Both the position numbers and the translations under genes were made by a program. DNA of 64,000 nucleotides, from positions 1-64,000 of the forward strand of contig DWZH01000100.1 of the NCBI GenBank assembly GCA_019118275.1, read 5' to 3'. The notes below the pieces were generated by a model that did not search any database, was not told the origin of the DNA, and was given only the letters and a program-made list of their open reading frames with translations. This document shows, piece after piece, positions 1 through 64,000 of this stretch. How positions within the stretch are numbered: position 1 is the first letter of the stretch; each line of letters opens with the position of its first letter. The stretch is from Candidatus Brachybacterium merdavium (GTDB taxonomy: Bacteria > Actinomycetota > Actinomycetes > Actinomycetales > Dermabacteraceae).

Positions 1-1
1 C

Positions 2-490
2 GCGGGCGACGAGCTGGTCCTGGACCTGCCCCCGCACTGGAAGCGCCTGGTGCTCGCTCTGGCCGCCTGGTCGCTGGGCGCATCGACCCGCACTGCCGGC
101 GACGACAGCGACCAGGTGCAGGTGGTAGCAACCGATCATCCCGACTCCGAGCTCGCCGAGGGGGCCGACGAGGTGCTCGCCCTCGAGGCGGTCTCGCTCG
201 CGCCGCGGTTCAGCGGTCAGCTCCCCCCGATGGTCCATGACTGGGCGGCAGAGGTGCGCGCGTTCCCCGATCAGCTGTCCGTGCCGTTGCCCTCCTGGAC
301 CGGTCCCGGTCCCTCGGCCGGGACGGAGGAGGGCGCGACGGCGCCACCGCGCCTGCTGGTGGAGGGCGACGGGCTGGCGGCGATGCCCGCGGTGCTGGCC
401 GCCTGGCTGGCCGGCGGCGGGATCGTCGGCCCGGCCGGGGCGGTCAGTGCTCAGCAGGCGGCTGAGGAGGCCGTCACCGGCAGCGCCTGA
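2..490 (+). CDS. TIGR03089-like family protein, C-terminal part (5' end cut by window)
   Basis: Frame open from base 2 (AGDELVLDLPPHWKRLVLALAAWSLGAS...) to TGA at 488-490; composition and position next to an LCP/GT locus resemble actinobacterial TIGR03089 proteins. Confidence 0.65.
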   Translation, partial: AGDELVLDLPPHWKRLVLALAAWSLGASTRTAGDDSDQVQVVATDHPDSELAEGADEVLALEAVSLAPRFSGQLPPMVHDWAAEVRAFPDQLSVPLPSWTGPGPSAGTEEGATAPPRLLVEGDGLAAMPAVLAAWLAGGGIVGPAGAVSAQQAAEEAVTGSA

Positions 491-519
491 GGCCTCGCCG
501 CGGGGCGCCGGGGCTGCGC

Positions 520-1293
520 TCAGCTGGTGCGCAGGGTGCGCACCGCTTCGCCCGGATCGCCGTCATGGACGACCCGCCCCCTGCGCAGCACCACGATCCG
601 GGTGCACAGCTCTTCGAGCATGTCGAGCTCGTGGGAGACGATCACCATGGTGCGACCGGCCTGCTGCAGCTCACGGATGCGGTCCAGGCACTTGCGCTGG
701 AAGGGCTCGTCGCCGACGGAGAGGATCTCGTCGACCAGGAAGATGTCCGGCTCGGTGTGCACCGCCACGGAGAAGGCCAGCCGCAGGAACATCCCCGAGC
801 TGTAGTACTTCACGTCGGTGTCGATGAACTCCTCGATCTCGCTGAAGGCCACGATCTCGTCGAACTTCGCGTCGATCTGCTCCCGGCTCATGCCCAGGAT
901 GGCACCGTTGAGGTAGACGTTCTCCCGGCCCGACAGGTCGGGGTGGAAACCGGCGCCGACCTCGATCAGCCCGGCCACCCGCCCCCGCAGCAGCACTCTG
1001 CCGCGGTCGGGGAAGAGCACCCCGGAGATGGTCTTGAGCAGGGTGGATTTGCCCGAGCCGTTGAACCCGATCAGGCCGACCGTCTCCCCCGCCCGGATGC
1101 TCAGGTCCACATCGTCCAGGGCCAGGAAGGTCTCGGCCAGCTTCTTCCTCTGCATCGCGGCGAAGACCAGCTCCTTGAGCGCCCGGGCGTGGCGCAGCGC
1201 GAAGCGCTTGGAGACGTGTTCGATGCGGATCATGTCCGGACCGGGCCGGCCGGGGGCGGGCGTGCGCTCAGGGACGCGGAGATCGTCGGCCAT
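520..1293 (-). CDS. ABC transporter ATP-binding protein, polysaccharide exporter type (Wzt/TagH-like)
   Basis: Walker A GFNGSGKST, signature YSSGMFLRLAFSVA, Walker B FLVDEILSVGD; next to a Wzm-like permease. Confidence 0.9.
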   Translation of the reverse strand: MADDLRVPERTPAPGRPGPDMIRIEHVSKRFALRHARALKELVFAAMQRKKLAETFLALDDVDLSIRAGETVGLIGFNGSGKSTLLKTISGVLFPDRGRVLLRGRVAGLIEVGAGFHPDLSGRENVYLNGAILGMSREQIDAKFDEIVAFSEIEEFIDTDVKYYSSGMFLRLAFSVAVHTEPDIFLVDEILSVGDEPFQRKCLDRIRELQQAGRTMVIVSHELDMLEELCTRIVVLRRGRVVHDGDPGEAVRTLRTS

Positions 1294-1296
1294 GGT

Positions 1297-2220
1297 TCAC
1301 AGCTCCTGTGCGAAACGGCGCTTGCGCCGCTCGAAGACGACGGTCCCGATCACGAAGGTCCCCGTGGCGATCACCAGCCCCACCCACCACAGGCCCACCA
1401 CGTGATCGGAGGCGAAGGCCGGATCCTGGGCGACCACCTCGATGGTCGGGGGCAGGTGGCGCCAGAAGGCCGCGTGGAACAGCTCGACCACGATCGTCAG
1501 CGGGTTCAGCACGTACAGCCAGTACAGGACGGTGCCGCCGATGGCCTCCTCGACCAGGGTGATGCGGTAGATCACCGGGCTCAGCCAGGTGGCGACCATG
1601 ACCACCAGATCCACGAAGTTCTCGACGTCCCGGAAGGCGGCGTTCAGCGCGGCGGTGATCATGCCCAGGCCCATCGTGAACACCACCAGGATCACGATGC
1701 CCATCCCCAGTGCACCGAGCTGGACGAGCGTCGGCGACCAGCCGAACAGCATCGCTCCGACCAGCAGCACCAGCACCTGCGGCACGAAGTGGATGAAGGC
1801 GACGATCATCGAGGCCCAGGGGAACAGCTCACTGGGCAGGTAGATCTTGGAGACCAGGGCCTGGTTGTCGGTGATCGAGCGGGTGGCATTGCCGAAGACC
1901 TCTCCGAACAGGTTGATCACCACGATGCCCGAGAACAGGTACACCGCGTAGGCGGGGTCCCCCTTGGACAGCTGCAGGAACACGCCCAGTGCGATGTAGA
2001 AGACCACGAACTGCACGGCGGGCTTGACGTAGCTCCACAGCATGCCCAGCACGCTGCCGCGGTAGCGGACCCGCAGCTCCTTCTTGACCAGCAGCACCAG
2101 CAGGAACCGCTCCCGCAGCGGATTCAGCCAGCCGGCGTCCTGCCCGGGGGCGCGCCATCCCCGGTCCTGCTCGGCCCGGGCGGGGGCGCGCGCCGCGGGC
2201 CGGTCCTCCGCCTCGCTCAC
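1297..2220 (-). CDS. ABC-2 type polysaccharide export permease (Wzm/TagG-like)
   Basis: Hydrophobic ABC-2 permease (LRVRYRGSVLGMLWSYVKPAVQFVVFYIALGVFL). GTG start at 2220 overlaps the TGA of the upstream gene (GTGA). Confidence 0.88.
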   Translation of the reverse strand: MSEAEDRPAARAPARAEQDRGWRAPGQDAGWLNPLRERFLLVLLVKKELRVRYRGSVLGMLWSYVKPAVQFVVFYIALGVFLQLSKGDPAYAVYLFSGIVVINLFGEVFGNATRSITDNQALVSKIYLPSELFPWASMIVAFIHFVPQVLVLLVGAMLFGWSPTLVQLGALGMGIVILVVFTMGLGMITAALNAAFRDVENFVDLVVMVATWLSPVIYRITLVEEAIGGTVLYWLYVLNPLTIVVELFHAAFWRHLPPTIEVVAQDPAFASDHVVGLWWVGLVIATGTFVIGTVVFERRKRRFAQEL

Positions 2221-4313
2221 GCGGCCGGGCCCCCGGAGGACGGCCCCACCTGCTCGGCACGGTCGCGATCGCGCACGGGAGCGGGGTGGGCCGCGAAAGT
2301 CCTCTCCCACTCCTCGAAGGAGGTGATCCGCTCAACGGCGTCCTGGAAGCTGCGCTGCAGCTGCGGCCAGCGCCGGTGCAGCTCCACGTGGGCGCCGATG
2401 GCGTGGGCGAGCATTTCGCGCACCTGCCGGGGATCGCGTTTGTACCAGGCGATCTGGGTGCCCTCGGCATTGGAGACCAGGGCGCTGTCGTAAGCGGACA
2501 GACGCCACCATTTGGCGTCCAGATGCGGGATCGCCGCCTGGGGGTTCTCCTCGGCGCGCCGCCTCGGAGGTTTGATCAGCTGCTTGGCCAGGGTCTTCGC
2601 GGTCCAGGCCGGGAGCATCGAGCGGCGCGGCTCGGAGAAGGGCCGGCCCTTGCGCGGGGGCTTGTCCATGTGGACCGGCGGGAACTGGTCCTGATCCTTC
2701 CTCGCGATCGCGTCGTCGAACTCGGCGGCCAGGGAGCGGATCTCGGGCAGCTTGGTCCCGATCATCGGGTGCAGAGCATCCGGGCCGGCGAGCACGTCGC
2801 GCTGGGCCATCAGGCGACCCGCCTCGGTGTAGTACTGCATGGAGATCAGATGCTTGACGTCCATGAACTGCGACTCCTTGATCACGCGTCCGCCGCGGCG
2901 ATACGGAGAGTGCAGCAGGGCGGTGATGATGCGGTTGCGCTCATGGAAGTAGGCCTGCCAGCCCACCAGGTCGTCCTTGTCGACCCAGCTCATGTGCCAT
3001 ACGCCGGCGCCGGGCAGGGAGACGGTGGGATAACCGGCCCGCTTGGCGCGCAGCCCGTACTCCGCGTCGTCCCACTTGATGAACACCGGCAGCGACAGGC
3101 CGATGGCCCGTACCGTCTCGGTAGGGATCAGACAGGACCACCAGCCGTTGTAGTCGACGTCGGCGCGGCGGTGCAGCCAGGGCGTGGACCGCAGCGGCTG
3201 GGTCGCGAAGTCATGGCCGAGCTCGCCCTGGCCGCCGGGGAGGGCGGGCTGGATCCGCCAGGGGTCGACGACCTCTCCGAAGGTGTGCAGCACGCTTCGG
3301 TTGTTGAGATCGAACATATGGGCGCCGACGATGGTGGGCCGGGTGGCGAAGTCCGCGAACGTCGTCATCCGGATCAGCGACTCCGGCTCGAGGACGATGT
3401 CGTCGTCGCAGTTGATGACGTAGGTGGAGGTGCCCGCGGTGGCCGACTCGTACATGCCGCGGGAGAACCCGCCGGATCCGCCGATGTTGCCCTGCTCGAT
3501 GACGCGCAGCTGCCCGCCCATCTGCTCGGCCAGCGGGTCGAGCTCCTCGGCGTGGTCGCGCAGCCGGTCCGAGCCCTGATCGATCACGTACATCACGTCG
3601 AGCAGCCCGCGCAGTTCGGGGTCCTCGGCGAGGGCGCGGATGTTGTCCAGGCAGTACGGGACCTTGTTCATCGTGGTCATCGAGATCGAGAAGCTGCCCT
3701 CGGTGCGGGCCAGGTCCGCATCGGCCGTCCACTCCGCGCCCAGGACGACCAGGTCCCCGGAGCCTGCGTAGGCGTCGAACCAGTACCAGCCGCCGTCACC
3801 GAAGGCGGTCAGGGGCAGCTCGAAGACCTGCTCACCGGTGCCGTCGACGGAGCGGGACTCCTGCCGTTGCAGCGTCCCGCGGGCGGTCGAGCGCATCACC
3901 ACCAGGTGGCCGGTCCCCGCGGTCCGGATGGTCAGGCGGATCCTGCGCACCGGGGTCCAGCGTCGCCAGTAGCTGGCGGGGAAGGCGTTGAAGTAGGTCC
4001 CGAAGGAGCGCATCGACTGGGCGGGGATCCGCACCGTGTGCCGGTCGCTCAGCTCGCTGATGTCCACCTGCTCCACGGCCGTCTGCCGGGCGGGCTCGCC
4101 CTGCCCCTGCCCCGGACTCGTGGCCTGGGCCTCGCTGCCCAGTCCGAAGGCCCCGCCGGTGGCACCGGAGCGGGCGTCCTCGCGCTCGATGTACAGGGGC
4201 ACGATGTCCGGACTGGCCTCCAGCGGCAGGATCAGCCGCTGCAGGGTCCGCTGCGGCGGGATCTGGGACGTGTGCTGCGCGTCCGAACGTGCAGCGGTGG
4301 TGGTCGTGGTCAT
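2217..4313 (-). CDS. glfT2: galactofuranosyltransferase GlfT2-like
   Basis: Contains INCDDDIVLEPESL, LHRRADVDYNGWWSCLIP, FIKWDDAEYGLRAKRAGYPTVSLPGAGVWHMSW, matching the GlfT2 catalytic core as I know it; sits beside glf. Confidence 0.9.
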   Translation of the reverse strand: MTTTTTAARSDAQHTSQIPPQRTLQRLILPLEASPDIVPLYIEREDARSGATGGAFGLGSEAQATSPGQGQGEPARQTAVEQVDISELSDRHTVRIPAQSMRSFGTYFNAFPASYWRRWTPVRRIRLTIRTAGTGHLVVMRSTARGTLQRQESRSVDGTGEQVFELPLTAFGDGGWYWFDAYAGSGDLVVLGAEWTADADLARTEGSFSISMTTMNKVPYCLDNIRALAEDPELRGLLDVMYVIDQGSDRLRDHAEELDPLAEQMGGQLRVIEQGNIGGSGGFSRGMYESATAGTSTYVINCDDDIVLEPESLIRMTTFADFATRPTIVGAHMFDLNNRSVLHTFGEVVDPWRIQPALPGGQGELGHDFATQPLRSTPWLHRRADVDYNGWWSCLIPTETVRAIGLSLPVFIKWDDAEYGLRAKRAGYPTVSLPGAGVWHMSWVDKDDLVGWQAYFHERNRIITALLHSPYRRGGRVIKESQFMDVKHLISMQYYTEAGRLMAQRDVLAGPDALHPMIGTKLPEIRSLAAEFDDAIARKDQDQFPPVHMDKPPRKGRPFSEPRRSMLPAWTAKTLAKQLIKPPRRRAEENPQAAIPHLDAKWWRLSAYDSALVSNAEGTQIAWYKRDPRQVREMLAHAIGAHVELHRRWPQLQRSFQDAVERITSFEEWERTFAAHPAPVRDRDRAEQVGPSSGGPAA

Positions 4314-4344
4314 GGTGCTCCTCGTCGGTGCGGCGTGCGCCCGC

Positions 4345-6468
<2,124 letters not shown>

Positions 6469-6472
<4 letters not shown>

Positions 6473-7488
6473 CGTCCGGCCCACCGTCCGGCCGCCCGCT
6501 CGATCGCACGGATGTCGGCGGCGACGTCCCCGTCGGCCTCCAGCACCAGGGCCGAGGGGCGCGGACCGCGCCGGATCGCGGCCATCAGGCCCCGCAGCCC
6601 CACCCCCGCCAGCGCTCCCCCGTGGCGGGCCAGCAGGCGCAGCCAGGCCAGGGTGGTCGCGCCGCCGTGAAGGACCGCCTCCACGGGGCTGAAGGAGCGC
6701 GAGCGGGTCAGAGCCCAGATCCGGTTGCGCACGTCGTAGTAGAAGCGGGTGCCGGGATTGGACTGGGCGTTGCCGAACGCGACGGTGCGGTGCTCGACCA
6801 CCGAGGCTGGCACATGCAGTCCGTGCCCGTGCCGCAGCAGGCGACCGGTGTGCTCGAAGTCGTCGGACCAGATGAAGTAGTCGGCATAGGGCAGGCCCAG
6901 CCTGCGCACGTCCTCGGCGTTCAGCAGCGCGGACACGTAGCTCGCGGTGCGGATGGGCCGGCCCCCGGCGCGGGTGGCGTCACGCTTCTCCTGGGCGCTC
7001 GCGCCCATTCTGGTGCGCTGACGGTTCATGGGGTGATCGCGGCCGTCGGTCCACACGGCGCGCGAGCTCAGCACGGACAATCTCAGCGGGGAGGCCTCGA
7101 GTGCGCCCAGCAGCGCCGACAGGGCGTCGGGCCGCGGGATGGTGTCATCATCCATCACCCAGACCCAGTCGGCCTCGTGACGCTGCAGGGCGCGCGCGAT
7201 GCCGGCGGCGAAGCCACCCGCTCCCCCGACGTTGCGGCGCAGGTGGACGACATCCGCCTGCAGCGGGTGCTGATCCGCGACGGTCCCGGAGGCGTCGCTG
7301 GAGGCGTTGTCGATGACCACGACGGCATCGGGCCGGCGGTCCTGGGCGGCGAGGGCGTCGAGGCAGTCGGCCAGCAGCTGCTCGCGGTTGTAGGTCACCA
7401 CGACGGCGACGATCCGGGCCGCCGACGCGTCGGCATGGGCCGTCGGGTCCCCGGGGCGGTGCTCGGCCCCGGATGCGGAATGGTTCAC
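6469..7488 (-). CDS. family 2 glycosyltransferase, GlfT1-like (galactofuranosyl/rhamnosyl type)
   Basis: VVVTYNREQLLADCLDALAAQDRRPDAVVVIDNAS..RRNVGGAGGFAAGI..WVWVMDDDT resembles GlfT1/WbbL-type GTs. Confidence 0.78.
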
Positions 7489-7750
7489 AGCGCCTCCTGC
7501 GGTGGTCGTGGCCGCGTCAGCGGCGCGCGGCCAGTCTACGGAGCCGAGCGCCTTTGGCCGACAACGCCTTGCGACGAGGGTGTGAAGGTTCCTCGAAGGT
7601 CCTCGATGGACCGCTGTGATCCGGCGCGCGATCGCGCGCGACGGCTACCCTGACGAGCGCGATGCCGGTCCCGGCAGCGCGCCAGGGTCGGCATCCGCCG
7701 TCCTGTCACCATCCCCGCCACCCCCTCCGACCTCGGGAGAGGAGACCTCT

Positions 7751-9025
7751 GTGAGCGATCAGCCGCCTCCCCGCTCCCCGCGCCCCGGCGGGCCCCGGCG
7801 CCCGTTCGGGCACCGCGCTCGAGCCGGCGGCAGCGCCCGACCGGTCCCCGGCCCCACGTCCGCGGATCCGCGGGCCGACGGGCCGACGCCGACCCGCCCT
7901 CTGCCCCGTCAGGAGCCCGACCCGCCCGGACGGTCCGCTCAGTCGCCGCCCCAGGATCCGGGCGCGCATCGATCCCCCGGGGGAATCCGTCACCATGGTC
8001 CGGGTGCGGCGCCCTCGTCGTCCGGCGGCCCTCCACCGGGCGGCCCCGGCCCGCCGGACGGCCCCATGCCCCCCGCGCGCCCGGTCCGCCGTCGCTCCCG
8101 CGTGCCGCGCCCAGTGCGACTGTGCCTGACCCTGCTGGCGTTGGTGCTGGTGATCGTGCTGGGCTGGGGAGCGGGCCTGACCGTGTGGGCGGACAGCCGC
8201 ATCGACCACGTGGATGCGCTGTCCCAGCAGGAGGACACCCCGGGGACCACGTATCTGATCGCCGGCTCGGACCGTCGCGACGGGACGGCGGTCTCCGAGG
8301 ACGGCACCGAGGGGGCCCGCACCGACACCATCATGTTGCTGCACCGGGCCCGCAACGGGTCCAGCTATCTGATCTCCCTGCCGCGGGACACGCTCGTGGA
8401 GATCCCCGGTCAGGGGCGCTACAAGCTCAACGCCGCCTTCGCCATGGGCGGGGCCGCGCTGCTGGTGGAGACGGTCGAGGAGTTCACGGGACTGACCATC
8501 GATCATTACGTGGAGGTCGGTTTCGACGGGGTCGCCGGGGTGGTCGATGCCGTCGACCACGTGAACCTGTGCATCGACCAGGACGTCGACGACGACCGCT
8601 CCGGCCTACAGATGACAGAGGGCTGCCATGACGTGGGCGGGGAGCAGGCGCTGGCCTTCGTCCGCGCCCGCTACTTCGATCCCACGGCGGACATGGGCCG
8701 GCAGGAACGGCAGCAGCAGTTCGTCGGTGCCCTCATGGACCGCGCCACCTCCCCCGCGGTGCTGCTGAACCCGGTCTCCCAGGTGCGCATGGCCGGGGCC
8801 GGCTCGGACGCCCTGATCACCAGTGAGGGGACCGGGATCATCGATGTGGGCAGGATGGCGCTGACCGCACGCAGCGCCATGAACGGCGGTGGGACGCTGT
8901 CGATGCCGATCTCTGACCCCGAGTTCCAGACGGTGAACTCCGGGGTGGCGGTGCTGGTCGACGAGGAGGAGATCGCCACCTTCTTCGCCGCGGTCGCCGA
9001 CGGCAGCGCCGAGACCCGGGAGTGA
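7751..9025 (+). CDS. LytR-CpsA-Psr (LCP) family cell-wall glycopolymer ligase
   Basis: LCP motifs GSDRRDG, RTDTIMLLH, SLPRDTLVEIPGQGRYKLNAAFAMGG, ALAFVRAR; one TM segment after a Pro/Arg-rich N-terminus. GTG start at 7751. Confidence 0.92.
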   Translation: MSDQPPPRSPRPGGPRRPFGHRARAGGSARPVPGPTSADPRADGPTPTRPLPRQEPDPPGRSAQSPPQDPGAHRSPGGIRHHGPGAAPSSSGGPPPGGPGPPDGPMPPARPVRRRSRVPRPVRLCLTLLALVLVIVLGWGAGLTVWADSRIDHVDALSQQEDTPGTTYLIAGSDRRDGTAVSEDGTEGARTDTIMLLHRARNGSSYLISLPRDTLVEIPGQGRYKLNAAFAMGGAALLVETVEEFTGLTIDHYVEVGFDGVAGVVDAVDHVNLCIDQDVDDDRSGLQMTEGCHDVGGEQALAFVRARYFDPTADMGRQERQQQFVGALMDRATSPAVLLNPVSQVRMAGAGSDALITSEGTGIIDVGRMALTARSAMNGGGTLSMPISDPEFQTVNSGVAVLVDEEEIATFFAAVADGSAETRE

Positions 9026-9032
9026 GCCCTTC

Positions 9033-9069
9033 ACCGCAGGTGCCGCCCCACGGGGACGGCGCCTGCGGT
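9033..9069. terminator. terminator-like stem-loop between convergent genes
   Basis: accgcaggtgccg (9033-9045) pairs with cggcgcctgcggt (9057-9069), one mismatch, inner cccc/gggg pairing; lies between convergent stops 9025 and 9106. Confidence 0.45.
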
Positions 9070-9105
9070 GGGACCGCTCCGATCTGGCTGCTCGGACGAG
9101 GCCGT

Positions 9106-9822
9106 TCAGCGGAACAGCATGTCGATGACGATGTTGACCGAGTTCAGCACCGACTGCCCCTTGGACCGGGAGTAGTCGGTGTACAGGATGTGCACGGGGT
9201 GTTCACGCACGCTCAGCTCGTGACGGCCGACCTCCTCGATGATCTCCGAGGCGTGGGCCATCCGGTTCTGCTCGATCGCGATCTTCTCGCAGGCGCTGCG
9301 GCCCATCACCCGCAGCCCGTTGTGGGCATCGGTCAGCTTCACGCCGCTGGTGATGTTGGAGTACCACACCGCCCCGCGCAGCACCAGGCGCTTGAGCAGG
9401 CCGGGCCTGGTACGGGTGTCCAGGAAGCGGGAGCCGAGCACCAGGTCCACGTCCTCGCGCTCGCGCAGGGCGATCATCGCGGCGGCGTCGTCGACCTGGT
9501 GCTGGCCGTCCGAGTCGAAGGTCACAACCTGCCGCATGTGCTCATCGCGCAGCGCGTAGTCGATACCGGTCTTCAGCGCCGCCCCCTGCCCCATGTTGTA
9601 GGGGTGGCGGACCACGGCGGCCCCCGCCTCGGCGGCGATGCGAGCGGACCCGTCGTGGCTGCCGTCGTCGACGCACACCACGAGTGGGTAGCGAGTGCGC
9701 AGGTCGCGGATCACCTCTCCGACGACCTCCCCCTCGTTGAAAAGGGGCACCACGAACCAGGTGCGGTCGGCGCCCGGAGAGGCGGGGGCCTCGGCCGCGT
9801 GGGTGGGCTCGGCGGTGCTCAT
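9106..9822 (-). CDS. family 2 glycosyltransferase (dolichyl-phosphate-mannose-synthase-like)
   Basis: FVVPLFNEGEVVGEVIRDLRTRYPLVVCVDDGSHDGSARIA, FDSDGQH, DAHNGLRVM. Confidence 0.85.
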   Translation of the reverse strand: MSTAEPTHAAEAPASPGADRTWFVVPLFNEGEVVGEVIRDLRTRYPLVVCVDDGSHDGSARIAAEAGAAVVRHPYNMGQGAALKTGIDYALRDEHMRQVVTFDSDGQHQVDDAAAMIALREREDVDLVLGSRFLDTRTRPGLLKRLVLRGAVWYSNITSGVKLTDAHNGLRVMGRSACEKIAIEQNRMAHASEIIEEVGRHELSVREHPVHILYTDYSRSKGQSVLNSVNIVIDMLFR

Positions 9823-10014
9823 GCACTCTCCTCCTGGCTGGGCTCTCGCATCCGTCGCCGGGGGCGCCCGCGCCGCGCGCGGGTGCGGGCCGCCGGGGCG
9901 TCCTGGGCGACGTTCCCGGACGCCCGAGGAGGATACCCTGTCCGGGTGGACCGCCGCCGGTGGTCGTCATCGTGCACGCGACGCCTGCGGGGCGTCCGCT
10001 GAGGAGGGATCATC

Positions 10015-11340
10015 GTGAAGACTGCTGTGGTCGCGCTGGGAAAGATCGGTCTGCCGCTCGCGGTGCAGTTCGCCGATGCCGGGCATGAGGTGATCGGGGT
10101 CGACACCAATCCGCGACAGGTGGAGCTGATCAATCAGGCCACCGAGCCGTTCCCCGGGGAGGCGCATCTGCAGGACAAGCTCTCGGAGCTGGTGCCGGCC
10201 GGTCGGCTGCGGGCGACCACGGACTACGCCGAGGCGATCCCGGGCGCGGATGCGATCGTGATCGTGGTGCCGCTGTTCGTCGACGACGCGAGCTGGGAGC
10301 CGGACTTCGCGTGGATGGACGCCGCCACCCGCTCCCTGGCCGAGCACATCACCCCGGGCACACTGGTCTCCTACGAGACGACCTTGCCGGTGGGCACGCT
10401 GCGCACCCGGTTCGTTCCGATGATCGAGGAGATCTCCGGGCTGCGGGAATCCCGCGACTTCTTCGCGGTGTTCTCCCCCGAGCGGGTGCTCACCGGTCGC
10501 GTCTTCGAGGACCTGCGCAAGTACCCCAAGCTGATCGGTGCGATCAGCGAGGCCGGCACGGCGCGTGCCCGCGAGTTCTACGAGTCGGCCCTGTCCTTCG
10601 ACGAACGGCCCGATCTCTCGCGCCCCAACGGCGTGTGGGACCTGGGCTCCCCGGAGGCCAGTGAGCTGGCCAAGCTGGCCGAGACCACCTACCGCGATGT
10701 CAACATCGCGCTGGCCAACGAGTTCGCGCTGTTCGCGCAGGACAACGCGATCGACGTGTACAAGGTGATCGAGGCCTCCAACTCCCAGCCCTACTCCCAC
10801 ATCCATCAGCCCGGCATCGCGGTCGGCGGGCACTGCATCCCGGTCTACCCGCGCCTGTACCTGTCGACGGATCCGAACGCGACCACGGTGCGCACCGCGC
10901 GCACCCTGAACGCCTCGGTGCCCGCGCACCTGGTCGAGCGGGCCGCGAACCTGCTGGGCGAGCTGAACGGGCTGAAGGCCGTGGTGCTGGGCGCCTCCTA
11001 CCGCACCGGGGTCAAGGAGACCGCCTTCTCCGGGGTCTTCCCCGTGGTCGAGGCGCTGCGCGCCCATGGCGCCGAGGTCGCCGTCCACGACACCTACTAC
11101 GACGACGCCGAGATCGCGGAGTTCGGCTGGGACCCCTACCATCTCGGCGAACCCGCGGACCTGGCGATCGTCCAGACCAACCACCCCGAGTACCGTGAGC
11201 TGACCGCTGCCGAGGTGCCCGGTATCAAGCTGCTGATCGACGGACGCAACATCACCACCGCCGCCCACTGGAAGGGCACCCCCCGCCTCGTCCTCGGCGA
11301 CGGATCCACCTCCACCCACCAGCAGGCGCAGGAGGCCTGA
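10015..11340 (+). CDS. UDP-sugar 6-dehydrogenase (UDP-GlcNAc/ManNAc dehydrogenase, WbpA/WecC-like)
   Basis: Rossmann VALGKIGLPLAVQFADAGHEVIGVDTN; catalytic Cys motif GGHCIPVYP; UDP-binding C-terminal domain. Confidence 0.88.
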   Translation: MKTAVVALGKIGLPLAVQFADAGHEVIGVDTNPRQVELINQATEPFPGEAHLQDKLSELVPAGRLRATTDYAEAIPGADAIVIVVPLFVDDASWEPDFAWMDAATRSLAEHITPGTLVSYETTLPVGTLRTRFVPMIEEISGLRESRDFFAVFSPERVLTGRVFEDLRKYPKLIGAISEAGTARAREFYESALSFDERPDLSRPNGVWDLGSPEASELAKLAETTYRDVNIALANEFALFAQDNAIDVYKVIEASNSQPYSHIHQPGIAVGGHCIPVYPRLYLSTDPNATTVRTARTLNASVPAHLVERAANLLGELNGLKAVVLGASYRTGVKETAFSGVFPVVEALRAHGAEVAVHDTYYDDAEIAEFGWDPYHLGEPADLAIVQTNHPEYRELTAAEVPGIKLLIDGRNITTAAHWKGTPRLVLGDGSTSTHQQAQEA

Positions 11341-11344
11341 CCCG

Positions 11345-11770
11345 ATGGGCGAGCACGATCTGATCCTCGGGCTGGGGCCGACGCTGGTCGGCAACCGCAC
11401 CATCATCGTCCAGCTGCTGCTGGTGCTGGGGATCGTGGGGATCGTCTCCTGGCTGTTCGTCAAGCGCGGGGCCAAGCAGCTGGCGGTGCGCCGTCTGCTG
11501 ATCATCGCCTTCGCGGTGTTCGCGGTGCTGACCGTGCTGTTCCCGGGGATGCTGTCGCGGGTGGCGAACCTGGTGGGCGTCGGCCGTGGCGCGGACCTGC
11601 TGCTGTATGCGACGGTGCTGGTGCTGCTGGGGTTCCTGGCCCTGCAGGAGGCCCGCACCAAGAACGCCGAGAAGCGCACCACCTACCTCGCCCGCCGCCT
11701 CTCGCTGGATGAGGCCGAGCAGCCGGCCGAGTACCGTCGGCGCGTGCTCGGGCCGCCCGACGACGCGTGA
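11345..11770 (+). CDS. DUF2304-like small membrane protein
   Basis: 141 aa with about three TM segments and a charged C-terminal tail; typical partner of DPM1-like GT2s. Confidence 0.75.
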   Translation: MGEHDLILGLGPTLVGNRTIIVQLLLVLGIVGIVSWLFVKRGAKQLAVRRLLIIAFAVFAVLTVLFPGMLSRVANLVGVGRGADLLLYATVLVLLGFLALQEARTKNAEKRTTYLARRLSLDEAEQPAEYRRRVLGPPDDA

Positions 11771-13728
11771 GCGGCCTGCCGGCGCTGGTCGCCGCAGCGA
11801 TCACCGTCCTGGCGGCGGCCTACCTGCCCGGGTTCGCCGCCGTGCGGCTGCTGGGCGGCTCGCGGTGGCTGGCCCTCGCTCTGGCGCCCGCGCTCGGGGC
11901 GGCTGTCGCGGGCACGGCCGCGATCGCGGCTCCCCTGGTCGGGCTGCGCTGGTCGCTGCTGCCCTTCCTGCTCGGTGCCGCTGTGCTGCTCGCCGTGGCC
12001 CTCGGGCTGCGCCGCCTGGACGTGCAGCTGCCCGCCACCGTCCTGGACGGTCCGCTCGGCCCGCGCCCCACGGTTCCCTTCGCAGGAGCCTGGATCGCCG
12101 CGGCAGCGGGTGTGGCCATCGCCCCGATCGTCTACCAGGCGGGTCGTGCCGATGCGGTCCTGGAGCGCTGGGACACCCTGTACCACCTCTCGGCGCTGCA
12201 GCGGATCCGGGAGACCGGGACCGCCTCCAGCCTGGACCTGGGCTCGGTGTCCAACTCGGCCGGTGACCCCACCCCCTATCCGGCCGGTTTCCATGCGCTG
12301 GCCTCGTTGGTGCCGGGTGTCGAGGTGCCGATCCTGCTCAACGGCGCGGTACTGGCCCTGGCGACGGTGCCGTGGGTCCTGGGGATCGCGCTGCTGGCGC
12401 GGGCACTCCTCCCCCAGGTGCCCTGGGCACCGTTCGCGGCAGCGGTCGTGGCGACGCTGATCCCGGCCTCCCCGCTGAACCTGTGGATCCACCTCTCCCC
12501 CATCCCGAACCTGATCGGCTCCGCGGTCCTGCCCGGGGCGCTGGCCGGCGCGGCTTCCCTCTGGGGCGCGCTGCTACCGCGATGGGTCCCGCGGGCGCCT
12601 GATCGGCCGAGCGGGGGCGGACCTGTCCTGCGGCCCGGGCTCGCTGCTCTGGGCGTGGTCGGGATCGCCGGTCTGGGGATGGGCGTGCTGCACCCCAACG
12701 TCGCGGTCACGGCCCTGATCCTGCTGACAGTGCTGACGGCCGTCACCTGCGCGCCGCACTGGCGCAGGCGGCCGTGGCTGATCGCGCTGCCGGTGGCCAC
12801 GATGGCGCCGGTGGCTCTGCTGAGCTATACCCCTCTCGGGGCCGCGGTCACCGGTTTCTCCGGTGGTCTGCAGGTGCCTTGGTGGACAGCGCTGGGCGAG
12901 GTCGTGCTGGGCCTGCTGACGGTGTGGCCGATGGCCCTCGGGGTGGTGCTGGCCGTCCTGTGGTGGCCCGGTCTGGTCAGCTCCTTCCGCGGCTCGGCCC
13001 GGTGGGTGGGTCCGGCGTGGATCGTGCTGGCCGTCCTCTATCTCGACGCCGCCCTCGACTCCCCGCTGAACCTGTCGGCCCTGTATTACCGCGGACAGGA
13101 CCGGATCGCGATGCCGCTGGCGATGCTCTCCGCCGTGCTGGTGGTGCCCGGTCTCCAGGCCTGGGCGCGCACCCTGGGGCCGGCGGGACCGACCGGCCGC
13201 CGCCACGGGGCGCGGCGGCCGCTGCTGACCGCGCTGGTGGTGCTGGGAGTCATCGCCGCGCTCACCTCGGTCCCTCCGCGTCTGGACAACGCCGCCAAGA
13301 ACCTCGCCGAGGACTATCCGGGCCGGGGCCGATTCCTGCAGGCCGATGAACGGGCCCTGTTCGAGCGGTACGTGCCGCAGATGGATCAGAGCGGCACCGT
13401 GCTGGCCAGCCCCTTCTCGGGAGCGGCGCACCTGTACGCGCTGTTCGGCCAGGACGTGCGGCTGCCCGTGGCCGGGATGGCCTACTCGGACCTGGACCGC
13501 GATCTGCTCTACGCCGTGGGCGAGGCGGCGACCGATCAGCAGGCCTGCGCCCTCCTCGAGGACAACGGGATCCGTTACGTCTACCAGGAGCACCGTCCCT
13601 ATCAGTTCCACCGGACCTCGGACTCCGTGAATCGTGGCACCGAGGCCTTGGGTCGGGTGCTGTTCGAGACGGACCATTCCCGGATGATCGAGATCGACTG
13701 CGGGACCGGGACGGCCGACGATGCTTGA
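11767..13728 (+). CDS. multi-pass membrane protein, DUF6541-like (putative GT-C-type glycosyltransferase)
   Basis: Many TM segments; N-terminal LPGFAAVRLLGG and C-terminal soluble domain resembling the product of 24069-26051. GTG start overlaps upstream TGA. Confidence 0.75.
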   Translation: MSGLPALVAAAITVLAAAYLPGFAAVRLLGGSRWLALALAPALGAAVAGTAAIAAPLVGLRWSLLPFLLGAAVLLAVALGLRRLDVQLPATVLDGPLGPRPTVPFAGAWIAAAAGVAIAPIVYQAGRADAVLERWDTLYHLSALQRIRETGTASSLDLGSVSNSAGDPTPYPAGFHALASLVPGVEVPILLNGAVLALATVPWVLGIALLARALLPQVPWAPFAAAVVATLIPASPLNLWIHLSPIPNLIGSAVLPGALAGAASLWGALLPRWVPRAPDRPSGGGPVLRPGLAALGVVGIAGLGMGVLHPNVAVTALILLTVLTAVTCAPHWRRRPWLIALPVATMAPVALLSYTPLGAAVTGFSGGLQVPWWTALGEVVLGLLTVWPMALGVVLAVLWWPGLVSSFRGSARWVGPAWIVLAVLYLDAALDSPLNLSALYYRGQDRIAMPLAMLSAVLVVPGLQAWARTLGPAGPTGRRHGARRPLLTALVVLGVIAALTSVPPRLDNAAKNLAEDYPGRGRFLQADERALFERYVPQMDQSGTVLASPFSGAAHLYALFGQDVRLPVAGMAYSDLDRDLLYAVGEAATDQQACALLEDNGIRYVYQEHRPYQFHRTSDSVNRGTEALGRVLFETDHSRMIEIDCGTGTADDA

Positions 13729-14833
13729 GGTGCTGCCTCGGACCGCCGGCACCCCGGAGGCCACCCCGACGCGCTGTTCACGGCAGCCCGACCTCCCGCC
13801 CGCGCGCCGCTACTCGCCGCTGCTGGACGTGATCCGCGTCGTGGCCGTCATCGGAGTGGTCGGGGTCCACGTCATCGCCGATCACGTGGACGCGGACGGA
13901 CCGGTGGCGATGCTGGTGCTGCGTTCGCTGCTGGCGACCGCGGTGCCGGCCTTCGTGATGATCTCGGGTGCCCTGAACCTGGCACCGACCGCGATGCGTC
14001 ACGGCTCCGGACCGTTCCTCGCCCGGCGGCTGCGGCGTCTGCTGCCCGCGACCGTGGCATGGACCGCGTTCTACGTGCTGGTGATGAACCTGTGGCTCTC
14101 CCCCGGGCCGACCTCGCTGCGCGGGGAGATCGCCGCTCTGCTCACGGCCTCCTCCTACCCGCACCTGTACTTCCTGCCCCTGATCATCGGCCTGACGGTG
14201 ATCACCCCGATCCTGGCGACCTACGTCTCCGGCTCCTCCCGGCGAGCGTGGATCACCGGTGGCCTCGCCGCGGCGTGGGCGCTGGGGGTGGCTGCGATGC
14301 CGTTCCTGACCGAGGGCCTGCTCGACGAGCCCATCGTCCCGCTGCAGCTGGGGGCGCTGACCTATTTCCTGCCGTACATCGGCTACTACGTGCTGGGCTG
14401 GGCGACCTGGTCGGCCCCACCGCGCCGACGGGTGGCCTGGTGGTTGCTGCTGGTCGCAGTGCCGCTGCTGATCGCCTCCACCGTGTGGGCCTACGCCTCG
14501 CCGGTCACGGAGATCCCGCCCGGCAAGGTCCTGCTGCCCACCTATCTGGCACCGACGGTGATGCCGCTGTCGCTCGCCCTGGTGATCTCGCTGCTGTCCC
14601 TGGGGCGCACCTGGCGGGTCGAAGAGCGCACGGAGCACATGCTGCGCAGAGTGGGGGACGCGACTTTCGGGGTGTTCCTGGTTCATTTCGCGGTCCTGAT
14701 GCTCTTGCGCGAGCTGGGGTTCCCGGAGAGCTCGATGCCGGCGGTGATCGCGCTGATCGTCGTGGTGACGCTCGGGTCGTTGGCCCTCACCGTGGTAGGC
14801 CAGAAGATCCCCCTCGTGCGCGAGGTGCTCTGA
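13721..14833 (+). CDS. acyltransferase family 3 membrane protein (surface glycan O-acyltransferase)
   Basis: LDVIRVVAVIGVVGVHVIAD near the N-terminus and about ten TM segments, typical of acyltransferase_3. Confidence 0.82.
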   Translation: MLEVLPRTAGTPEATPTRCSRQPDLPPARRYSPLLDVIRVVAVIGVVGVHVIADHVDADGPVAMLVLRSLLATAVPAFVMISGALNLAPTAMRHGSGPFLARRLRRLLPATVAWTAFYVLVMNLWLSPGPTSLRGEIAALLTASSYPHLYFLPLIIGLTVITPILATYVSGSSRRAWITGGLAAAWALGVAAMPFLTEGLLDEPIVPLQLGALTYFLPYIGYYVLGWATWSAPPRRRVAWWLLLVAVPLLIASTVWAYASPVTEIPPGKVLLPTYLAPTVMPLSLALVISLLSLGRTWRVEERTEHMLRRVGDATFGVFLVHFAVLMLLRELGFPESSMPAVIALIVVVTLGSLALTVVGQKIPLVREVL

Positions 14834-14875
14834 CGCTCGCGGCGCCCCGACGACCCGCAGCACCGTGAGGAGGCT

Positions 14876-16075
14876 TCAGCGACGCAGTGAGGCCAGGACC
14901 TGCTCGGCGGCCCTGCCCGCGCAGGCGGCGAGCGAGGCGTGCTGGAGGGTCCACCGGCGCAGATGCTCCGGGGCCGGGGCCTCTTCCCCGCTGAGGGCGG
15001 CGCTCATGGCTCCCGCGACCTGCTCGGCGTCGTAGTCGCAGGCCCAGCCGAGGCCGTTGTCACGGATCCGGTCGCGTGCCGCCCCCTCCCCGGCGTGGAT
15101 GACGGGGGTGCCCGTGGCGGTGGCCGCGTAGATCTTGGTGGGCAGGGCGAACTCGTAGCCCTGGCCGGGGGTGATCGAGGACAGACCGGCCACGGCACCG
15201 CGCAGCTGGGCCGCGACCTGCGAGGGCGGGATCTTGTCGCGGAATTCGATACCTTCGATGCCCTGCTCGCGCACGCGCGCCTCGAGCTCGTCACGCCCGC
15301 TGCCCTCGGAGAAGAACAGCAGCCGCGCCCGGGGATGCTCGGCGCGCACCTGGGCGAAGGCATCGATGAACACACCTGCTCCCTGCCATTCGGAGACCGT
15401 GCCGGCGTAGACGAAGCACGGTCCTGCCGCGCCGTCGTCCGCGACCGGGCCGTCGACGGTGAAGGTCTCGGTGTCGATGCCGTTGCCGACCATCACGAAG
15501 CCCTTTCGCGCCCCGGCCAGCTGCTCGAGCCGGTGCTGGACCCCCGGGGAGATGGTCAGCACCCGGGCGGCGCGCTTCCACACCGTGGTCTCGGCCCAGC
15601 GCAGCAGGGTGCGCACGGGGGTGGGCACCCCCTCGACGCTATCGGTGGCATCGGACCAGACATCGGCCGCGTAGAAGGTGTAGGGCACCCGGCGCAGCGC
15701 CGCCGCGACCATGCCGACCAAGCCGGTGGTGGGCGGCGGTTCGAGCACCAGGGCGTCCATCGGGCGCTGCAGCAGCAGGCGCAGGGCGAGGGGGGCGTCG
15801 AAGCTGAGGTAGGAGAGATAGCCGCGGACCTGTCCCTGCGAGTCCCGCTTCACGGGCCAGCGGGAGACCTTCCGGGCTCGCGAGCGGACCTTGCCCGCCC
15901 CCGGGACGGTGGTGGTCAGCACCGTCACGTCCGCCCCCGCGCGTTCGAGGGCGTTCACCAGCGCCTCCTGCCGGAAGGCCGCAGCGACCGGTTCCGGGGT
16001 GTAGACGCGGGTGGCGACCACCACGTGCGGCGGACGGGTCGCTCCGGTGGGCCGAGGGGTGCGGGGGCGGGGCAT
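14876..16075 (-). CDS. family 4 glycosyltransferase (WbuB-like)
   Basis: VVVATRVYTPEPVAAAFRQEALVNALERAGADVTVLT, GNGIDTETF, FVYAGTVSEWQGAGVFIDAFAQV. ATG at 16075 overlaps the TGA of wecB. Confidence 0.87.
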   Translation of the reverse strand: MPRPRTPRPTGATRPPHVVVATRVYTPEPVAAAFRQEALVNALERAGADVTVLTTTVPGAGKVRSRARKVSRWPVKRDSQGQVRGYLSYLSFDAPLALRLLLQRPMDALVLEPPPTTGLVGMVAAALRRVPYTFYAADVWSDATDSVEGVPTPVRTLLRWAETTVWKRAARVLTISPGVQHRLEQLAGARKGFVMVGNGIDTETFTVDGPVADDGAAGPCFVYAGTVSEWQGAGVFIDAFAQVRAEHPRARLLFFSEGSGRDELEARVREQGIEGIEFRDKIPPSQVAAQLRGAVAGLSSITPGQGYEFALPTKIYAATATGTPVIHAGEGAARDRIRDNGLGWACDYDAEQVAGAMSAALSGEEAPAPEHLRRWTLQHASLAACAGRAAEQVLASLRR

Positions 16076-17139
16076 CAGGCGCGCTCGATCAGGGCGGTGA
16101 CGCTGCGCTGGGAGGCCTTGCCGTCGCCGTAGTGCGGGGGCCGCTCGGCGGTCGGGGTGGGGCGCATCACCGAGTCGGCCAGGGTGGCGGGGTCGGTGAC
16201 CAGCTGGTTCCAGTCGTTGTCGAGGGTCTCGACCCATTCGGTCTCGGTGCGGACCGTGGAGCACGGTGTGCCCAGCAGATACGCTTCCTTCTGGAGCCCG
16301 CCGGAGTCGGTGACCACCGCGCGTGCGCACTGCACGGCATTGATCAGGTCCGGGTAGGCGAGGGGATCGCCGACGTGCACGGCGCCCCCTTCGAGAGGGA
16401 TGCCGGCGTCCTGGGCCCGGGCGACCAGGCGGGGGTGGGCCAGCAGCGCCAGTGGTATGTCCAGTGCCTGCAGAGAGGCGATGATGGCGCGCAGTCGGTC
16501 GGGGTCGTCGGTGTTGTCGGCCCGGTGGATGGTGGCCACCGCGAAGGGCTGGGCGGGGTCGATGCCGCCTGGCAGTCTCAGCGCGGTCCCGCGCACCGAG
16601 TCGGCCACCCGCAGGCACACGTCGGTCATCACGTCGCCGGTGACCAGGGTCCGCTCGGCCAGGCCTTCGGCGGCCAGGTGGGTGCGGGCGACCTCGGTGG
16701 GGGCCAGCAGCAGATCGGCGGCGTGGTCGGTCAGCACCCGGTTGTGCTCCTCGGGCATGCGCCGGTTGAACGAGCGCAGTCCGGCCTCGAGGTGGGCGAC
16801 TCGGCGGTGCATCTTGACCGCGGACAGGGTGCCGGCCAGCGTGGAGTTGGTGTCGCCGTAGACCAGGGTCCAGTCCGGTCGGTGCTCCTCGAGCACCTCG
16901 TCCATGCCCGCGAGCATCGCGCCGGTCTGGCGGCCGTGGGAGCCGGAGCCCACCGACAGGTTCACGTCCGGGGCCGGGATCCGCAGATCGGCGAAGAACA
17001 CATCGCTCATCGCGGCGTCGTAGTGCTGCCCGGTGTGGACGATCACGTGCTCGACATCGCCCTGCTGCGCCGCCGCATCGGCGATCGCGGCGAGCTTGAC
17101 GAACTGCGGGCGCGCGCCCACGACGGACAGGATCTTCAT
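16075..17139 (-). CDS. wecB: UDP-N-acetylglucosamine 2-epimerase (non-hydrolysing; WecB/WbpI-like)
   Basis: MKILSVVGARPQFVKLAAI, HTGQHYDAAMSDVFF, PEEHNRVLTDHAADLLLAPTE, TDSGGLQKEAYLLGTPC. Confidence 0.92.
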   Translation of the reverse strand: MKILSVVGARPQFVKLAAIADAAAQQGDVEHVIVHTGQHYDAAMSDVFFADLRIPAPDVNLSVGSGSHGRQTGAMLAGMDEVLEEHRPDWTLVYGDTNSTLAGTLSAVKMHRRVAHLEAGLRSFNRRMPEEHNRVLTDHAADLLLAPTEVARTHLAAEGLAERTLVTGDVMTDVCLRVADSVRGTALRLPGGIDPAQPFAVATIHRADNTDDPDRLRAIIASLQALDIPLALLAHPRLVARAQDAGIPLEGGAVHVGDPLAYPDLINAVQCARAVVTDSGGLQKEAYLLGTPCSTVRTETEWVETLDNDWNQLVTDPATLADSVMRPTPTAERPPHYGDGKASQRSVTALIERA

Positions 17140-17309
17140 AGGGCGATCTCTTCCTCTCGACCCCGGCGGTCGACCAGACGCACGAACCGGAGCGCAGGTA
17201 CAGTGAGCGTGCTCCACAATAGCCAACGGTCAGCGCCGTTCGGCACACCACGACACTGTCGAGGACGGCGCGGGCAGCCTCTCGCGCTCCGCTCGAGAAC
17301 GGACCATGC

Positions 17310-18677
17310 ATGACGTCGAACCCAGGCGTGAGGGATCCACGGATCGCCGTGCTCGTGTACAACGACGCTGCGAACGATTCGCGAGTGCTGAAGGAGTCCG
17401 CCTCGCTGCGTGACGAGGGCTATCAGGTGCGCATCATCGCTGTCGAACGGCGTGAACTGGGCCGGGCGGCGCAGACCACGGAGCTGCGCGAGGGACTGTG
17501 CCTGCAGCGGGTCCCGGAGTTCACGATCGAGCGGATCCTGCCGGCTCTGGCGCCGCTGTGGAGGCACCTGATCCGTCATGAGGCCGTGGCCGAACCGGCG
17601 GCCGGCCCGCCCGCCCCCGGGCCCCTGCGTCCCGGGGCACCGCTTGCGAGCACCCGTGCGCGCGTGCTGCGCGGCCTGCGCAATGTCGGCGAACGCGCCT
17701 ACCGCACGCTCGCGCTCGGCACCTACTGGGTCAACGCCGCCCGGGCAGGTCACGACTTCGCGCCGGACGTGGTGCACGCCAACGACGCCAACACGCTGGT
17801 CCCGGCCCTGGCGATCCGTGCCCTGTCCCCCACCCCGGTGGGCATCATCTACGACTCCCATGAGCTGTGGCGTCACCGCAATGTGCGCCCAGGCCGGCTG
17901 CTGGCCCCCCTGGTCGAGCACCTCACCGAGGCGATCGGCATCCGCCAGGTGGACGGCGTCATCACCGTCTCGCCCTCCATCGCCGACTGGCTGCGATCGA
18001 CCTACCGTCTGCCGACCACACCGACGCTCGTGCGCAACGTCCCCGTGGCGGACGGGGTCCCCGACCGCTCCACCGGGGTGCTCCGCGAGCGCGCGGGTCT
18101 GTCCCCGCAGGACCGCGTGATCGCCTACGGCGGACGCATCACCACCGCTCGCGGCATCGAGGAGACCATCGCCGCTCTGCCCCACCTCGACGAGGACGTG
18201 CACTTCGTCCTGCTCGGCTATGGGGAGGCGGCCGCCCTGGAGGAGGTCACCGAGCAGGCGCACGCGCACGGGGTCGCGCATCGGGTGCACCTGATCGGTG
18301 CCGTGGCCCCGGACGAGGTCTCCCGCGCGCTGGCCGACGGAGACGTCGCCGTCGTCCATGTGCTCCCGATCTGCCTGTCCTACCGGTACGCCCTGCCCAA
18401 CAAGCTGTTCGAGTCGATCCGGGCCGGCCTGCCGATCGCGGCGGCCGACCTTCCCGATATGAAGGCCGTGGTCGAGGAGCTGGGGGTCGGTGAGGTGTTC
18501 CAGGGCAGCAGCTCCCGAGATCTCGCCGAGGCGCTGCGCGCGATCCTCCATCGACCGGGCCGGTACCAGGCCGCCGCACGGGCGGCCGCGCCCCACCTGA
18601 CCTGGGAGCAGGAGACGGACCAGATGCTGGAGATGTATCGAGGCGTGCTCCGTGCGCAGGGACGAGGGCGCTCATGA
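17310..18677 (+). CDS. family 4 glycosyltransferase
   Basis: VYNDAANDSRVLKESASLRDEGYQVRIIAVER, VVHANDANTLVPALAI, IAYGGRITTARGIEETIAALPHL. Stop overlaps the next start (ATGA). Confidence 0.86.
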   Translation: MTSNPGVRDPRIAVLVYNDAANDSRVLKESASLRDEGYQVRIIAVERRELGRAAQTTELREGLCLQRVPEFTIERILPALAPLWRHLIRHEAVAEPAAGPPAPGPLRPGAPLASTRARVLRGLRNVGERAYRTLALGTYWVNAARAGHDFAPDVVHANDANTLVPALAIRALSPTPVGIIYDSHELWRHRNVRPGRLLAPLVEHLTEAIGIRQVDGVITVSPSIADWLRSTYRLPTTPTLVRNVPVADGVPDRSTGVLRERAGLSPQDRVIAYGGRITTARGIEETIAALPHLDEDVHFVLLGYGEAAALEEVTEQAHAHGVAHRVHLIGAVAPDEVSRALADGDVAVVHVLPICLSYRYALPNKLFESIRAGLPIAAADLPDMKAVVEELGVGEVFQGSSSRDLAEALRAILHRPGRYQAAARAAAPHLTWEQETDQMLEMYRGVLRAQGRGRS

Positions 18678-21025
18678 AGGTCACGGTCGTCACCACCTGG
18701 TTCCCCACCGCGGTGGCCCCGACCCGTGGCTCCTTCGTGGTCCGGGACACGCTGGCGATCGCGCGTCATCAGCAGGTGCGTCTGGTGCATCTGGTGCCTC
18801 CGGCGGACGACGACGGCACCCGGCGGTTGGTCCACGAGGGCATCGAGGTGCTGCGGATCCCGATGGATCCACGGCGCCCCGATCAGGTCCTGCAGGCAGC
18901 GCGCCACCTCCGCCGTGCGCTGCAGGGCGTGGACGTCGTGCACTCCATGGCTTTCTCGTCGCTGCTGCCGCTGGCTCTGCGACGTCCCCCAGCGCCCTGG
19001 ATCCACACCGAACACTGGTCGGCGCTGACCACCCCGGCCACCCTCCCCCTGCCCGCGCGGACGGGTCTGCCGGCCCTGTCCCGCCTGCTGACGCTCCCGG
19101 ACCGGGTCACCGCCGTGTGCGAGTTCCTGGCGCATCCGATCCGGCAGGTGCGGGGATCGGCACCGACCGACATCATCCCGTGCATCGTGGAGCCGGGAGC
19201 GGTCACACCCCGGCGCGATCGCAGCGACGGCGCTCTGCGGATGGTCTCCACCGGCGGCCTGATCCCCCGCAAGGACCCGCTGATCGCCGTCGAGGTGCTC
19301 GCACAGCTGGTCGAGCGAGGCGTCGACGCGCATCTCGAGTGGCTCGGCGAGGGCCCCCTGCGCCAGGACACCTCGGCGCTCGCCGCGCAGCTGCAGGTCT
19401 CCGACCGGCTCTCGCTGCCGGGCAGCGTCGACGGCGCCGGCGTGCGCGAAGCTCTGGGACGAGCCGATCTGTTCTTCGGCCCCACCCGGGCCGACAACTT
19501 CTTCGTCTCGGCCGCCGAGGCGATCGTGGCCGGCCGCCCGGTCGTCCTCGGTGCCACCGGGGGGCAGGGCGAGTACGTCCAGCCGCAGGTCGGTGCCCTC
19601 GTCGACCGTCAGGACGCCACCGCCTACACCGAGGCGATCCTCGAGGTCGACGCGCGCACCCGGACCCTGCCGGCCCAGGACATCGCCGACACGATCGGCA
19701 GCGCCTTCTCCGAGGCGACGGTCGGCGCAGCCTATGCCCGCGCGCAGCAGCTGACCCGCACCACCGGTGCCCCCTTCCCGGTCCGGCCCGCCGCGGCCGG
19801 CTCCGAGGACGTCACGGTCGCCGGCGACATCGAGGGCGCCGACGACGTCCAGGGCGCCGCCGGGGACGTCGAGGGCGCCGCCGGGGACACCCCTCCCTCC
19901 CTGCTGGTGCTCTCCTTCTCCGATATCTCCCGCGATGCCCGGGTCCTGAAGCAGGTCACGATGTTCAGCACCGACTACCGTGTCATGACCTGCGGTTACG
20001 GGCCCACCCCGGAGGGGTCGACCTGGCATCTGCAGATCCCCGAGGAGCTGAAGCAGTGGCGCCTGGACAAGCGGCTCGCGCTGACCGGTCGCTACCGTCG
20101 AACCTATTGGGAGCAGGAGGTGGTCGCCTGGGTCGTGGCGCAGGGGCTCCCCCGCACCGACGTGGTGCTGGCCAACGACGTGGACACCGTGCCGCTCGCA
20201 CTCTCGATCCAGCCACGAGGAGGTGTCCACGCTGACCTGCACGAATACGCTCCCAGGCAGAAGGAGGACCGACTCGCCTGGCGGCTGTTCGTCGCACCCT
20301 ATCTGCGGTGGATCTGCCGCACCTACGTCGCCCGCGCCGATTCCGTGACCACGGTCGGGCACGGGCTGGCCAGCGAGTACGAACGCGAATTCGGGGTCCA
20401 CGCGGAGGTGGTGACCAATGCGGCCCCGTTCCAGGAGCTCTCGCCGACGCCCGTACCGGCTCCGCTGCGGCTGGTCCACTCCGGGGGCGCCATGCCCTCA
20501 CGCAGATTGGACCTGATGATCGAGGCGATGCGCGATGACAGCATCGACGCGACCCTGGATCTCTACCTGGTGCCCAGCGACCCGGGCTACGTCGAGCAGC
20601 TGCGCGACATGGCGGGCGAGCTTCCCGCCGGCCGCGTGACGGTCCACGATGCCGTGCCCTATCCGGATCTGCACCAGGTGCTCAACCGCTATGACGTCGG
20701 GATCTTCGTGTGCCCGCCCACGACCTTCAACCTCGCCAATGCCCTGCCCAACAAGGTCTTCGACTTCGTGCAGGCGCGCCTGGCCCTGGTGGTCTCCCCC
20801 ACCCCGGAGATGCGATCCCTGGTCGAGGACCATCAGCTGGGAGCGGTCACGCGCGGCTTCTCGGCCCAGGACCTGGCCGTGACCCTGAGCGAGCTGACGC
20901 CCGCCTCGGTCGAGGCGGCCAAGGCGTCCTCGCACCGCCATGCCCACGGGCTGGCGGCGGATCAGCAGAGCGGTGCGTGGCAGAGCGCGGTCGCTCGGCT
21001 CAGCGCGCGGGCCCGCCTGCGCTGA
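18674..21025 (+). CDS. bifunctional glycosyltransferase: two GT-B (GT4-like) modules joined by an acidic linker
   Basis: 783 aa. First module has VSTGGLIPRKDPLIAVEVL and LFFGPTRADNFFVSAAEAIVAGRPVV; after about aa 375-405 a second GT module begins (LLVLSFSDISRDARVLKQV..LANDVDTVPLAL..VGIFVCPPTTFNLANALPNKVFDF). Confidence 0.85.
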   Translation: MKVTVVTTWFPTAVAPTRGSFVVRDTLAIARHQQVRLVHLVPPADDDGTRRLVHEGIEVLRIPMDPRRPDQVLQAARHLRRALQGVDVVHSMAFSSLLPLALRRPPAPWIHTEHWSALTTPATLPLPARTGLPALSRLLTLPDRVTAVCEFLAHPIRQVRGSAPTDIIPCIVEPGAVTPRRDRSDGALRMVSTGGLIPRKDPLIAVEVLAQLVERGVDAHLEWLGEGPLRQDTSALAAQLQVSDRLSLPGSVDGAGVREALGRADLFFGPTRADNFFVSAAEAIVAGRPVVLGATGGQGEYVQPQVGALVDRQDATAYTEAILEVDARTRTLPAQDIADTIGSAFSEATVGAAYARAQQLTRTTGAPFPVRPAAAGSEDVTVAGDIEGADDVQGAAGDVEGAAGDTPPSLLVLSFSDISRDARVLKQVTMFSTDYRVMTCGYGPTPEGSTWHLQIPEELKQWRLDKRLALTGRYRRTYWEQEVVAWVVAQGLPRTDVVLANDVDTVPLALSIQPRGGVHADLHEYAPRQKEDRLAWRLFVAPYLRWICRTYVARADSVTTVGHGLASEYEREFGVHAEVVTNAAPFQELSPTPVPAPLRLVHSGGAMPSRRLDLMIEAMRDDSIDATLDLYLVPSDPGYVEQLRDMAGELPAGRVTVHDAVPYPDLHQVLNRYDVGIFVCPPTTFNLANALPNKVFDFVQARLALVVSPTPEMRSLVEDHQLGAVTRGFSAQDLAVTLSELTPASVEAAKASSHRHAHGLAADQQSGAWQSAVARLSARARLR
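19826..19885 (+). repeat. in-frame 21-bp tandem repeat coding the inter-domain linker (DIEGAD/DVQGAAG/DVEGAAG)
   Basis: gacgtccagggcgccgccggg (19844-19864) then gacgtcgagggcgccgccggg (19865-19885), preceded by a degenerate copy. Confidence 0.85.
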
Positions 21026-22094
21026 GGTCGGCCGCGACCTGCAGGGCTCGCGCCCGCCAGGTGTGCTGCTCACGCACCTGCTCGACCTGGACGGTGAGCG
21101 CTTCCAGCGCGCCGCGGTCATCGCGCAGCTCCCGCAGCTGCCGGGCGATGGCCTCGGCGCTGTAGTCGACCTGCCGGCCGGCTCCCGCCGACTCGACCAG
21201 CTCACCGGCGTGCGTGCCCGCCGTGGCCAGCACGGGCTTGCCGTGGCCGATGTATTCGAACAGCTTCACCGGGGCCGCGAAGTCGCGGTACGTAGCAGGT
21301 TCCACCGTGAGCAGACAGGCGTGGGCGCGAGCGAACAGCGGCAGCAGCTCCGGGCCCCGAGCGTGGACGATCTCGATCCGTCCCGTCTCCCCCAGGGGAT
21401 ACTCGCGGCCGACGGCCTCCCACGCCTCGGCCGGCGTGCAGAAGATCAGTCGCACCCCCTCGGTCGAGGTGACGGCCGTGAACAACTCATGCATCCGGTA
21501 GTACTCGGAGACGTTCCCGACGTACAGCACGGTGAGCTCGCCGCCGAGCTCGCGCCGGCTGTCATGGATCTCTCCACCGGGCGGCAGCTCCGCGACCTGG
21601 GCATTGCGGATCCAGGGCACGAAGGAGGCCATCTTGCGTGAGGGGAGATAGAGCCGATCGAGCGCCCGATAGGCCAGCAGCTCCGCGTGGTACAGCGTCT
21701 TGGTGCCGGTGGCGATCAGCCGGCCGACGTCCTGCACGTAGGCGGGGAAGCGCCAGTAGACGTCGCGGTAGAAGAGGCCGGTGGGGACCTCGTGCCGACG
21801 CAGCAACCGCAGCAGCGAGTGGTCGACGACGGGGTGCGTGGGCAGGTGGTGCGGCTGCGTGAGCAGTGTCGGCATGGTCGAGTTCTCGCCGTAGGCGAAG
21901 TCGAGCCGCAGTCCGCGGCGCAGGTCCCAGCGCAGCCTGCGCAGGGACTGGGCACGTTCGGCGCCGTGCCCGGCGACCTCGTAGACGTCATAGCCGATGG
22001 CCTCGAAGGCGTCGCGCATCTTCGCCGGACGGACGCCGGAGCCGGTGTCCCGGCCCCGCACGGGGTACGGGGCGTGGAAGAGCATCGTGGGCAT
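21000..22094 (-). CDS. family 4-like glycosyltransferase
   Basis: FHAPYPVRGRDTGSGVRPAKMRDAFEAIGYDVYEVAG, LTVLYVGNVSEYYRMHELF, VKLFEYIGHGKPVLAT. Confidence 0.83.
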   Translation of the reverse strand: MPTMLFHAPYPVRGRDTGSGVRPAKMRDAFEAIGYDVYEVAGHGAERAQSLRRLRWDLRRGLRLDFAYGENSTMPTLLTQPHHLPTHPVVDHSLLRLLRRHEVPTGLFYRDVYWRFPAYVQDVGRLIATGTKTLYHAELLAYRALDRLYLPSRKMASFVPWIRNAQVAELPPGGEIHDSRRELGGELTVLYVGNVSEYYRMHELFTAVTSTEGVRLIFCTPAEAWEAVGREYPLGETGRIEIVHARGPELLPLFARAHACLLTVEPATYRDFAAPVKLFEYIGHGKPVLATAGTHAGELVESAGAGRQVDYSAEAIARQLRELRDDRGALEALTVQVEQVREQHTWRARALQVAADLSAGGPAR

Positions 22095-23998
22095 CAGAGG
22101 TCCTCCTGCCGATCGGGGGACGGTGGGCCCTCCGGCTGATCGGGGGGCACGTCCTTCCCGAGCTGGTCCGTCTCGCTCCGGGGGACCTGCTCGGCCCCGG
22201 TCAGCCCGGCGAGCGCCGCCTGCTCGGCGAACGCCGGGACCGCCTCGATCACCTCGTCGAAGGTGCCCGCGGCGGCGATGGTCCCTTCCGACATGTAGAA
22301 GACCACGTCGCAGTGCTGGATGGTGGCCAGCCGATGGGCGATGGTGATCGTGGTGACGTCTTCACCCAGGTCACGGATCGCGCCGGTGACGGCGGACTCG
22401 GTCTTGGTGTCCAGAGCGCTGGTGGCCTCGTCCAGGACCAGCACGCTCGGCTCCGCGTACATGCCCCGGGCGATGCCGAGCCGCTGCCTCTGGCCGCCGG
22501 AGAGGGTCATGCCGCGTTCACCGATCCGGCCGCGCGTACCCTCGGGCCGGTCCTCGATCACATCCAGCATCTGGGCGCGGTCCAGCGCGGCGCGCACCCG
22601 TGCTTCATCGACCTCCTCGGGATCCCAGGTGAGGGCGATGTTCTCGCCCACGGAGACATCGAACAGCGCCACCTCCTGGGGCACGTAGCCGACCGAGGAG
22701 CGCCACTGCCGCAGCACCGTGGTCATGTCGGTTCCGCCGATGAGGATCCGCCCGCTGCTGGGGGTCAGCAGCCCCAGCAGCAGATCCACGAGCGTGGACT
22801 TGCCCGCGCCGGAGCTGCCGACGAAGGCGACGGAGGAGCCGGCCGGGATCTGCAGGGACACGTCGCGCACCGCGGGCTCGTCCCGGCCCGGATAGGTGAA
22901 GGTGACGCCTTCGAGGACGATGTCGTGAAGACCGTGCTCGAGGGTGTCGGAGTCGGGGAGCTCCTTGCGCTCGACCGCTTCTCGGGCGAACTCGATGTCG
23001 TCGATGATGTAGTCGGCGAAGGCCGCATTGGTCAGGATGCGGTTTTGCGTGGACTGGAAGCGGGTGAGGGAGGGCACCAGGCGGAAGCCGGCCACGGCGA
23101 ACAACGCGACCGATGTCATCGCGGCCGTCGGCCCCGCGTCGGGGAGGCCGCCGAGGTACCCGACCCCGCCGACGACGACGAACCCGCCGACCATGCCGGC
23201 GTCGAGCACGAAGCGGGGCATCTGGTTGTAGTACTGGGCGAAGGCGCGGGTGGTGGCCGCTTTCGAGCGCCGATCGGCCACGATGTCGGCGACGTCGTTC
23301 TCGTTGCCCTTGAGGGTGAGCTCCTTGAGCGCCGCCAGCACCTCCCCCAGGAGCCGTACCACGCGGATCGAGTTGTCCCGGTTCACGGCGCCGTTCCTCA
23401 CGGCTTTCGGCGTGACCACCCGCGAGAGCAGGAGGGCGATCAGCCCCAGGTAGACGAAGGTGGCCAGGGCGATCTTCCAGTCCATGATGAGCAGGCCGAT
23501 ACTGATCACGCTGATGGTGGCGAACTCGGCGACCACGGTCATCGAGGGCATCAGCACGTTGGCCACCACCGCTGCGACCCCGGAGTCGACCATGCGGATG
23601 ATCTCCTGGGTCGACTTGGAGGTGCGGTCGACCCAGGAGGCCGACATGTAGGAGCGGAACAGGGTCTGTCCGATCGCCACCTCGTGCTGCGCGAACTTCT
23701 GGGTGGCGATGCGGATGGTCAGCAGGTTCAACAGGCTCTTGACGATGATCAGCGCCACGAAGGTGCCGACCAGGAGCATCATCTCCTCGAAGGTCTTCAG
23801 CTCCCATCCGACGAGCGGGACGGTGACCACCTGACCGGGGTTCATCAATCCGGGGATGACGACGGCGATCGCCCCGAGCGCGACGACGTCGAGCAGCGCG
23901 AGGACGCTCATCACCGCACCGAACATCCACAGGAAGCGCCGGGAGCGCGCCGGGATGACCGACAACGTGCGCAGGACAATCCTGATCGTCTGCTTCAC
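22094..23998 (-). CDS. ABC transporter, fused permease/ATPase (MsbA/PglK-like lipid-linked glycan flippase)
   Basis: N-terminal TM domain; Walker A GSSGAGKST, signature LSGGQRQRLGIARGMY, Walker B VLVLDEATSALD. Confidence 0.88.
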   Translation of the reverse strand: MKQTIRIVLRTLSVIPARSRRFLWMFGAVMSVLALLDVVALGAIAVVIPGLMNPGQVVTVPLVGWELKTFEEMMLLVGTFVALIIVKSLLNLLTIRIATQKFAQHEVAIGQTLFRSYMSASWVDRTSKSTQEIIRMVDSGVAAVVANVLMPSMTVVAEFATISVISIGLLIMDWKIALATFVYLGLIALLLSRVVTPKAVRNGAVNRDNSIRVVRLLGEVLAALKELTLKGNENDVADIVADRRSKAATTRAFAQYYNQMPRFVLDAGMVGGFVVVGGVGYLGGLPDAGPTAAMTSVALFAVAGFRLVPSLTRFQSTQNRILTNAAFADYIIDDIEFAREAVERKELPDSDTLEHGLHDIVLEGVTFTYPGRDEPAVRDVSLQIPAGSSVAFVGSSGAGKSTLVDLLLGLLTPSSGRILIGGTDMTTVLRQWRSSVGYVPQEVALFDVSVGENIALTWDPEEVDEARVRAALDRAQMLDVIEDRPEGTRGRIGERGMTLSGGQRQRLGIARGMYAEPSVLVLDEATSALDTKTESAVTGAIRDLGEDVTTITIAHRLATIQHCDVVFYMSEGTIAAAGTFDEVIEAVPAFAEQAALAGLTGAEQVPRSETDQLGKDVPPDQPEGPPSPDRQEDL

Positions 23999-24068
23999 TC
24001 TGCGTTCTCCTGTTCCATCTGCGCCGTCTCGGGGCGCAGAGCTCGGTCGATCCCCGTGGAGAGCCCGA

Positions 24069-26051
24069 TCAGCATGGGAGCTCCAGCTCGTACAGAGCGT
24101 AAGGCCCCTGGCTGCTCACCAGCGTCAGAGCCGAGTCGGGGATGTCGTGGACTCCCTTCCACGGCGCAGATGCCTCCGGATCCAGGGACGGTCCCGAGAA
24201 CTCTGAGCTGTCACGGTACAGATGGGTGGGACCGATCCGTTCCAGCGCCCCGCAGATCTCGCGCCGGTCATCGGGTCGTGTGATGTAGTTCGCGATCAGC
24301 TGGTGATCCCGCGTCTGCGGTGTCGCCATGGTCGGGTAGACGGTCTCCACCCCGCCGAGCGACCAGTACAGGGTGGCGCCGTCGCGAGGATCGGCCAGGA
24401 CGACGGCGTCCTCGGGCAGGTCGGCAGCCGTCCGCTCGATGAACTCCCGCTCCTCGGGCGGCGCATAGGGCGAGAGCTGGGCGCCGTAGTTGGTGTAGGC
24501 CAGCGATCCCATCAGCGGCAGCCGAGCCGGGGCCACCAGCGCGAGGAGGACGGTGAGCATCAGGACGGCGAGCGCCACGAGGCCCGGCCACGGGGCGGTG
24601 CGGTCCCCCCGGCGGCCGGCGGCCAGGGCGACCACCGCGCGGGAGACCAGGATCAGAAGCAGGCACATCATCAGCGGGGCGATCCGTTCCCGCGCCCCGT
24701 ACCAGGGGTTGACCAGGGCCACGGCCAGCGGGTTGTCGAGCTGGGTGGACAGGCCCAGCAGCACGGTGAGAACGGCTCCGAGGGCGGCGGCGATGCCGAT
24801 CTCCTCTCCGCGTCGCATCGTCACGGCGGCGCCGATGGCAGCGAGGATCCAGAGTGCCGCGACCGGCCAGATCGGGGACTCGATCACCGGGATCCGTGGG
24901 GAGTCCACCAGGATCTGCCGGAGCACCGCGGCCAAGGGGTCACGGCTGGGCCGGGTCAGGTGCATGCCCGACAGGAGTGTTCCGGACAGGACCACGAACG
25001 CTCCGGCCCCGGCCAGGGCCGCCACCGCCTGCAGCATCCCGCGGCGCGGGAGGTCATCACGGACGACCCGGCCGATCCCGCGGACCAGCAGCAGCACTCC
25101 TCCCGGCACGGCCAGGGAGAACAGGATCGACGGGTGGGCGAGCGCCGTCCCGGCGATGATCGCCAGGTGCCCGGCCGCAGCCGGGAGGCGGAGAGGTCCC
25201 CGGGGATCGTCGACCAGGCGGATCACCGAGGCGAGAGCCACGGGCAGGCACAGCACCCCCAGCACGATCGGCCACAGACCCATCACCAGTGCCATCGCCG
25301 GGGTGCTGAGGAACAGGGTGGAGGCCGCGGCGCCGGCGGCTGCCGCGGCCGCGGCTGCCCGACGGGGGCCGAGCACCGACGCGATCATCGCAGCGATCGC
25401 CGTCGGGAGCGCGGCCAGTGTCGCGAGCATCATGGCGTTGGCCGAGGCGACCGTCCCGAATGGCAGCAGTGCGGCAAGGACTGCCCAGGTCACCGGGTAG
25501 AAGGTGGGTTCACCGTAGATGTCGATCAGCGCGGTGGTCAGGAAGGCGTCGCCGCTGTCGCGGATGAAAGCGATCGAGGAGTGGTGGAAGAACGCGTCGT
25601 AACTGCCGTTGAGGGTATCGATACCGCCCATGCGCGATGCGGCGGAGGCCACGAGCAGCACTCCGAAGGCCATGGCGATCGCGGTGACGACCCCTCGCGC
25701 CCGGACCGGCATGAGGCCCCGCCCCTCCTCGCCCCCGGGCTCATCGGCCCCGGACGCTCCGGTCCGCGACGGCGCGCGGCCGGGTTCCCCTCGGCGCCCG
25801 GAGCCGAGCCGCCAGCGGCGGAGCGCTCGGAGCGCGCCCACCAGCACGAGCACCCCGGCTGCCACGGTCACGGCGTGCCAGGGGATGCCGAGGAGACGGT
25901 AGAGGCCGGTCAGCGCCACGATCGCGAGCACCGTGACCGGAGGTGCCCATCCCCACTGGATCGGCACCCGGGCTCCGGCCGCGCGCAGCAGCAGCCAGCC
26001 GGGCAGCGTCAGCACGCCCCAGGCGACCAGGAGGGGGATGATCCAGTTCAC
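24069..26051 (-). CDS. multi-pass membrane protein, DUF6541-like (putative GT-C-type glycosyltransferase)
   Basis: 660 aa with many TM segments; C-terminal domain resembles that of 11767-13728 (LADPRDGATLYWSLGG.../ASPFSGAAHLYALFGQ...). Confidence 0.75.
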   Translation of the reverse strand: MNWIIPLLVAWGVLTLPGWLLLRAAGARVPIQWGWAPPVTVLAIVALTGLYRLLGIPWHAVTVAAGVLVLVGALRALRRWRLGSGRRGEPGRAPSRTGASGADEPGGEEGRGLMPVRARGVVTAIAMAFGVLLVASAASRMGGIDTLNGSYDAFFHHSSIAFIRDSGDAFLTTALIDIYGEPTFYPVTWAVLAALLPFGTVASANAMMLATLAALPTAIAAMIASVLGPRRAAAAAAAAGAAASTLFLSTPAMALVMGLWPIVLGVLCLPVALASVIRLVDDPRGPLRLPAAAGHLAIIAGTALAHPSILFSLAVPGGVLLLVRGIGRVVRDDLPRRGMLQAVAALAGAGAFVVLSGTLLSGMHLTRPSRDPLAAVLRQILVDSPRIPVIESPIWPVAALWILAAIGAAVTMRRGEEIGIAAALGAVLTVLLGLSTQLDNPLAVALVNPWYGARERIAPLMMCLLLILVSRAVVALAAGRRGDRTAPWPGLVALAVLMLTVLLALVAPARLPLMGSLAYTNYGAQLSPYAPPEEREFIERTAADLPEDAVVLADPRDGATLYWSLGGVETVYPTMATPQTRDHQLIANYITRPDDRREICGALERIGPTHLYRDSSEFSGPSLDPEASAPWKGVHDIPDSALTLVSSQGPYALYELELPC

Positions 26052-26091
26052 CGTACCGACCCTGAACTCGCGGACGTCCCCGGCGCCACGG

Positions 26092-27591
26092 TCACCGGCC
26101 CGGCGCGTCGGGGCGCAGCGCGTGCTCGTATCCCTCGATCACCCGATCCGGGTGGCGATGCTCCACCGCCCAGCGACGGGCGGCGAGGGTCTCGGCCTCG
26201 TACCGGCCGGGATCCTGCAGCTCGAGGACACGGCGCACGGCCTCCTCGACATCGGAGACCACCCAGTCGGCGCTGTAGACCGAGGCGGCGCCCCCGTAGC
26301 CCAGCGCGTCGGGCCAGTCGCGGATGACCGCCGGGCAGCCCGTGGCCAGGCCCTCCATCACGGATTCGTGAGTTCCCTCGCCGTTGGATGCGGACACCAC
26401 CACACCGGCGCTGGACAGGATCTCCGGCACGTCTCGGCGCACCCCGAGCATCTCCACCGCCCGCGGGTCGAAGGAAGCGAGCCTGGCGCGCACACGTCTT
26501 TGATAAGCGTTCTCGTCCGATGCTGCAGGGAGACCGGGGCCGACCAGCTGTAGGCGGAAGCGCTCGTCGTGGCGCCGCAGACGCTCCAGCATCTCGAGAC
26601 TGAACAGCACGTCCTTGATCTCGCGGTTCCATCCGATCTGCACCAGGGTCCGGAGGTTGCGCGGCTCCTCCGAGAGCTCGCCGAGACCGCGGCCGAGCAG
26701 GTTGGAGACATACCGGGTCTCGACCTCTCGTGCGGCCGGCGCCACGGCGTCCACGAGATGGCGCACGGGCGGGGACACGTGCAGGAGTCGGTCGATGACG
26801 GAGTGGTCGTGCAGCAGCGGGAAGGGTGTGAAGACCTCGAAGCGATGGTACCGGCCGACCAGCAGGCGCGGACGCCGGTCGAGCAGGGACACCCAGGTCA
26901 GAACATGGTGGCCCCACTCGACGAGGACGACGTCGGCCCAGTCGTAGGCGTCTGCGACCCGAGCGGGGGTCGGGATCCGGGCCCCCGCGGTGACGAGGTC
27001 GTGGCGCGCCCGGATGACCTGCTCCCGGTCGGGATGTTCGTCACCGGACAGGTCCTCGACCTCGATCTCGCGGATCTCATACCGGCCCGTGGCGCGCAGG
27101 GCGTCCAGGACCGGGCGGATGAAGGTCCAGTTCTCCTGGGCGATCACCGCGAGCCTGACCGGGCTCCCCTCCGGCCGGTTCCGAGCCACTGGCCGGGGAG
27201 GCCGGCTGCTCGGGGGGATCTCCGTGCTCAGCAGCACCGCTCCCGTCCGTGAGCGTCGCAGAGGTCTCAGGAAATGTTCCGGATCAGCGACCAGCGGGGA
27301 CCCTCCGGCACTGTGCAGGGCCGGGTGGTAGCTGAGGCGCAGGGCCTTGTCGAACCAGCTGAGCGCGGCGTCTACCCGTCCGGCGTCCAGAGCTCGATCG
27401 GCCCGGGACAGGAGCTCGTCGCGATCCCGCAGCCAGTCGTAGTCCCTGCCCCGGTGGGACAGCTCCTCCTGGGCCGAGAAGTAGATGCCCATCCCCCCGA
27501 CTGTTCCAGGCAGGTGCCGGGTGACCCGCGAGATCCTGCGAAGACCCGTCTGGAGCAGCCGACGGAGGTCAGGCACCGGCGTCGGCTCCAT
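26092..27591 (-). CDS. family 4-like glycosyltransferase with N-terminal extension
   Basis: LVQIGWNREIKDVLFSLEMLERLRRH, VVVSASNGEGTHESVMEGLATGCPAVIRDWPDALGYGG; short TPR-like N-terminal segment. Start uncertain (27591 or 27612). Confidence 0.8.
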   Translation of the reverse strand: MEPTPVPDLRRLLQTGLRRISRVTRHLPGTVGGMGIYFSAQEELSHRGRDYDWLRDRDELLSRADRALDAGRVDAALSWFDKALRLSYHPALHSAGGSPLVADPEHFLRPLRRSRTGAVLLSTEIPPSSRPPRPVARNRPEGSPVRLAVIAQENWTFIRPVLDALRATGRYEIREIEVEDLSGDEHPDREQVIRARHDLVTAGARIPTPARVADAYDWADVVLVEWGHHVLTWVSLLDRRPRLLVGRYHRFEVFTPFPLLHDHSVIDRLLHVSPPVRHLVDAVAPAAREVETRYVSNLLGRGLGELSEEPRNLRTLVQIGWNREIKDVLFSLEMLERLRRHDERFRLQLVGPGLPAASDENAYQRRVRARLASFDPRAVEMLGVRRDVPEILSSAGVVVSASNGEGTHESVMEGLATGCPAVIRDWPDALGYGGAASVYSADWVVSDVEEAVRRVLELQDPGRYEAETLAARRWAVEHRHPDRVIEGYEHALRPDAPGR

Positions 27592-28588
27592 CCAAGCGGA
27601 CCACGCTCGCATCGCGCGCGGACTCCAGCACCGCTTCGACGGTGCGCACGGTGTGCAAGCCCTCGCGCATGGTCACGATGTTGGTGCCATCGGAGGTGAT
27701 GGCATCGCGGAAGGCGGTGTGCTCGGTGTACAGGGGCTCGGTGCGCTGCAGGGAGTAGGTGATCGAGTCGCCCTCGCTGACACCGCGGAAGGAGGCCATC
27801 GACTCCCACAGGTTGGTGGCCTTCTCACCGTTGGCGTGGAAGGTCAGGTCCGCATTCAGGGTGTCGGCGACCAGAGCGCCGTCCTGCCCCGTCACCACGG
27901 TCATCCGCTCCTTGAAGGGCGACAGCCAGTTCACCATGTGGTTGGTGATGGTGCCGTCGGCCAGGCACCCGGCGACGGAGACCATGTCCTCGTCCTCCCG
28001 GCCGGAGCGGCGCGTGGACGTCGCCGCGACCTGAGCATACGGGGACTGGGACACCCAGGCCGTCAGGTCCAGGTCATGGGTGGCGAGGTCCTTGACCACA
28101 CCGACGTCAGCGATCCGTGCGGGGAAGCCGCCTTGGCGGCGCGTGGCGATCTGGTAGATCTCCCCCAGCTGGCCGTCGGCGATCCGTCGGCGCATCTCCT
28201 GCAGCGCCGGATTGTACCGCTCGATGTAGCCCACGGCGCCAACCAGCCCGGCATGCTCGAACGCCGCGGTGATCTCCTCGGCTTCGCCGATGTCGAAGGC
28301 CAGGGGCTTCTCGACCAGGGTGTGGACCCCGGCCTCGGCCAGGCGCAGCGCCACGTCCCGGTGGAACTGGGTGGGCACCGCCACCACCGCGTAGTCGATG
28401 CCGGCGGCGATCAGAGCCTCCACGTCCGGCAGGATCTCCAGACCCGCCGCCGCACCGTGAGGGTCGCCATGAGCATCTGCCACAGCCACCAGGTCCACGC
28501 CCTCGAGGGCTTTGAGGTTGCGGGCGTGATGGCGGCCCATCATGCCCAGACCGATCAGTCCGGCCCGCAGATTCCTGCCCATGCTCAT
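27569..28588 (-). CDS. Gfo/Idh/MocA oxidoreductase, UDP-GlcNAcA 3-dehydrogenase-like (WbpB/WlbA)
   Basis: LIGLGMMGRHHARNLKALEGVDLVAVAD, EKPLAFD motif; overlaps the aminotransferase gene. Confidence 0.85.
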   Translation of the reverse strand: MSMGRNLRAGLIGLGMMGRHHARNLKALEGVDLVAVADAHGDPHGAAAGLEILPDVEALIAAGIDYAVVAVPTQFHRDVALRLAEAGVHTLVEKPLAFDIGEAEEITAAFEHAGLVGAVGYIERYNPALQEMRRRIADGQLGEIYQIATRRQGGFPARIADVGVVKDLATHDLDLTAWVSQSPYAQVAATSTRRSGREDEDMVSVAGCLADGTITNHMVNWLSPFKERMTVVTGQDGALVADTLNADLTFHANGEKATNLWESMASFRGVSEGDSITYSLQRTEPLYTEHTAFRDAITSDGTNIVTMREGLHTVRTVEAVLESARDASVVRLDGADAGA

Positions 28589-29694
28589 GCCCCTGCCTTC
28601 GCCACCGTGTTCACGGCCTGGACGATTCGGTCCCGGTCCTCCTCGCTGACCCCGGGATGGACCGGCAGCGACAGCACCTCGGCCACCAGCCGGTCCGTCA
28701 CCGGCAGGTCCAGCTCCGTCGCGAACGTCGGCAGACGATGCACCGGCGTCGGGTAGTACACCCCGCACCCCACCTGGTGCTCCTCGCGCAGCGCGCTCGC
28801 GAATTCATCCCGCTCCGCCGCGCTGGCACCCTCGATCCGCACCGTGTACTGGTGATACACGTGGGTGGCCCGCTCTCGCACCACAGGAGTCACCACGCCG
28901 TCGAGATGGGCGTCGAAGAAGCTCGCGAGCTCCTGGCGGCGCGCGGTCCACTCGGGCAGCCTGCCCAGCTGGACCCGGCCGATCGCGGCATGGATATCGG
29001 TCATCCGGTTGTTGAATCCGGCGACCTCGTTGGCGTACTGCGTCTCCATACCCTGGTTGCGCAGCAGCCGCACCTGGCGTGCGTGCTCGCCGCTGCCGCA
29101 GGAGACCATGCCGCCCTCGCCCGAGGTCATGTTCTTGGTCGGGTACAGGGAGAACATCCCGGCCTGCCCGAAGGTGCCCACCTGCTGGCCGTCCCAGGTC
29201 GCGCCATGAGCCTGGGCGGCGTCCTCGAACACCCACAGGTCGTGCTCACGTGCGATCGCCATGATCTGGTCCATCGGCGCCGGGTGCCCGTACAGGTGCA
29301 CCGGTTGGATCCCCACCGTGCGTTCGGTGATCGCGGCCCGCACCGCGGCCGGATCCACCGCGAACGTCTCGGGGTCGACGTCGACGAACACTGGCACGCC
29401 CCCGCAGACCGCCACGGAGTTCGCCGTCGCCGCGAAGGTGAACGACGGCACGATCACCTCGTCGCCTGCGGACAGCCCCAGCGCCAGCATCCCCAGATGC
29501 TGCCCCGAGGTCCCCGAGTTGACGGCCACGCATTCCCGGCCGCCCGCCAGTGCCGCCCCGAACTCCTGCTCGAACGCCGCCACCTCCGGGCCCTGCGCCA
29601 CCATCCCGGAGGCCAGCACCCGGTCGACCGCGTCCCGCTCGTCCTGTCCGATGATCGGCTTGGCAGGGGGGATCATCGTCCGCTGTGTGTTCAT
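28585..29694 (-). CDS. DegT/DnrJ/EryC1/StrS aminotransferase (WbpE/WlbC-like)
   Basis: AVNSGTSGQHLGMLALGLSAGDEVIVPSFTF, EDAAQAHGA, PLP-lysine motif FSLYPTKNMTSGEGGMV. Confidence 0.9.
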   Translation of the reverse strand: MNTQRTMIPPAKPIIGQDERDAVDRVLASGMVAQGPEVAAFEQEFGAALAGGRECVAVNSGTSGQHLGMLALGLSAGDEVIVPSFTFAATANSVAVCGGVPVFVDVDPETFAVDPAAVRAAITERTVGIQPVHLYGHPAPMDQIMAIAREHDLWVFEDAAQAHGATWDGQQVGTFGQAGMFSLYPTKNMTSGEGGMVSCGSGEHARQVRLLRNQGMETQYANEVAGFNNRMTDIHAAIGRVQLGRLPEWTARRQELASFFDAHLDGVVTPVVRERATHVYHQYTVRIEGASAAERDEFASALREEHQVGCGVYYPTPVHRLPTFATELDLPVTDRLVAEVLSLPVHPGVSEEDRDRIVQAVNTVAKAGA

Positions 29695-30377
29695 TCGGTG
29701 GCTCCGTCCTTGTCGTCGGGGTCCTCGAGCTCGGCCGGGCGCGGGGCGTCGGTCACGGGTGAGGTGGCGAGCTGCAGCCCGCCGGAGGTCTCGTCGGGGA
29801 TGTACCACTCCCCGGTCGTGGGGCACACCCAGGCGTCGGTGCCGTCCGAGGCCGGCAGGAGCTTCTCGCCGGAGCGTCCCACCCAGGCCAGGCGCTTGGC
29901 GGGCACACCCGCCACCAGAGCGTGCGGGGGGACGTCCTTCACGACGGTGGCGCCGGCGGCGACCATGGCCCAGGCGCCGATGGTCACCGGGGCCACGCAC
30001 ACGGCACGGGCACCGATCGAGGAGCCCTGCTCGCAGGTCACGCCCACCGGATCCCAGTCGCTGGCGGATTTCGGCGTCAGGTCGGGGTTCACGGCACGCG
30101 GGAAGTGGTCGTTGGTGAACACGGCCGCGGGGCCGACGAAGACCCCGTCTGCCAATCGGGCGGGCTCGTAGACCAGCGCGTAGTTCTGGATCTTGCAGCC
30201 GTGACCCATCCGGACGTCGGTGCCGATGTAGGCGCCGCGGCCGATCACGCAGCTCTCGCCGAGCGTCGCGCCCTCACGGACCTGGGCGAGGTGCCAGATG
30301 GAGCTGCCGTCACCGATGCTCGCCGCGTCCGAGACGTCAGCTCCGGGAGCGACCCGGTAGGCGGGTTTGGAAGTCAT
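29691..30377 (-). CDS. left-handed beta-helix N-acetyltransferase (WbpD/WlbB-like)
   Basis: Hexapeptide repeats (IGDGSSIWHLAQVREGATLGESCVIGRGAYIGTDVRMGHGCKIQNYALVYEPA), short tail; start overlaps the aminotransferase (ATGA). Confidence 0.88.
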   Translation of the reverse strand: MTSKPAYRVAPGADVSDAASIGDGSSIWHLAQVREGATLGESCVIGRGAYIGTDVRMGHGCKIQNYALVYEPARLADGVFVGPAAVFTNDHFPRAVNPDLTPKSASDWDPVGVTCEQGSSIGARAVCVAPVTIGAWAMVAAGATVVKDVPPHALVAGVPAKRLAWVGRSGEKLLPASDGTDAWVCPTTGEWYIPDETSGGLQLATSPVTDAPRPAELEDPDDKDGATE

Positions 30378-30410
30378 GGCGACGACGATACCGCTACCGT
30401 CCGAACCGGT

Positions 30411-31535
30411 TCAGGATGAGGACCGGCGCGCCTGCATGGTGTTGTGCATCTCGTGACCGCTCGGGGCGCTCCCTCCCGGAGCTTTCAGCAGCCAGCGAGG
30501 CCCGATGCGATGAACCGTGGCCTGCACCGCCACCGCCGCACCGATAGCCATCGCGGTGACGACCGGGACCATCAGCAGGTCACGCGTCATCCCACCGAAA
30601 CTCTCCTCCGCGCCGCTATCCCTCCACGCCAGGACAGCGAGATTGATGAAGACCGGATGTACCAGGTAGATCACCAGTGTCCGACTGCCCAGATAGGTGC
30701 CCGCACGAGCCAGCGCGACCGACCTCGCTGCCAGAGGGAGCAGCGCGGCACAGGAGACCAGGCCGCTCATCGAGGCGCCCAGCTCCAGGAAACGCGTGGG
30801 GCTGGCCGGGAGCTCCCCTCGCTCCACGATGAAGGCGAGGAGACAGAAGGCGAGGAGAAGGATGCTTCCGAGCACGGGCCGCGGTCTCGAACCGATCCGC
30901 AGGATCCATTCCCGCGCAGCGAAGCCGAGAGCGAACCACAGCGCGTTGTCTGTGAGCTGGAAAACGCCATAGACCAAGTCGCTCGGTGCCTCGGAAGCAC
31001 GCATGGCCCGCTGGATGAAGGGCGCGGCACCGTAGGCGATCAGCGTGAGCGCCACCAACAGCTTGGGCCGTGAGCTGCCCAGGCGCGTGATGAGGAAGAA
31101 GATCGGGAGCACCGCGATGAACCAGTAGGGCGAACCGATCATCAACAATCCGGTGATCTCCCCGACGAAGAACTCTCCCGGTGCGTCCGGGGCATAGCGG
31201 GGCCACGCGGTAGCGGCCCAGATCATGCTCCACAACACATAGGGCCACAGAAGGTCGTAGATCCGCGGGCGTACCACCACTTTCCATGGTCGTCGTATCG
31301 CACCGGCGGCCAGCACTCCCGAGACCATGAAGAACAGCGGCATCCGCAGAGGCACGAGAGCGAGGTTGCCGTGGAGCCACAGCTTGCCTATGAATGTCTC
31401 CCGCCCCCCGAGCAGGACGTGCCCGGCTCCCCCGACTGCAACGTGATAGATCACGACCAGGACGATCGACATCGCACGGGCGATATCCAGCCATGCGACC
31501 CGCTCCTTGGGTCCCGACGATACCCCAGAGGTCAT
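30411..31535 (-). CDS. acyltransferase family 3 membrane protein
   Basis: [37 protein letters not shown], multi-TM. ATG at 31535 overlaps the TGA of purE. Confidence 0.87.
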
Positions 31536-32050
31536 CGCTGCGACTGCAGTGCCTCGCCCTTGCGGATCGCGCTCTCCCGCAGCTCGCCCTGGAAGGCGAC
31601 CATCTGTTCGCGGACCTGCGCCGCGAAGGGGTCGTCGCTCGCTCCGAGGATGCGGGCCGCCAGCAGGCCGGCGTTGCGGGCTCCGCCGACGGAGACGGTG
31701 GCCACGGGCACACCGGCGGGCATCTGCACGATCGACAGCAGCGAGTCCATCCCGTCGAGGTGCTGGAGCGGGACGGGCACGCCGATCACGGGCAAGGGGG
31801 TGAGGGAGGCGAGCATGCCGGGGAGGTGGGCCGCGCCTCCGGCTCCGGCGATGATCACGCGCAGGCCGCGGTCGGCGGCGGAGCGGCCCCAGGCGACCAT
31901 GTCCTCCGGCATGCGGTGGGCGGAGACCACATCGACCGAGACGGCGATGTCGAACTCGGCGAGCGCCTCCTCCGCGGCCCTCATCACCGGGTAGTCGGAG
32001 TCGGATCCCATCACGATGCCCACCAGGGGGCGGGTGGTGCTGGCGGTCAC
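31532..32050 (-). CDS. purE: 5-(carboxyamino)imidazole ribonucleotide mutase
   Basis: [46 protein letters not shown]. Confidence 0.96.
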
Positions 32051-33285
32051 AGGCTCTCCTCGGTGCTCGTGGCGGCTGTCGTGGTCGTCTCGTCGGTCCC
32101 GGCACCGGGGCCGTGGATGATCAGCTGCTCGGCGCGGTGCGCTCGCTGCAGCAACTCGTCGGTGTCCTGGCCGATCAGCGTGACATGGCCGATCTTGCGG
32201 CCGGGGCGCACGGCCTTGCCGTACAGATGGACCTTCAGCTCGGGGTCGGCTGCGAGCGCAGCCTCCATGCCGGGCACCAGGTCCTCGGCGGTGCTGCCCA
32301 GGAGGTTGACCATGACCGCAGCCGGCGCCACCGGATCGACGGCTCCCAGGGGGAGGTCGGCCACGGCCCGCACGTGCTGCTCGAACTGGCCGGTGACGGC
32401 ACCGTCCATGGACCAGTGCCCGGTGTTGTGGGGCCGCATCGCGAGTTCATTGACCAGCACCCGGCCGTCGGCCGTCTCGAACAGCTCGACGGCGAGCATA
32501 CCCACCACATCGAGGTCGTCGGCGATGTCGCGGGCCAGCTGCTGGATGCGCTGCTGGGAGGCCTGGTCGAGCCCGGGGGCGGGGGCCACCACCTCGTAGC
32601 AGACCCCCTCGCGCTGGACCGACTGCACCACCGGGTACGCGGCGGTCTGTCCCCCGGGCCGGCGGGCGACCTGCGCGGAGAGCTCCCGGGTGAAGGGCAC
32701 CAGTTCCTCGGCCAGCAGTTCGCGGTGGGCGGCGAGCCAGTCGTCGGCCTCGCCGGCGCTCTTGACGATCCGCACTCCGTGGGCGTCGTAACCGCCGCGC
32801 GGGGTCTTGACCACCAGGGAGCTCCCGGCGTCGGCGAGCGCGTTCGCGAGGTCCTCACGGGAGGTGATGTGCCACCAGCGGGGGCAGGGGTGGCCGAGCT
32901 CGGTCAGGCGCCGGCGCATCACCAGCTTGTCCTGGGCGTGGATCAGGGCCGACGGACCGGGCCGAGGCGTGCCCAATCCTTCTGCCACGAGCGCCTGGAG
33001 GATCTCGGCGGGCACATGCTCGTGATCGAAGGTCAGCGCGTCCACCTCCCGGGCCAGCTGCCGCACCGCCGCCTCGTCGTCGTGGCGGCCGATCTGCACC
33101 TGGCCCGCGACCGCGGCGGCGCTCTCGGTCGGGGAGGTGGCCAGAACGGTCGTCTCCAGACCCAGCTCGATGGCGGGGCCCAGCATCATCCGGGCCAGCT
33201 GGCCTCCGCCGATGATGCCGAGGTGCCGCCCCGGGACGGGACCGGGGACGGCGGGGGCGGGTGCGGGATGCAAGGGCTCGGACAC
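32047..33285 (-). CDS. purK: 5-(carboxyamino)imidazole ribonucleotide synthase
   Basis: ATP-grasp; [43 protein letters not shown] start at 33285. Confidence 0.95.
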
Positions 33286-33334
33286 GGCCGACAGTCTAGA
33301 ACGGCTCCGTCTCGCGGGCACCGGATACCCGCAT

Positions 33335-34678
33335 TCAGGTCCGGGAGCGGGGCCGGCGGCGCATGACCGGGCCGTGGCGCACAGGCGGCTCGTCGTGCGC
33401 ACCCGCCTCGTCCTCGCCCGGGTCCTCCTCACCGGGAGCGGAGATCAGGAACACGCCGAAGGTGGGGGGGATCTCGGTGAGCAGTTCGAGGCGTCCACCG
33501 TCGTCCTCGACCAGCGTGCGGGCCAGGGCCAGGCCCACCCCGGTGCCGGAGGAGCTGCCGGAGACCGAGCGCTCGAAGATGCTGGCTCCGAGCTCCGGGT
33601 CGATGCCTCCCCCCTCGTCGGTGACCTCGACCACCGTGGAGTGGTCGTTGCGGCGCACCTTCACGCTGGTGTTGCCTTCTCCATGGACCAGGGCGTTCTC
33701 GATCAAGGTGGCGATGACCTGGGTGAGAGGCCCCGGGGATCCCCAGACGGCGGCGCTGCGTGGAACCTGGATCCGCAGCTCACGGCCCGCTCGGCGGTAG
33801 GCGGGCGACCACTCCTCGCTCTGCTGGGTGAGCAGGTTGCGCAGCTCGACCACCCCGGGGGTGCGGCGCTGAGAGGCACGCGGGGCATTGATCAGGTCGT
33901 GGACGACCTCGGTGAGCCGGTCGATCTGCTCGAGCGAGATGCGGGCCTCATCGCGCACCCACTCCTCGGAGCTGGTGGCCAAGATCTCGTCCAGGCGCAT
34001 CGACAGTGCGGTCAGCGGGGTGCGCAGCTGATGGGAGGCGTCGGAGGCCAGCCGGCTCTCCGCCTCGAGCCGTTCGGTGAGCATGGCCCCGGAGCGGATC
34101 AGCTCATCGGCGACATCATCGATCTCATGGATGCCCGAGGGGGTCCAGGGACCTCGGGCGCGCCCCCCGCCCATCTCCTCGGCGCGCCGGTTCAGCCGCG
34201 CCAGCGGCATCGAGATCCGCTGCGCCTGCCACAGCGCGACGGACACACCGATCGACAGGGCCGACAGCCCGGCCACGGAGATCAGCACCCACGCGCTGGC
34301 CGTATGGGCCCGCACATCGGATTGCGGGATGAACACGGTGATCACCTCGCTGCCCGAGCCCTGGGTGCGGGCCTCCGTGGCGCCGGGGCCCGGGTCGTCC
34401 CCGGCGCTGATGGTCTCGCCCTCGGCCGTGGTGACGGTGATCGAGATGTTCAGGTCGGTCTGCTGGTCGATCCGCTGCTGCAGCATGGCCGCATCGATCG
34501 GGCGCCCCTCGGCGTTGCGTTCCTCCACATCCCGCCGCACCTCGTCGAGGATCTGGGTTGCGTCGCTCTGGAGGGACTGATTGGTCAGCTGCAACCAGGA
34601 CCACCCCAGCGGGATCCCGAGCATGGCGACCGACAGCAGCACCGTGATCAGGGTGGCCTGCAGCACGCGCTGCCGCAC
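33335..34678 (-). CDS. two-component sensor histidine kinase
   Basis: Two TM segments, HAMP region, H-box SDASHQLRTPLTAL, N-box VIATLIENALVHG, DEGGGI. Confidence 0.92.
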   Translation of the reverse strand: MRQRVLQATLITVLLSVAMLGIPLGWSWLQLTNQSLQSDATQILDEVRRDVEERNAEGRPIDAAMLQQRIDQQTDLNISITVTTAEGETISAGDDPGPGATEARTQGSGSEVITVFIPQSDVRAHTASAWVLISVAGLSALSIGVSVALWQAQRISMPLARLNRRAEEMGGGRARGPWTPSGIHEIDDVADELIRSGAMLTERLEAESRLASDASHQLRTPLTALSMRLDEILATSSEEWVRDEARISLEQIDRLTEVVHDLINAPRASQRRTPGVVELRNLLTQQSEEWSPAYRRAGRELRIQVPRSAAVWGSPGPLTQVIATLIENALVHGEGNTSVKVRRNDHSTVVEVTDEGGGIDPELGASIFERSVSGSSSGTGVGLALARTLVEDDGGRLELLTEIPPTFGVFLISAPGEEDPGEDEAGAHDEPPVRHGPVMRRRPRSRT

Positions 34679-34681
34679 GCG

Positions 34682-35386
<705 letters not shown>

Positions 35387-35393
35387 CCTACGA

Positions 35394-36635
35394 TCACAGC
35401 CCCAGGTTCAGCGGTGTCGAGCGGTCACGACGCATCTCCACGAGATGCACCGTCCCGATGCCGTGCAGTTCGACGTCCTCGCCCCCGTGGGTCGAGAAGC
35501 CCCCGGGTAGGGCCGCCTCGATGGCCTCGGCGGTCTCGGCGTCGACCATCACGGTCCCGGGCCGGGCCACGGACTCCATGCGTGCGGCGAGGTTCACGGT
35601 GGGCCCGAAGACATCCCCGTAGCGGGAGAACATGGATCCCCACGACAGGCCCACCCGCACCGGTGGGAGGTCGGGCTCGGCGGAGATGGTCTCGGCCAGG
35701 CTCGCGGCGATCTGGGCGCCGTCCTCGGGAGTGTCGGCCAGGAACATGACCTCGTCCCCCACGGTCTTGACCACGCGCCCGCCCCCCACGGAGATGAGGT
35801 CGCGGCTGACCGCCTCGAAGCGGCCCACCATATCGGCGAGCTGGGCGCCGGAGAGATCCTGGGCGAGCCGGGTGAACTGCACCAGGTCGGCGAATCCCAC
35901 CGCTCTCTGCAGGGGGAACAGCTCGTCGGTGTCACGGTGGAGGACCTCGGATCCGGCCCGGGCGGCATAGGCGGCCAGCTGGCGGCGGAAGGCGAACATC
36001 ACCTGTGACTCGAGGGTCTCCAGCAGTTCGGGGACGGAGTCGAGCATCTCCTGGCGCGCATCGGCGTCACTGGCCCCGCCGGTGTGCTTGGCCTCGTCGA
36101 CCAGCGCCTCGGTGATCCACATGGCGAGGCGGCCCATATGGAAGCCGAGACCACGGGTGATGGAGGAGAAGGCGCGCTCGCTCAATGCCCCGTCCTCGAC
36201 GATCGCCGACAGGTCCCCGATCGCGTAGGCGTCCTCCTCGGTGAACACCACGGTGTCCTCGTCGACCGGTGCGAAACCGAGCGACCGCCAGTAGACGGCG
36301 GTCATCCGCTGCGGGATGTCCTGCTGCTGCTCCAGATCGCGCCGGGAGAACTTGCGGGGCCCCTGCAGCAGCGCCCGCTCGAGCGCCCCCACGCTGCGCC
36401 GCACGGCGGCGAAGCGCCGGTTCAGGTCCAGGATCTCCTGCTCGTCGAGCTGGGTCCGGGCGAGTCCGTCGGGATCGTCGGGCTCCGCCGGGTCGACCGG
36501 CTCCTCGGCGGAGCCCGGCTCGGAGGGTGCGGAGGGCTCGGGCGCCGGGGCCCTCGGGGGCGGTGCATCGGTCTCGGCGGGCCCCCCTTCCTCCGAGGTC
36601 ATCTGGCCCACCGTCTCGTCCCTGCCGTCCGTCAC
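35394..36635 (-). CDS. class III adenylate/guanylate cyclase with N-terminal regulatory domain (Rv1264-like)
   Basis: Catalytic motifs VGFADLVQFT, VVKTVGDEVMF, DVFGPTVNLAARMES; N-terminal helical domain. Confidence 0.88.
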   Translation of the reverse strand: MTDGRDETVGQMTSEEGGPAETDAPPPRAPAPEPSAPSEPGSAEEPVDPAEPDDPDGLARTQLDEQEILDLNRRFAAVRRSVGALERALLQGPRKFSRRDLEQQQDIPQRMTAVYWRSLGFAPVDEDTVVFTEEDAYAIGDLSAIVEDGALSERAFSSITRGLGFHMGRLAMWITEALVDEAKHTGGASDADARQEMLDSVPELLETLESQVMFAFRRQLAAYAARAGSEVLHRDTDELFPLQRAVGFADLVQFTRLAQDLSGAQLADMVGRFEAVSRDLISVGGGRVVKTVGDEVMFLADTPEDGAQIAASLAETISAEPDLPPVRVGLSWGSMFSRYGDVFGPTVNLAARMESVARPGTVMVDAETAEAIEAALPGGFSTHGGEDVELHGIGTVHLVEMRRDRSTPLNLGL

Positions 36636-37561
36636 GTACCCTTCTCCTCCTGCTGAGCCACCGTCGGGATGCCCTCTGCCGTCCCGGCGCGGCGACCGGG
36701 TCTGAGATGCCGCACGTCGCCGACGTCGACGGTCAGGCTCCGACCTCCTTCGAGGTCGACGACCAGCCGTCCGTGCGCGTCGATCGCCCGGGCCGTGCCA
36801 TGCACCGATCCCGTCCCCCCGGCCTCTGCCGGGTCGAGCCGATCCACACGCACCGCACTCCCGAGTGTGAGGCAGGTCATAGTGTAGCGCCGGTGAGTTC
36901 CTGCGTCCTGGGCGTCTCCCTCAGTGGACTCCAGGGCCTCCAGCTCCCGGGTCACGGCGCGGGCCAGGTAGGTCCCGATGAGCTCTCTGAGCTCATCGAC
37001 CTCGGTGGTCGATGCCGCCTCCCTGCCCAGGATCCCCTCCGGCCCCAGCAGCCACGTGGCACCGGGCACGGCCCCGCCATCGGCCTCGCGGATCGGGCCG
37101 AGCAGATTCAGTCCGATGCCCACCAGGACGCCATCCATCCCATGCCCCTCGACCAGGATGCCCCCCAGCTTGCGGCCCTGCACGGTGTGGATGTCGTTGG
37201 GCCACTTCAGGCCGAGCTGCTGCGCTCCGCCGGAGCCAGCGGGCCCGAGCACCGCGGAGAGCGTGTCGATCACCGCCAGACCGGCGGCGAGCGGGAACCA
37301 GCTGCGGGCAGCCGGCGGCACGGCGCTGCGATGAGCCACCGTCAAGGCCAGCGCGCCCCCGGGCGGGCTGACGAAGCGCCGCCCCAGTCGGCCGCGCCCC
37401 GCTGTCTGCTCCCGGGCCAGGATCGCGAACGGAGCCTCGACGGGCGCGGCTGCATGGCCCTGCCGGCCGTCCCAGTGGGCGGCCGCCTCGTCCTGGGTGG
37501 AGGCGACCGCGTCGAGACGGTGGATCATCGGCCCTGGCTGGCCGGGTGTCGGTCCGTGCAT
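36632..37561 (-). CDS. birA: biotin--[acetyl-CoA-carboxylase] ligase
   Basis: EQTAGRGRLGRRFVSPPGGALALTV, LKWPNDIHTVQGRKLGGILVE. Confidence 0.93.
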   Translation of the reverse strand: MHGPTPGQPGPMIHRLDAVASTQDEAAAHWDGRQGHAAAPVEAPFAILAREQTAGRGRLGRRFVSPPGGALALTVAHRSAVPPAARSWFPLAAGLAVIDTLSAVLGPAGSGGAQQLGLKWPNDIHTVQGRKLGGILVEGHGMDGVLVGIGLNLLGPIREADGGAVPGATWLLGPEGILGREAASTTEVDELRELIGTYLARAVTRELEALESTEGDAQDAGTHRRYTMTCLTLGSAVRVDRLDPAEAGGTGSVHGTARAIDAHGRLVVDLEGGRSLTVDVGDVRHLRPGRRAGTAEGIPTVAQQEEKGT

Positions 37562-37683
37562 GCTCGCTCCACACTCCCTGATCCTGCGCCTGCGCCTGAT
37601 CCGGTGCGGCGATGAGTAGCGTAGTATCCCCGTGTTCACCACCCGGATCTTCGCGGCTCTGCCATGCCGCAGCAGGAGGCCCC

Positions 37684-39273
37684 GTGACCAACCCCCCGCG
37701 GCCGCTGACCACCGCCCAGCGCCTTGAGGACCTGCGCGAGCGTGATGCCGCAGCGGTCTCCGCGGCTGATGAGACGGCGGTCCAGAAGCAGCACGCCCGG
37801 GGCAAGAAGACCGCCCGGGAGCGCATCACCGATCTCCTCGACGTCGACTCCTTCGTCGAGACCGACCGTTTCGTGCGTCACCAGTCGCACAACTTCGGCA
37901 TCGAGGCCAAGCGTCCCGACGGGGACGGGATCGTCACCGGCTACGGCACCATCGACGGCCGCCAGGTGTGCGTGTACTCCCAGGACTTCACGGTCTTCGG
38001 CGGGTCCCTGGGCGAGGCCCACGGGCGCAAGATCCAGAAGATCCAGGATCTGGCGCTGCGCACCGGGGTGCCGATCATCGGGATCCTGGACGGCGGCGGC
38101 GCCCGCATCCAGGAGGGCGTGGGATCGCTGGCCATGTTCGCGGGGATCTTCCGCCGCAACACCCGTGCCTCCGGGGTGATCCCGCAGATCTCCCTGATCA
38201 TGGGCCCGGCCGCCGGCGGCGCCGTGTACTCCCCCGCCCTGACCGACGTGGTCGTGATGGTCGAGAAGACCTCGCACATGTTCATCACCGGCCCCGACGT
38301 GATCCGCACCGTCACCGGGGAGGACGTCGGCTTCGAGGAGCTGGGCGGAGCCCGCACCCACTCGACCACCTCAGGGGTCGCCCACTACATGGCCCCCGAC
38401 GAGTCGGAGGCCATCGAGTACGTCAAGGACCTGCTGTCCTACCTGCCGTCCAACACCCTGACCAGCGCCCCCAGCTACCCGATGCGCATCGAGGAGACCC
38501 CCACCGCGCAGGACAAGGCGCTGGATGCCCTGGTACCCGACTCCCCCAATCAGCCCTACGACATGCTCACCGCGGTCCGCACCGTCCTGGACGACGAGGA
38601 GTTCCTCGAGGTCCAGCCACTGTTCGCCCCCAACGTACTGGTCGGCTTCGGTCGCGTGGAGGGGTACAGCGTCGGCATCATCGCCAATCAGCCCTCGCAC
38701 CTGGCCGGCACCCTGGACATCGACGCCTCCGAGAAGGCGGCCCGCTTCGTGCGGTTGTGCGACGCCAACAACATCCCGGTGCTGACCTTCGTGGACGTGC
38801 CCGGCTTCCTGCCCGGCACCGACCAGGAGTTCGGTGGCATCATCCGGCGCGGCGCCAAGCTGCTGTACGCCTACGCGGAGGCGACCGTGCCCCTGATCAC
38901 GGTCATCACCCGCAAGGCCTACGGCGGCGCCTACATCGTGATGGGCTCGAAGGACCTGGGCGCCGATGTGAACCTCGCCTGGCCCACCGCCCAGATCGCG
39001 GTGATGGGCTCGCAGGGCGCAGTCAACATCCTGCACCGCCAGCACCTGCGCACCACCGAGGAGGAGGGCGGCGACATCGCCGCTGAACGGGCCCGGCTGG
39101 AGACGGAGTACGAGGAGCAGTTCGCCACCCCGTACACCGCGGCCGAGCGCGGCTGGATCGACGGGGTCATCCAGCCCTGCGAGACCCGGGTGGAGATCTC
39201 GCGGGCCCTGCGGGCCCTGCGCACCAAGCGTGACACCCTGCCCACCAAGAAGCACGGGAACATCCCGCTGTGA
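37684..39273 (+). CDS. acyl-CoA carboxylase beta subunit (carboxyltransferase)
   Basis: [73 protein letters not shown] start at 37684. Confidence 0.96.
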
Positions 39274-39506
39274 GCGCCGACGTCCGCCTGGTCCGCGGTC
39301 ACCTGGAGTCCGACGAGCTGGCAGCGATCGCCGTGGTGGTCTCCGCGATGAGCGTGACCAGCCGTATCGAAGCCGAGGAACGTGCGCTGGCCGAGGGCAT
39401 GGGCGGTGCCTCCAGCGCCTGGAGCGACCCGGTCCACTGCCACCCCCGCGCCCACGCCCTGCGCGCGCTGGCCTCCCCTTCGGCGTGGCTGTTCTCCGAC
39501 CGCTGA
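39270..39506 (+). CDS. acyl-CoA carboxylase epsilon subunit
   Basis: 78 aa, [22 protein letters not shown] and C-terminal W; overlaps the beta-subunit stop. Confidence 0.85.
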
Positions 39507-39536
39507 GCCGTCTCGGCCCGCACTAGACTGCCGCCC

Positions 39537-41216
39537 ATGCCCGCTTCCCCGCACCCGCGACCAGCCTCCGCCCTGGACCGCCTGGCCGACGAGTACGTCG
39601 ACCTCTGCGCCCGCCTGGATCCCTTCCTGGCCACCTCGGTGGGGATCCCCGGACACGACGGCGAGGTCACCGACTTCTCGCCCGCCGCGGAGGCCGAGCG
39701 CACCGAGGCGGCCCGCACCCTGCTGTCGGCGATCGCGGAGGTCCCTGACGCCGACTCCAACGACGCCGTCACCCGTGCGGCACTGACCGAGCGGCTGGGC
39801 CTGCAGATCGAGCGGGCAGATCAGCACCTGGACATTGCGATGGTCAACAATCTGGCCTCGACCCTGCAGATCCGCGACGTGCTCGATCAGATGCCCTCCG
39901 CCACGGCGGACGACTGGGAGGTGATCGCCGAGCGGATGGCAGGCTTCCCCCGCTCCCTGCGCTCCTGGGGCGAGTCCCTGCTCGAGGCCGCGGGCGCCGG
40001 CGTGGTCTCGGCTCGCCGACAGCTGCAGCTGGGCGCCGAGCAGGCCCGCGGCTACGCCGACACCTTCTTCCCCGCGTTCGCGCGAGGCGCCGTCGGTTCG
40101 CCCGCCCAGCGTGACCGGGTGACCACGGCGGCCGCGGCCGCGGCCGACGGCTATCGCGAGACGGCCGAGCTGCTGGAGTCCCTGATCGACAGGGCCCCCG
40201 AGGCCGATGCGGTCGGCCGCGACGCCTATCAGCTGGCCTCACGCACTTTCCTGGGCACCGAGATCGACCTCGAGGAGACCTACGCCTGGGGCATCGAGGA
40301 GCTGCGCTCGCTGATCGCGGAGCAGGAGAGCATCGCCCAGCAGATCAACGATCACCACGGAACCGGCGGCGTCCGCTCCATCGCCGCGGCGAAGGACGCG
40401 CTGCGGGCGGACCCGTCCCGGGTGCTGCACGGGACCGAGGCCCTGCAGGCCTGGATGCAGCAGCTCTCCGACACCGCGATCGACCAGCTCGCTGATGTCC
40501 ACTTCGACATCCCGCCGCCGCTGCGCCGCCTGGAGTGCCGCATCGCCACCACCGGCTCCGGCGGGATCTACTACACCGGTCCCAGTGAGGACCTCACCCG
40601 GCCCGGCCGCATGTGGTGGGACGTCCCTCCCGGGACGGAGGAGTTCCACACCTGGCTGGAGACCACCACCGTCTACCACGAAGGTGTTCCCGGCCATCAT
40701 CTGCAGGTCGGCACTCAGACCTTGCAAGCGGCCTCCCTGAACCGCTGGCGCGCCCTGCTGTGCTGGGTCTCCGGTCACGGAGAGGGCTGGGCGCTGTACG
40801 CCGAGCGGCTGATGGAGCAGCTGGGCCATCTCGACGACCCGGGCGAACGGCTCGGGATGCTCGACGCCCAGCGCATGCGCGCCGGCCGGGTCGTGCTCGA
40901 CATCGGCCTGCACCTGGACCTGCCCATGCCCACCGGCTTGCCGGGAGCCGACGGCGGCCGCTGGACCATCGAGGGGGCGTGGGAGTTCATGAGCGCGAAC
41001 TGGGGCGTGAGCGAGGCCGAACAGCGCTTCGAGCTCGACCGCTATCTGGGCTGGCCCGGCCAGGCCCCCTCCTACAAGGTGGGCCAGCGGGTCTGGCAGG
41101 ACCTGCGCTCCCGGTCCGCAGGGAACGGGGCCGACGACCATCAGGTGCGCGACTTCCATCGCCGCGCCCTGGAACTGGGCAGTCTGCCGCTGTCCGTGCT
41201 GGAAGGAGCGCTGTGA
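39537..41216 (+). CDS. DUF885 domain-containing protein
   Basis: 559 aa with TTTVYHEGVPGHHLQVGTQTL, a metallopeptidase-like HExxxGHH arrangement typical of DUF885. Confidence 0.9.
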   Translation: MPASPHPRPASALDRLADEYVDLCARLDPFLATSVGIPGHDGEVTDFSPAAEAERTEAARTLLSAIAEVPDADSNDAVTRAALTERLGLQIERADQHLDIAMVNNLASTLQIRDVLDQMPSATADDWEVIAERMAGFPRSLRSWGESLLEAAGAGVVSARRQLQLGAEQARGYADTFFPAFARGAVGSPAQRDRVTTAAAAAADGYRETAELLESLIDRAPEADAVGRDAYQLASRTFLGTEIDLEETYAWGIEELRSLIAEQESIAQQINDHHGTGGVRSIAAAKDALRADPSRVLHGTEALQAWMQQLSDTAIDQLADVHFDIPPPLRRLECRIATTGSGGIYYTGPSEDLTRPGRMWWDVPPGTEEFHTWLETTTVYHEGVPGHHLQVGTQTLQAASLNRWRALLCWVSGHGEGWALYAERLMEQLGHLDDPGERLGMLDAQRMRAGRVVLDIGLHLDLPMPTGLPGADGGRWTIEGAWEFMSANWGVSEAEQRFELDRYLGWPGQAPSYKVGQRVWQDLRSRSAGNGADDHQVRDFHRRALELGSLPLSVLEGAL

Positions 41217-41917
41217 TGTCTCACGAGTCGGCCCATGACCCGCTGCTGCTGCTCGCCTCCGCCTCCGCGGGACGGCGCGCCACCCTGCGCGCGGCCCGCA
41301 TCGAGCATGCGGTGCTGCCCGTCGACCTCGACGAGGAGGCACTGCTTGCCTCCACCCGGCGGCGGGCGGAGGCAGAAGGCTCCCCGCTGACCGTCGGCGA
41401 ACAGGTCCTCCTGCTCGCCCGGGAGAAGGCCCAGGCCGCCACCTCCCGCAGCGAGGGCGGCTACGTGGTCCTCGGCGGTGACTCCATGCTCGAGCTGGAT
41501 GGCGAGCCCATCGGCAAACCGCACACCGCCGAGAAGGCCGCGCGGCAGTGGCGGGCCATGCGGGGCCGCACCGGGACCCTCCACTCGGGGCACTGGCTGA
41601 TCGATGACCGCGATCCCGCCGACGGCGGCACCGGCGCCACCTTCGGGGCCACCGCCGGCTGCGCGGTCACCTTCGCTGCCGTCTCCGACGAGGAGATCGA
41701 TGCCTACGTCGCCACCGGCGAGCCCCTGGGCGTGGCCGGTGGCTTCACCATCGACGGTCGGGCCGGGCCGTTCATCACGTCCGTCGACGGTGATCCGCAC
41801 GCTGTCGTCGGCCTGTCCCTCCCCTTGCTGCGCGACCTGCTCACCGAGATCGGCATCGGCGTCCATGACCTGTGGGAGACGTCCGCCTCGCCCGGCTCCG
41901 CCCCTGCCTCAGCCTGA
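41216..41917 (+). CDS. Maf-family nucleotide pyrophosphatase
   Basis: LLASASAGRRATLRAARIEHAVLPVDLDEEAL, VVLGGDSMLELDGEPIGKP. ATG at 41216 adjoins the upstream TGA. Confidence 0.93.
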   Translation: MSHESAHDPLLLLASASAGRRATLRAARIEHAVLPVDLDEEALLASTRRRAEAEGSPLTVGEQVLLLAREKAQAATSRSEGGYVVLGGDSMLELDGEPIGKPHTAEKAARQWRAMRGRTGTLHSGHWLIDDRDPADGGTGATFGATAGCAVTFAAVSDEEIDAYVATGEPLGVAGGFTIDGRAGPFITSVDGDPHAVVGLSLPLLRDLLTEIGIGVHDLWETSASPGSAPASA

Positions 41918-41972
41918 GCTGACCCGGTATTAGACTCGACCTCTGCCGCCTCCCGGAAGGAAACCCCCGCCC

Positions 41973-43754
41973 ATGGCCCCCCGCCACTCCAAGTCACGCC
42001 CGCTGTCCACGGTGCTCATCGCCAATCGTGGAGAGATCGCGGTGCGGGTGGCTCGTGCGTGCCGGGATGCCGGCCTGCGCTCCGTGGCGGTCTACGCCGA
42101 TCCGGACCGGGACGCGCTGCACACCCTCATCGCCGACGATGCCTACTCCTTGGGCGGCAGCACTGCCGCCAGCTCCTATCTGGTGGTCGACAAGATCCTG
42201 GACATCGCCCATCGGTCGGGAGCCGATGCCATCCATCCTGGCTACGGCTTCCTGTCCGAGAACGCCGACTTCGCGCGCGCCGTGATGGACGCGGGTCTGA
42301 CCTGGATCGGTCCCCCGCCGGAGGCGATCGAGAAGCTCGGGGACAAGGTCTCGGCCCGCCACATCGCCCAGAAGGCGGGCGCTCCGCTGGTCGCCGGCAC
42401 CAAGGACCCGGTCGCGTCCTCCGACGAGGTCGTCGACTTCGCGCGTGAGCACGGGCTGCCGATCGCCATCAAGGCGGCTTTCGGGGGCGGAGGTCGCGGC
42501 CTGAAGGTGGCGCGCGAGGAGGGCGAGGTGCGCGAGCTGTTCGACTCCGCGGTGCGTGAGGCCGTCTCCGCCTTCGGTCGCGGGGAGTGCTTCGTCGAGC
42601 GTTACCTCGATGCCCCGCGCCATGTGGAGACCCAGTGCCTGGCTGATATGCACGGCAACGTCCAGGTGGTCTCCACCCGCGACTGCTCCCTGCAGCGCCG
42701 CCACCAGAAGCTGGTCGAGGAGGCGCCCGCGCCGTACCTGTCCTCCCAGCAGAACGCGCAGCTGGTCTCCTCCTCGAAGGCGATCCTGCGCGAGGCGGGC
42801 TACATCGGTGCCGGGACCTGCGAGTTCCTGGTGGGCAGGGACGGCACGATCTCCTTCCTCGAGGTCAACACGCGCCTGCAGGTCGAGCATCCCGTGACCG
42901 AGGAGATCACCGGGGTGGATCTCGTGCGTGAGCAGCTGCGCATCGCCGCCGGGGAGACGATCAGCTCCGAGGACCCGGTCTCCCGCGGCCACTCCTTCGA
43001 GTTCCGCATCAACGGCGAGGACGCCGGACGCGGCTTCATGCCCACCCCGGGACGGATCCAGCGCTTCGACGTCCCCTCCGGGCCGGGAGTGCGGATCGAG
43101 ACGGGGGTGCGCGCGGGCGACGAGATCTCCGGGGCCTTCGATTCGATGCTCTCCAAGCTGGTCGTCACCGGTGCCACCCGCGCGGAGGCGCTCGAGCGCT
43201 CGCGCCGCGCCCTGGCGGAGTTCCGTGTCGAGGGCATCCCCACCGTGATCCCCTTCCATCAGGCCGTGGTGGAGGACCCTGCCTTCGCCCCCTCCGACCC
43301 GGAGGAGCCCTTCTGCGTCCACACCCGTTGGATCGAGACGGAATTCGACAACACCATCACCCCCTCTCCCCTGCCGACGCAGCCCGAGGAGCCGGAGGAC
43401 CGCGAGGCCGTGGTGGTCGAGGTCGATGGGCGTCGTGTGGAGATCAGCCTGCCCGCCTCGCTGCGGGCCCCGCAGTCGCCGGTGCGGCAGCGCCGCAAGC
43501 GCGCTCACCGCGGTGTCGGCGGCGCGGCCGCCGTCGGCGGTGGCACGGTGACCGCGCCGATGCAGGGCACGATCGTGAAGATCGTCGCCGAGGAGGGCCA
43601 GTCCGTGGCCGACGGCGACCTGCTGCTGGTGCTCGAGGCGATGAAGATGGAACAGCCCATCACCGCTCACCGCTCCGGAGTCGTCAAGGGCCTGGCTGCC
43701 GAGATCGGCGCGACCGTCTCCGCCGGCGCCATGCTCTGCTCCATCGACGACTAA
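41973..43754 (+). CDS. acetyl/propionyl-CoA carboxylase alpha chain (biotin carboxylase + BCCP)
   Basis: [21 protein letters not shown], biotin carboxylase core and biotinylation motif EAMKMEQP. Confidence 0.96.
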
Positions 43755-43777
43755 TCGACGAGTGATCGACGACGAGA

Positions 43778-43799
43778 GGCCTTCGCCCGGGCGGAGGCC
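43778..43799 (+). terminator. terminator-like hairpin downstream of the carboxylase alpha chain
   Basis: ggccttcgcc/ggcggaggcc, 10-bp stem with one wobble, 24 nt after the TAA. Confidence 0.4.
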
Positions 43800-43806
43800 C
43801 ACGCCG

Positions 43807-43870
43807 TGCGCAGGGTCATGTCGCAAGACGTCGCGCCCTGCGCAGAGTCATGTCGCAAGACATCGCGCCC
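43807..43870. repeat. 32-bp tandem duplication
   Basis: tgcgcagggtcatgtcgcaagacgtcgcgccc (43807-43838) then tgcgcagagtcatgtcgcaagacatcgcgccc (43839-43870), two mismatches. Confidence 0.95.
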
Positions 43871-43873
43871 GGC

Positions 43874-43926
43874 GCAGTTGCGGGCTGAAAACTTCCACCG
43901 TTTGGAAGTTTTCAGCCCCCAACTGC
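43874..43926. repeat. 24-bp inverted repeat (near-perfect hairpin, 5-nt loop)
   Basis: gcagttgcgggctgaaaacttcca (43874-43897), loop ccgtt, tggaagttttcagcccccaactgc (43903-43926); one mismatch. Confidence 0.95.
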
Positions 43927-44070
43927 ACGGCCAGAGTGTGATGGCACCGCCAGGATGTGATGGCGCGGCCAGTATGTGATGGCACCGTCAGGATGTGATG
44001 GCGCAGGCCAGGATGCGGTGGCACGGCCACGATGTGATCGCACCGCCAGGGTGTGATGGCGCAGGCCAGG
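43927..44070. repeat. tandem array of about 7.5 copies of a 19-bp unit (consensus about RCSGCCAGGATGTGATGGC)
   Basis: Units at 43927, 43946, 43965, 43984, 44003 (20 bp), 44023, 44042, plus a partial at 44061. Ends repeatedly in GTGATGGC. Confidence 0.93.
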
Positions 44071-44113
44071 TCATGCCCGGCATGGCCGGGTGCGATTCTC
44101 CAGGCTGGGACCG

Positions 44114-45583
44114 TCAGTCGGCCTTGTGCATCTGCCGCGCCAGCTCGGCGAGAGACCCGGTCAGCGAGGGGTAGATGGTGAAAGTCCCGGCGACCTCCTC
44201 CGCTGTCATCCGGTGCGCGACCGCCATCGTGTAGGGCAGGATCAGCTCACTCGCCCGCGGTGCGACCACGACGGCGCCGATCACGGTGTGCGAGCCCGGC
44301 CGCACCATGAGCTTCACGAAGCCCTCCGTGATGCCCTGCATCTTCGCCCGCGGGTTCGTGGACAGCGGCAGCGTGCGCACCTCCCCGGAGATCGTGCCGT
44401 CCCGCACGTCCTGCTCGCTGACGCCGACCACGGCGATCTCGGGGCTGGTGAACACGGCGGAGGAGACGTGCCCGGAGATCAGCGGCGAGACCGCGTCGCC
44501 GAGGGCATGGTGCATGGCGATGCGCCCCTGCATGGCCGCCACCGAGGCCAGCGGGTACACGCCGGTGCAGTCACCGGCGGCATAGACGCCGCGCACCGAG
44601 GTCCGCGAGACCCGGTCGGTGTCGATGTGCCCGGACTCCTTGACCCGGACGCCGGCACTTTCGAGGCCCAGCCCCGAGGTGGCGGGGATCCCGCCCAGCG
44701 CCATCAGCACGTGGGAGCCGATGATCTTCTCCCCCGAGGTGAGGGTGACGACCACGCCGTCGCCCTCAGTACGGGCGGAGGCGGCCCGGGAGCGGGAGCG
44801 CACCTTCACGCCGCGGCGGGTGAAGGCCTTCTCAAGCACGTCGGCGGCGTCCACGTCAGAGCCGGGCAGCAGCTTCTCCCGGGAGGAGACCAGGGTGACG
44901 TCGGTGCCCAGTGCCCGGTAAGCGCTGGCGAACTCGGCACCGGTCACCCCGGAGCCGACCACGATCAGGTGGCTGGGCAGCTCCTCGAGCTCATACAGCT
45001 GGGTCCAGGTCAGGATCCGCCGGCCGTCGCTGGGAGAGCCCTTCAGCTCTCTCGGCCTGGCCCCGACGGCCAGCAGCACCACATCGGCCTCGCAGGTGTC
45101 CACCACCTGGCCATCGGCGTCGAGCACCTCGACGCGTTCGGAACCGGCCAGGCGGCCGTGGCCGTCGATGATCCGGACCCCGGCGGCGCTGAGGCTGGCG
45201 CGGATGTCGGCGGACTGCGCGGCGGCCAGGCGACGCACCCGATGGTTGACCGCCGCCAGATCCACGTTCAGGGTCCCGGAGTTGGGGGGCGCCCCGGTGT
45301 CGGCGTCGCGGATGCCCAGGCCGTCGGAATCGGCGACCAGGTCGAGCACGTCGGCGGTGGCGATCAGGGTCTTGGACGGCACCACGTCCGTCAGGACGGC
45401 GGCCCCGCCGATGCCGCGCTGCTCGACGATGGTGGTCTCGGCGCCCTGCCGCACCGCGGTCAGGGCCGCCTCGTACCCGCCGGGGCCACCTCCGATGATC
45501 ACCACCCGGGTGCGTTCACCGGCACTGGGGACACGGTGGGGGTCCGAGGGCAGGGCTGTACTGGGATCACTCACGCCACCCAT
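44114..45583 (-). CDS. lpdA: NAD(P)H-quinone/dihydrolipoamide dehydrogenase-family flavoprotein (LpdA-like)
   Basis: VVIIGGGPGGYEAALTAVRQGAETTIVEQRGIGGAAVLTDVVPSKTLIATAD; redox cysteine pair absent, as in Rv3303c-type LpdA. Confidence 0.88.
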   Translation of the reverse strand: MGGVSDPSTALPSDPHRVPSAGERTRVVIIGGGPGGYEAALTAVRQGAETTIVEQRGIGGAAVLTDVVPSKTLIATADVLDLVADSDGLGIRDADTGAPPNSGTLNVDLAAVNHRVRRLAAAQSADIRASLSAAGVRIIDGHGRLAGSERVEVLDADGQVVDTCEADVVLLAVGARPRELKGSPSDGRRILTWTQLYELEELPSHLIVVGSGVTGAEFASAYRALGTDVTLVSSREKLLPGSDVDAADVLEKAFTRRGVKVRSRSRAASARTEGDGVVVTLTSGEKIIGSHVLMALGGIPATSGLGLESAGVRVKESGHIDTDRVSRTSVRGVYAAGDCTGVYPLASVAAMQGRIAMHHALGDAVSPLISGHVSSAVFTSPEIAVVGVSEQDVRDGTISGEVRTLPLSTNPRAKMQGITEGFVKLMVRPGSHTVIGAVVVAPRASELILPYTMAVAHRMTAEEVAGTFTIYPSLTGSLAELARQMHKAD

Positions 45584-45631
45584 TGTGTCTCACGATGACG
45601 AAGAGCGTGGCGACAGGCTAGGTTCTCCTGT

Positions 45632-46471
45632 ATGACCACAACGCTTGAGCATCTGCCGGACCCCTACCAGGTGGCGCGGGAGGCCGCCGATGCGATCGCA
45701 GAGGCCAGCGGCGCCCCCACCCACGACCTCGCCCTCGTGCTGGGCTCGGGATGGGCCGGCGCCGCGGATCTGCTGGGCCGGACCGTCTGGGAGGCGGACG
45801 CGACCACGATCCCCGGGTTCCGCCCGCCGGCCGTGGCCGGTCACGCGGGAGTGCTGCGCTCGATCGAGGTCGAGGGCAGCGGCGCGCGGGTGCTGGTGCT
45901 GGGCGCCCGCACCCACCTGTACGAGGGCGCCGGAGTCGACCCGGTGGTCCACGGCGTGCGCACCGCCGCCGCGGCCGGCTGCGGCACGATGGTCCTGACC
46001 AACGGCTGCGGGGGCGTCGATCCCGCCCGGCCCCCCGGCACCCCGGTGCTGATCTCCGACCAGATCAACCATACGGGCGCCACGCCCCTGGCCGAGGCGA
46101 ACTTCGTGGACCTGACGGACCTGTACACCCCGGCGCTGCGGGATCTGGCCCGTGAGGTCGACGACAGCCTCGGTGAGGGCGTGTACATGCAGTTCCGCGG
46201 CCCCTCCTACGAGACCCCCGCGGAGGTGCAGATGGCTCGGATCATCGGTGCCTCCCTGATCGGCATGTCCACCGCGCTCGAGGCGATCGCCGCCCGCGAG
46301 GCGGGGATGGACATCCTGGGCATCTCCCTGGTGACCAACCTCGCGGCCGGGATCAGCCCCGAGCCCCTCAGTCACGAAGAGGTGCTGCAGGCCGGGAAGG
46401 ACGCCGGCCCCCGGATCTCCCACCTGCTGGCCGAGACGGTCCGGCGCATCACCGACAAGGAGATGTCATGA
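45632..46471 (+). CDS. purine-nucleoside phosphorylase
   Basis: LALVLGSGWAGAADLL, VLVLGARTHLYEGAGVDPVVHGVRTAAAAGCGTMVLTNGCGG, GPSYETPAEVQM. Confidence 0.93.
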   Translation: MTTTLEHLPDPYQVAREAADAIAEASGAPTHDLALVLGSGWAGAADLLGRTVWEADATTIPGFRPPAVAGHAGVLRSIEVEGSGARVLVLGARTHLYEGAGVDPVVHGVRTAAAAGCGTMVLTNGCGGVDPARPPGTPVLISDQINHTGATPLAEANFVDLTDLYTPALRDLAREVDDSLGEGVYMQFRGPSYETPAEVQMARIIGASLIGMSTALEAIAAREAGMDILGISLVTNLAAGISPEPLSHEEVLQAGKDAGPRISHLLAETVRRITDKEMS

Positions 46472-48192
46472 GTGTCGCCCCCGCCCCGCAGGAGCTGCGT
46501 GCCCGCGCCCTGGCCTGGAGCCAGGATGATCCCGATCCGCTGACCCGCTCCGCGCTGAGCTCACTCGTGGAGCAGGCCGACGCCGGTTCCGAGACCGCGG
46601 CCGCCGAGCTGGCCGACGCCTTCGCCGGTCACCTGGAGTTCGGCACCGCCGGGCTGCGAGGGCGGATGGGGGCCGGGCCCAACCGCATGAACCTCGCTGT
46701 GGTCTCCCGCGCCGCCCGGGGCCTGGCCGACTATCTGCTCAACACGCTCTCCCTCGCGGAACCGCTGGTCGTGATCGGTTTCGACGCCCGGAACGGTTCG
46801 CGGTCCTTCGCCGAGCGCTCCGCGGCGATCATGACCGCGGCCGGCTGCCGGGTGCAGCTGCTCGAGCAGCCCGGCCCCACGCCCCTGGTCGCCTTCGGGG
46901 TGCGCCAGCTGAGCGCCGATGCCGGCGTCGTCGTCACCGCCTCCCACAACCCGCCCGCGGACAACGGCTACAAGGTCTACCTGGGCGGGCGGGCGGTCGA
47001 GGCCGGCGGCCGGGGCGTGCAGATCGTCCCGCCCGCGGACGCCGGCATCGCCGAGTGCATCGCCGCCGTCGGGCCGATCCGCGAGCTCCCGGTCGCGGAC
47101 GCCGGCTGGACCTTCCTCGGCCCGGACCTGTCCGAGCAGTACCTCGAGGCGATCTGTGCGCTGCCCGACGCCGCGGGCCCCCGAAAGGTGCGGATCGTGC
47201 ACACCGCCCTGCACGGCGTGGGCACCGCGACGGCGCTGGAGGCACTGCACCGCACCGGCTTCACCGATGTGCACGTGGTCGCCGAGCAGGCCGAGCCCGA
47301 CCCCGACTTCCCCACCGTCGCCTTCCCGAACCCGGAGGAGCCCGGGGCGATCGACCTCGCGCTCGACCTGGCACGCACGGTCGAGGCCGATCTGGTGATC
47401 GCCAACGACCCCGATGCCGATCGCTGCTCGGCAGCCGTGGTCGACCCGCACCTGGGCCAGTGGCGGATGCTGAGCGGTGACGAGCTGGGGGTGCTGCTCG
47501 GGGACCACCTGATCCGCCGCCACGGGTACTCGGGGGTGATGGCCCGCTCGGTGGTCTCCAGCCGCTGGCTCGGGCACGTCGCCGACGCGGCGGGGCTGGA
47601 GAGCGCGACCACTCTGACCGGCTTCAAGTGGATCGCGCGCGCCGCCGGCATCGCCTACGGCTACGAGGAAGCCATCGGCTACTGCGTGCTGCCCGAGGTG
47701 GTGCGTGACAAGGACGGCCTCTCGGCCGCGCTGATGGTCGCCGAGATGGCGGCCGAGGCGAAGGCGGCGGGTACCACCCTGGTGGGCCGCCTGGACGAGC
47801 TCGCGCGCCGCGACGGCCTGCACGCCACCTCGCAGCTGTCGATCCGGGTGGAGGATCTGTCGCTGATCGACGAGATGATGCAGCGTCTGCGCCTGTCCCC
47901 GCCGACCGAGCTGATCGGTTCCCCGGTGACCTCCATGCAGGACCTCTCGCAGGGCTCGGTGGCCACCACCGGCCTGCCGCCCACGGATGGCGTCGCCCTG
48001 CTCTCGGCCGACGACACCCGCGTCGTGGTCCGCCCCTCGGGCACGGAGCCGAAGCTCAAGTGCTACCTGGAGGTGGTCGAGCACATTCCCGCCGGAGGTC
48101 CGCGGGGGGCGATGGCCGAGCTGCGCGAGCGCGCCGGCGAGCGCCTCGAGCAGCTGACCCAGGATCTGCGAGAGGCGCTGGGGCGGGCCTGA
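46468..48192 (+). CDS. phospho-sugar mutase (phosphomannomutase/phosphopentomutase-type)
   Basis: FGTAGLRGRMGAGPNRMN, VVVTASHNPPADNGYKVY, ANDPDADRCS, VVRPSGTEPKLKCYLE. Confidence 0.93.
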   Translation: MSVAPAPQELRARALAWSQDDPDPLTRSALSSLVEQADAGSETAAAELADAFAGHLEFGTAGLRGRMGAGPNRMNLAVVSRAARGLADYLLNTLSLAEPLVVIGFDARNGSRSFAERSAAIMTAAGCRVQLLEQPGPTPLVAFGVRQLSADAGVVVTASHNPPADNGYKVYLGGRAVEAGGRGVQIVPPADAGIAECIAAVGPIRELPVADAGWTFLGPDLSEQYLEAICALPDAAGPRKVRIVHTALHGVGTATALEALHRTGFTDVHVVAEQAEPDPDFPTVAFPNPEEPGAIDLALDLARTVEADLVIANDPDADRCSAAVVDPHLGQWRMLSGDELGVLLGDHLIRRHGYSGVMARSVVSSRWLGHVADAAGLESATTLTGFKWIARAAGIAYGYEEAIGYCVLPEVVRDKDGLSAALMVAEMAAEAKAAGTTLVGRLDELARRDGLHATSQLSIRVEDLSLIDEMMQRLRLSPPTELIGSPVTSMQDLSQGSVATTGLPPTDGVALLSADDTRVVVRPSGTEPKLKCYLEVVEHIPAGGPRGAMAELRERAGERLEQLTQDLREALGRA

Positions 48193-48229
48193 GCTCGGCC
48201 CGGCCCGGGGTCGACACTCGGCCCCGGGG

Positions 48230-48895
48230 TCAGTACCCGGTGCCGGTGCCGCCCTCGAGGATGGCCCTCGAGGAGGACAGACCCAGTCGCGAGGCACCGG
48301 CGGCGACCATCGCCTCGGCGGCCTCCCGGGTGCGGATGCCCCCGGAGGCCTTGACCCCCAGACGGTCGCCGACGGTGCGGCGCATCAGGGTCACCGCGTG
48401 CTCGCTGGCGCCGCCCGCGGGGTGGAAACCGGTGGAGGTCTTGACGAAGTCGGCGCCGGCCCGCTCGGCGGCCTGGCAGGCCCCGACGATCTGCTCATCG
48501 GTCAGGGCCGCGGACTCGATGATCACCTTGAGCACCACGGGGCTCGGGGCTGCCTCGCGCACGGCCCGGACCTCGGCCTCGGCGGCCTCGAGATCGCCCG
48601 AGCGGACCAGGCCCACGTTGATAACCATGTCGACCTCGTCGGCGCCGTTGGAGACCGACTCGGCGGCCTCGGCGGCCTTGATCGCCGAGGAGTGCTGGCC
48701 CGAGGGGAAACCGCAGACCGTCGCCACCTTGACGGTGGTCTCGACGGGCAGCATCGACGGGGAGAGGCACACGGAGTAGGTGCCCAGCTCCTCCGCCTCA
48801 CGCAGCAGTGCGGTGACGTCGGTCCGGGTGGATTCGGGTTTGAGGAGGGTGTGGTCGATGAGTGCGGCGAGCTGTGTGCGGTCGAGAGTCGTCAT
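48230..48895 (-). CDS. deoC: deoxyribose-phosphate aldolase
   Basis: [68 protein letters not shown]. Confidence 0.95.
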
Positions 48896-48954
48896 GTGGT
48901 GATCTTGGCAGACGGAGGCGGGCGGGCGCACCCGCCGGTCTAGAATCACCATCC

Positions 48955-50019
48955 GTGACTCCTCCTCCGCCTCGTCCCGTGCCCGCCCGGCGGATCGTCC
49001 TGATCGCCGGCCCGTCCGGCAGCGGGAAGGGGGAGATGGTGCGTCGCTCGGGGCTGCCGTTCGTCGCTCTCGACGAGTTCTACCGCGACGGCGATGCACC
49101 GGATCTGCCGAGCCGCTTCGGCATCACGGACTGGGACTCCCCCGCCTCCTGGGATGCCGGCGCGGCCCTGGAGGCCCTCACGGCGCTCGCCCATGACGGG
49201 ACCGCGCAGGTGCCGACCTACTCGATCTCGGCCTCGCGCCGCACCGGTATGCGCGTGGTCGACGCCGGCCAGGCCCCGCTGATCGTGGCCGAGGGCCTGT
49301 TCGCCTCCGAGCTGATCGCCCCTCTGGCCGCCGCCGGGCTGCTGGCCGACGCGATGGTCCTGCGCCGGCCCGTGCCGATCGTGTTCGCGCTGCGCCTGAT
49401 CCGCGATCTGCGCGAGTCCCGCAAGCCGCCGCTGACCCTGCTGCGACGCGGCGCGGGGCTGGCGCGCGATCAGCGGGAGGCGATCACCCGCTGGCGCAAT
49501 GCCGGAATGCGGCCGACGGGGATGCGGTCGGGGGTGCGCAGCCTGCGGCGGGACACGGCTCTCGCGCATGCCGAGGCGCGCATCCGCGCCCGCGGTCACC
49601 GCCCCGACGTCCTGGCGATCACGGCGGTCTCCTTCCTGCGCGAAGGGCCGCTGGGCACCGAGGTGCTGGCGGTGCGCAAGCGCGGCACCGGTTCGTACAT
49701 GCAGGTCGGCGGGAAGCTCGAACCCGGCGAGGCGGCGCTGCAGGCGGCGATCCGGGAGGTCGAGGAGGAGCTCGGGGTCCGGCTCGCTCCCGAGGATCTC
49801 GAGCTGCTGGGAGAGTTCGAGGCCGCCGCCGCGAACGAGCCGGACACACTGGTGCGCTCGACGGTGTTCGTCACCGACAGAGCTCTGCCCGACCCGCTCG
49901 TGGTGCGGGCGGAGCTGGCCGATCACCGCTGGTTCGGCCTCCGTGACCCCGGTGGCGGGACCCGGCTGGCACCGCTGATGACCCACCACATCCTGCCGGC
50001 GCTGCGCGCGCTCGCCTGA
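48955..50019 (+). CDS. fusion protein: uridine-kinase-like P-loop domain + NUDIX hydrolase
   Basis: N-term [35 protein letters not shown]-term NUDIX box [24 protein letters not shown] in one frame. GTG start at 48955. Confidence 0.88.
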
Positions 50020-50112
50020 CTGCAGGGCCGGTCCGGAAGACCCGTCCTGCCGGCCCGATCAGCATGCCGGCCCCGCCGGACCGACCAGCATGCGGTGTGC
50101 CGCCCCGCGCCG

Positions 50113-50132
50113 GGCGTTCCCGCGGGAACGCC
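50113..50132. terminator. perfect 20-bp palindrome (hairpin) between convergent genes
   Basis: ggcgttcccgcgggaacgcc equals its own reverse complement; lies between stops at 50019 (+) and 50174 (-). Confidence 0.5.
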
Positions 50133-50173
50133 ACGGGCCGCTCCTGGGCAGGGCCCGGCGCGGGACGAGGTGG

Positions 50174-51511
50174 TCAGGCGATGCGGTCCAGCACGATCCG
50201 GCGCTCGGGCACCACGGTGCCCACAGCGGCGAGATCCCAGGCCCCGTCGATCGCCTGGGCCGCGCGGGCGATGCGCTCCGGGGTGTCGGTGTGCAGCCGT
50301 GCCAGGACGTCCCCGGCGCGGACCTGCTCGCCGATGTGGCGGGTGATCTCAACCCCGGCGGCGGCCTGGACGGCCTCCCCGGGCCGCGATCGTCCCGCAC
50401 CCAGGCGCCAGGCGGCCACACCCACCGCCATCGCATCCAGCCCGGTCACCACGCCATCGGACTCGGCGCGGACCTGCTCGACGTGCCGCGCCTCGGGCAG
50501 CGGGGCGTCGACGTCGCCGCCCTGGGCGGTGATCATGGCGCGCCAGGTGTCCATGGCGCGGCCGTCGGCGAGTGCCGCCTCGACGTCGGGATCGTCCACG
50601 CCGGATGCGGCCAGCATCTCGCGGGCCAGGGCACAGGTCAGCTCGACCACGTCGGCCGGTCCTCCCCCGGCGAGCACCTCGAGGGACTCGCGCACCTCGA
50701 GGGCGTTGCCGGCGGTACGGCCCAGCGGTGCGGACATGTCGGTGAGCAGAGCGACGGTGCGGACCCCGGCATCGGTGCCGAGGTCGACCATGGTGCGAGC
50801 CAGCTCCCGGGCGTCGGCCTCGGCCGTCATGAACGCTCCCGCGCCGGTCTTGACGTCCAGGGTCAGCGCCGCGGTGCCCTCGGCGATCTTCTTGGACATG
50901 ATCGAGCTGGCGATCAGGGGGATCGCCTCGACCACTCCGGTCACGTCCCGCAGGGCGTACAGCTTCTTGTCGGCCGGTGCCAGGCCCGAGCCGGCGGCGC
51001 AGATCACGGCACCCACCTCCTCGAGCTGGCGCATCATCTGCTCGTTGCTCAGATCGGCCCGCCAACCGGGGATCGCCTCGAGCTTGTCGAGGGTGCCACC
51101 GGTGTGGCCCAGTCCGCGGCCGGACAACTGCGGGACGGCCACGCCGAAGCTCGCGACCAGCGGGGCCAGCGGCAAGGTGATCTTGTCACCCACGCCGCCG
51201 GTGGAGTGCTTGTCGGTGGTGGTCCTGGAGAGGGCGGCGAAGTCCATCCGTTCGCCGCTGTCGATCATGGCGTGGGTCCAGCGGGAGATCTCACGGCGCC
51301 CCATGCCGCGCAGGAAGATGGCCATGGCGAGAGCGGACATCTGCTCCTCGGCGACGACGCCGCGGGTGTACGCGTCGATCACCCAGTCGATCTGCTCATC
51401 GGCCAGGGCGTGACCATCGCGCTTGGTGTGGATCACCTCGACCATGTCGAAGGGTTCCACCTCCGCGGCCTGCTCCACGGCGCTCTGCTGGTGTCCGGTG
51501 TCCTCAGTCAT
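50174..51511 (-). CDS. deoA: thymidine phosphorylase
   Basis: RTTTDKHSTGGVGDKITLPLAPLVASFG, LSGRGLGHTGGTLDKLEAIPG, LDVKTGAGAFM. Confidence 0.96.
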   Translation of the reverse strand: MTEDTGHQQSAVEQAAEVEPFDMVEVIHTKRDGHALADEQIDWVIDAYTRGVVAEEQMSALAMAIFLRGMGRREISRWTHAMIDSGERMDFAALSRTTTDKHSTGGVGDKITLPLAPLVASFGVAVPQLSGRGLGHTGGTLDKLEAIPGWRADLSNEQMMRQLEEVGAVICAAGSGLAPADKKLYALRDVTGVVEAIPLIASSIMSKKIAEGTAALTLDVKTGAGAFMTAEADARELARTMVDLGTDAGVRTVALLTDMSAPLGRTAGNALEVRESLEVLAGGGPADVVELTCALAREMLAASGVDDPDVEAALADGRAMDTWRAMITAQGGDVDAPLPEARHVEQVRAESDGVVTGLDAMAVGVAAWRLGAGRSRPGEAVQAAAGVEITRHIGEQVRAGDVLARLHTDTPERIARAAQAIDGAWDLAAVGTVVPERRIVLDRIA

Positions 51512-51923
51512 CTCCGACGACCTCCTCGATGTCGTGGGCCCCGAAGGCCTGCGGCAGGATCTGTTCCAGGCTGCGCGGCCCCTGGGGGGTCAGGGCGGTG
51601 AACCCCTGGGCCGCGTGCTCGGCCAGCAGCTGGCGGCACCGCCCGCAGGGCATGATCACATCCCCCCTGCCGTTGACGCAGACGAAGGCGAGCAGATGCC
51701 CTCCCCCGCCGGCGGCGAGCTCGCTGACCAGCCCGCACTCGGCGCACAGGGTGGCGCCGTAGGCGGCGTTCTCGACGTTGCAGCCTCGCACCACCCGACC
51801 GTCGTCGACCAGGGCGGCAGCGCCCACGCGGTAGCGGGAGTAGGGCACGTAGGCCCGCCCCGCGATCTCACGGGCGACCTCGAGCAGATGGTCGAACGGT
51901 GCCTGGGTCTCGGGCCTGCTCAT
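51504..51923 (-). CDS. cdd: cytidine deaminase
   Basis: AYVPYSRYRVGAAAL, GCNVENAAYGATLCAE, MPCGRCRQLL zinc motifs. Confidence 0.96.
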   Translation of the reverse strand: MSRPETQAPFDHLLEVAREIAGRAYVPYSRYRVGAAALVDDGRVVRGCNVENAAYGATLCAECGLVSELAAGGGGHLLAFVCVNGRGDVIMPCGRCRQLLAEHAAQGFTALTPQGPRSLEQILPQAFGAHDIEEVVGDD

Positions 51924-51980
51924 GTCTCCTCCTGCTCACGACGATCTTGATGGTTGCCGGTCACGGTACCGCGCCGGCCG

Positions 51981-53318
51981 TCACTGCTTGATGTACGGGG
52001 TGCCGTTGGCGGCAGGCACCCGGACCCGGCCGACCACACCGGCCACCGCCGCCAACGCGACGATGTAGGGCAGCATCAGCAGGAAGTCACCGGGAATGCT
52101 CACCCCGCCCGCAGCGGCGGTCATGGTGCCCAGACGCAGCTGCAGAGAATCCGCGAAGGCGAAGGTCAGCGCCGCCAGCAGGGCGCCGACCGGGTGGTAT
52201 CGGCCCAGGATCATCGCGGCCAGCGCGATGTACCCCTTCCCCGCCGACATCTCCTCCCCGAAGGCCACCCCGGTGCCGATGGTCAGCGTCGCACCGCCCA
52301 GACCAGCCACGGCCGATCCCAGCAGCACGTTCTTCCAGCGGGTCAGGTTCACGGCGATGCCGACGGTGTCGGCGGCCTTGGGGTGCTCACCGACAGCTCG
52401 CACGCGCAGCCCCCAGCGGGTGCGGAACAGGGCGATGGTCAGTCCCGCCACGATCACCCACATCAGGTAGACCAGGACGTTCTGCTCGAACAGCACCCGC
52501 CCCAGGACGGGGAGGTCGGCCAGGATCGGGATCCGCAGGGTGGGCAGGCGCAGCGGCGAGTTGAACGTGAGGGGGTTGTCCCGCATGACGGTGCCGAAGA
52601 AGAACGAGGTGACGCCGATGGCGAAGACGTTCAGCACCACACCGACGATGATCTGCTGAACGTGGTAGCCGACGGCGAACAGCGCCAGCAGCGCGCCCAT
52701 CACCAGAGCCATCACGGGAGCGGCCAGCAATCCCACCCAGGCGCTGCCGGCCATGGAGCCGACCAGCACCGCCCCGAAGGCGCCGAACAGCAACTGCCCC
52801 TCGATCGCGATGTTGATGACCCCGGACCGTTCGGACAGCACCCCGGACAGGGCCCCGAAGGCCAGGGGGACGGCGAGCACGATCGTGCTCTGCAGCAGCG
52901 TCGGGACGTCCAGGGCACGCTCGGAGATCACCCAGGTCATGAAGGACAGCACCCAGACCACTGCGAACAGGACCACCAGGAGGGCTCGCACCCGGGGCCG
53001 CACCCGGGCATGGCGGGACTGGAGCGCCCACAGGGCCGCGGCGATGGCCAGCGCGAGCACGGCCAGCACGATGGCGGCGGCCCGGGAGGGCACGGTCACG
53101 CTCTCGGGGACGATGCCCAGCGGGTTCAGGTCGCCCTCGCGGGCGAGGTGGAACGTCGACTCCACGCCGGGCAGGCCGCGCAGCCCGAAGAACAGCAGGG
53201 CGAGCAGGCCCAGCACGGTGGTGGCGACGGGCAGGTGCCACCAGGTGGAGGGTCGCTCGTCGACGACCTGCTTGATGATCTCGGAGTCGTCGGAGGCGAC
53301 GGTGAGGGTGGTGGTCAT
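51981..53318 (-). CDS. nucleoside ABC transporter permease (YufQ/NupC-like)
   Basis: Multi-TM with ALSGVLSERSGVINIAIEGQLLFGAFGA, VGEHPKAADTVGIAV. Confidence 0.92.
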   Translation of the reverse strand: MTTTLTVASDDSEIIKQVVDERPSTWWHLPVATTVLGLLALLFFGLRGLPGVESTFHLAREGDLNPLGIVPESVTVPSRAAAIVLAVLALAIAAALWALQSRHARVRPRVRALLVVLFAVVWVLSFMTWVISERALDVPTLLQSTIVLAVPLAFGALSGVLSERSGVINIAIEGQLLFGAFGAVLVGSMAGSAWVGLLAAPVMALVMGALLALFAVGYHVQQIIVGVVLNVFAIGVTSFFFGTVMRDNPLTFNSPLRLPTLRIPILADLPVLGRVLFEQNVLVYLMWVIVAGLTIALFRTRWGLRVRAVGEHPKAADTVGIAVNLTRWKNVLLGSAVAGLGGATLTIGTGVAFGEEMSAGKGYIALAAMILGRYHPVGALLAALTFAFADSLQLRLGTMTAAAGGVSIPGDFLLMLPYIVALAAVAGVVGRVRVPAANGTPYIKQ

Positions 53319-54886
53319 CGCGGGTCCTCCTTCGGGTCGGTGCCGTCAGCGGGATCCTGGCTGGCCGGTGGGGACTGACCTCGGCCCGGATCGCCACCAG
53401 GCGGCGGGGCCCCGCGGTCGGGTGGATCGCCGGCCGATCGCTCATCGGCAAGCCCGGTGGCTGCTGCGTCGGCAGAGGAGGCCGTCGGCTCGGTGGCCGA
53501 CACTCCGCCGGCCGCCGAGTCCACGGTCGCGGCGGCCGCTTTCCGCCGCTGGGCGCGGCTGAGGCGGGCCTCGGCACCGGGCTGGTCGATGTGGCGCAGA
53601 CCGATCAGGGTGCGGACCAGCGGCGGCGCGGCGATGAACAGCACCACCAGGGCCTGGATCACCTGCACCAGGTCCAGCGGCACGCTCTGGCTGGTCTCCA
53701 TCAGCCGGCCCCCGGTGGACAGGCCGGCGAAGAGCAGACCGGCCAAGATGATGCCGAGGGGCCCGGACCGGCCCAGCAGGGCCACGGTGATCGCGTCGAA
53801 GCCGATCGAACCGGCCACGCCTTCGGTCAGGCGCTTCTCGGTGCCCAGCACGTGCACCGCTCCGGCCAGGCCCACCAGGGCCCCGGCGACGACGAGCACG
53901 GAGAAAGAGGCGCGGGCCGGGGAGATGCCGGCCACCCGCGCGGCGCGCGGGTTGGAGCCCACGGCCCGGAACTGGAAGCCCAGGGTCGAGCGGCTCATCA
54001 GCCACCACAGCAGCACGGCGGAGCCGGCGGCGATCACCAGTCCGGCATGCAGTCGGAACTGGGGGCCCAGCAGGACCGGCAGGGTCGCGGAGTCCGCGAT
54101 CGACGGGGAGGTGGGCTGGGACTGGTTGGCGCCGGTGAAGACCGTCGTCTTCAGCGCGAAGAACAGCAGATAGGTTGCGATCCAGTTCAGCATGATGGTG
54201 CTGATGACCTCATTGGCCCCGAAGCGGGCCTTGAGGAAGCCGGCGATACCGCCCCAGACCGCTCCGGCCAGGGTCCCGGCCAGCAGGGCCACCAGCAGGT
54301 GGATGCCGACCGGCAGGTCCCAGCTGAAGCCGATGTAGCCGGCTGCCATGGCCCCGACGATCAGCTGGCCGGTGCCACCGATGTTGAACAGACCCGCCCG
54401 GAAGCTGACGGCCATGCCGGCCGAAGCGATGATCAGCGGGGTCGCCACGGTCAGGGTCTCGGTGAGCGGTCGCAGGCCTGCTGCCAGGGCGGGCATCAGG
54501 ACGTAGGTGCCGCTGCCGCCGGAATCCCGGACCGCCTCGGCGGCGCGGGAGAAGCCGGCCCCGTCGAACACGGCACCGCGGAACATGGCGGTGTAGGCAC
54601 CGCTGATCGACTGCCAGACCGCGATCAAGGTGTCGGAGGGCTGGTCGAAGAAGTATCCGGCGGCTTCGCGCACCCCGGCGTCGGCGATCACGATCAGGAG
54701 CGAGCCGATCAGGAAGGCGAACACGAAGCTCATCACGACGACCAGCACGTTGCCGCGGATGATCTTGTGGACAGTGCGGTTCCAGCGGCTCTCGGTCGTG
54801 GTCGGCGGGGGCGGCGAGTCGGTGCCGCCCCCGCCCACCCCGGGGGCGGCACCCTGCGCGGTCGCGTCGACGGTCAGCGAGTTCAC
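53315..54886 (-). CDS. nucleoside ABC transporter permease (YufP/NupB-like)
   Basis: Multi-TM with FRAGLFNIGGTGQLIVGAMAAGYIGF, FRAVGSNPRAARVAGIS; low-complexity C-terminus. Confidence 0.92.
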   Translation of the reverse strand: MNSLTVDATAQGAAPGVGGGGTDSPPPPTTTESRWNRTVHKIIRGNVLVVVMSFVFAFLIGSLLIVIADAGVREAAGYFFDQPSDTLIAVWQSISGAYTAMFRGAVFDGAGFSRAAEAVRDSGGSGTYVLMPALAAGLRPLTETLTVATPLIIASAGMAVSFRAGLFNIGGTGQLIVGAMAAGYIGFSWDLPVGIHLLVALLAGTLAGAVWGGIAGFLKARFGANEVISTIMLNWIATYLLFFALKTTVFTGANQSQPTSPSIADSATLPVLLGPQFRLHAGLVIAAGSAVLLWWLMSRSTLGFQFRAVGSNPRAARVAGISPARASFSVLVVAGALVGLAGAVHVLGTEKRLTEGVAGSIGFDAITVALLGRSGPLGIILAGLLFAGLSTGGRLMETSQSVPLDLVQVIQALVVLFIAAPPLVRTLIGLRHIDQPGAEARLSRAQRRKAAAATVDSAAGGVSATEPTASSADAAATGLADERSAGDPPDRGAPPPGGDPGRGQSPPASQDPADGTDPKEDPR

Positions 54887-56460
54887 GCGGTCACTCCTTC
54901 GTCGGCGAGCTGCGAGTCGGTGGTGCGGGCGGCTCCGGAGGCCACCGCCTCGCGGGCGGCCTCGGCGGTGTAGCCGGCCATCATCATGCCCAGCACGTCG
55001 CGGTCCTCGTCCCCGGGCACGATGCCCAAGATCCCTCCCCGGTACATCACCGCGATCCGGTCGGCCAGCTGGACGACCTCGTCGAGCTCGGTGGAGACGA
55101 TCACCACGGGGGTGCCCTTGTCACGCTCGTCCAGGAGCCGCCGATGCAGGAACTCGATGGAGCCGACGTCGACCCCGCGGGTGGGCTGGGAGGCGATCAG
55201 CAGCGACAGCTCGCGGTTCAGGGCCCGGGCCATCACCACCTTCTGCTGGTTGCCGCCGGAGAGGTTCGCCACGGTGGAGTCGGCCGACTGGGTGCGCACG
55301 TCGAACTCGGGGATCAGCTTCTCGGCGTTCTCGCGCACGACGGCGGGGCGCATCGCGATCGCGGACCCGTAGGGAGGCCGGTCGAACTGGTCCAGCACCA
55401 GGTTCTCGGCGACCGAGAAAGTGGGGACCAGGGCATCATGGGTGCGGTCCTCGGGGACGAAGCCGATGCCCGCGTCCAGGATCTGCTTGGTGGAGCGACC
55501 GATCAGCTCGCGGCCCCCGAGGCGGGCCGAGCCATCGACGGTCTCCTGCAACCCCAGCAGCGCCTCGGTCAGCTCCGTCTGCCCGTTGCCCTGGACCCCG
55601 GCCACGGCCAGCACCTCGCCGTGACGGACCTCGAAGGAGACCCCGTCCAGGACGCGGACGCCGGCCTCGTCGGTGACCCGCAGGTCGGTGACTTCCAGCG
55701 CCACCTCGCCGGGAGCCGCGGGGGCCTTCTCCAGGGCGAGGGAGACGGAGCGTCCCACCATCAGGGAGGCCAGTTCCGCCTGGTCGGCCGAGGGGTCGGC
55801 CTCGCCGACCACCTTCCCGTGGCGGATCACGGTGATCCGATCGGAGACCGCCTTGACCTCGCGCAGCTTGTGGGTGATGAACACGATCGAGGTGCCCTCG
55901 TCGCGCAGCTGACGCATGATCTGCATCAGCTCGTCCGTCTCCTGCGGGGTGAGCACGGCGGTGGGCTCGTCCAGCACCAGCACCTCCGCCCGGCGACTGA
56001 GGGCCTTGACGATCTCCACCCGCTGCTGAGCGCCGACGGGGAGGTTCTCGACCCGGGCGTCGGGATCGAGGTCGAAGCCGAAGCGGGCCGAGATCTCCCG
56101 CACCAGCGTCCGGGCGGCGCCCAGGTCCAGCAGTCCGCCGGGCCCGGTGGGCTCGTGGCCGAGCACGACGTTCTCGGCGACGGTGAACACCGGCACCAGC
56201 ATGAAGTGCTGATGGACCATGCCGATCCCGGCGGCCATCGCGTCCCCGGGGTCGGAGAAGGTGACCGGCTGCTCGTCGATCAGGATCTGGCCGCCGTCGG
56301 GGCGGTACAACCCGTACAGGACGTTCATCAGGGTGGATTTTCCGGCCCCGTTCTCGCCCAACAGGGAGTGGATCTCCCCGGGCTCGACGACGAGGTCGAT
56401 GGCATCGTTGGCCACGAGCGACCCGAAGGTCTTCGTGATGGCGCGCAGTTCGAGCTTCAC
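54883..56460 (-). CDS. nucleoside ABC transporter ATP-binding protein, two ATPase domains (YufO/NupA-like)
   Basis: GENGAGKSTLMNVLYGLYRPDGG; second domain LSGGNQQKVVMARALNRELSLLIASQPTRGVDVGS. Confidence 0.94.
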   Translation of the reverse strand: MKLELRAITKTFGSLVANDAIDLVVEPGEIHSLLGENGAGKSTLMNVLYGLYRPDGGQILIDEQPVTFSDPGDAMAAGIGMVHQHFMLVPVFTVAENVVLGHEPTGPGGLLDLGAARTLVREISARFGFDLDPDARVENLPVGAQQRVEIVKALSRRAEVLVLDEPTAVLTPQETDELMQIMRQLRDEGTSIVFITHKLREVKAVSDRITVIRHGKVVGEADPSADQAELASLMVGRSVSLALEKAPAAPGEVALEVTDLRVTDEAGVRVLDGVSFEVRHGEVLAVAGVQGNGQTELTEALLGLQETVDGSARLGGRELIGRSTKQILDAGIGFVPEDRTHDALVPTFSVAENLVLDQFDRPPYGSAIAMRPAVVRENAEKLIPEFDVRTQSADSTVANLSGGNQQKVVMARALNRELSLLIASQPTRGVDVGSIEFLHRRLLDERDKGTPVVIVSTELDEVVQLADRIAVMYRGGILGIVPGDEDRDVLGMMMAGYTAEAAREAVASGAARTTDSQLADEGVTA

Positions 56461-56604
56461 ACAACTCGCTTCCGTCAGCTCCGGCCACGTGCGGCCGGTC
56501 GAGCGAAGGGATGAGAGGCCGACCAGGTCTCACCGCCACGTCGATGCGACGGCCCAGGCGGGCTCCTCGGGCACCTCGGTGGCTTCCTCGGCGCCGGACG
56601 GTCG

Positions 56605-56644
56605 CCGGGTCGCGGCCCCGCCCGGTGGCGGGGCCGCGACCCGG
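56605..56644. terminator. perfect 18-bp stem-loop between bmp lipoprotein and ABC ATPase genes
   Basis: ccgggtcgcggccccgcc (56605-56622), loop cggt, ggcggggccgcgacccgg (56627-56644), fully complementary. Confidence 0.75.
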
Positions 56645-56657
56645 TCACCTCACCTGA

Positions 56658-57767
56658 TCAGGACTGCTCGGGGGCGGCGTCCGTCTCGATCTCGACGGTC
56701 CCGTCGATGATCTCCTGGGTGAGCGACTCGATCTCCTCGGTCAGCTCGGCGGGGACCTCGTCCTCGAAGTCGTGGTAGGGGGCCAGGCCCACGCCACCGT
56801 TCTCGAGGGTGCCGACGTAGGGAGTGGAGTCGAACTCCCCGTCCACGGCGCCGCCGATGACGTCCTCGACCGCGGTGGTCATCTCCTTCATCACCGAGGT
56901 GAGGATCACCGACTGGGCGTCCTCGTCGGAGGCGTTGGTCTCGTAGCCATCGGCGTCGACCCAGATCACCTTGCGACCCTCGCCCTCCTTGGCGGAGGCC
57001 AGGGTCCCCGCACCCACGGGACCGGCCACCGGCATCACGATGTCCGCGCCGGCGTTGTAGAATTCGTCGGAGACGGCCTTGCCCTTGGACTGATCCTCGA
57101 AGTCGCCGGTGATGGAGCCCTCCTGGGTCTCCTTGTTCCAGCCCATGGCCTCGACGTCGGTGTCGTGGGTGTCGTTGTAGTGGGCCACGCCGTCTACGAA
57201 GCCGTCCATGAAGATGGTCACGGTCGGGATGTTCACGCCGCCGTAGGTGGCGACCTTGCCGGTCTCGCTCATGCCGGCCGCGAGGTATCCGGCCAGGAAG
57301 GCGGCCTCGGCGGTGTTGAACTCGATGGGCTTGACGTTGTCGACCTCGATCGGGTCGCCGTCGGGGTTCTGGGCGGTGGAGTCCATGATCGCGAAGTCGA
57401 CGTCCGGGTTCGCCTCGGCGGCGGTGCCGGTGGCGGGAGCCAGCAGGAAGCCGACCGTGAAGACCAGGTCGCAGCCTTCGGTGACCATGTTGTTGATGTT
57501 CGGCGCGAAGTCGGAGTCGGTGGTGGACTCGGCGGTCGCGTGATCGATGCCGTGCTCGTCCACGGAGTTCATCAGGCCGTCGTAGCTGGATTCGTTGAAG
57601 GACTTGTCGTCCCAGCCGCCGGAGTCGGAGACCATGCAGGTCTTGAAATCGGCCGAGGCGCCGTCGCCTCCCCCCTCGCCGTCGCCCTCTGCAGGGGCGG
57701 TGCCACAGGCGGCCAGGGTCAGGATGCCTGCGCCCGCCAGACCGAGCGTGCGCTTGATGCTCTTCAT
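56658..57767 (-). CDS. BMP-family nucleoside-binding lipoprotein
   Basis: Lipobox LTLAACG; CMVSDSGGWDDKSFNESSYDGL, VFTVGFLLAPATG typical of BMP/PnrA-type SBPs. Confidence 0.93.
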   Translation of the reverse strand: MKSIKRTLGLAGAGILTLAACGTAPAEGDGEGGGDGASADFKTCMVSDSGGWDDKSFNESSYDGLMNSVDEHGIDHATAESTTDSDFAPNINNMVTEGCDLVFTVGFLLAPATGTAAEANPDVDFAIMDSTAQNPDGDPIEVDNVKPIEFNTAEAAFLAGYLAAGMSETGKVATYGGVNIPTVTIFMDGFVDGVAHYNDTHDTDVEAMGWNKETQEGSITGDFEDQSKGKAVSDEFYNAGADIVMPVAGPVGAGTLASAKEGEGRKVIWVDADGYETNASDEDAQSVILTSVMKEMTTAVEDVIGGAVDGEFDSTPYVGTLENGGVGLAPYHDFEDEVPAELTEEIESLTQEIIDGTVEIETDAAPEQS

Positions 57768-57953
57768 GAGATTCTCCTCCGGATGGATGGGGACCGGACG
57801 GACCCGGGTCTCGGGCAGCTGTTGGTCGCGGTCAATCGGACATTAGCTCTCCGGAGCGGCCGGCGAGTGCCGGTTCGAGCAGGCCGTGTGAACTGTTATG
57901 AAATCGACGCGGAGCGGGCGGCCGCGTGGACACGAAGACCCCTTTCGCTCCCA

Positions 57954-57978
57954 GGGACCACCCGGCTGTGGCGGTCCC
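57954..57978 (-). terminator. possible terminator hairpin downstream of the M20 locus
   Basis: gggaccacc (57954-57962) pairs with ggcggtccc (57970-57978), one mismatch, just past the M20 stop. Confidence 0.3.
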
Positions 57979-57999
57979 CGGGAACGGGGCCGGATCACC

Positions 58000-59241
58000 T
58001 CAAGCGGGCACGAGATCGCGCTGGACGCAGGCGCTCGCGAGCACGCCGGCACCGATGCCGATGGCGCGCTCGTCGATCATCAGGTCGCCCATGTGCAGGT
58101 CGTAGGTTCTTCCTCCCGGGGTGCGGGTGCCCAGGCGCGCGAGCGCCCCGGGCACCTTCTCGAGATACCAGGCGAAGTCCTCGCCGCCCAGCGACTGTGC
58201 GGTGGGGTCGAGGTACTGCCGGCCCAGCACCCCGGCCACTGCCGCCTCCAGCACGGCGACGGAGGAAGCCGAGTTCGAGACGGGCGGCACCCCTCGGTCA
58301 TGGGTGACCCGGGCCTCCACGCCCCAGGGCCGGACCAGATCGGCGAGGAGCTCGACCAGCAACCGCTCGGCGCGGTCCCAGGCGTCATGGTCCAGGCAGC
58401 GCAGGGTCCCCTCGAGGGTGCCGGAGCTGGGGATGGCGTTGAAGGCGGAGCCGGCATGGATGCTGCCCCAGGTCAGGTTCACTCCGGAGCGCGGATCCAT
58501 GCGGCGGGTCAGGGCGGCCGGCAACTAGGTGACGATCGAGCCGAGCGCGTAGATGAGGTCCTGGCTGAGGTGGGGCCGGGAGGTGTGGCCGCCCGAGCCA
58601 CGCACCTGGATGGTGACCGGATCGGTCGCCGAGGTGATGGGGCCGGTCTTGAGCCCGATGTGGCCGACGTCGACCCCCGGGTCGCAGTGCAGGGCCAGGA
58701 TGGAGTCGACCCCCTCGACCACGCCCTCGGAGATCATCTCCAGGGCTCCGCAGGGGTGCATCTCCTCCGAGGGCTGGAAGACCAGCCGCACGCTCCGGCG
58801 CAGCGCCCCGGCCTCGGCCACCCGCACCAGGGAGTGGGCGGCACCCAGGACCGCGCTCATGTGGACGTCGTGGCCGCAGGAGTGGGAGACCCCCTCGACA
58901 ATGGAGCGGAAGGGGACCGTGGACAGCTCGGGGATGCCGAGGGCGTCCATGTCGGCGCGCAGCGCGATCGGTCGCAGGGTGGGATCGCTGCCGGGGATGT
59001 CGCAGATCGCTCCGGTGCGCGGCATCCGCACCGGGGACAGCCCCAGCGCGCTCAGCTGCTCGACGACGTAGTCGGTGGTGGCGTGCTCCTGCCGGGACAG
59101 CTCGGGGTGGCGGTGGAGGTGGCGGCGGATGTCGCGCAGCTCCTCGGCCCGCTCGGCGACGGTGCGGGCGATCAGGCCCTCCGGCCCGAGCATCGCTCGC
59201 TGCTCCTGCGTTCCCAGCAGCACCTGCTGTGCCTGCTCCAC
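58000..59241 (-). pseudogene. M20-family amidohydrolase interrupted by one in-frame TAG (58525-58527)
   Basis: 58525-59241 (SCGHDVHMSAV, ALHCDPGVDVGHIG) and 58000-58524 (RRMDPRSGVNLTWG, SLGGEDFAWYLEKVPGALARLG) are contiguous in one frame, separated only by the amber codon (..YALGSIVT*LPAALTRRMD..). Confidence 0.85.
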
Positions 59242-59298
59242 GTGCGCTCCCCCTGCTGCTCCGATCCTGTACCACGCCCTGCTCCGCGAGAGCCCGGT

Positions 59299-60450
59299 TC
59301 AGAGCAGGTGCTCCGGTCCGGTCCTCTCCAGGTCTCGCACCAGGGCTGTGAGGTCCTGGGCCCGGTCGTCGGCCAGGACCAGCAGCACGTCCTCGGTGTC
59401 GACGACGCTGATCCCCTCCAGGCCGACCAGGGCGATGTGGCGATGCGTCGAACCGTACACCGTGGCCCGGGAGGAGATCGCCTGCACCGTCGCCGTTCCC
59501 AGCGCCCGGGCATCGCTGTCGTCGGTGCCGACGCTGCGTGCGCCGCCCGCCTCGGGATGCTCCTCACGCAGCTGACGGGCCAGGGCCGCGAAGTCCCCGA
59601 CGTCATCCCACGCGAACCCGGCCGGGACCACGACGACCCGACCGTCCGCGGCCAGGGGTTCGGCCAGGGCGTGGTCGATCGCGATCGCGGTCAGGCGCGG
59701 CCACACCCGCGCGATCAGCTGCTCGTACTCCGGGCTCCCGTGGGCGGCGGCGATCTCCCGCACCCCCGCGGCCAGCGGTGGGAGCTGCTCGGCCAGTGCG
59801 TCCAACAGCACCCGGGCGCGTGCCAGGAACATCCCGGCGTTCCAGAAGAAACGGCCGCTGGCCAGGAACTGCCGGGCCCGCTCGGGGTCGGGTTTCTCGA
59901 CGAAACGGGTCACGGGGAGCGCGCCGTCCGCACTCGGCGTCCCGGGACGGCCGACGGCCGGCTCATACCCGCTCGCGCATTCGACGTACCCGAACCCGGT
60001 GGCAGGGTGGGTGGGGCTGATGCCGAGGGTGACCAGGTGGCCGGCCTCCGCGGCCCGGCGGGCGGCGGTCACCGTCTCGGCGAAGGCCTCCTCGTCGCCG
60101 ATCAGGTGATCGGCGGCGAAGGAGCCGATCACCGCGTCGGGGTCCTCGCGCTCGACGACGGCCGCGGCCCAGGCGATCGCGGGCATGGAGTTGCGCGGCT
60201 CGGGTTCGCTGAGCACGCACGCCGCGCCGCCGAGCTGCTCGCCGACCTCCGCGGTGTGCCCGGCTCCGGTGACCACGATCGGCCGGCCGTCCGCGAGCGG
60301 GCCGAGCCGGTCCACGGTCTGCTGCAGCAGCGACCGTCCCACCCCGGTGGGGTCGAGCAGGAACTTGGGTCGGCGGCGGCGTGAGAGCGGCCACAGCCGA
60401 GTCCCGGCCCCGCCGGCCGGGATCACCGGGATGAAGGGTGCTGACGCCAT
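59299..60450 (-). CDS. manC: mannose-1-phosphate guanylyltransferase
   Basis: FIPVIPAGGAGTRLWPLSRRRRPKFLLDPTG, RNSMPAIAWAAAVV, FVEKPDPERARQFLASGRFFWNAGMFL. Confidence 0.93.
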   Translation of the reverse strand: MASAPFIPVIPAGGAGTRLWPLSRRRRPKFLLDPTGVGRSLLQQTVDRLGPLADGRPIVVTGAGHTAEVGEQLGGAACVLSEPEPRNSMPAIAWAAAVVEREDPDAVIGSFAADHLIGDEEAFAETVTAARRAAEAGHLVTLGISPTHPATGFGYVECASGYEPAVGRPGTPSADGALPVTRFVEKPDPERARQFLASGRFFWNAGMFLARARVLLDALAEQLPPLAAGVREIAAAHGSPEYEQLIARVWPRLTAIAIDHALAEPLAADGRVVVVPAGFAWDDVGDFAALARQLREEHPEAGGARSVGTDDSDARALGTATVQAISSRATVYGSTHRHIALVGLEGISVVDTEDVLLVLADDRAQDLTALVRDLERTGPEHLL

Positions 60451-60724
60451 CGGCCCAGGATATCCGGGCCCGCGACGCGCGTGCGGGGGCCTGAGCGGGG
60501 TCGCGGCACCGGCGGATCGAGGTGCCCAGGACCTGCACGTCAAAGTGCTAGGCTGACACCGCCCCTGTCGGGGGCGATGATGATGTCGCCGTGTCATGAA
60601 CCGGTCGTCTGCGAAGGCGCGCCGAGGCCGTCCCGCGAGCCGGGCCGGTCCCGGTCCCGGCGCACCGCAGCACGGCGTCCGCATCCGCTTCCCGGCACCA
60701 TCCCGACGCTTCTGGAGGAACTCC

Positions 60725-61102
60725 GTGGCATCCGCCCAATCCGGGACGCTGTATCGCGGTCGCGAGGGCATGTGGTCCTGGGTCGCTCACCGCATCTCAG
60801 GCATGCTCATCTTCCTGTTCCTGCTCGTGCACGTCCTGGACACCGCACTGGTGCGGGTGTCCCCCGAGGCGTACAACGAGGTGATCGGCCACTACAAGAC
60901 GGTCGTCTTCGGTCTGGGCGAGGTCGGGCTGGTGGCTGCGGTCGTCTTCCATGCGCTCAACGGCCTGCGCATCATCCTGGTGGACTTCTGGTCCGGGGGG
61001 ACCAGGCACCACCGCAAGATGTTCTGGGGCGTCGTGGCCCTGTGGGTCCTGCTCATGGCCGGTTTCCTGCCCCGCCACCTGATGCACATGTTCGGAGCTT
61101 GA
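60725..61102 (+). CDS. sdhC: succinate dehydrogenase cytochrome b556 subunit
   Basis: MWSWVAHRISGMLIFLFLLVHVLDTALV, HALNGLRIILVDF; GGAGGAA RBS upstream of GTG 60725. Confidence 0.92.
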   Translation: MASAQSGTLYRGREGMWSWVAHRISGMLIFLFLLVHVLDTALVRVSPEAYNEVIGHYKTVVFGLGEVGLVAAVVFHALNGLRIILVDFWSGGTRHHRKMFWGVVALWVLLMAGFLPRHLMHMFGA

Positions 61103-61103
61103 G

Positions 61104-61553
61104 ATGACCACTTCCACGATCCCCGACCCGAGCACCCGATACCGTCGCACCGGTCAGCGCGGCCTCAACGGCCAGATGATGTCGTGGCTGTTCATGCGCA
61201 TGTCCGGCGTCCTGCTGGTCATCCTCGTCTTCGGCCACCTGTTCGTGAACCTGTGGCTGGGCGAGGGCGTCCAGGGCATCGACTTCGCCTTCGTCGCCGG
61301 CAAGTGGACCTCGCCGTTCTGGCAGGTCTGGGACCTGACCATGTTGTGGCTGGGCCTGCTGCACGGCGGCAACGGCGTGCGCACCATCATCGAGGACTAC
61401 GCGCGCAACTCCACCCTGCGGCTGACCCTGAAGGGTCTGCTGTACTTCGCGGTGGTCATCACGCTGATCCTCGGGACCCTGGTGATCTTCACCTTCGACC
61501 CCTGCCCGGCGGGCGCCGAACCGAGTCTGCTGCCGTCCATCTGCGAGGGCTGA
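61104..61553 (+). CDS. sdhD: succinate dehydrogenase hydrophobic membrane anchor subunit
   Basis: [36 protein letters not shown]; directly after sdhC. Confidence 0.92.
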
Positions 61554-61630
61554 CCGTCCGATCCCGGCTCCGGCAGCCCCCTCCACCCCAGTCCTTCCCG
61601 GTCGTGATCGAAACGGAGCATTTCCCAGAT

Positions 61631-63406
61631 ATGCAGACCCACACCTACGACGTGGTGATCGTCGGCGCCGGAGGCGCCGGCATGCGCGCCGCCCTGGAGT
61701 CCTCCACGCGTGCCCGCACCGCGGTCGTCACCAAGCTCTACCCCACGCGCTCACACACCGGCGCGGCCCAGGGCGGCATGTGCGCCGCGCTGGCCAACGT
61801 CGAGGAGGACAACTGGGAGTGGCACACCTACGACACCATCAAGGGCGGTGACTACCTCGTCGATCAGGACGCCGCTGAGGTGATGGCCAAGGAAGCCATC
61901 GACGCGGTGCTCGACCTGGAGAAGATGGGCCTGCCCTTCAACCGCACCCCGGAGGGCAGGATCGACCAGCGCCGCTTCGGCGGCCATACCCGCGATCACG
62001 GCGAGGCACCCGTGCGCCGCTCCTGCTACGCGGCCGACCGCACCGGGCACATGATCCTGCAGACCCTCTACCAGAACTGCGTCAAGCAGGACGTCGAGTT
62101 CTTCAACGAGTACTACGTGCTCGATGTGCTGATGACCGGCGATCCGCGGTCCGACGAGGGCGTGCGCGCCTCCGGTGTGGTCACCTATGAGCTGGCCACC
62201 GGCGAGATCCACGTGTTCCGCGCGAAGTCGGTGGTGTTCGCCTCGGGCGGTTTCGGCAAGATCTTCAAGACCACCTCCAATGCGCACACCCTGACCGGTG
62301 ACGGCCCGGCAATGGCCCTGCGTCGCGGCATCCCCCTGGAGGACATGGAGTTCTTCCAGTTCCACCCCACGGGCCTGGCCGGCCTGGGCATCCTGCTGTC
62401 GGAGGCGGCCCGGGGTGAGGGTGGCGTCCTGCGCAACAACGACATGGAGCGCTTCATGGAGCGCTACGCACCCACGCTGAAGGACCTCGCTCCCCGTGAC
62501 GTGGTCGCCCGGGCGATGGCCAACGAGGTGCGGGAGGGCCGCGGCGCCGGTCCCAAGAAGGAATACGTCTACCTGGACCTGACCCACCTCGAGCCCTCGC
62601 ACATCGATGCGAAGCTCCCGGACATCACCGAGTTCGCCCGCACCTACCTGGGCGTGGAGCCGTACACGGACCCGATCCCGGTGTTCCCCACCGCGCACTA
62701 CGGCATGGGTGGCATCCCCACCAACATCCAGGGCGAGGTGCTGCGCAATGCCACAGACACCATCCCCGGGCTGTACGCCGCCGGGGAGACCGCCTGCGTG
62801 TCGGTCCATGGCGGCAACCGCCTGGGCACCAACTCGCTGCTGGACATCAACGTCTTCGGCCGCCGCGCCGGCATCGCCGCCGCGGAGCACGCCGAGATGG
62901 TCGAGATGCCGGAGCTGCCCGCGGGCGTGGAGGATCCGACCGTCGAGCTGCTGCAGCGTCTGCGCGACCGTCCCGCGACCGAGGACCGCATCGCCGACAT
63001 CCGCAGCGACCTGCAGGAGACCATGGACACCAACGTCCAGGTCTTCCGCAGCGACGAGACCTGTCGCCAGGCCCTGGCCGACATCGTCGAGCTCAAGAAG
63101 CGCTACGAGACGGTCGCCATCCAGGACAAGGGGATGCGCTACAACCTGGATCTGATGGAGGCCGTCGAGCTCGGCTTCCTGCTGGATCTGGCCGAGGTCG
63201 TCGCGCTCGGTGCGCTCTACCGCAAGGAGTCCCGCGGCGGGCACTTCCGCGAGGACTACGAGTCGCGTGACGACGCGACCTTCCTGCACCACACGATGGC
63301 CTACCGCACCCTGGACGGGGAGGAGGGCTCCGAGGGCACCTCCATCCGTCTGGGGACCAAGCCGGTCGTCATCACCCGCTACGAGCCGAAGGAGCGTACG
63401 TTCTGA
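61631..63406 (+). CDS. sdhA: succinate dehydrogenase flavoprotein subunit
   Basis: [80 protein letters not shown]. Confidence 0.97.
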
Positions 63407-64000
63407 TGACCGCTGTCGCCGAGAAGACCCCGGCCCCCGAGGCCGGCGCCGACGAGATCCCCACGTTCGATGTCACCCTGCGCATCTCCCGTTTCAACCC
63501 GGAGTCGGAGCAGGGCTCCTACTGGCAGGACTTCACCGTCACCATGCACGGCACCGACCGGGTGCTGGACGCCATGCACGAGATCAAGTGGCACCTGGAC
63601 GGGTCCCTGACCTTCCGCCGCTCCTGCGCGCACGGCATCTGCGGCTCGGACGCGATGCGGATCAACGGTCGCAACCGTCTGGCCTGCAAGACGCTGCTGA
63701 AGGACCTCGACATCAGCAAGCCCATCACCGTCGAGCCGATCAAGGGGCTGCCGGTCGAGAAGGACCTGATCGTCGACATGGAGCCGTTCTTCGACTCCTA
63801 CAAGGAGATCATGCCGTTCCTGGTCGCCAGCGGCCAGGAGCCCAGCCGGGAGCGGCTGCAGTCCGCGGAGCAGCGTGAGCGCTTCGACGACACCACCAAG
63901 TGCATCCTGTGCGCCGCCTGCACCTCCTCGTGCCCGGTGTTCTGGACCGACGGGCAGTACTTCGGTCCGGCTGCCATCGTCAACGCCCATCGCTTCATCT
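63406..64000 (+). CDS. sdhB: succinate dehydrogenase iron-sulfur subunit (3' truncated by window)
   Basis: Own translation from ATG 63406 ([30 protein letters not shown]...SCAHGICGSDAMRINGRNRLACKTLL...CILCAACTSSCPVFW); missing from the supplied + strand ORF list because it runs off the end. Confidence 0.95.
   Translation, partial: MTAVAEKTPAPEAGADEIPTFDVTLRISRFNPESEQGSYWQDFTVTMHGTDRVLDAMHEIKWHLDGSLTFRRSCAHGICGSDAMRINGRNRLACKTLLKDLDISKPITVEPIKGLPVEKDLIVDMEPFFDSYKEIMPFLVASGQEPSRERLQSAEQRERFDDTTKCILCAACTSSCPVFWTDGQYFGPAAIVNAHRFI

Follow-up and report, generated by a model that had tools for sequence, protein, structure and literature searches.

Does a gene island in Candidatus Brachybacterium merdavium encode a complete route to a diacetamido uronic acid, and does that route follow, enzyme for enzyme, the one known from Pseudomonas aeruginosa (Wbp) and Bordetella (Wlb)? 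A first-pass annotation of the window, by which we mean the whole 64,000-nucleotide stretch of DNA analysed, had proposed both. Judging from the sequences, we consider it very probable that the five genes concerned would convert UDP-GlcNAc to UDP-ManNAc3NAcA, the predicted product being UDP-2,3-diacetamido-2,3-dideoxy-D-mannuronic acid, as a precursor of a wall-linked acidic heteroglycan. This assessment covers the five activities and their product; the order in which the activities are used is a separate matter.

The five genes and their neighbours

There is one candidate gene for each step, as annotated; all five open reading frames are intact from start to stop, and each protein exceeds its Pfam cut-offs. 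The UDP-sugar 6-dehydrogenase, which would oxidise C6 to give a uronic acid (10015..11340, plus strand), has the UDPG_MGDP_dh N, central and C domains and the GGHCIP motif. The remaining four genes lie on the minus strand: an Epimerase_2 protein (16075..17139), a Gfo/Idh 3-dehydrogenase with GFO_IDH_MocA and C3 domains (27569..28588), a DegT_DnrJ_EryC1 3-aminotransferase whose PLP lysine lies within SLYPTKN (28585..29694; DegT 403 bits), and a left-handed beta-helix 3-N-acetyltransferase with Hexapep repeats (29691..30377). The predicted translational coupling of the last three, referred to below as the trio, is borne out by ATGA overlaps at the acetyltransferase/aminotransferase and aminotransferase/3-dehydrogenase junctions (GCCACCGAATGAACACA; GGGGCATGAGCATG), the aminotransferase gene being coupled at both its ends. 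The 6-dehydrogenase and epimerase genes do stand apart from the trio in this genome and do not form one operon with it; in other Actinomycetes they adjoin it.

The neighbouring genes suggest what the sugar might be used for. A minus-strand galactofuranose and export block (520..5505), identified by Pfam domains and neighbourhood, comprises a Wzt ATPase (520-1293), a Wzm permease (1297-2310), a GlfT2-like galactofuranosyltransferase (2217 to about 4400) and a UDP-galactopyranose mutase (4345-5505), and is likely to be the assembly context of the same glycan; loci of Arthrobacter and Sinomonas have the same block next to their uronate genes. A LytR-CpsA-Psr ligase on the plus strand (7616..9025; PF03816, 142 bits) is a candidate for attaching the glycan to the wall. 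By its neighbourhood, a GT4 glycosyltransferase (14876..16078, minus strand; Pfam Glyco_trans_4_4/1_4) is a candidate for transferring the diacetamido uronic acid, and in 12 named loci relatives directly follow the 3-dehydrogenase gene on its downstream side. On this reading of the gene neighbourhood, the Wzm/Wzt, galactofuranose and LytR-CpsA-Psr functions would export and assemble the polymer.

The genes also keep company across genomes. Of the 80 named loci fetched, 79 have the aminotransferase gene as the immediate upstream neighbour of the 3-dehydrogenase, and the remaining contig is too short to tell; among 98 relatives the two occur together 59 times out of 59, with no exceptions. In 89 good genomes of the same order, every one of the 53 with the 3-dehydrogenase also has the aminotransferase, the acetyltransferase and the 6-dehydrogenase, and 46 have the epimerase; the other seven carry the trio and dehydrogenase with no 2-epimerase at E<=1e-30. 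Class-wide, across 247 genomes, 51 have the 3-dehydrogenase, and 48 of these have the 6-dehydrogenase as well, which none of the other 196 possesses; about one in five genomes of this sample of Actinomycetes has the trio and dehydrogenase. A chance grouping of common sugar enzymes is ruled out by this co-occurrence and adjacency.

The epimerase and the identity of the product

For the substrate of the epimerase, the sequence evidence strongly supports the UDP-GlcNAc3NAcA (WbpI) type. The nearest solved structure is the Thermus UDP-GlcNAc3NAcA 2-epimerase 8sxv (338 bits, against 118 for E. coli WecB), and identity to WbpI homologues is 49-50%. Trp307, Tyr96, Gln14 and Ala18 are the diagnostic residues of the Thermus enzyme (PMC10622841). 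The window's epimerase keeps equivalents of the first three, in place of the Arg, His/Gln and Glu of WecB; Trp replaces the Arg that binds the C3 hydroxyl in UDP-GlcNAc-type enzymes in 75 of 75 close relatives, whereas all 14 distant, WecB-type copies (29-43% identical) have Arg. At the fourth position, beside the substrate-binding Lys, the window's protein and all 75 close relatives, Streptomyces included, have Leu rather than Ala18, an accessory diagnostic described from one enzyme; since overall similarity and the Trp and Tyr agree, we regard the Leu as lineage variation. An epimerase of the same class on a Priestia plasmid has a dehydrogenase and aminotransferases beside it, with no Gfo/Idh gene listed nearby.

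These residues bear on a scheme with two sugars, in which the epimerase and dehydrogenase would make UDP-ManNAcA as WecB and WecC do, and the trio would supply UDP-GlcNAc3NAc for another residue. The splitting of the genes within the island suits such a scheme, as do the higher scores of the dehydrogenase with WecC-type than with WbpA-type enzymes. However, the epimerase has the Trp, Tyr and Gln just described, the dehydrogenase accompanies the trio even where there is no epimerase, and distinct WecB/WecC-type pairs already occur within the same genus; in the 89 genomes, WecB-type and WecC-type copies showed no association with the 3-dehydrogenase (p=0.37 and 0.83, co-occurrence p-values being inflated by kinship among genomes). 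Because seven genomes have the trio and dehydrogenase and lack a 2-epimerase, the dehydrogenase there must use a gluco substrate and is not simply a WecC. We reject the WecB/WecC reading of the two enzymes on the epimerase residues and the epimerase-free genomes, and give the two-sugar scheme very little credence.

The two dehydrogenases and the order of steps

The annotation had also placed all five enzymes with their Wbp and Wlb counterparts, and for three of them that placement stands. The epimerase is one; the aminotransferase is 37-40% identical to WbpE proteins (205 bits with WbpE structures) and 45% identical to its H. volcanii relative, and the acetyltransferase is 41% identical to WbpD proteins and closest to the WlbB structure 3mqg (138 bits). 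For the two dehydrogenases, strict orthology is ruled out by pairwise, tree and profile scores. The 6-dehydrogenase shares 28% identity with WbpA (145 bits) and scores 153-232 bits with archaeal or WecC-type enzymes; its closest PDB entry is 4r16 (220 bits), and in the tree it joins the enzymes of haloarchaeal five-gene operons (support 99/95), with WbpA outside the clade. On these grounds it is not a WbpA orthologue. The 3-dehydrogenase scores 197 bits on NF040723, the model for archaeal UDP-GlcNAc 3-dehydrogenases, against 25 bits for WbpB proteins, and its best solved fold is GnnA (7bvj/7bvk); BLASTP gives E=0.004 only with a Deinococcus WbpB and no match with the WbpB encoded in a Pseudomonas wbp operon. 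In the tree of 3-dehydrogenases the branches leading to WbpB and GnnA are long, so that the exact branching is unsure, and our conclusion also uses the pairwise and profile scores: by sequence, this protein is not a WbpB/WlbA orthologue and is kin to the haloarchaeal operons and to GnnA/UDP-GlcNAc 3-dehydrogenases. Both NCBIfam scores fall below the equivalog cut-offs (246 against 750 for the 6-dehydrogenase, 197 against 450 for the 3-dehydrogenase), which counts against an exact assignment of substrate to either enzyme. A literature search on UDP-GlcNAc 3-dehydrogenase/GnnA and on Brachybacterium wall chemistry found nothing usable.

Because both dehydrogenases group outside WbpA and WbpB, the P. 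aeruginosa order need not hold, and we infer that C3 amination perhaps precedes C6 oxidation, the reverse of the Wbp order. The Gfo/Idh enzyme would first oxidise C3 of UDP-GlcNAc, the DegT enzyme would aminate that carbon, and the beta-helix enzyme would acetylate the new amine; the UDP-sugar dehydrogenase would oxidise C6 after this C3 chemistry, and the epimerase would invert C2 as the last step. In a larger context, the Actinobacteria may have a second route of archaeal character, in which C6 is oxidised only on UDP-GlcNAc3NAc and the Wbp order is not the general bacterial one, a proposal that could as easily prove wrong as right. The same five enzymes might instead reach the same product in the P. 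aeruginosa order, with C6 of UDP-GlcNAc oxidised first and the Gfo/Idh enzyme acting on UDP-GlcNAcA, a scheme that departs from ours in step order only. The characterised bacterial route to ManNAc3NAcA runs so (PMC10622841), the authors of the Streptomyces utr study assumed it (PMC13274773), and the dehydrogenase and trio are almost never apart; against it, the Gfo/Idh enzyme is not WbpB kin and matches the archaeal model and GnnA, both UDP-GlcNAc-acting, and the 6-dehydrogenase falls outside WbpA's clade. We hold this order to be a real, if somewhat doubtful, prospect.

Related systems and what the genes predict

The closest system is the Streptomyces griseus utr locus (utrA/B/D/J/H), which yields a teichuronic-acid-like polymer on wall teichoic acid, with ManNAc3NAcA seen by NMR (PMC13274773). 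Its enzyme roles were assigned by modelling (PMC13274773), and we found no in vitro data on the utr enzymes themselves in the literature. Streptomyces loci beside rplU/rpmA that correspond to the utr locus carry the same genes, 55-66% identical to those of the window; relatives of utrA, B, D, H and J are all present here, as compared through these loci rather than the S. griseus proteins themselves. The utr type further includes TarS/TarM-like UtrC and UtrF and a coupling to wall teichoic acid. Both systems have the five enzyme types and a Gram-positive envelope polymer; the product established by NMR is that of Streptomyces, and Brachybacterium's is predicted from its genes. In Brachybacterium these do not adjoin rplU/rpmA but lie scattered through a 20-kb island that also holds galactofuranose, Wzm/Wzt and LytR-CpsA-Psr genes. 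The glycan might also contain only or mainly residues derived from UDP-GlcNAc3NAcA, with the epimerase in a minor or different role. S. antibioticus, which has the same set minus utrH, makes a GlcNAc3NAcA-only polymer, and the S. griseus polymer is linked through GlcNAc3NAcA (PMC13274773); yet the epimerase is present here and goes with ManNAc3NAcA in the two Streptomyces compared, and we think a glycan of this kind distinctly unlikely.

UDP-ManNAc3NAcA, our preferred product, would be the same end product as that of Wbp and Wlb, destined for a Gram-positive wall glycan rather than an O-antigen, with dehydrogenases from other subfamilies and possibly another step order. The haloarchaeal operons (NAT-AT-Gfo/Idh-DH-2-epimerase, e.g., on H. 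volcanii pHV4), compared here together with the Methanococcus GlcNAc3NAcA N-glycan genes, hold all five families in one operon. Both window dehydrogenases group with the haloarchaeal enzymes, but they and the aminotransferase share just 28-45% identity with them. The acetyltransferase is nearer to bacterial WbpD, whereas the epimerase resembles the archaeal and bacterial proteins to about the same degree. Oxidation and amination at C3 are common to this set and to GnnA/GnnB of Acidithiobacillus lipid A. GnnA and GnnB serve to make the GlcN3N of lipid A, in a pathway that has no 3-N-acetylation, no C6 oxidation and no epimerisation.

The annotated prediction of a diaminouronic acid set in a Gram-positive wall-glycan island is upheld by the epimerase diagnostics, the WlbB-like acetyltransferase, the strict co-occurrence and the kinship to utr genes with an NMR-defined product. 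It is not the first Gram-positive case, ManNAc3NAcA, though a rare acidic sugar, being already known in wall polymers of Streptomyces and Cutibacterium. The wall/matrix polysaccharide of Cutibacterium acnes, an actinobacterial wall glycan like that predicted here, has two ManNAc3NAcA per repeat by NMR, its genes not being tied to the structure in that study (PMC6598116); in a Cutibacterium sp. genome, four of the genes lie within one 21-kb locus. Besides its place in the C. acnes polymer, ManNAc3NAcA forms part of the structure in Streptomyces that antibacterial umbrella toxins use as their receptor. With the five-gene module widespread in Actinomycetes, the presence of this sugar should be predictable from genomes, and its gluco or manno form from the presence of the epimerase; as the dehydrogenases are not of the Wbp kind, the step order becomes a simple question that can be put to the test.

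Enzyme kinship and the order of steps

The five open reading frames proposed in the first-pass annotation are all intact at the positions it gave: a 6-dehydrogenase (10015-11340), a non-hydrolysing 2-epimerase (16075-17139), a Gfo/Idh 3-dehydrogenase (27569-28588), an aminotransferase (28585-29694) and an N-acetyltransferase (29691-30377), the last three referred to here as the trio. The motifs it named and two ATGA overlaps are also present, and family searches place all five proteins above the curated Pfam cut-offs for the families claimed. The window is Brachybacterium DNA: among named relatives of the 3-dehydrogenase, the closest comes from Brachybacterium sp. SGAir0954 (85% identical). 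At E ≤ 1e-30, the window's genome has one non-hydrolysing epimerase and one dehydrogenase of the window's type. The interpretation offered with these genes, a Wbp-like route to UDP-ManNAc3NAcA, holds for the class of product, does not hold for the ancestry of two of its five enzymes, and may not hold for the order of steps.

Our yardsticks were the complete wbp operon of a Pseudomonas frederiksbergensis plasmid (L250), where the record names wbpA alone and the other genes were identified from their order and family, together with haloarchaeal operons, either with all five genes (L252, L257) or without the epimerase (L251, L258). Step-for-step correspondence with Wbp breaks down at both dehydrogenases, as judged from pairwise identities and scores, the 6-dehydrogenase tree and the 3-dehydrogenase profile. 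The 6-dehydrogenase shares 28% identity with WbpA (145 bits) and 35-37% with enzymes from haloarchaea and Pyrococcus (200-232 bits); in the tree it groups with the haloarchaeal operon enzymes (support 99/95), and WbpA is placed elsewhere. For the 3-dehydrogenase, haloarchaeal matches have E values of 1e-22 to 1e-37; Deinococcus WbpB reaches only E = 0.004, and Pseudomonas WbpB gives no match. Scored with NCBIfam's archaeal UDP-GlcNAc 3-dehydrogenase model, the window's enzyme reaches 197 bits, the haloarchaeal proteins 223-226, a Streptomyces globisporus relative 195 and both WbpB proteins 25. The best solved neighbour of the AlphaFold model of the window's 3-dehydrogenase (mean pLDDT 88) is the Acidithiobacillus UDP-GlcNAc 3-dehydrogenase GnnA, whose substrate is UDP-GlcNAc rather than a uronic acid. 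Since this kinship is archaeal or GnnA-like and not Wbp-like, chemistry at C3 might precede oxidation at C6, a reading to which we give about an even chance.

The aminotransferase is a DegT-family relative of WbpE, somewhat nearer to haloarchaeal enzymes (43-45% identical) than to WbpE itself (37-40%). The acetyltransferase is 41% identical to WbpD of the Pseudomonas operon; its nearest structure is the WlbB-type 3mqg (138 bits), with which it has a C-terminal CPxTGE stretch in common. The best solved match of the epimerase is the Thermus thermophilus UDP-2,3-diacetamido-2,3-dideoxyglucuronic acid 2-epimerase 8sxv (338 bits), with 4neq (229 bits) and E. coli WecB (118 bits) far behind. In the Thermus enzyme, specificity for UDP-GlcNAc3NAcA goes with Trp307 for a conserved Arg, Tyr96 for His/Gln and Ala18 for Leu/Met (PMC10622841). 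Two of these three diagnostics, the Trp and Tyr, are found in the window's epimerase and in 75/75 close relatives; the third, Ala18, is absent, position 18 being Leu in all of them. Position 307 is Arg in 14/14 distant epimerase copies from related genomes. On haloarchaeal plasmids (H. volcanii pHV4, L252 4814-10077; Haloarcula pelagica, L257 8001-13291) the five genes lie together, annotated by family and as wecB only; similarity to the Thermus enzyme marks their epimerases as putatively of the UDP-GlcNAc3NAcA type.

Co-occurrence and an optional epimerase

Among 98 relatives, the 3-dehydrogenase and aminotransferase are always both present or both absent, with no exceptions. Within 89 good genomes, the 6-dehydrogenase accompanies the trio in 53/53 and occurs without it once, in a 530-contig assembly (G037); WecB-type and WecC-type copies are linked to each other and independent of the trio. 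In a class-wide sample of 247 genomes, 48 of the 51 that carry the 3-dehydrogenase also carry the 6-dehydrogenase, and none of the others does. Shared ancestry makes the co-occurrence p-values too small; the pattern is nevertheless seen in many families. Of 80 named loci, all except one, which is cut by a contig end, have the aminotransferase immediately upstream of the 3-dehydrogenase. In loci of at least 20 kb (n = 54), the acetyltransferase is present within 10 kb in 48, the dehydrogenase in 36 and the epimerase in 25.

Seven genomes of the order carry the trio and dehydrogenase but lack a 2-epimerase at E ≤ 1e-30; in them, therefore, the dehydrogenase cannot rely on UDP-ManNAc. The epimerase is an optional member of the set. 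These genomes fit the chemistry of utrH in Streptomyces, where the polymer of S. griseus, which has the gene, contains ManNAc3NAcA, and that of S. antibioticus, which lacks it, GlcNAc3NAcA only (PMC13274773).

In five genomes (G013, G026, G032, G062, G069) an acetyltransferase sharing 60-86% identity with that of the window is present, the other four genes being missing. In G022 (contig C1), the 6-dehydrogenase (2318419-2319740) and 3-dehydrogenase (2336006-2337003) are each split into two frames, pointing to assembly frameshifts or pathway decay. A DegT and Gfo/Idh pair on a plasmid of Streptomyces sp. NBC_00057 (L260 6883-9005; Gfo/Idh ~52% identical to the window's) has TauD, FAD and phosphopantetheine-binding genes as neighbours and no dehydrogenase, acetyltransferase or epimerase nearby; perhaps its role is to make a 3-amino sugar for a natural product.

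The surrounding glycan island

A Galf/export block at 520-5505 encodes Wzt, Wzm, a GlfT2-like transferase and UDP-galactopyranose mutase, and the island further contains an LCP ligase, two DUF6541 membrane proteins, two acyltransferases and an ABC exporter. Because the Galf/Wzm/Wzt block adjoins uronate genes in Arthrobacter and Sinomonas (L159, L162, L163, L169, L189), the neighbourhood suggests a single heteroglycan with both Galf and uronate sugars. The GT4 gene at 14876-16078 is a candidate uronosyltransferase; in 12 named loci, a relative of it is the next gene downstream of the 3-dehydrogenase. A DUF2304 gene (11345-11770) lies close to one for a polyprenyl-phosphate-sugar-synthase-like GT2 (9106-9822), and both recur near uronate genes in several other Actinomycete loci (L161, L163, L164, L172, L185, L190). 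The island ends at ~31.5 kb, where purE/purK (recognized by eye) are followed by biotin-dependent carboxylase and transport genes.

Gram-positive precedents

The utr genes of S. griseus, near those for ribosomal proteins L21/L27, comprise an aminotransferase, oxidase, dehydrogenase, acetyltransferase and 2-epimerase (PMC13274773). Relatives of the window's proteins, 55-66% identical, lie at this L21/L27 position in 4/5 Streptomyces-like genomes (each with 3-6 SsgA-type proteins) and also in species such as S. globisporus, S. parvus and S. sindenensis; these are the loci through which the window was compared with utr. NMR has identified ManNAc3NAcA in the wall polysaccharide of C. acnes (PMC6598116), and a Cutibacterium sp. 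locus (L192) has four of the five genes. Given the Streptomyces and C. acnes precedents, Gram-positive envelopes are already known to contain a diacetamido uronic acid; the window adds another member to this group. The five-gene set is ordinary as a sugar pathway and useful as a genome-wide marker.
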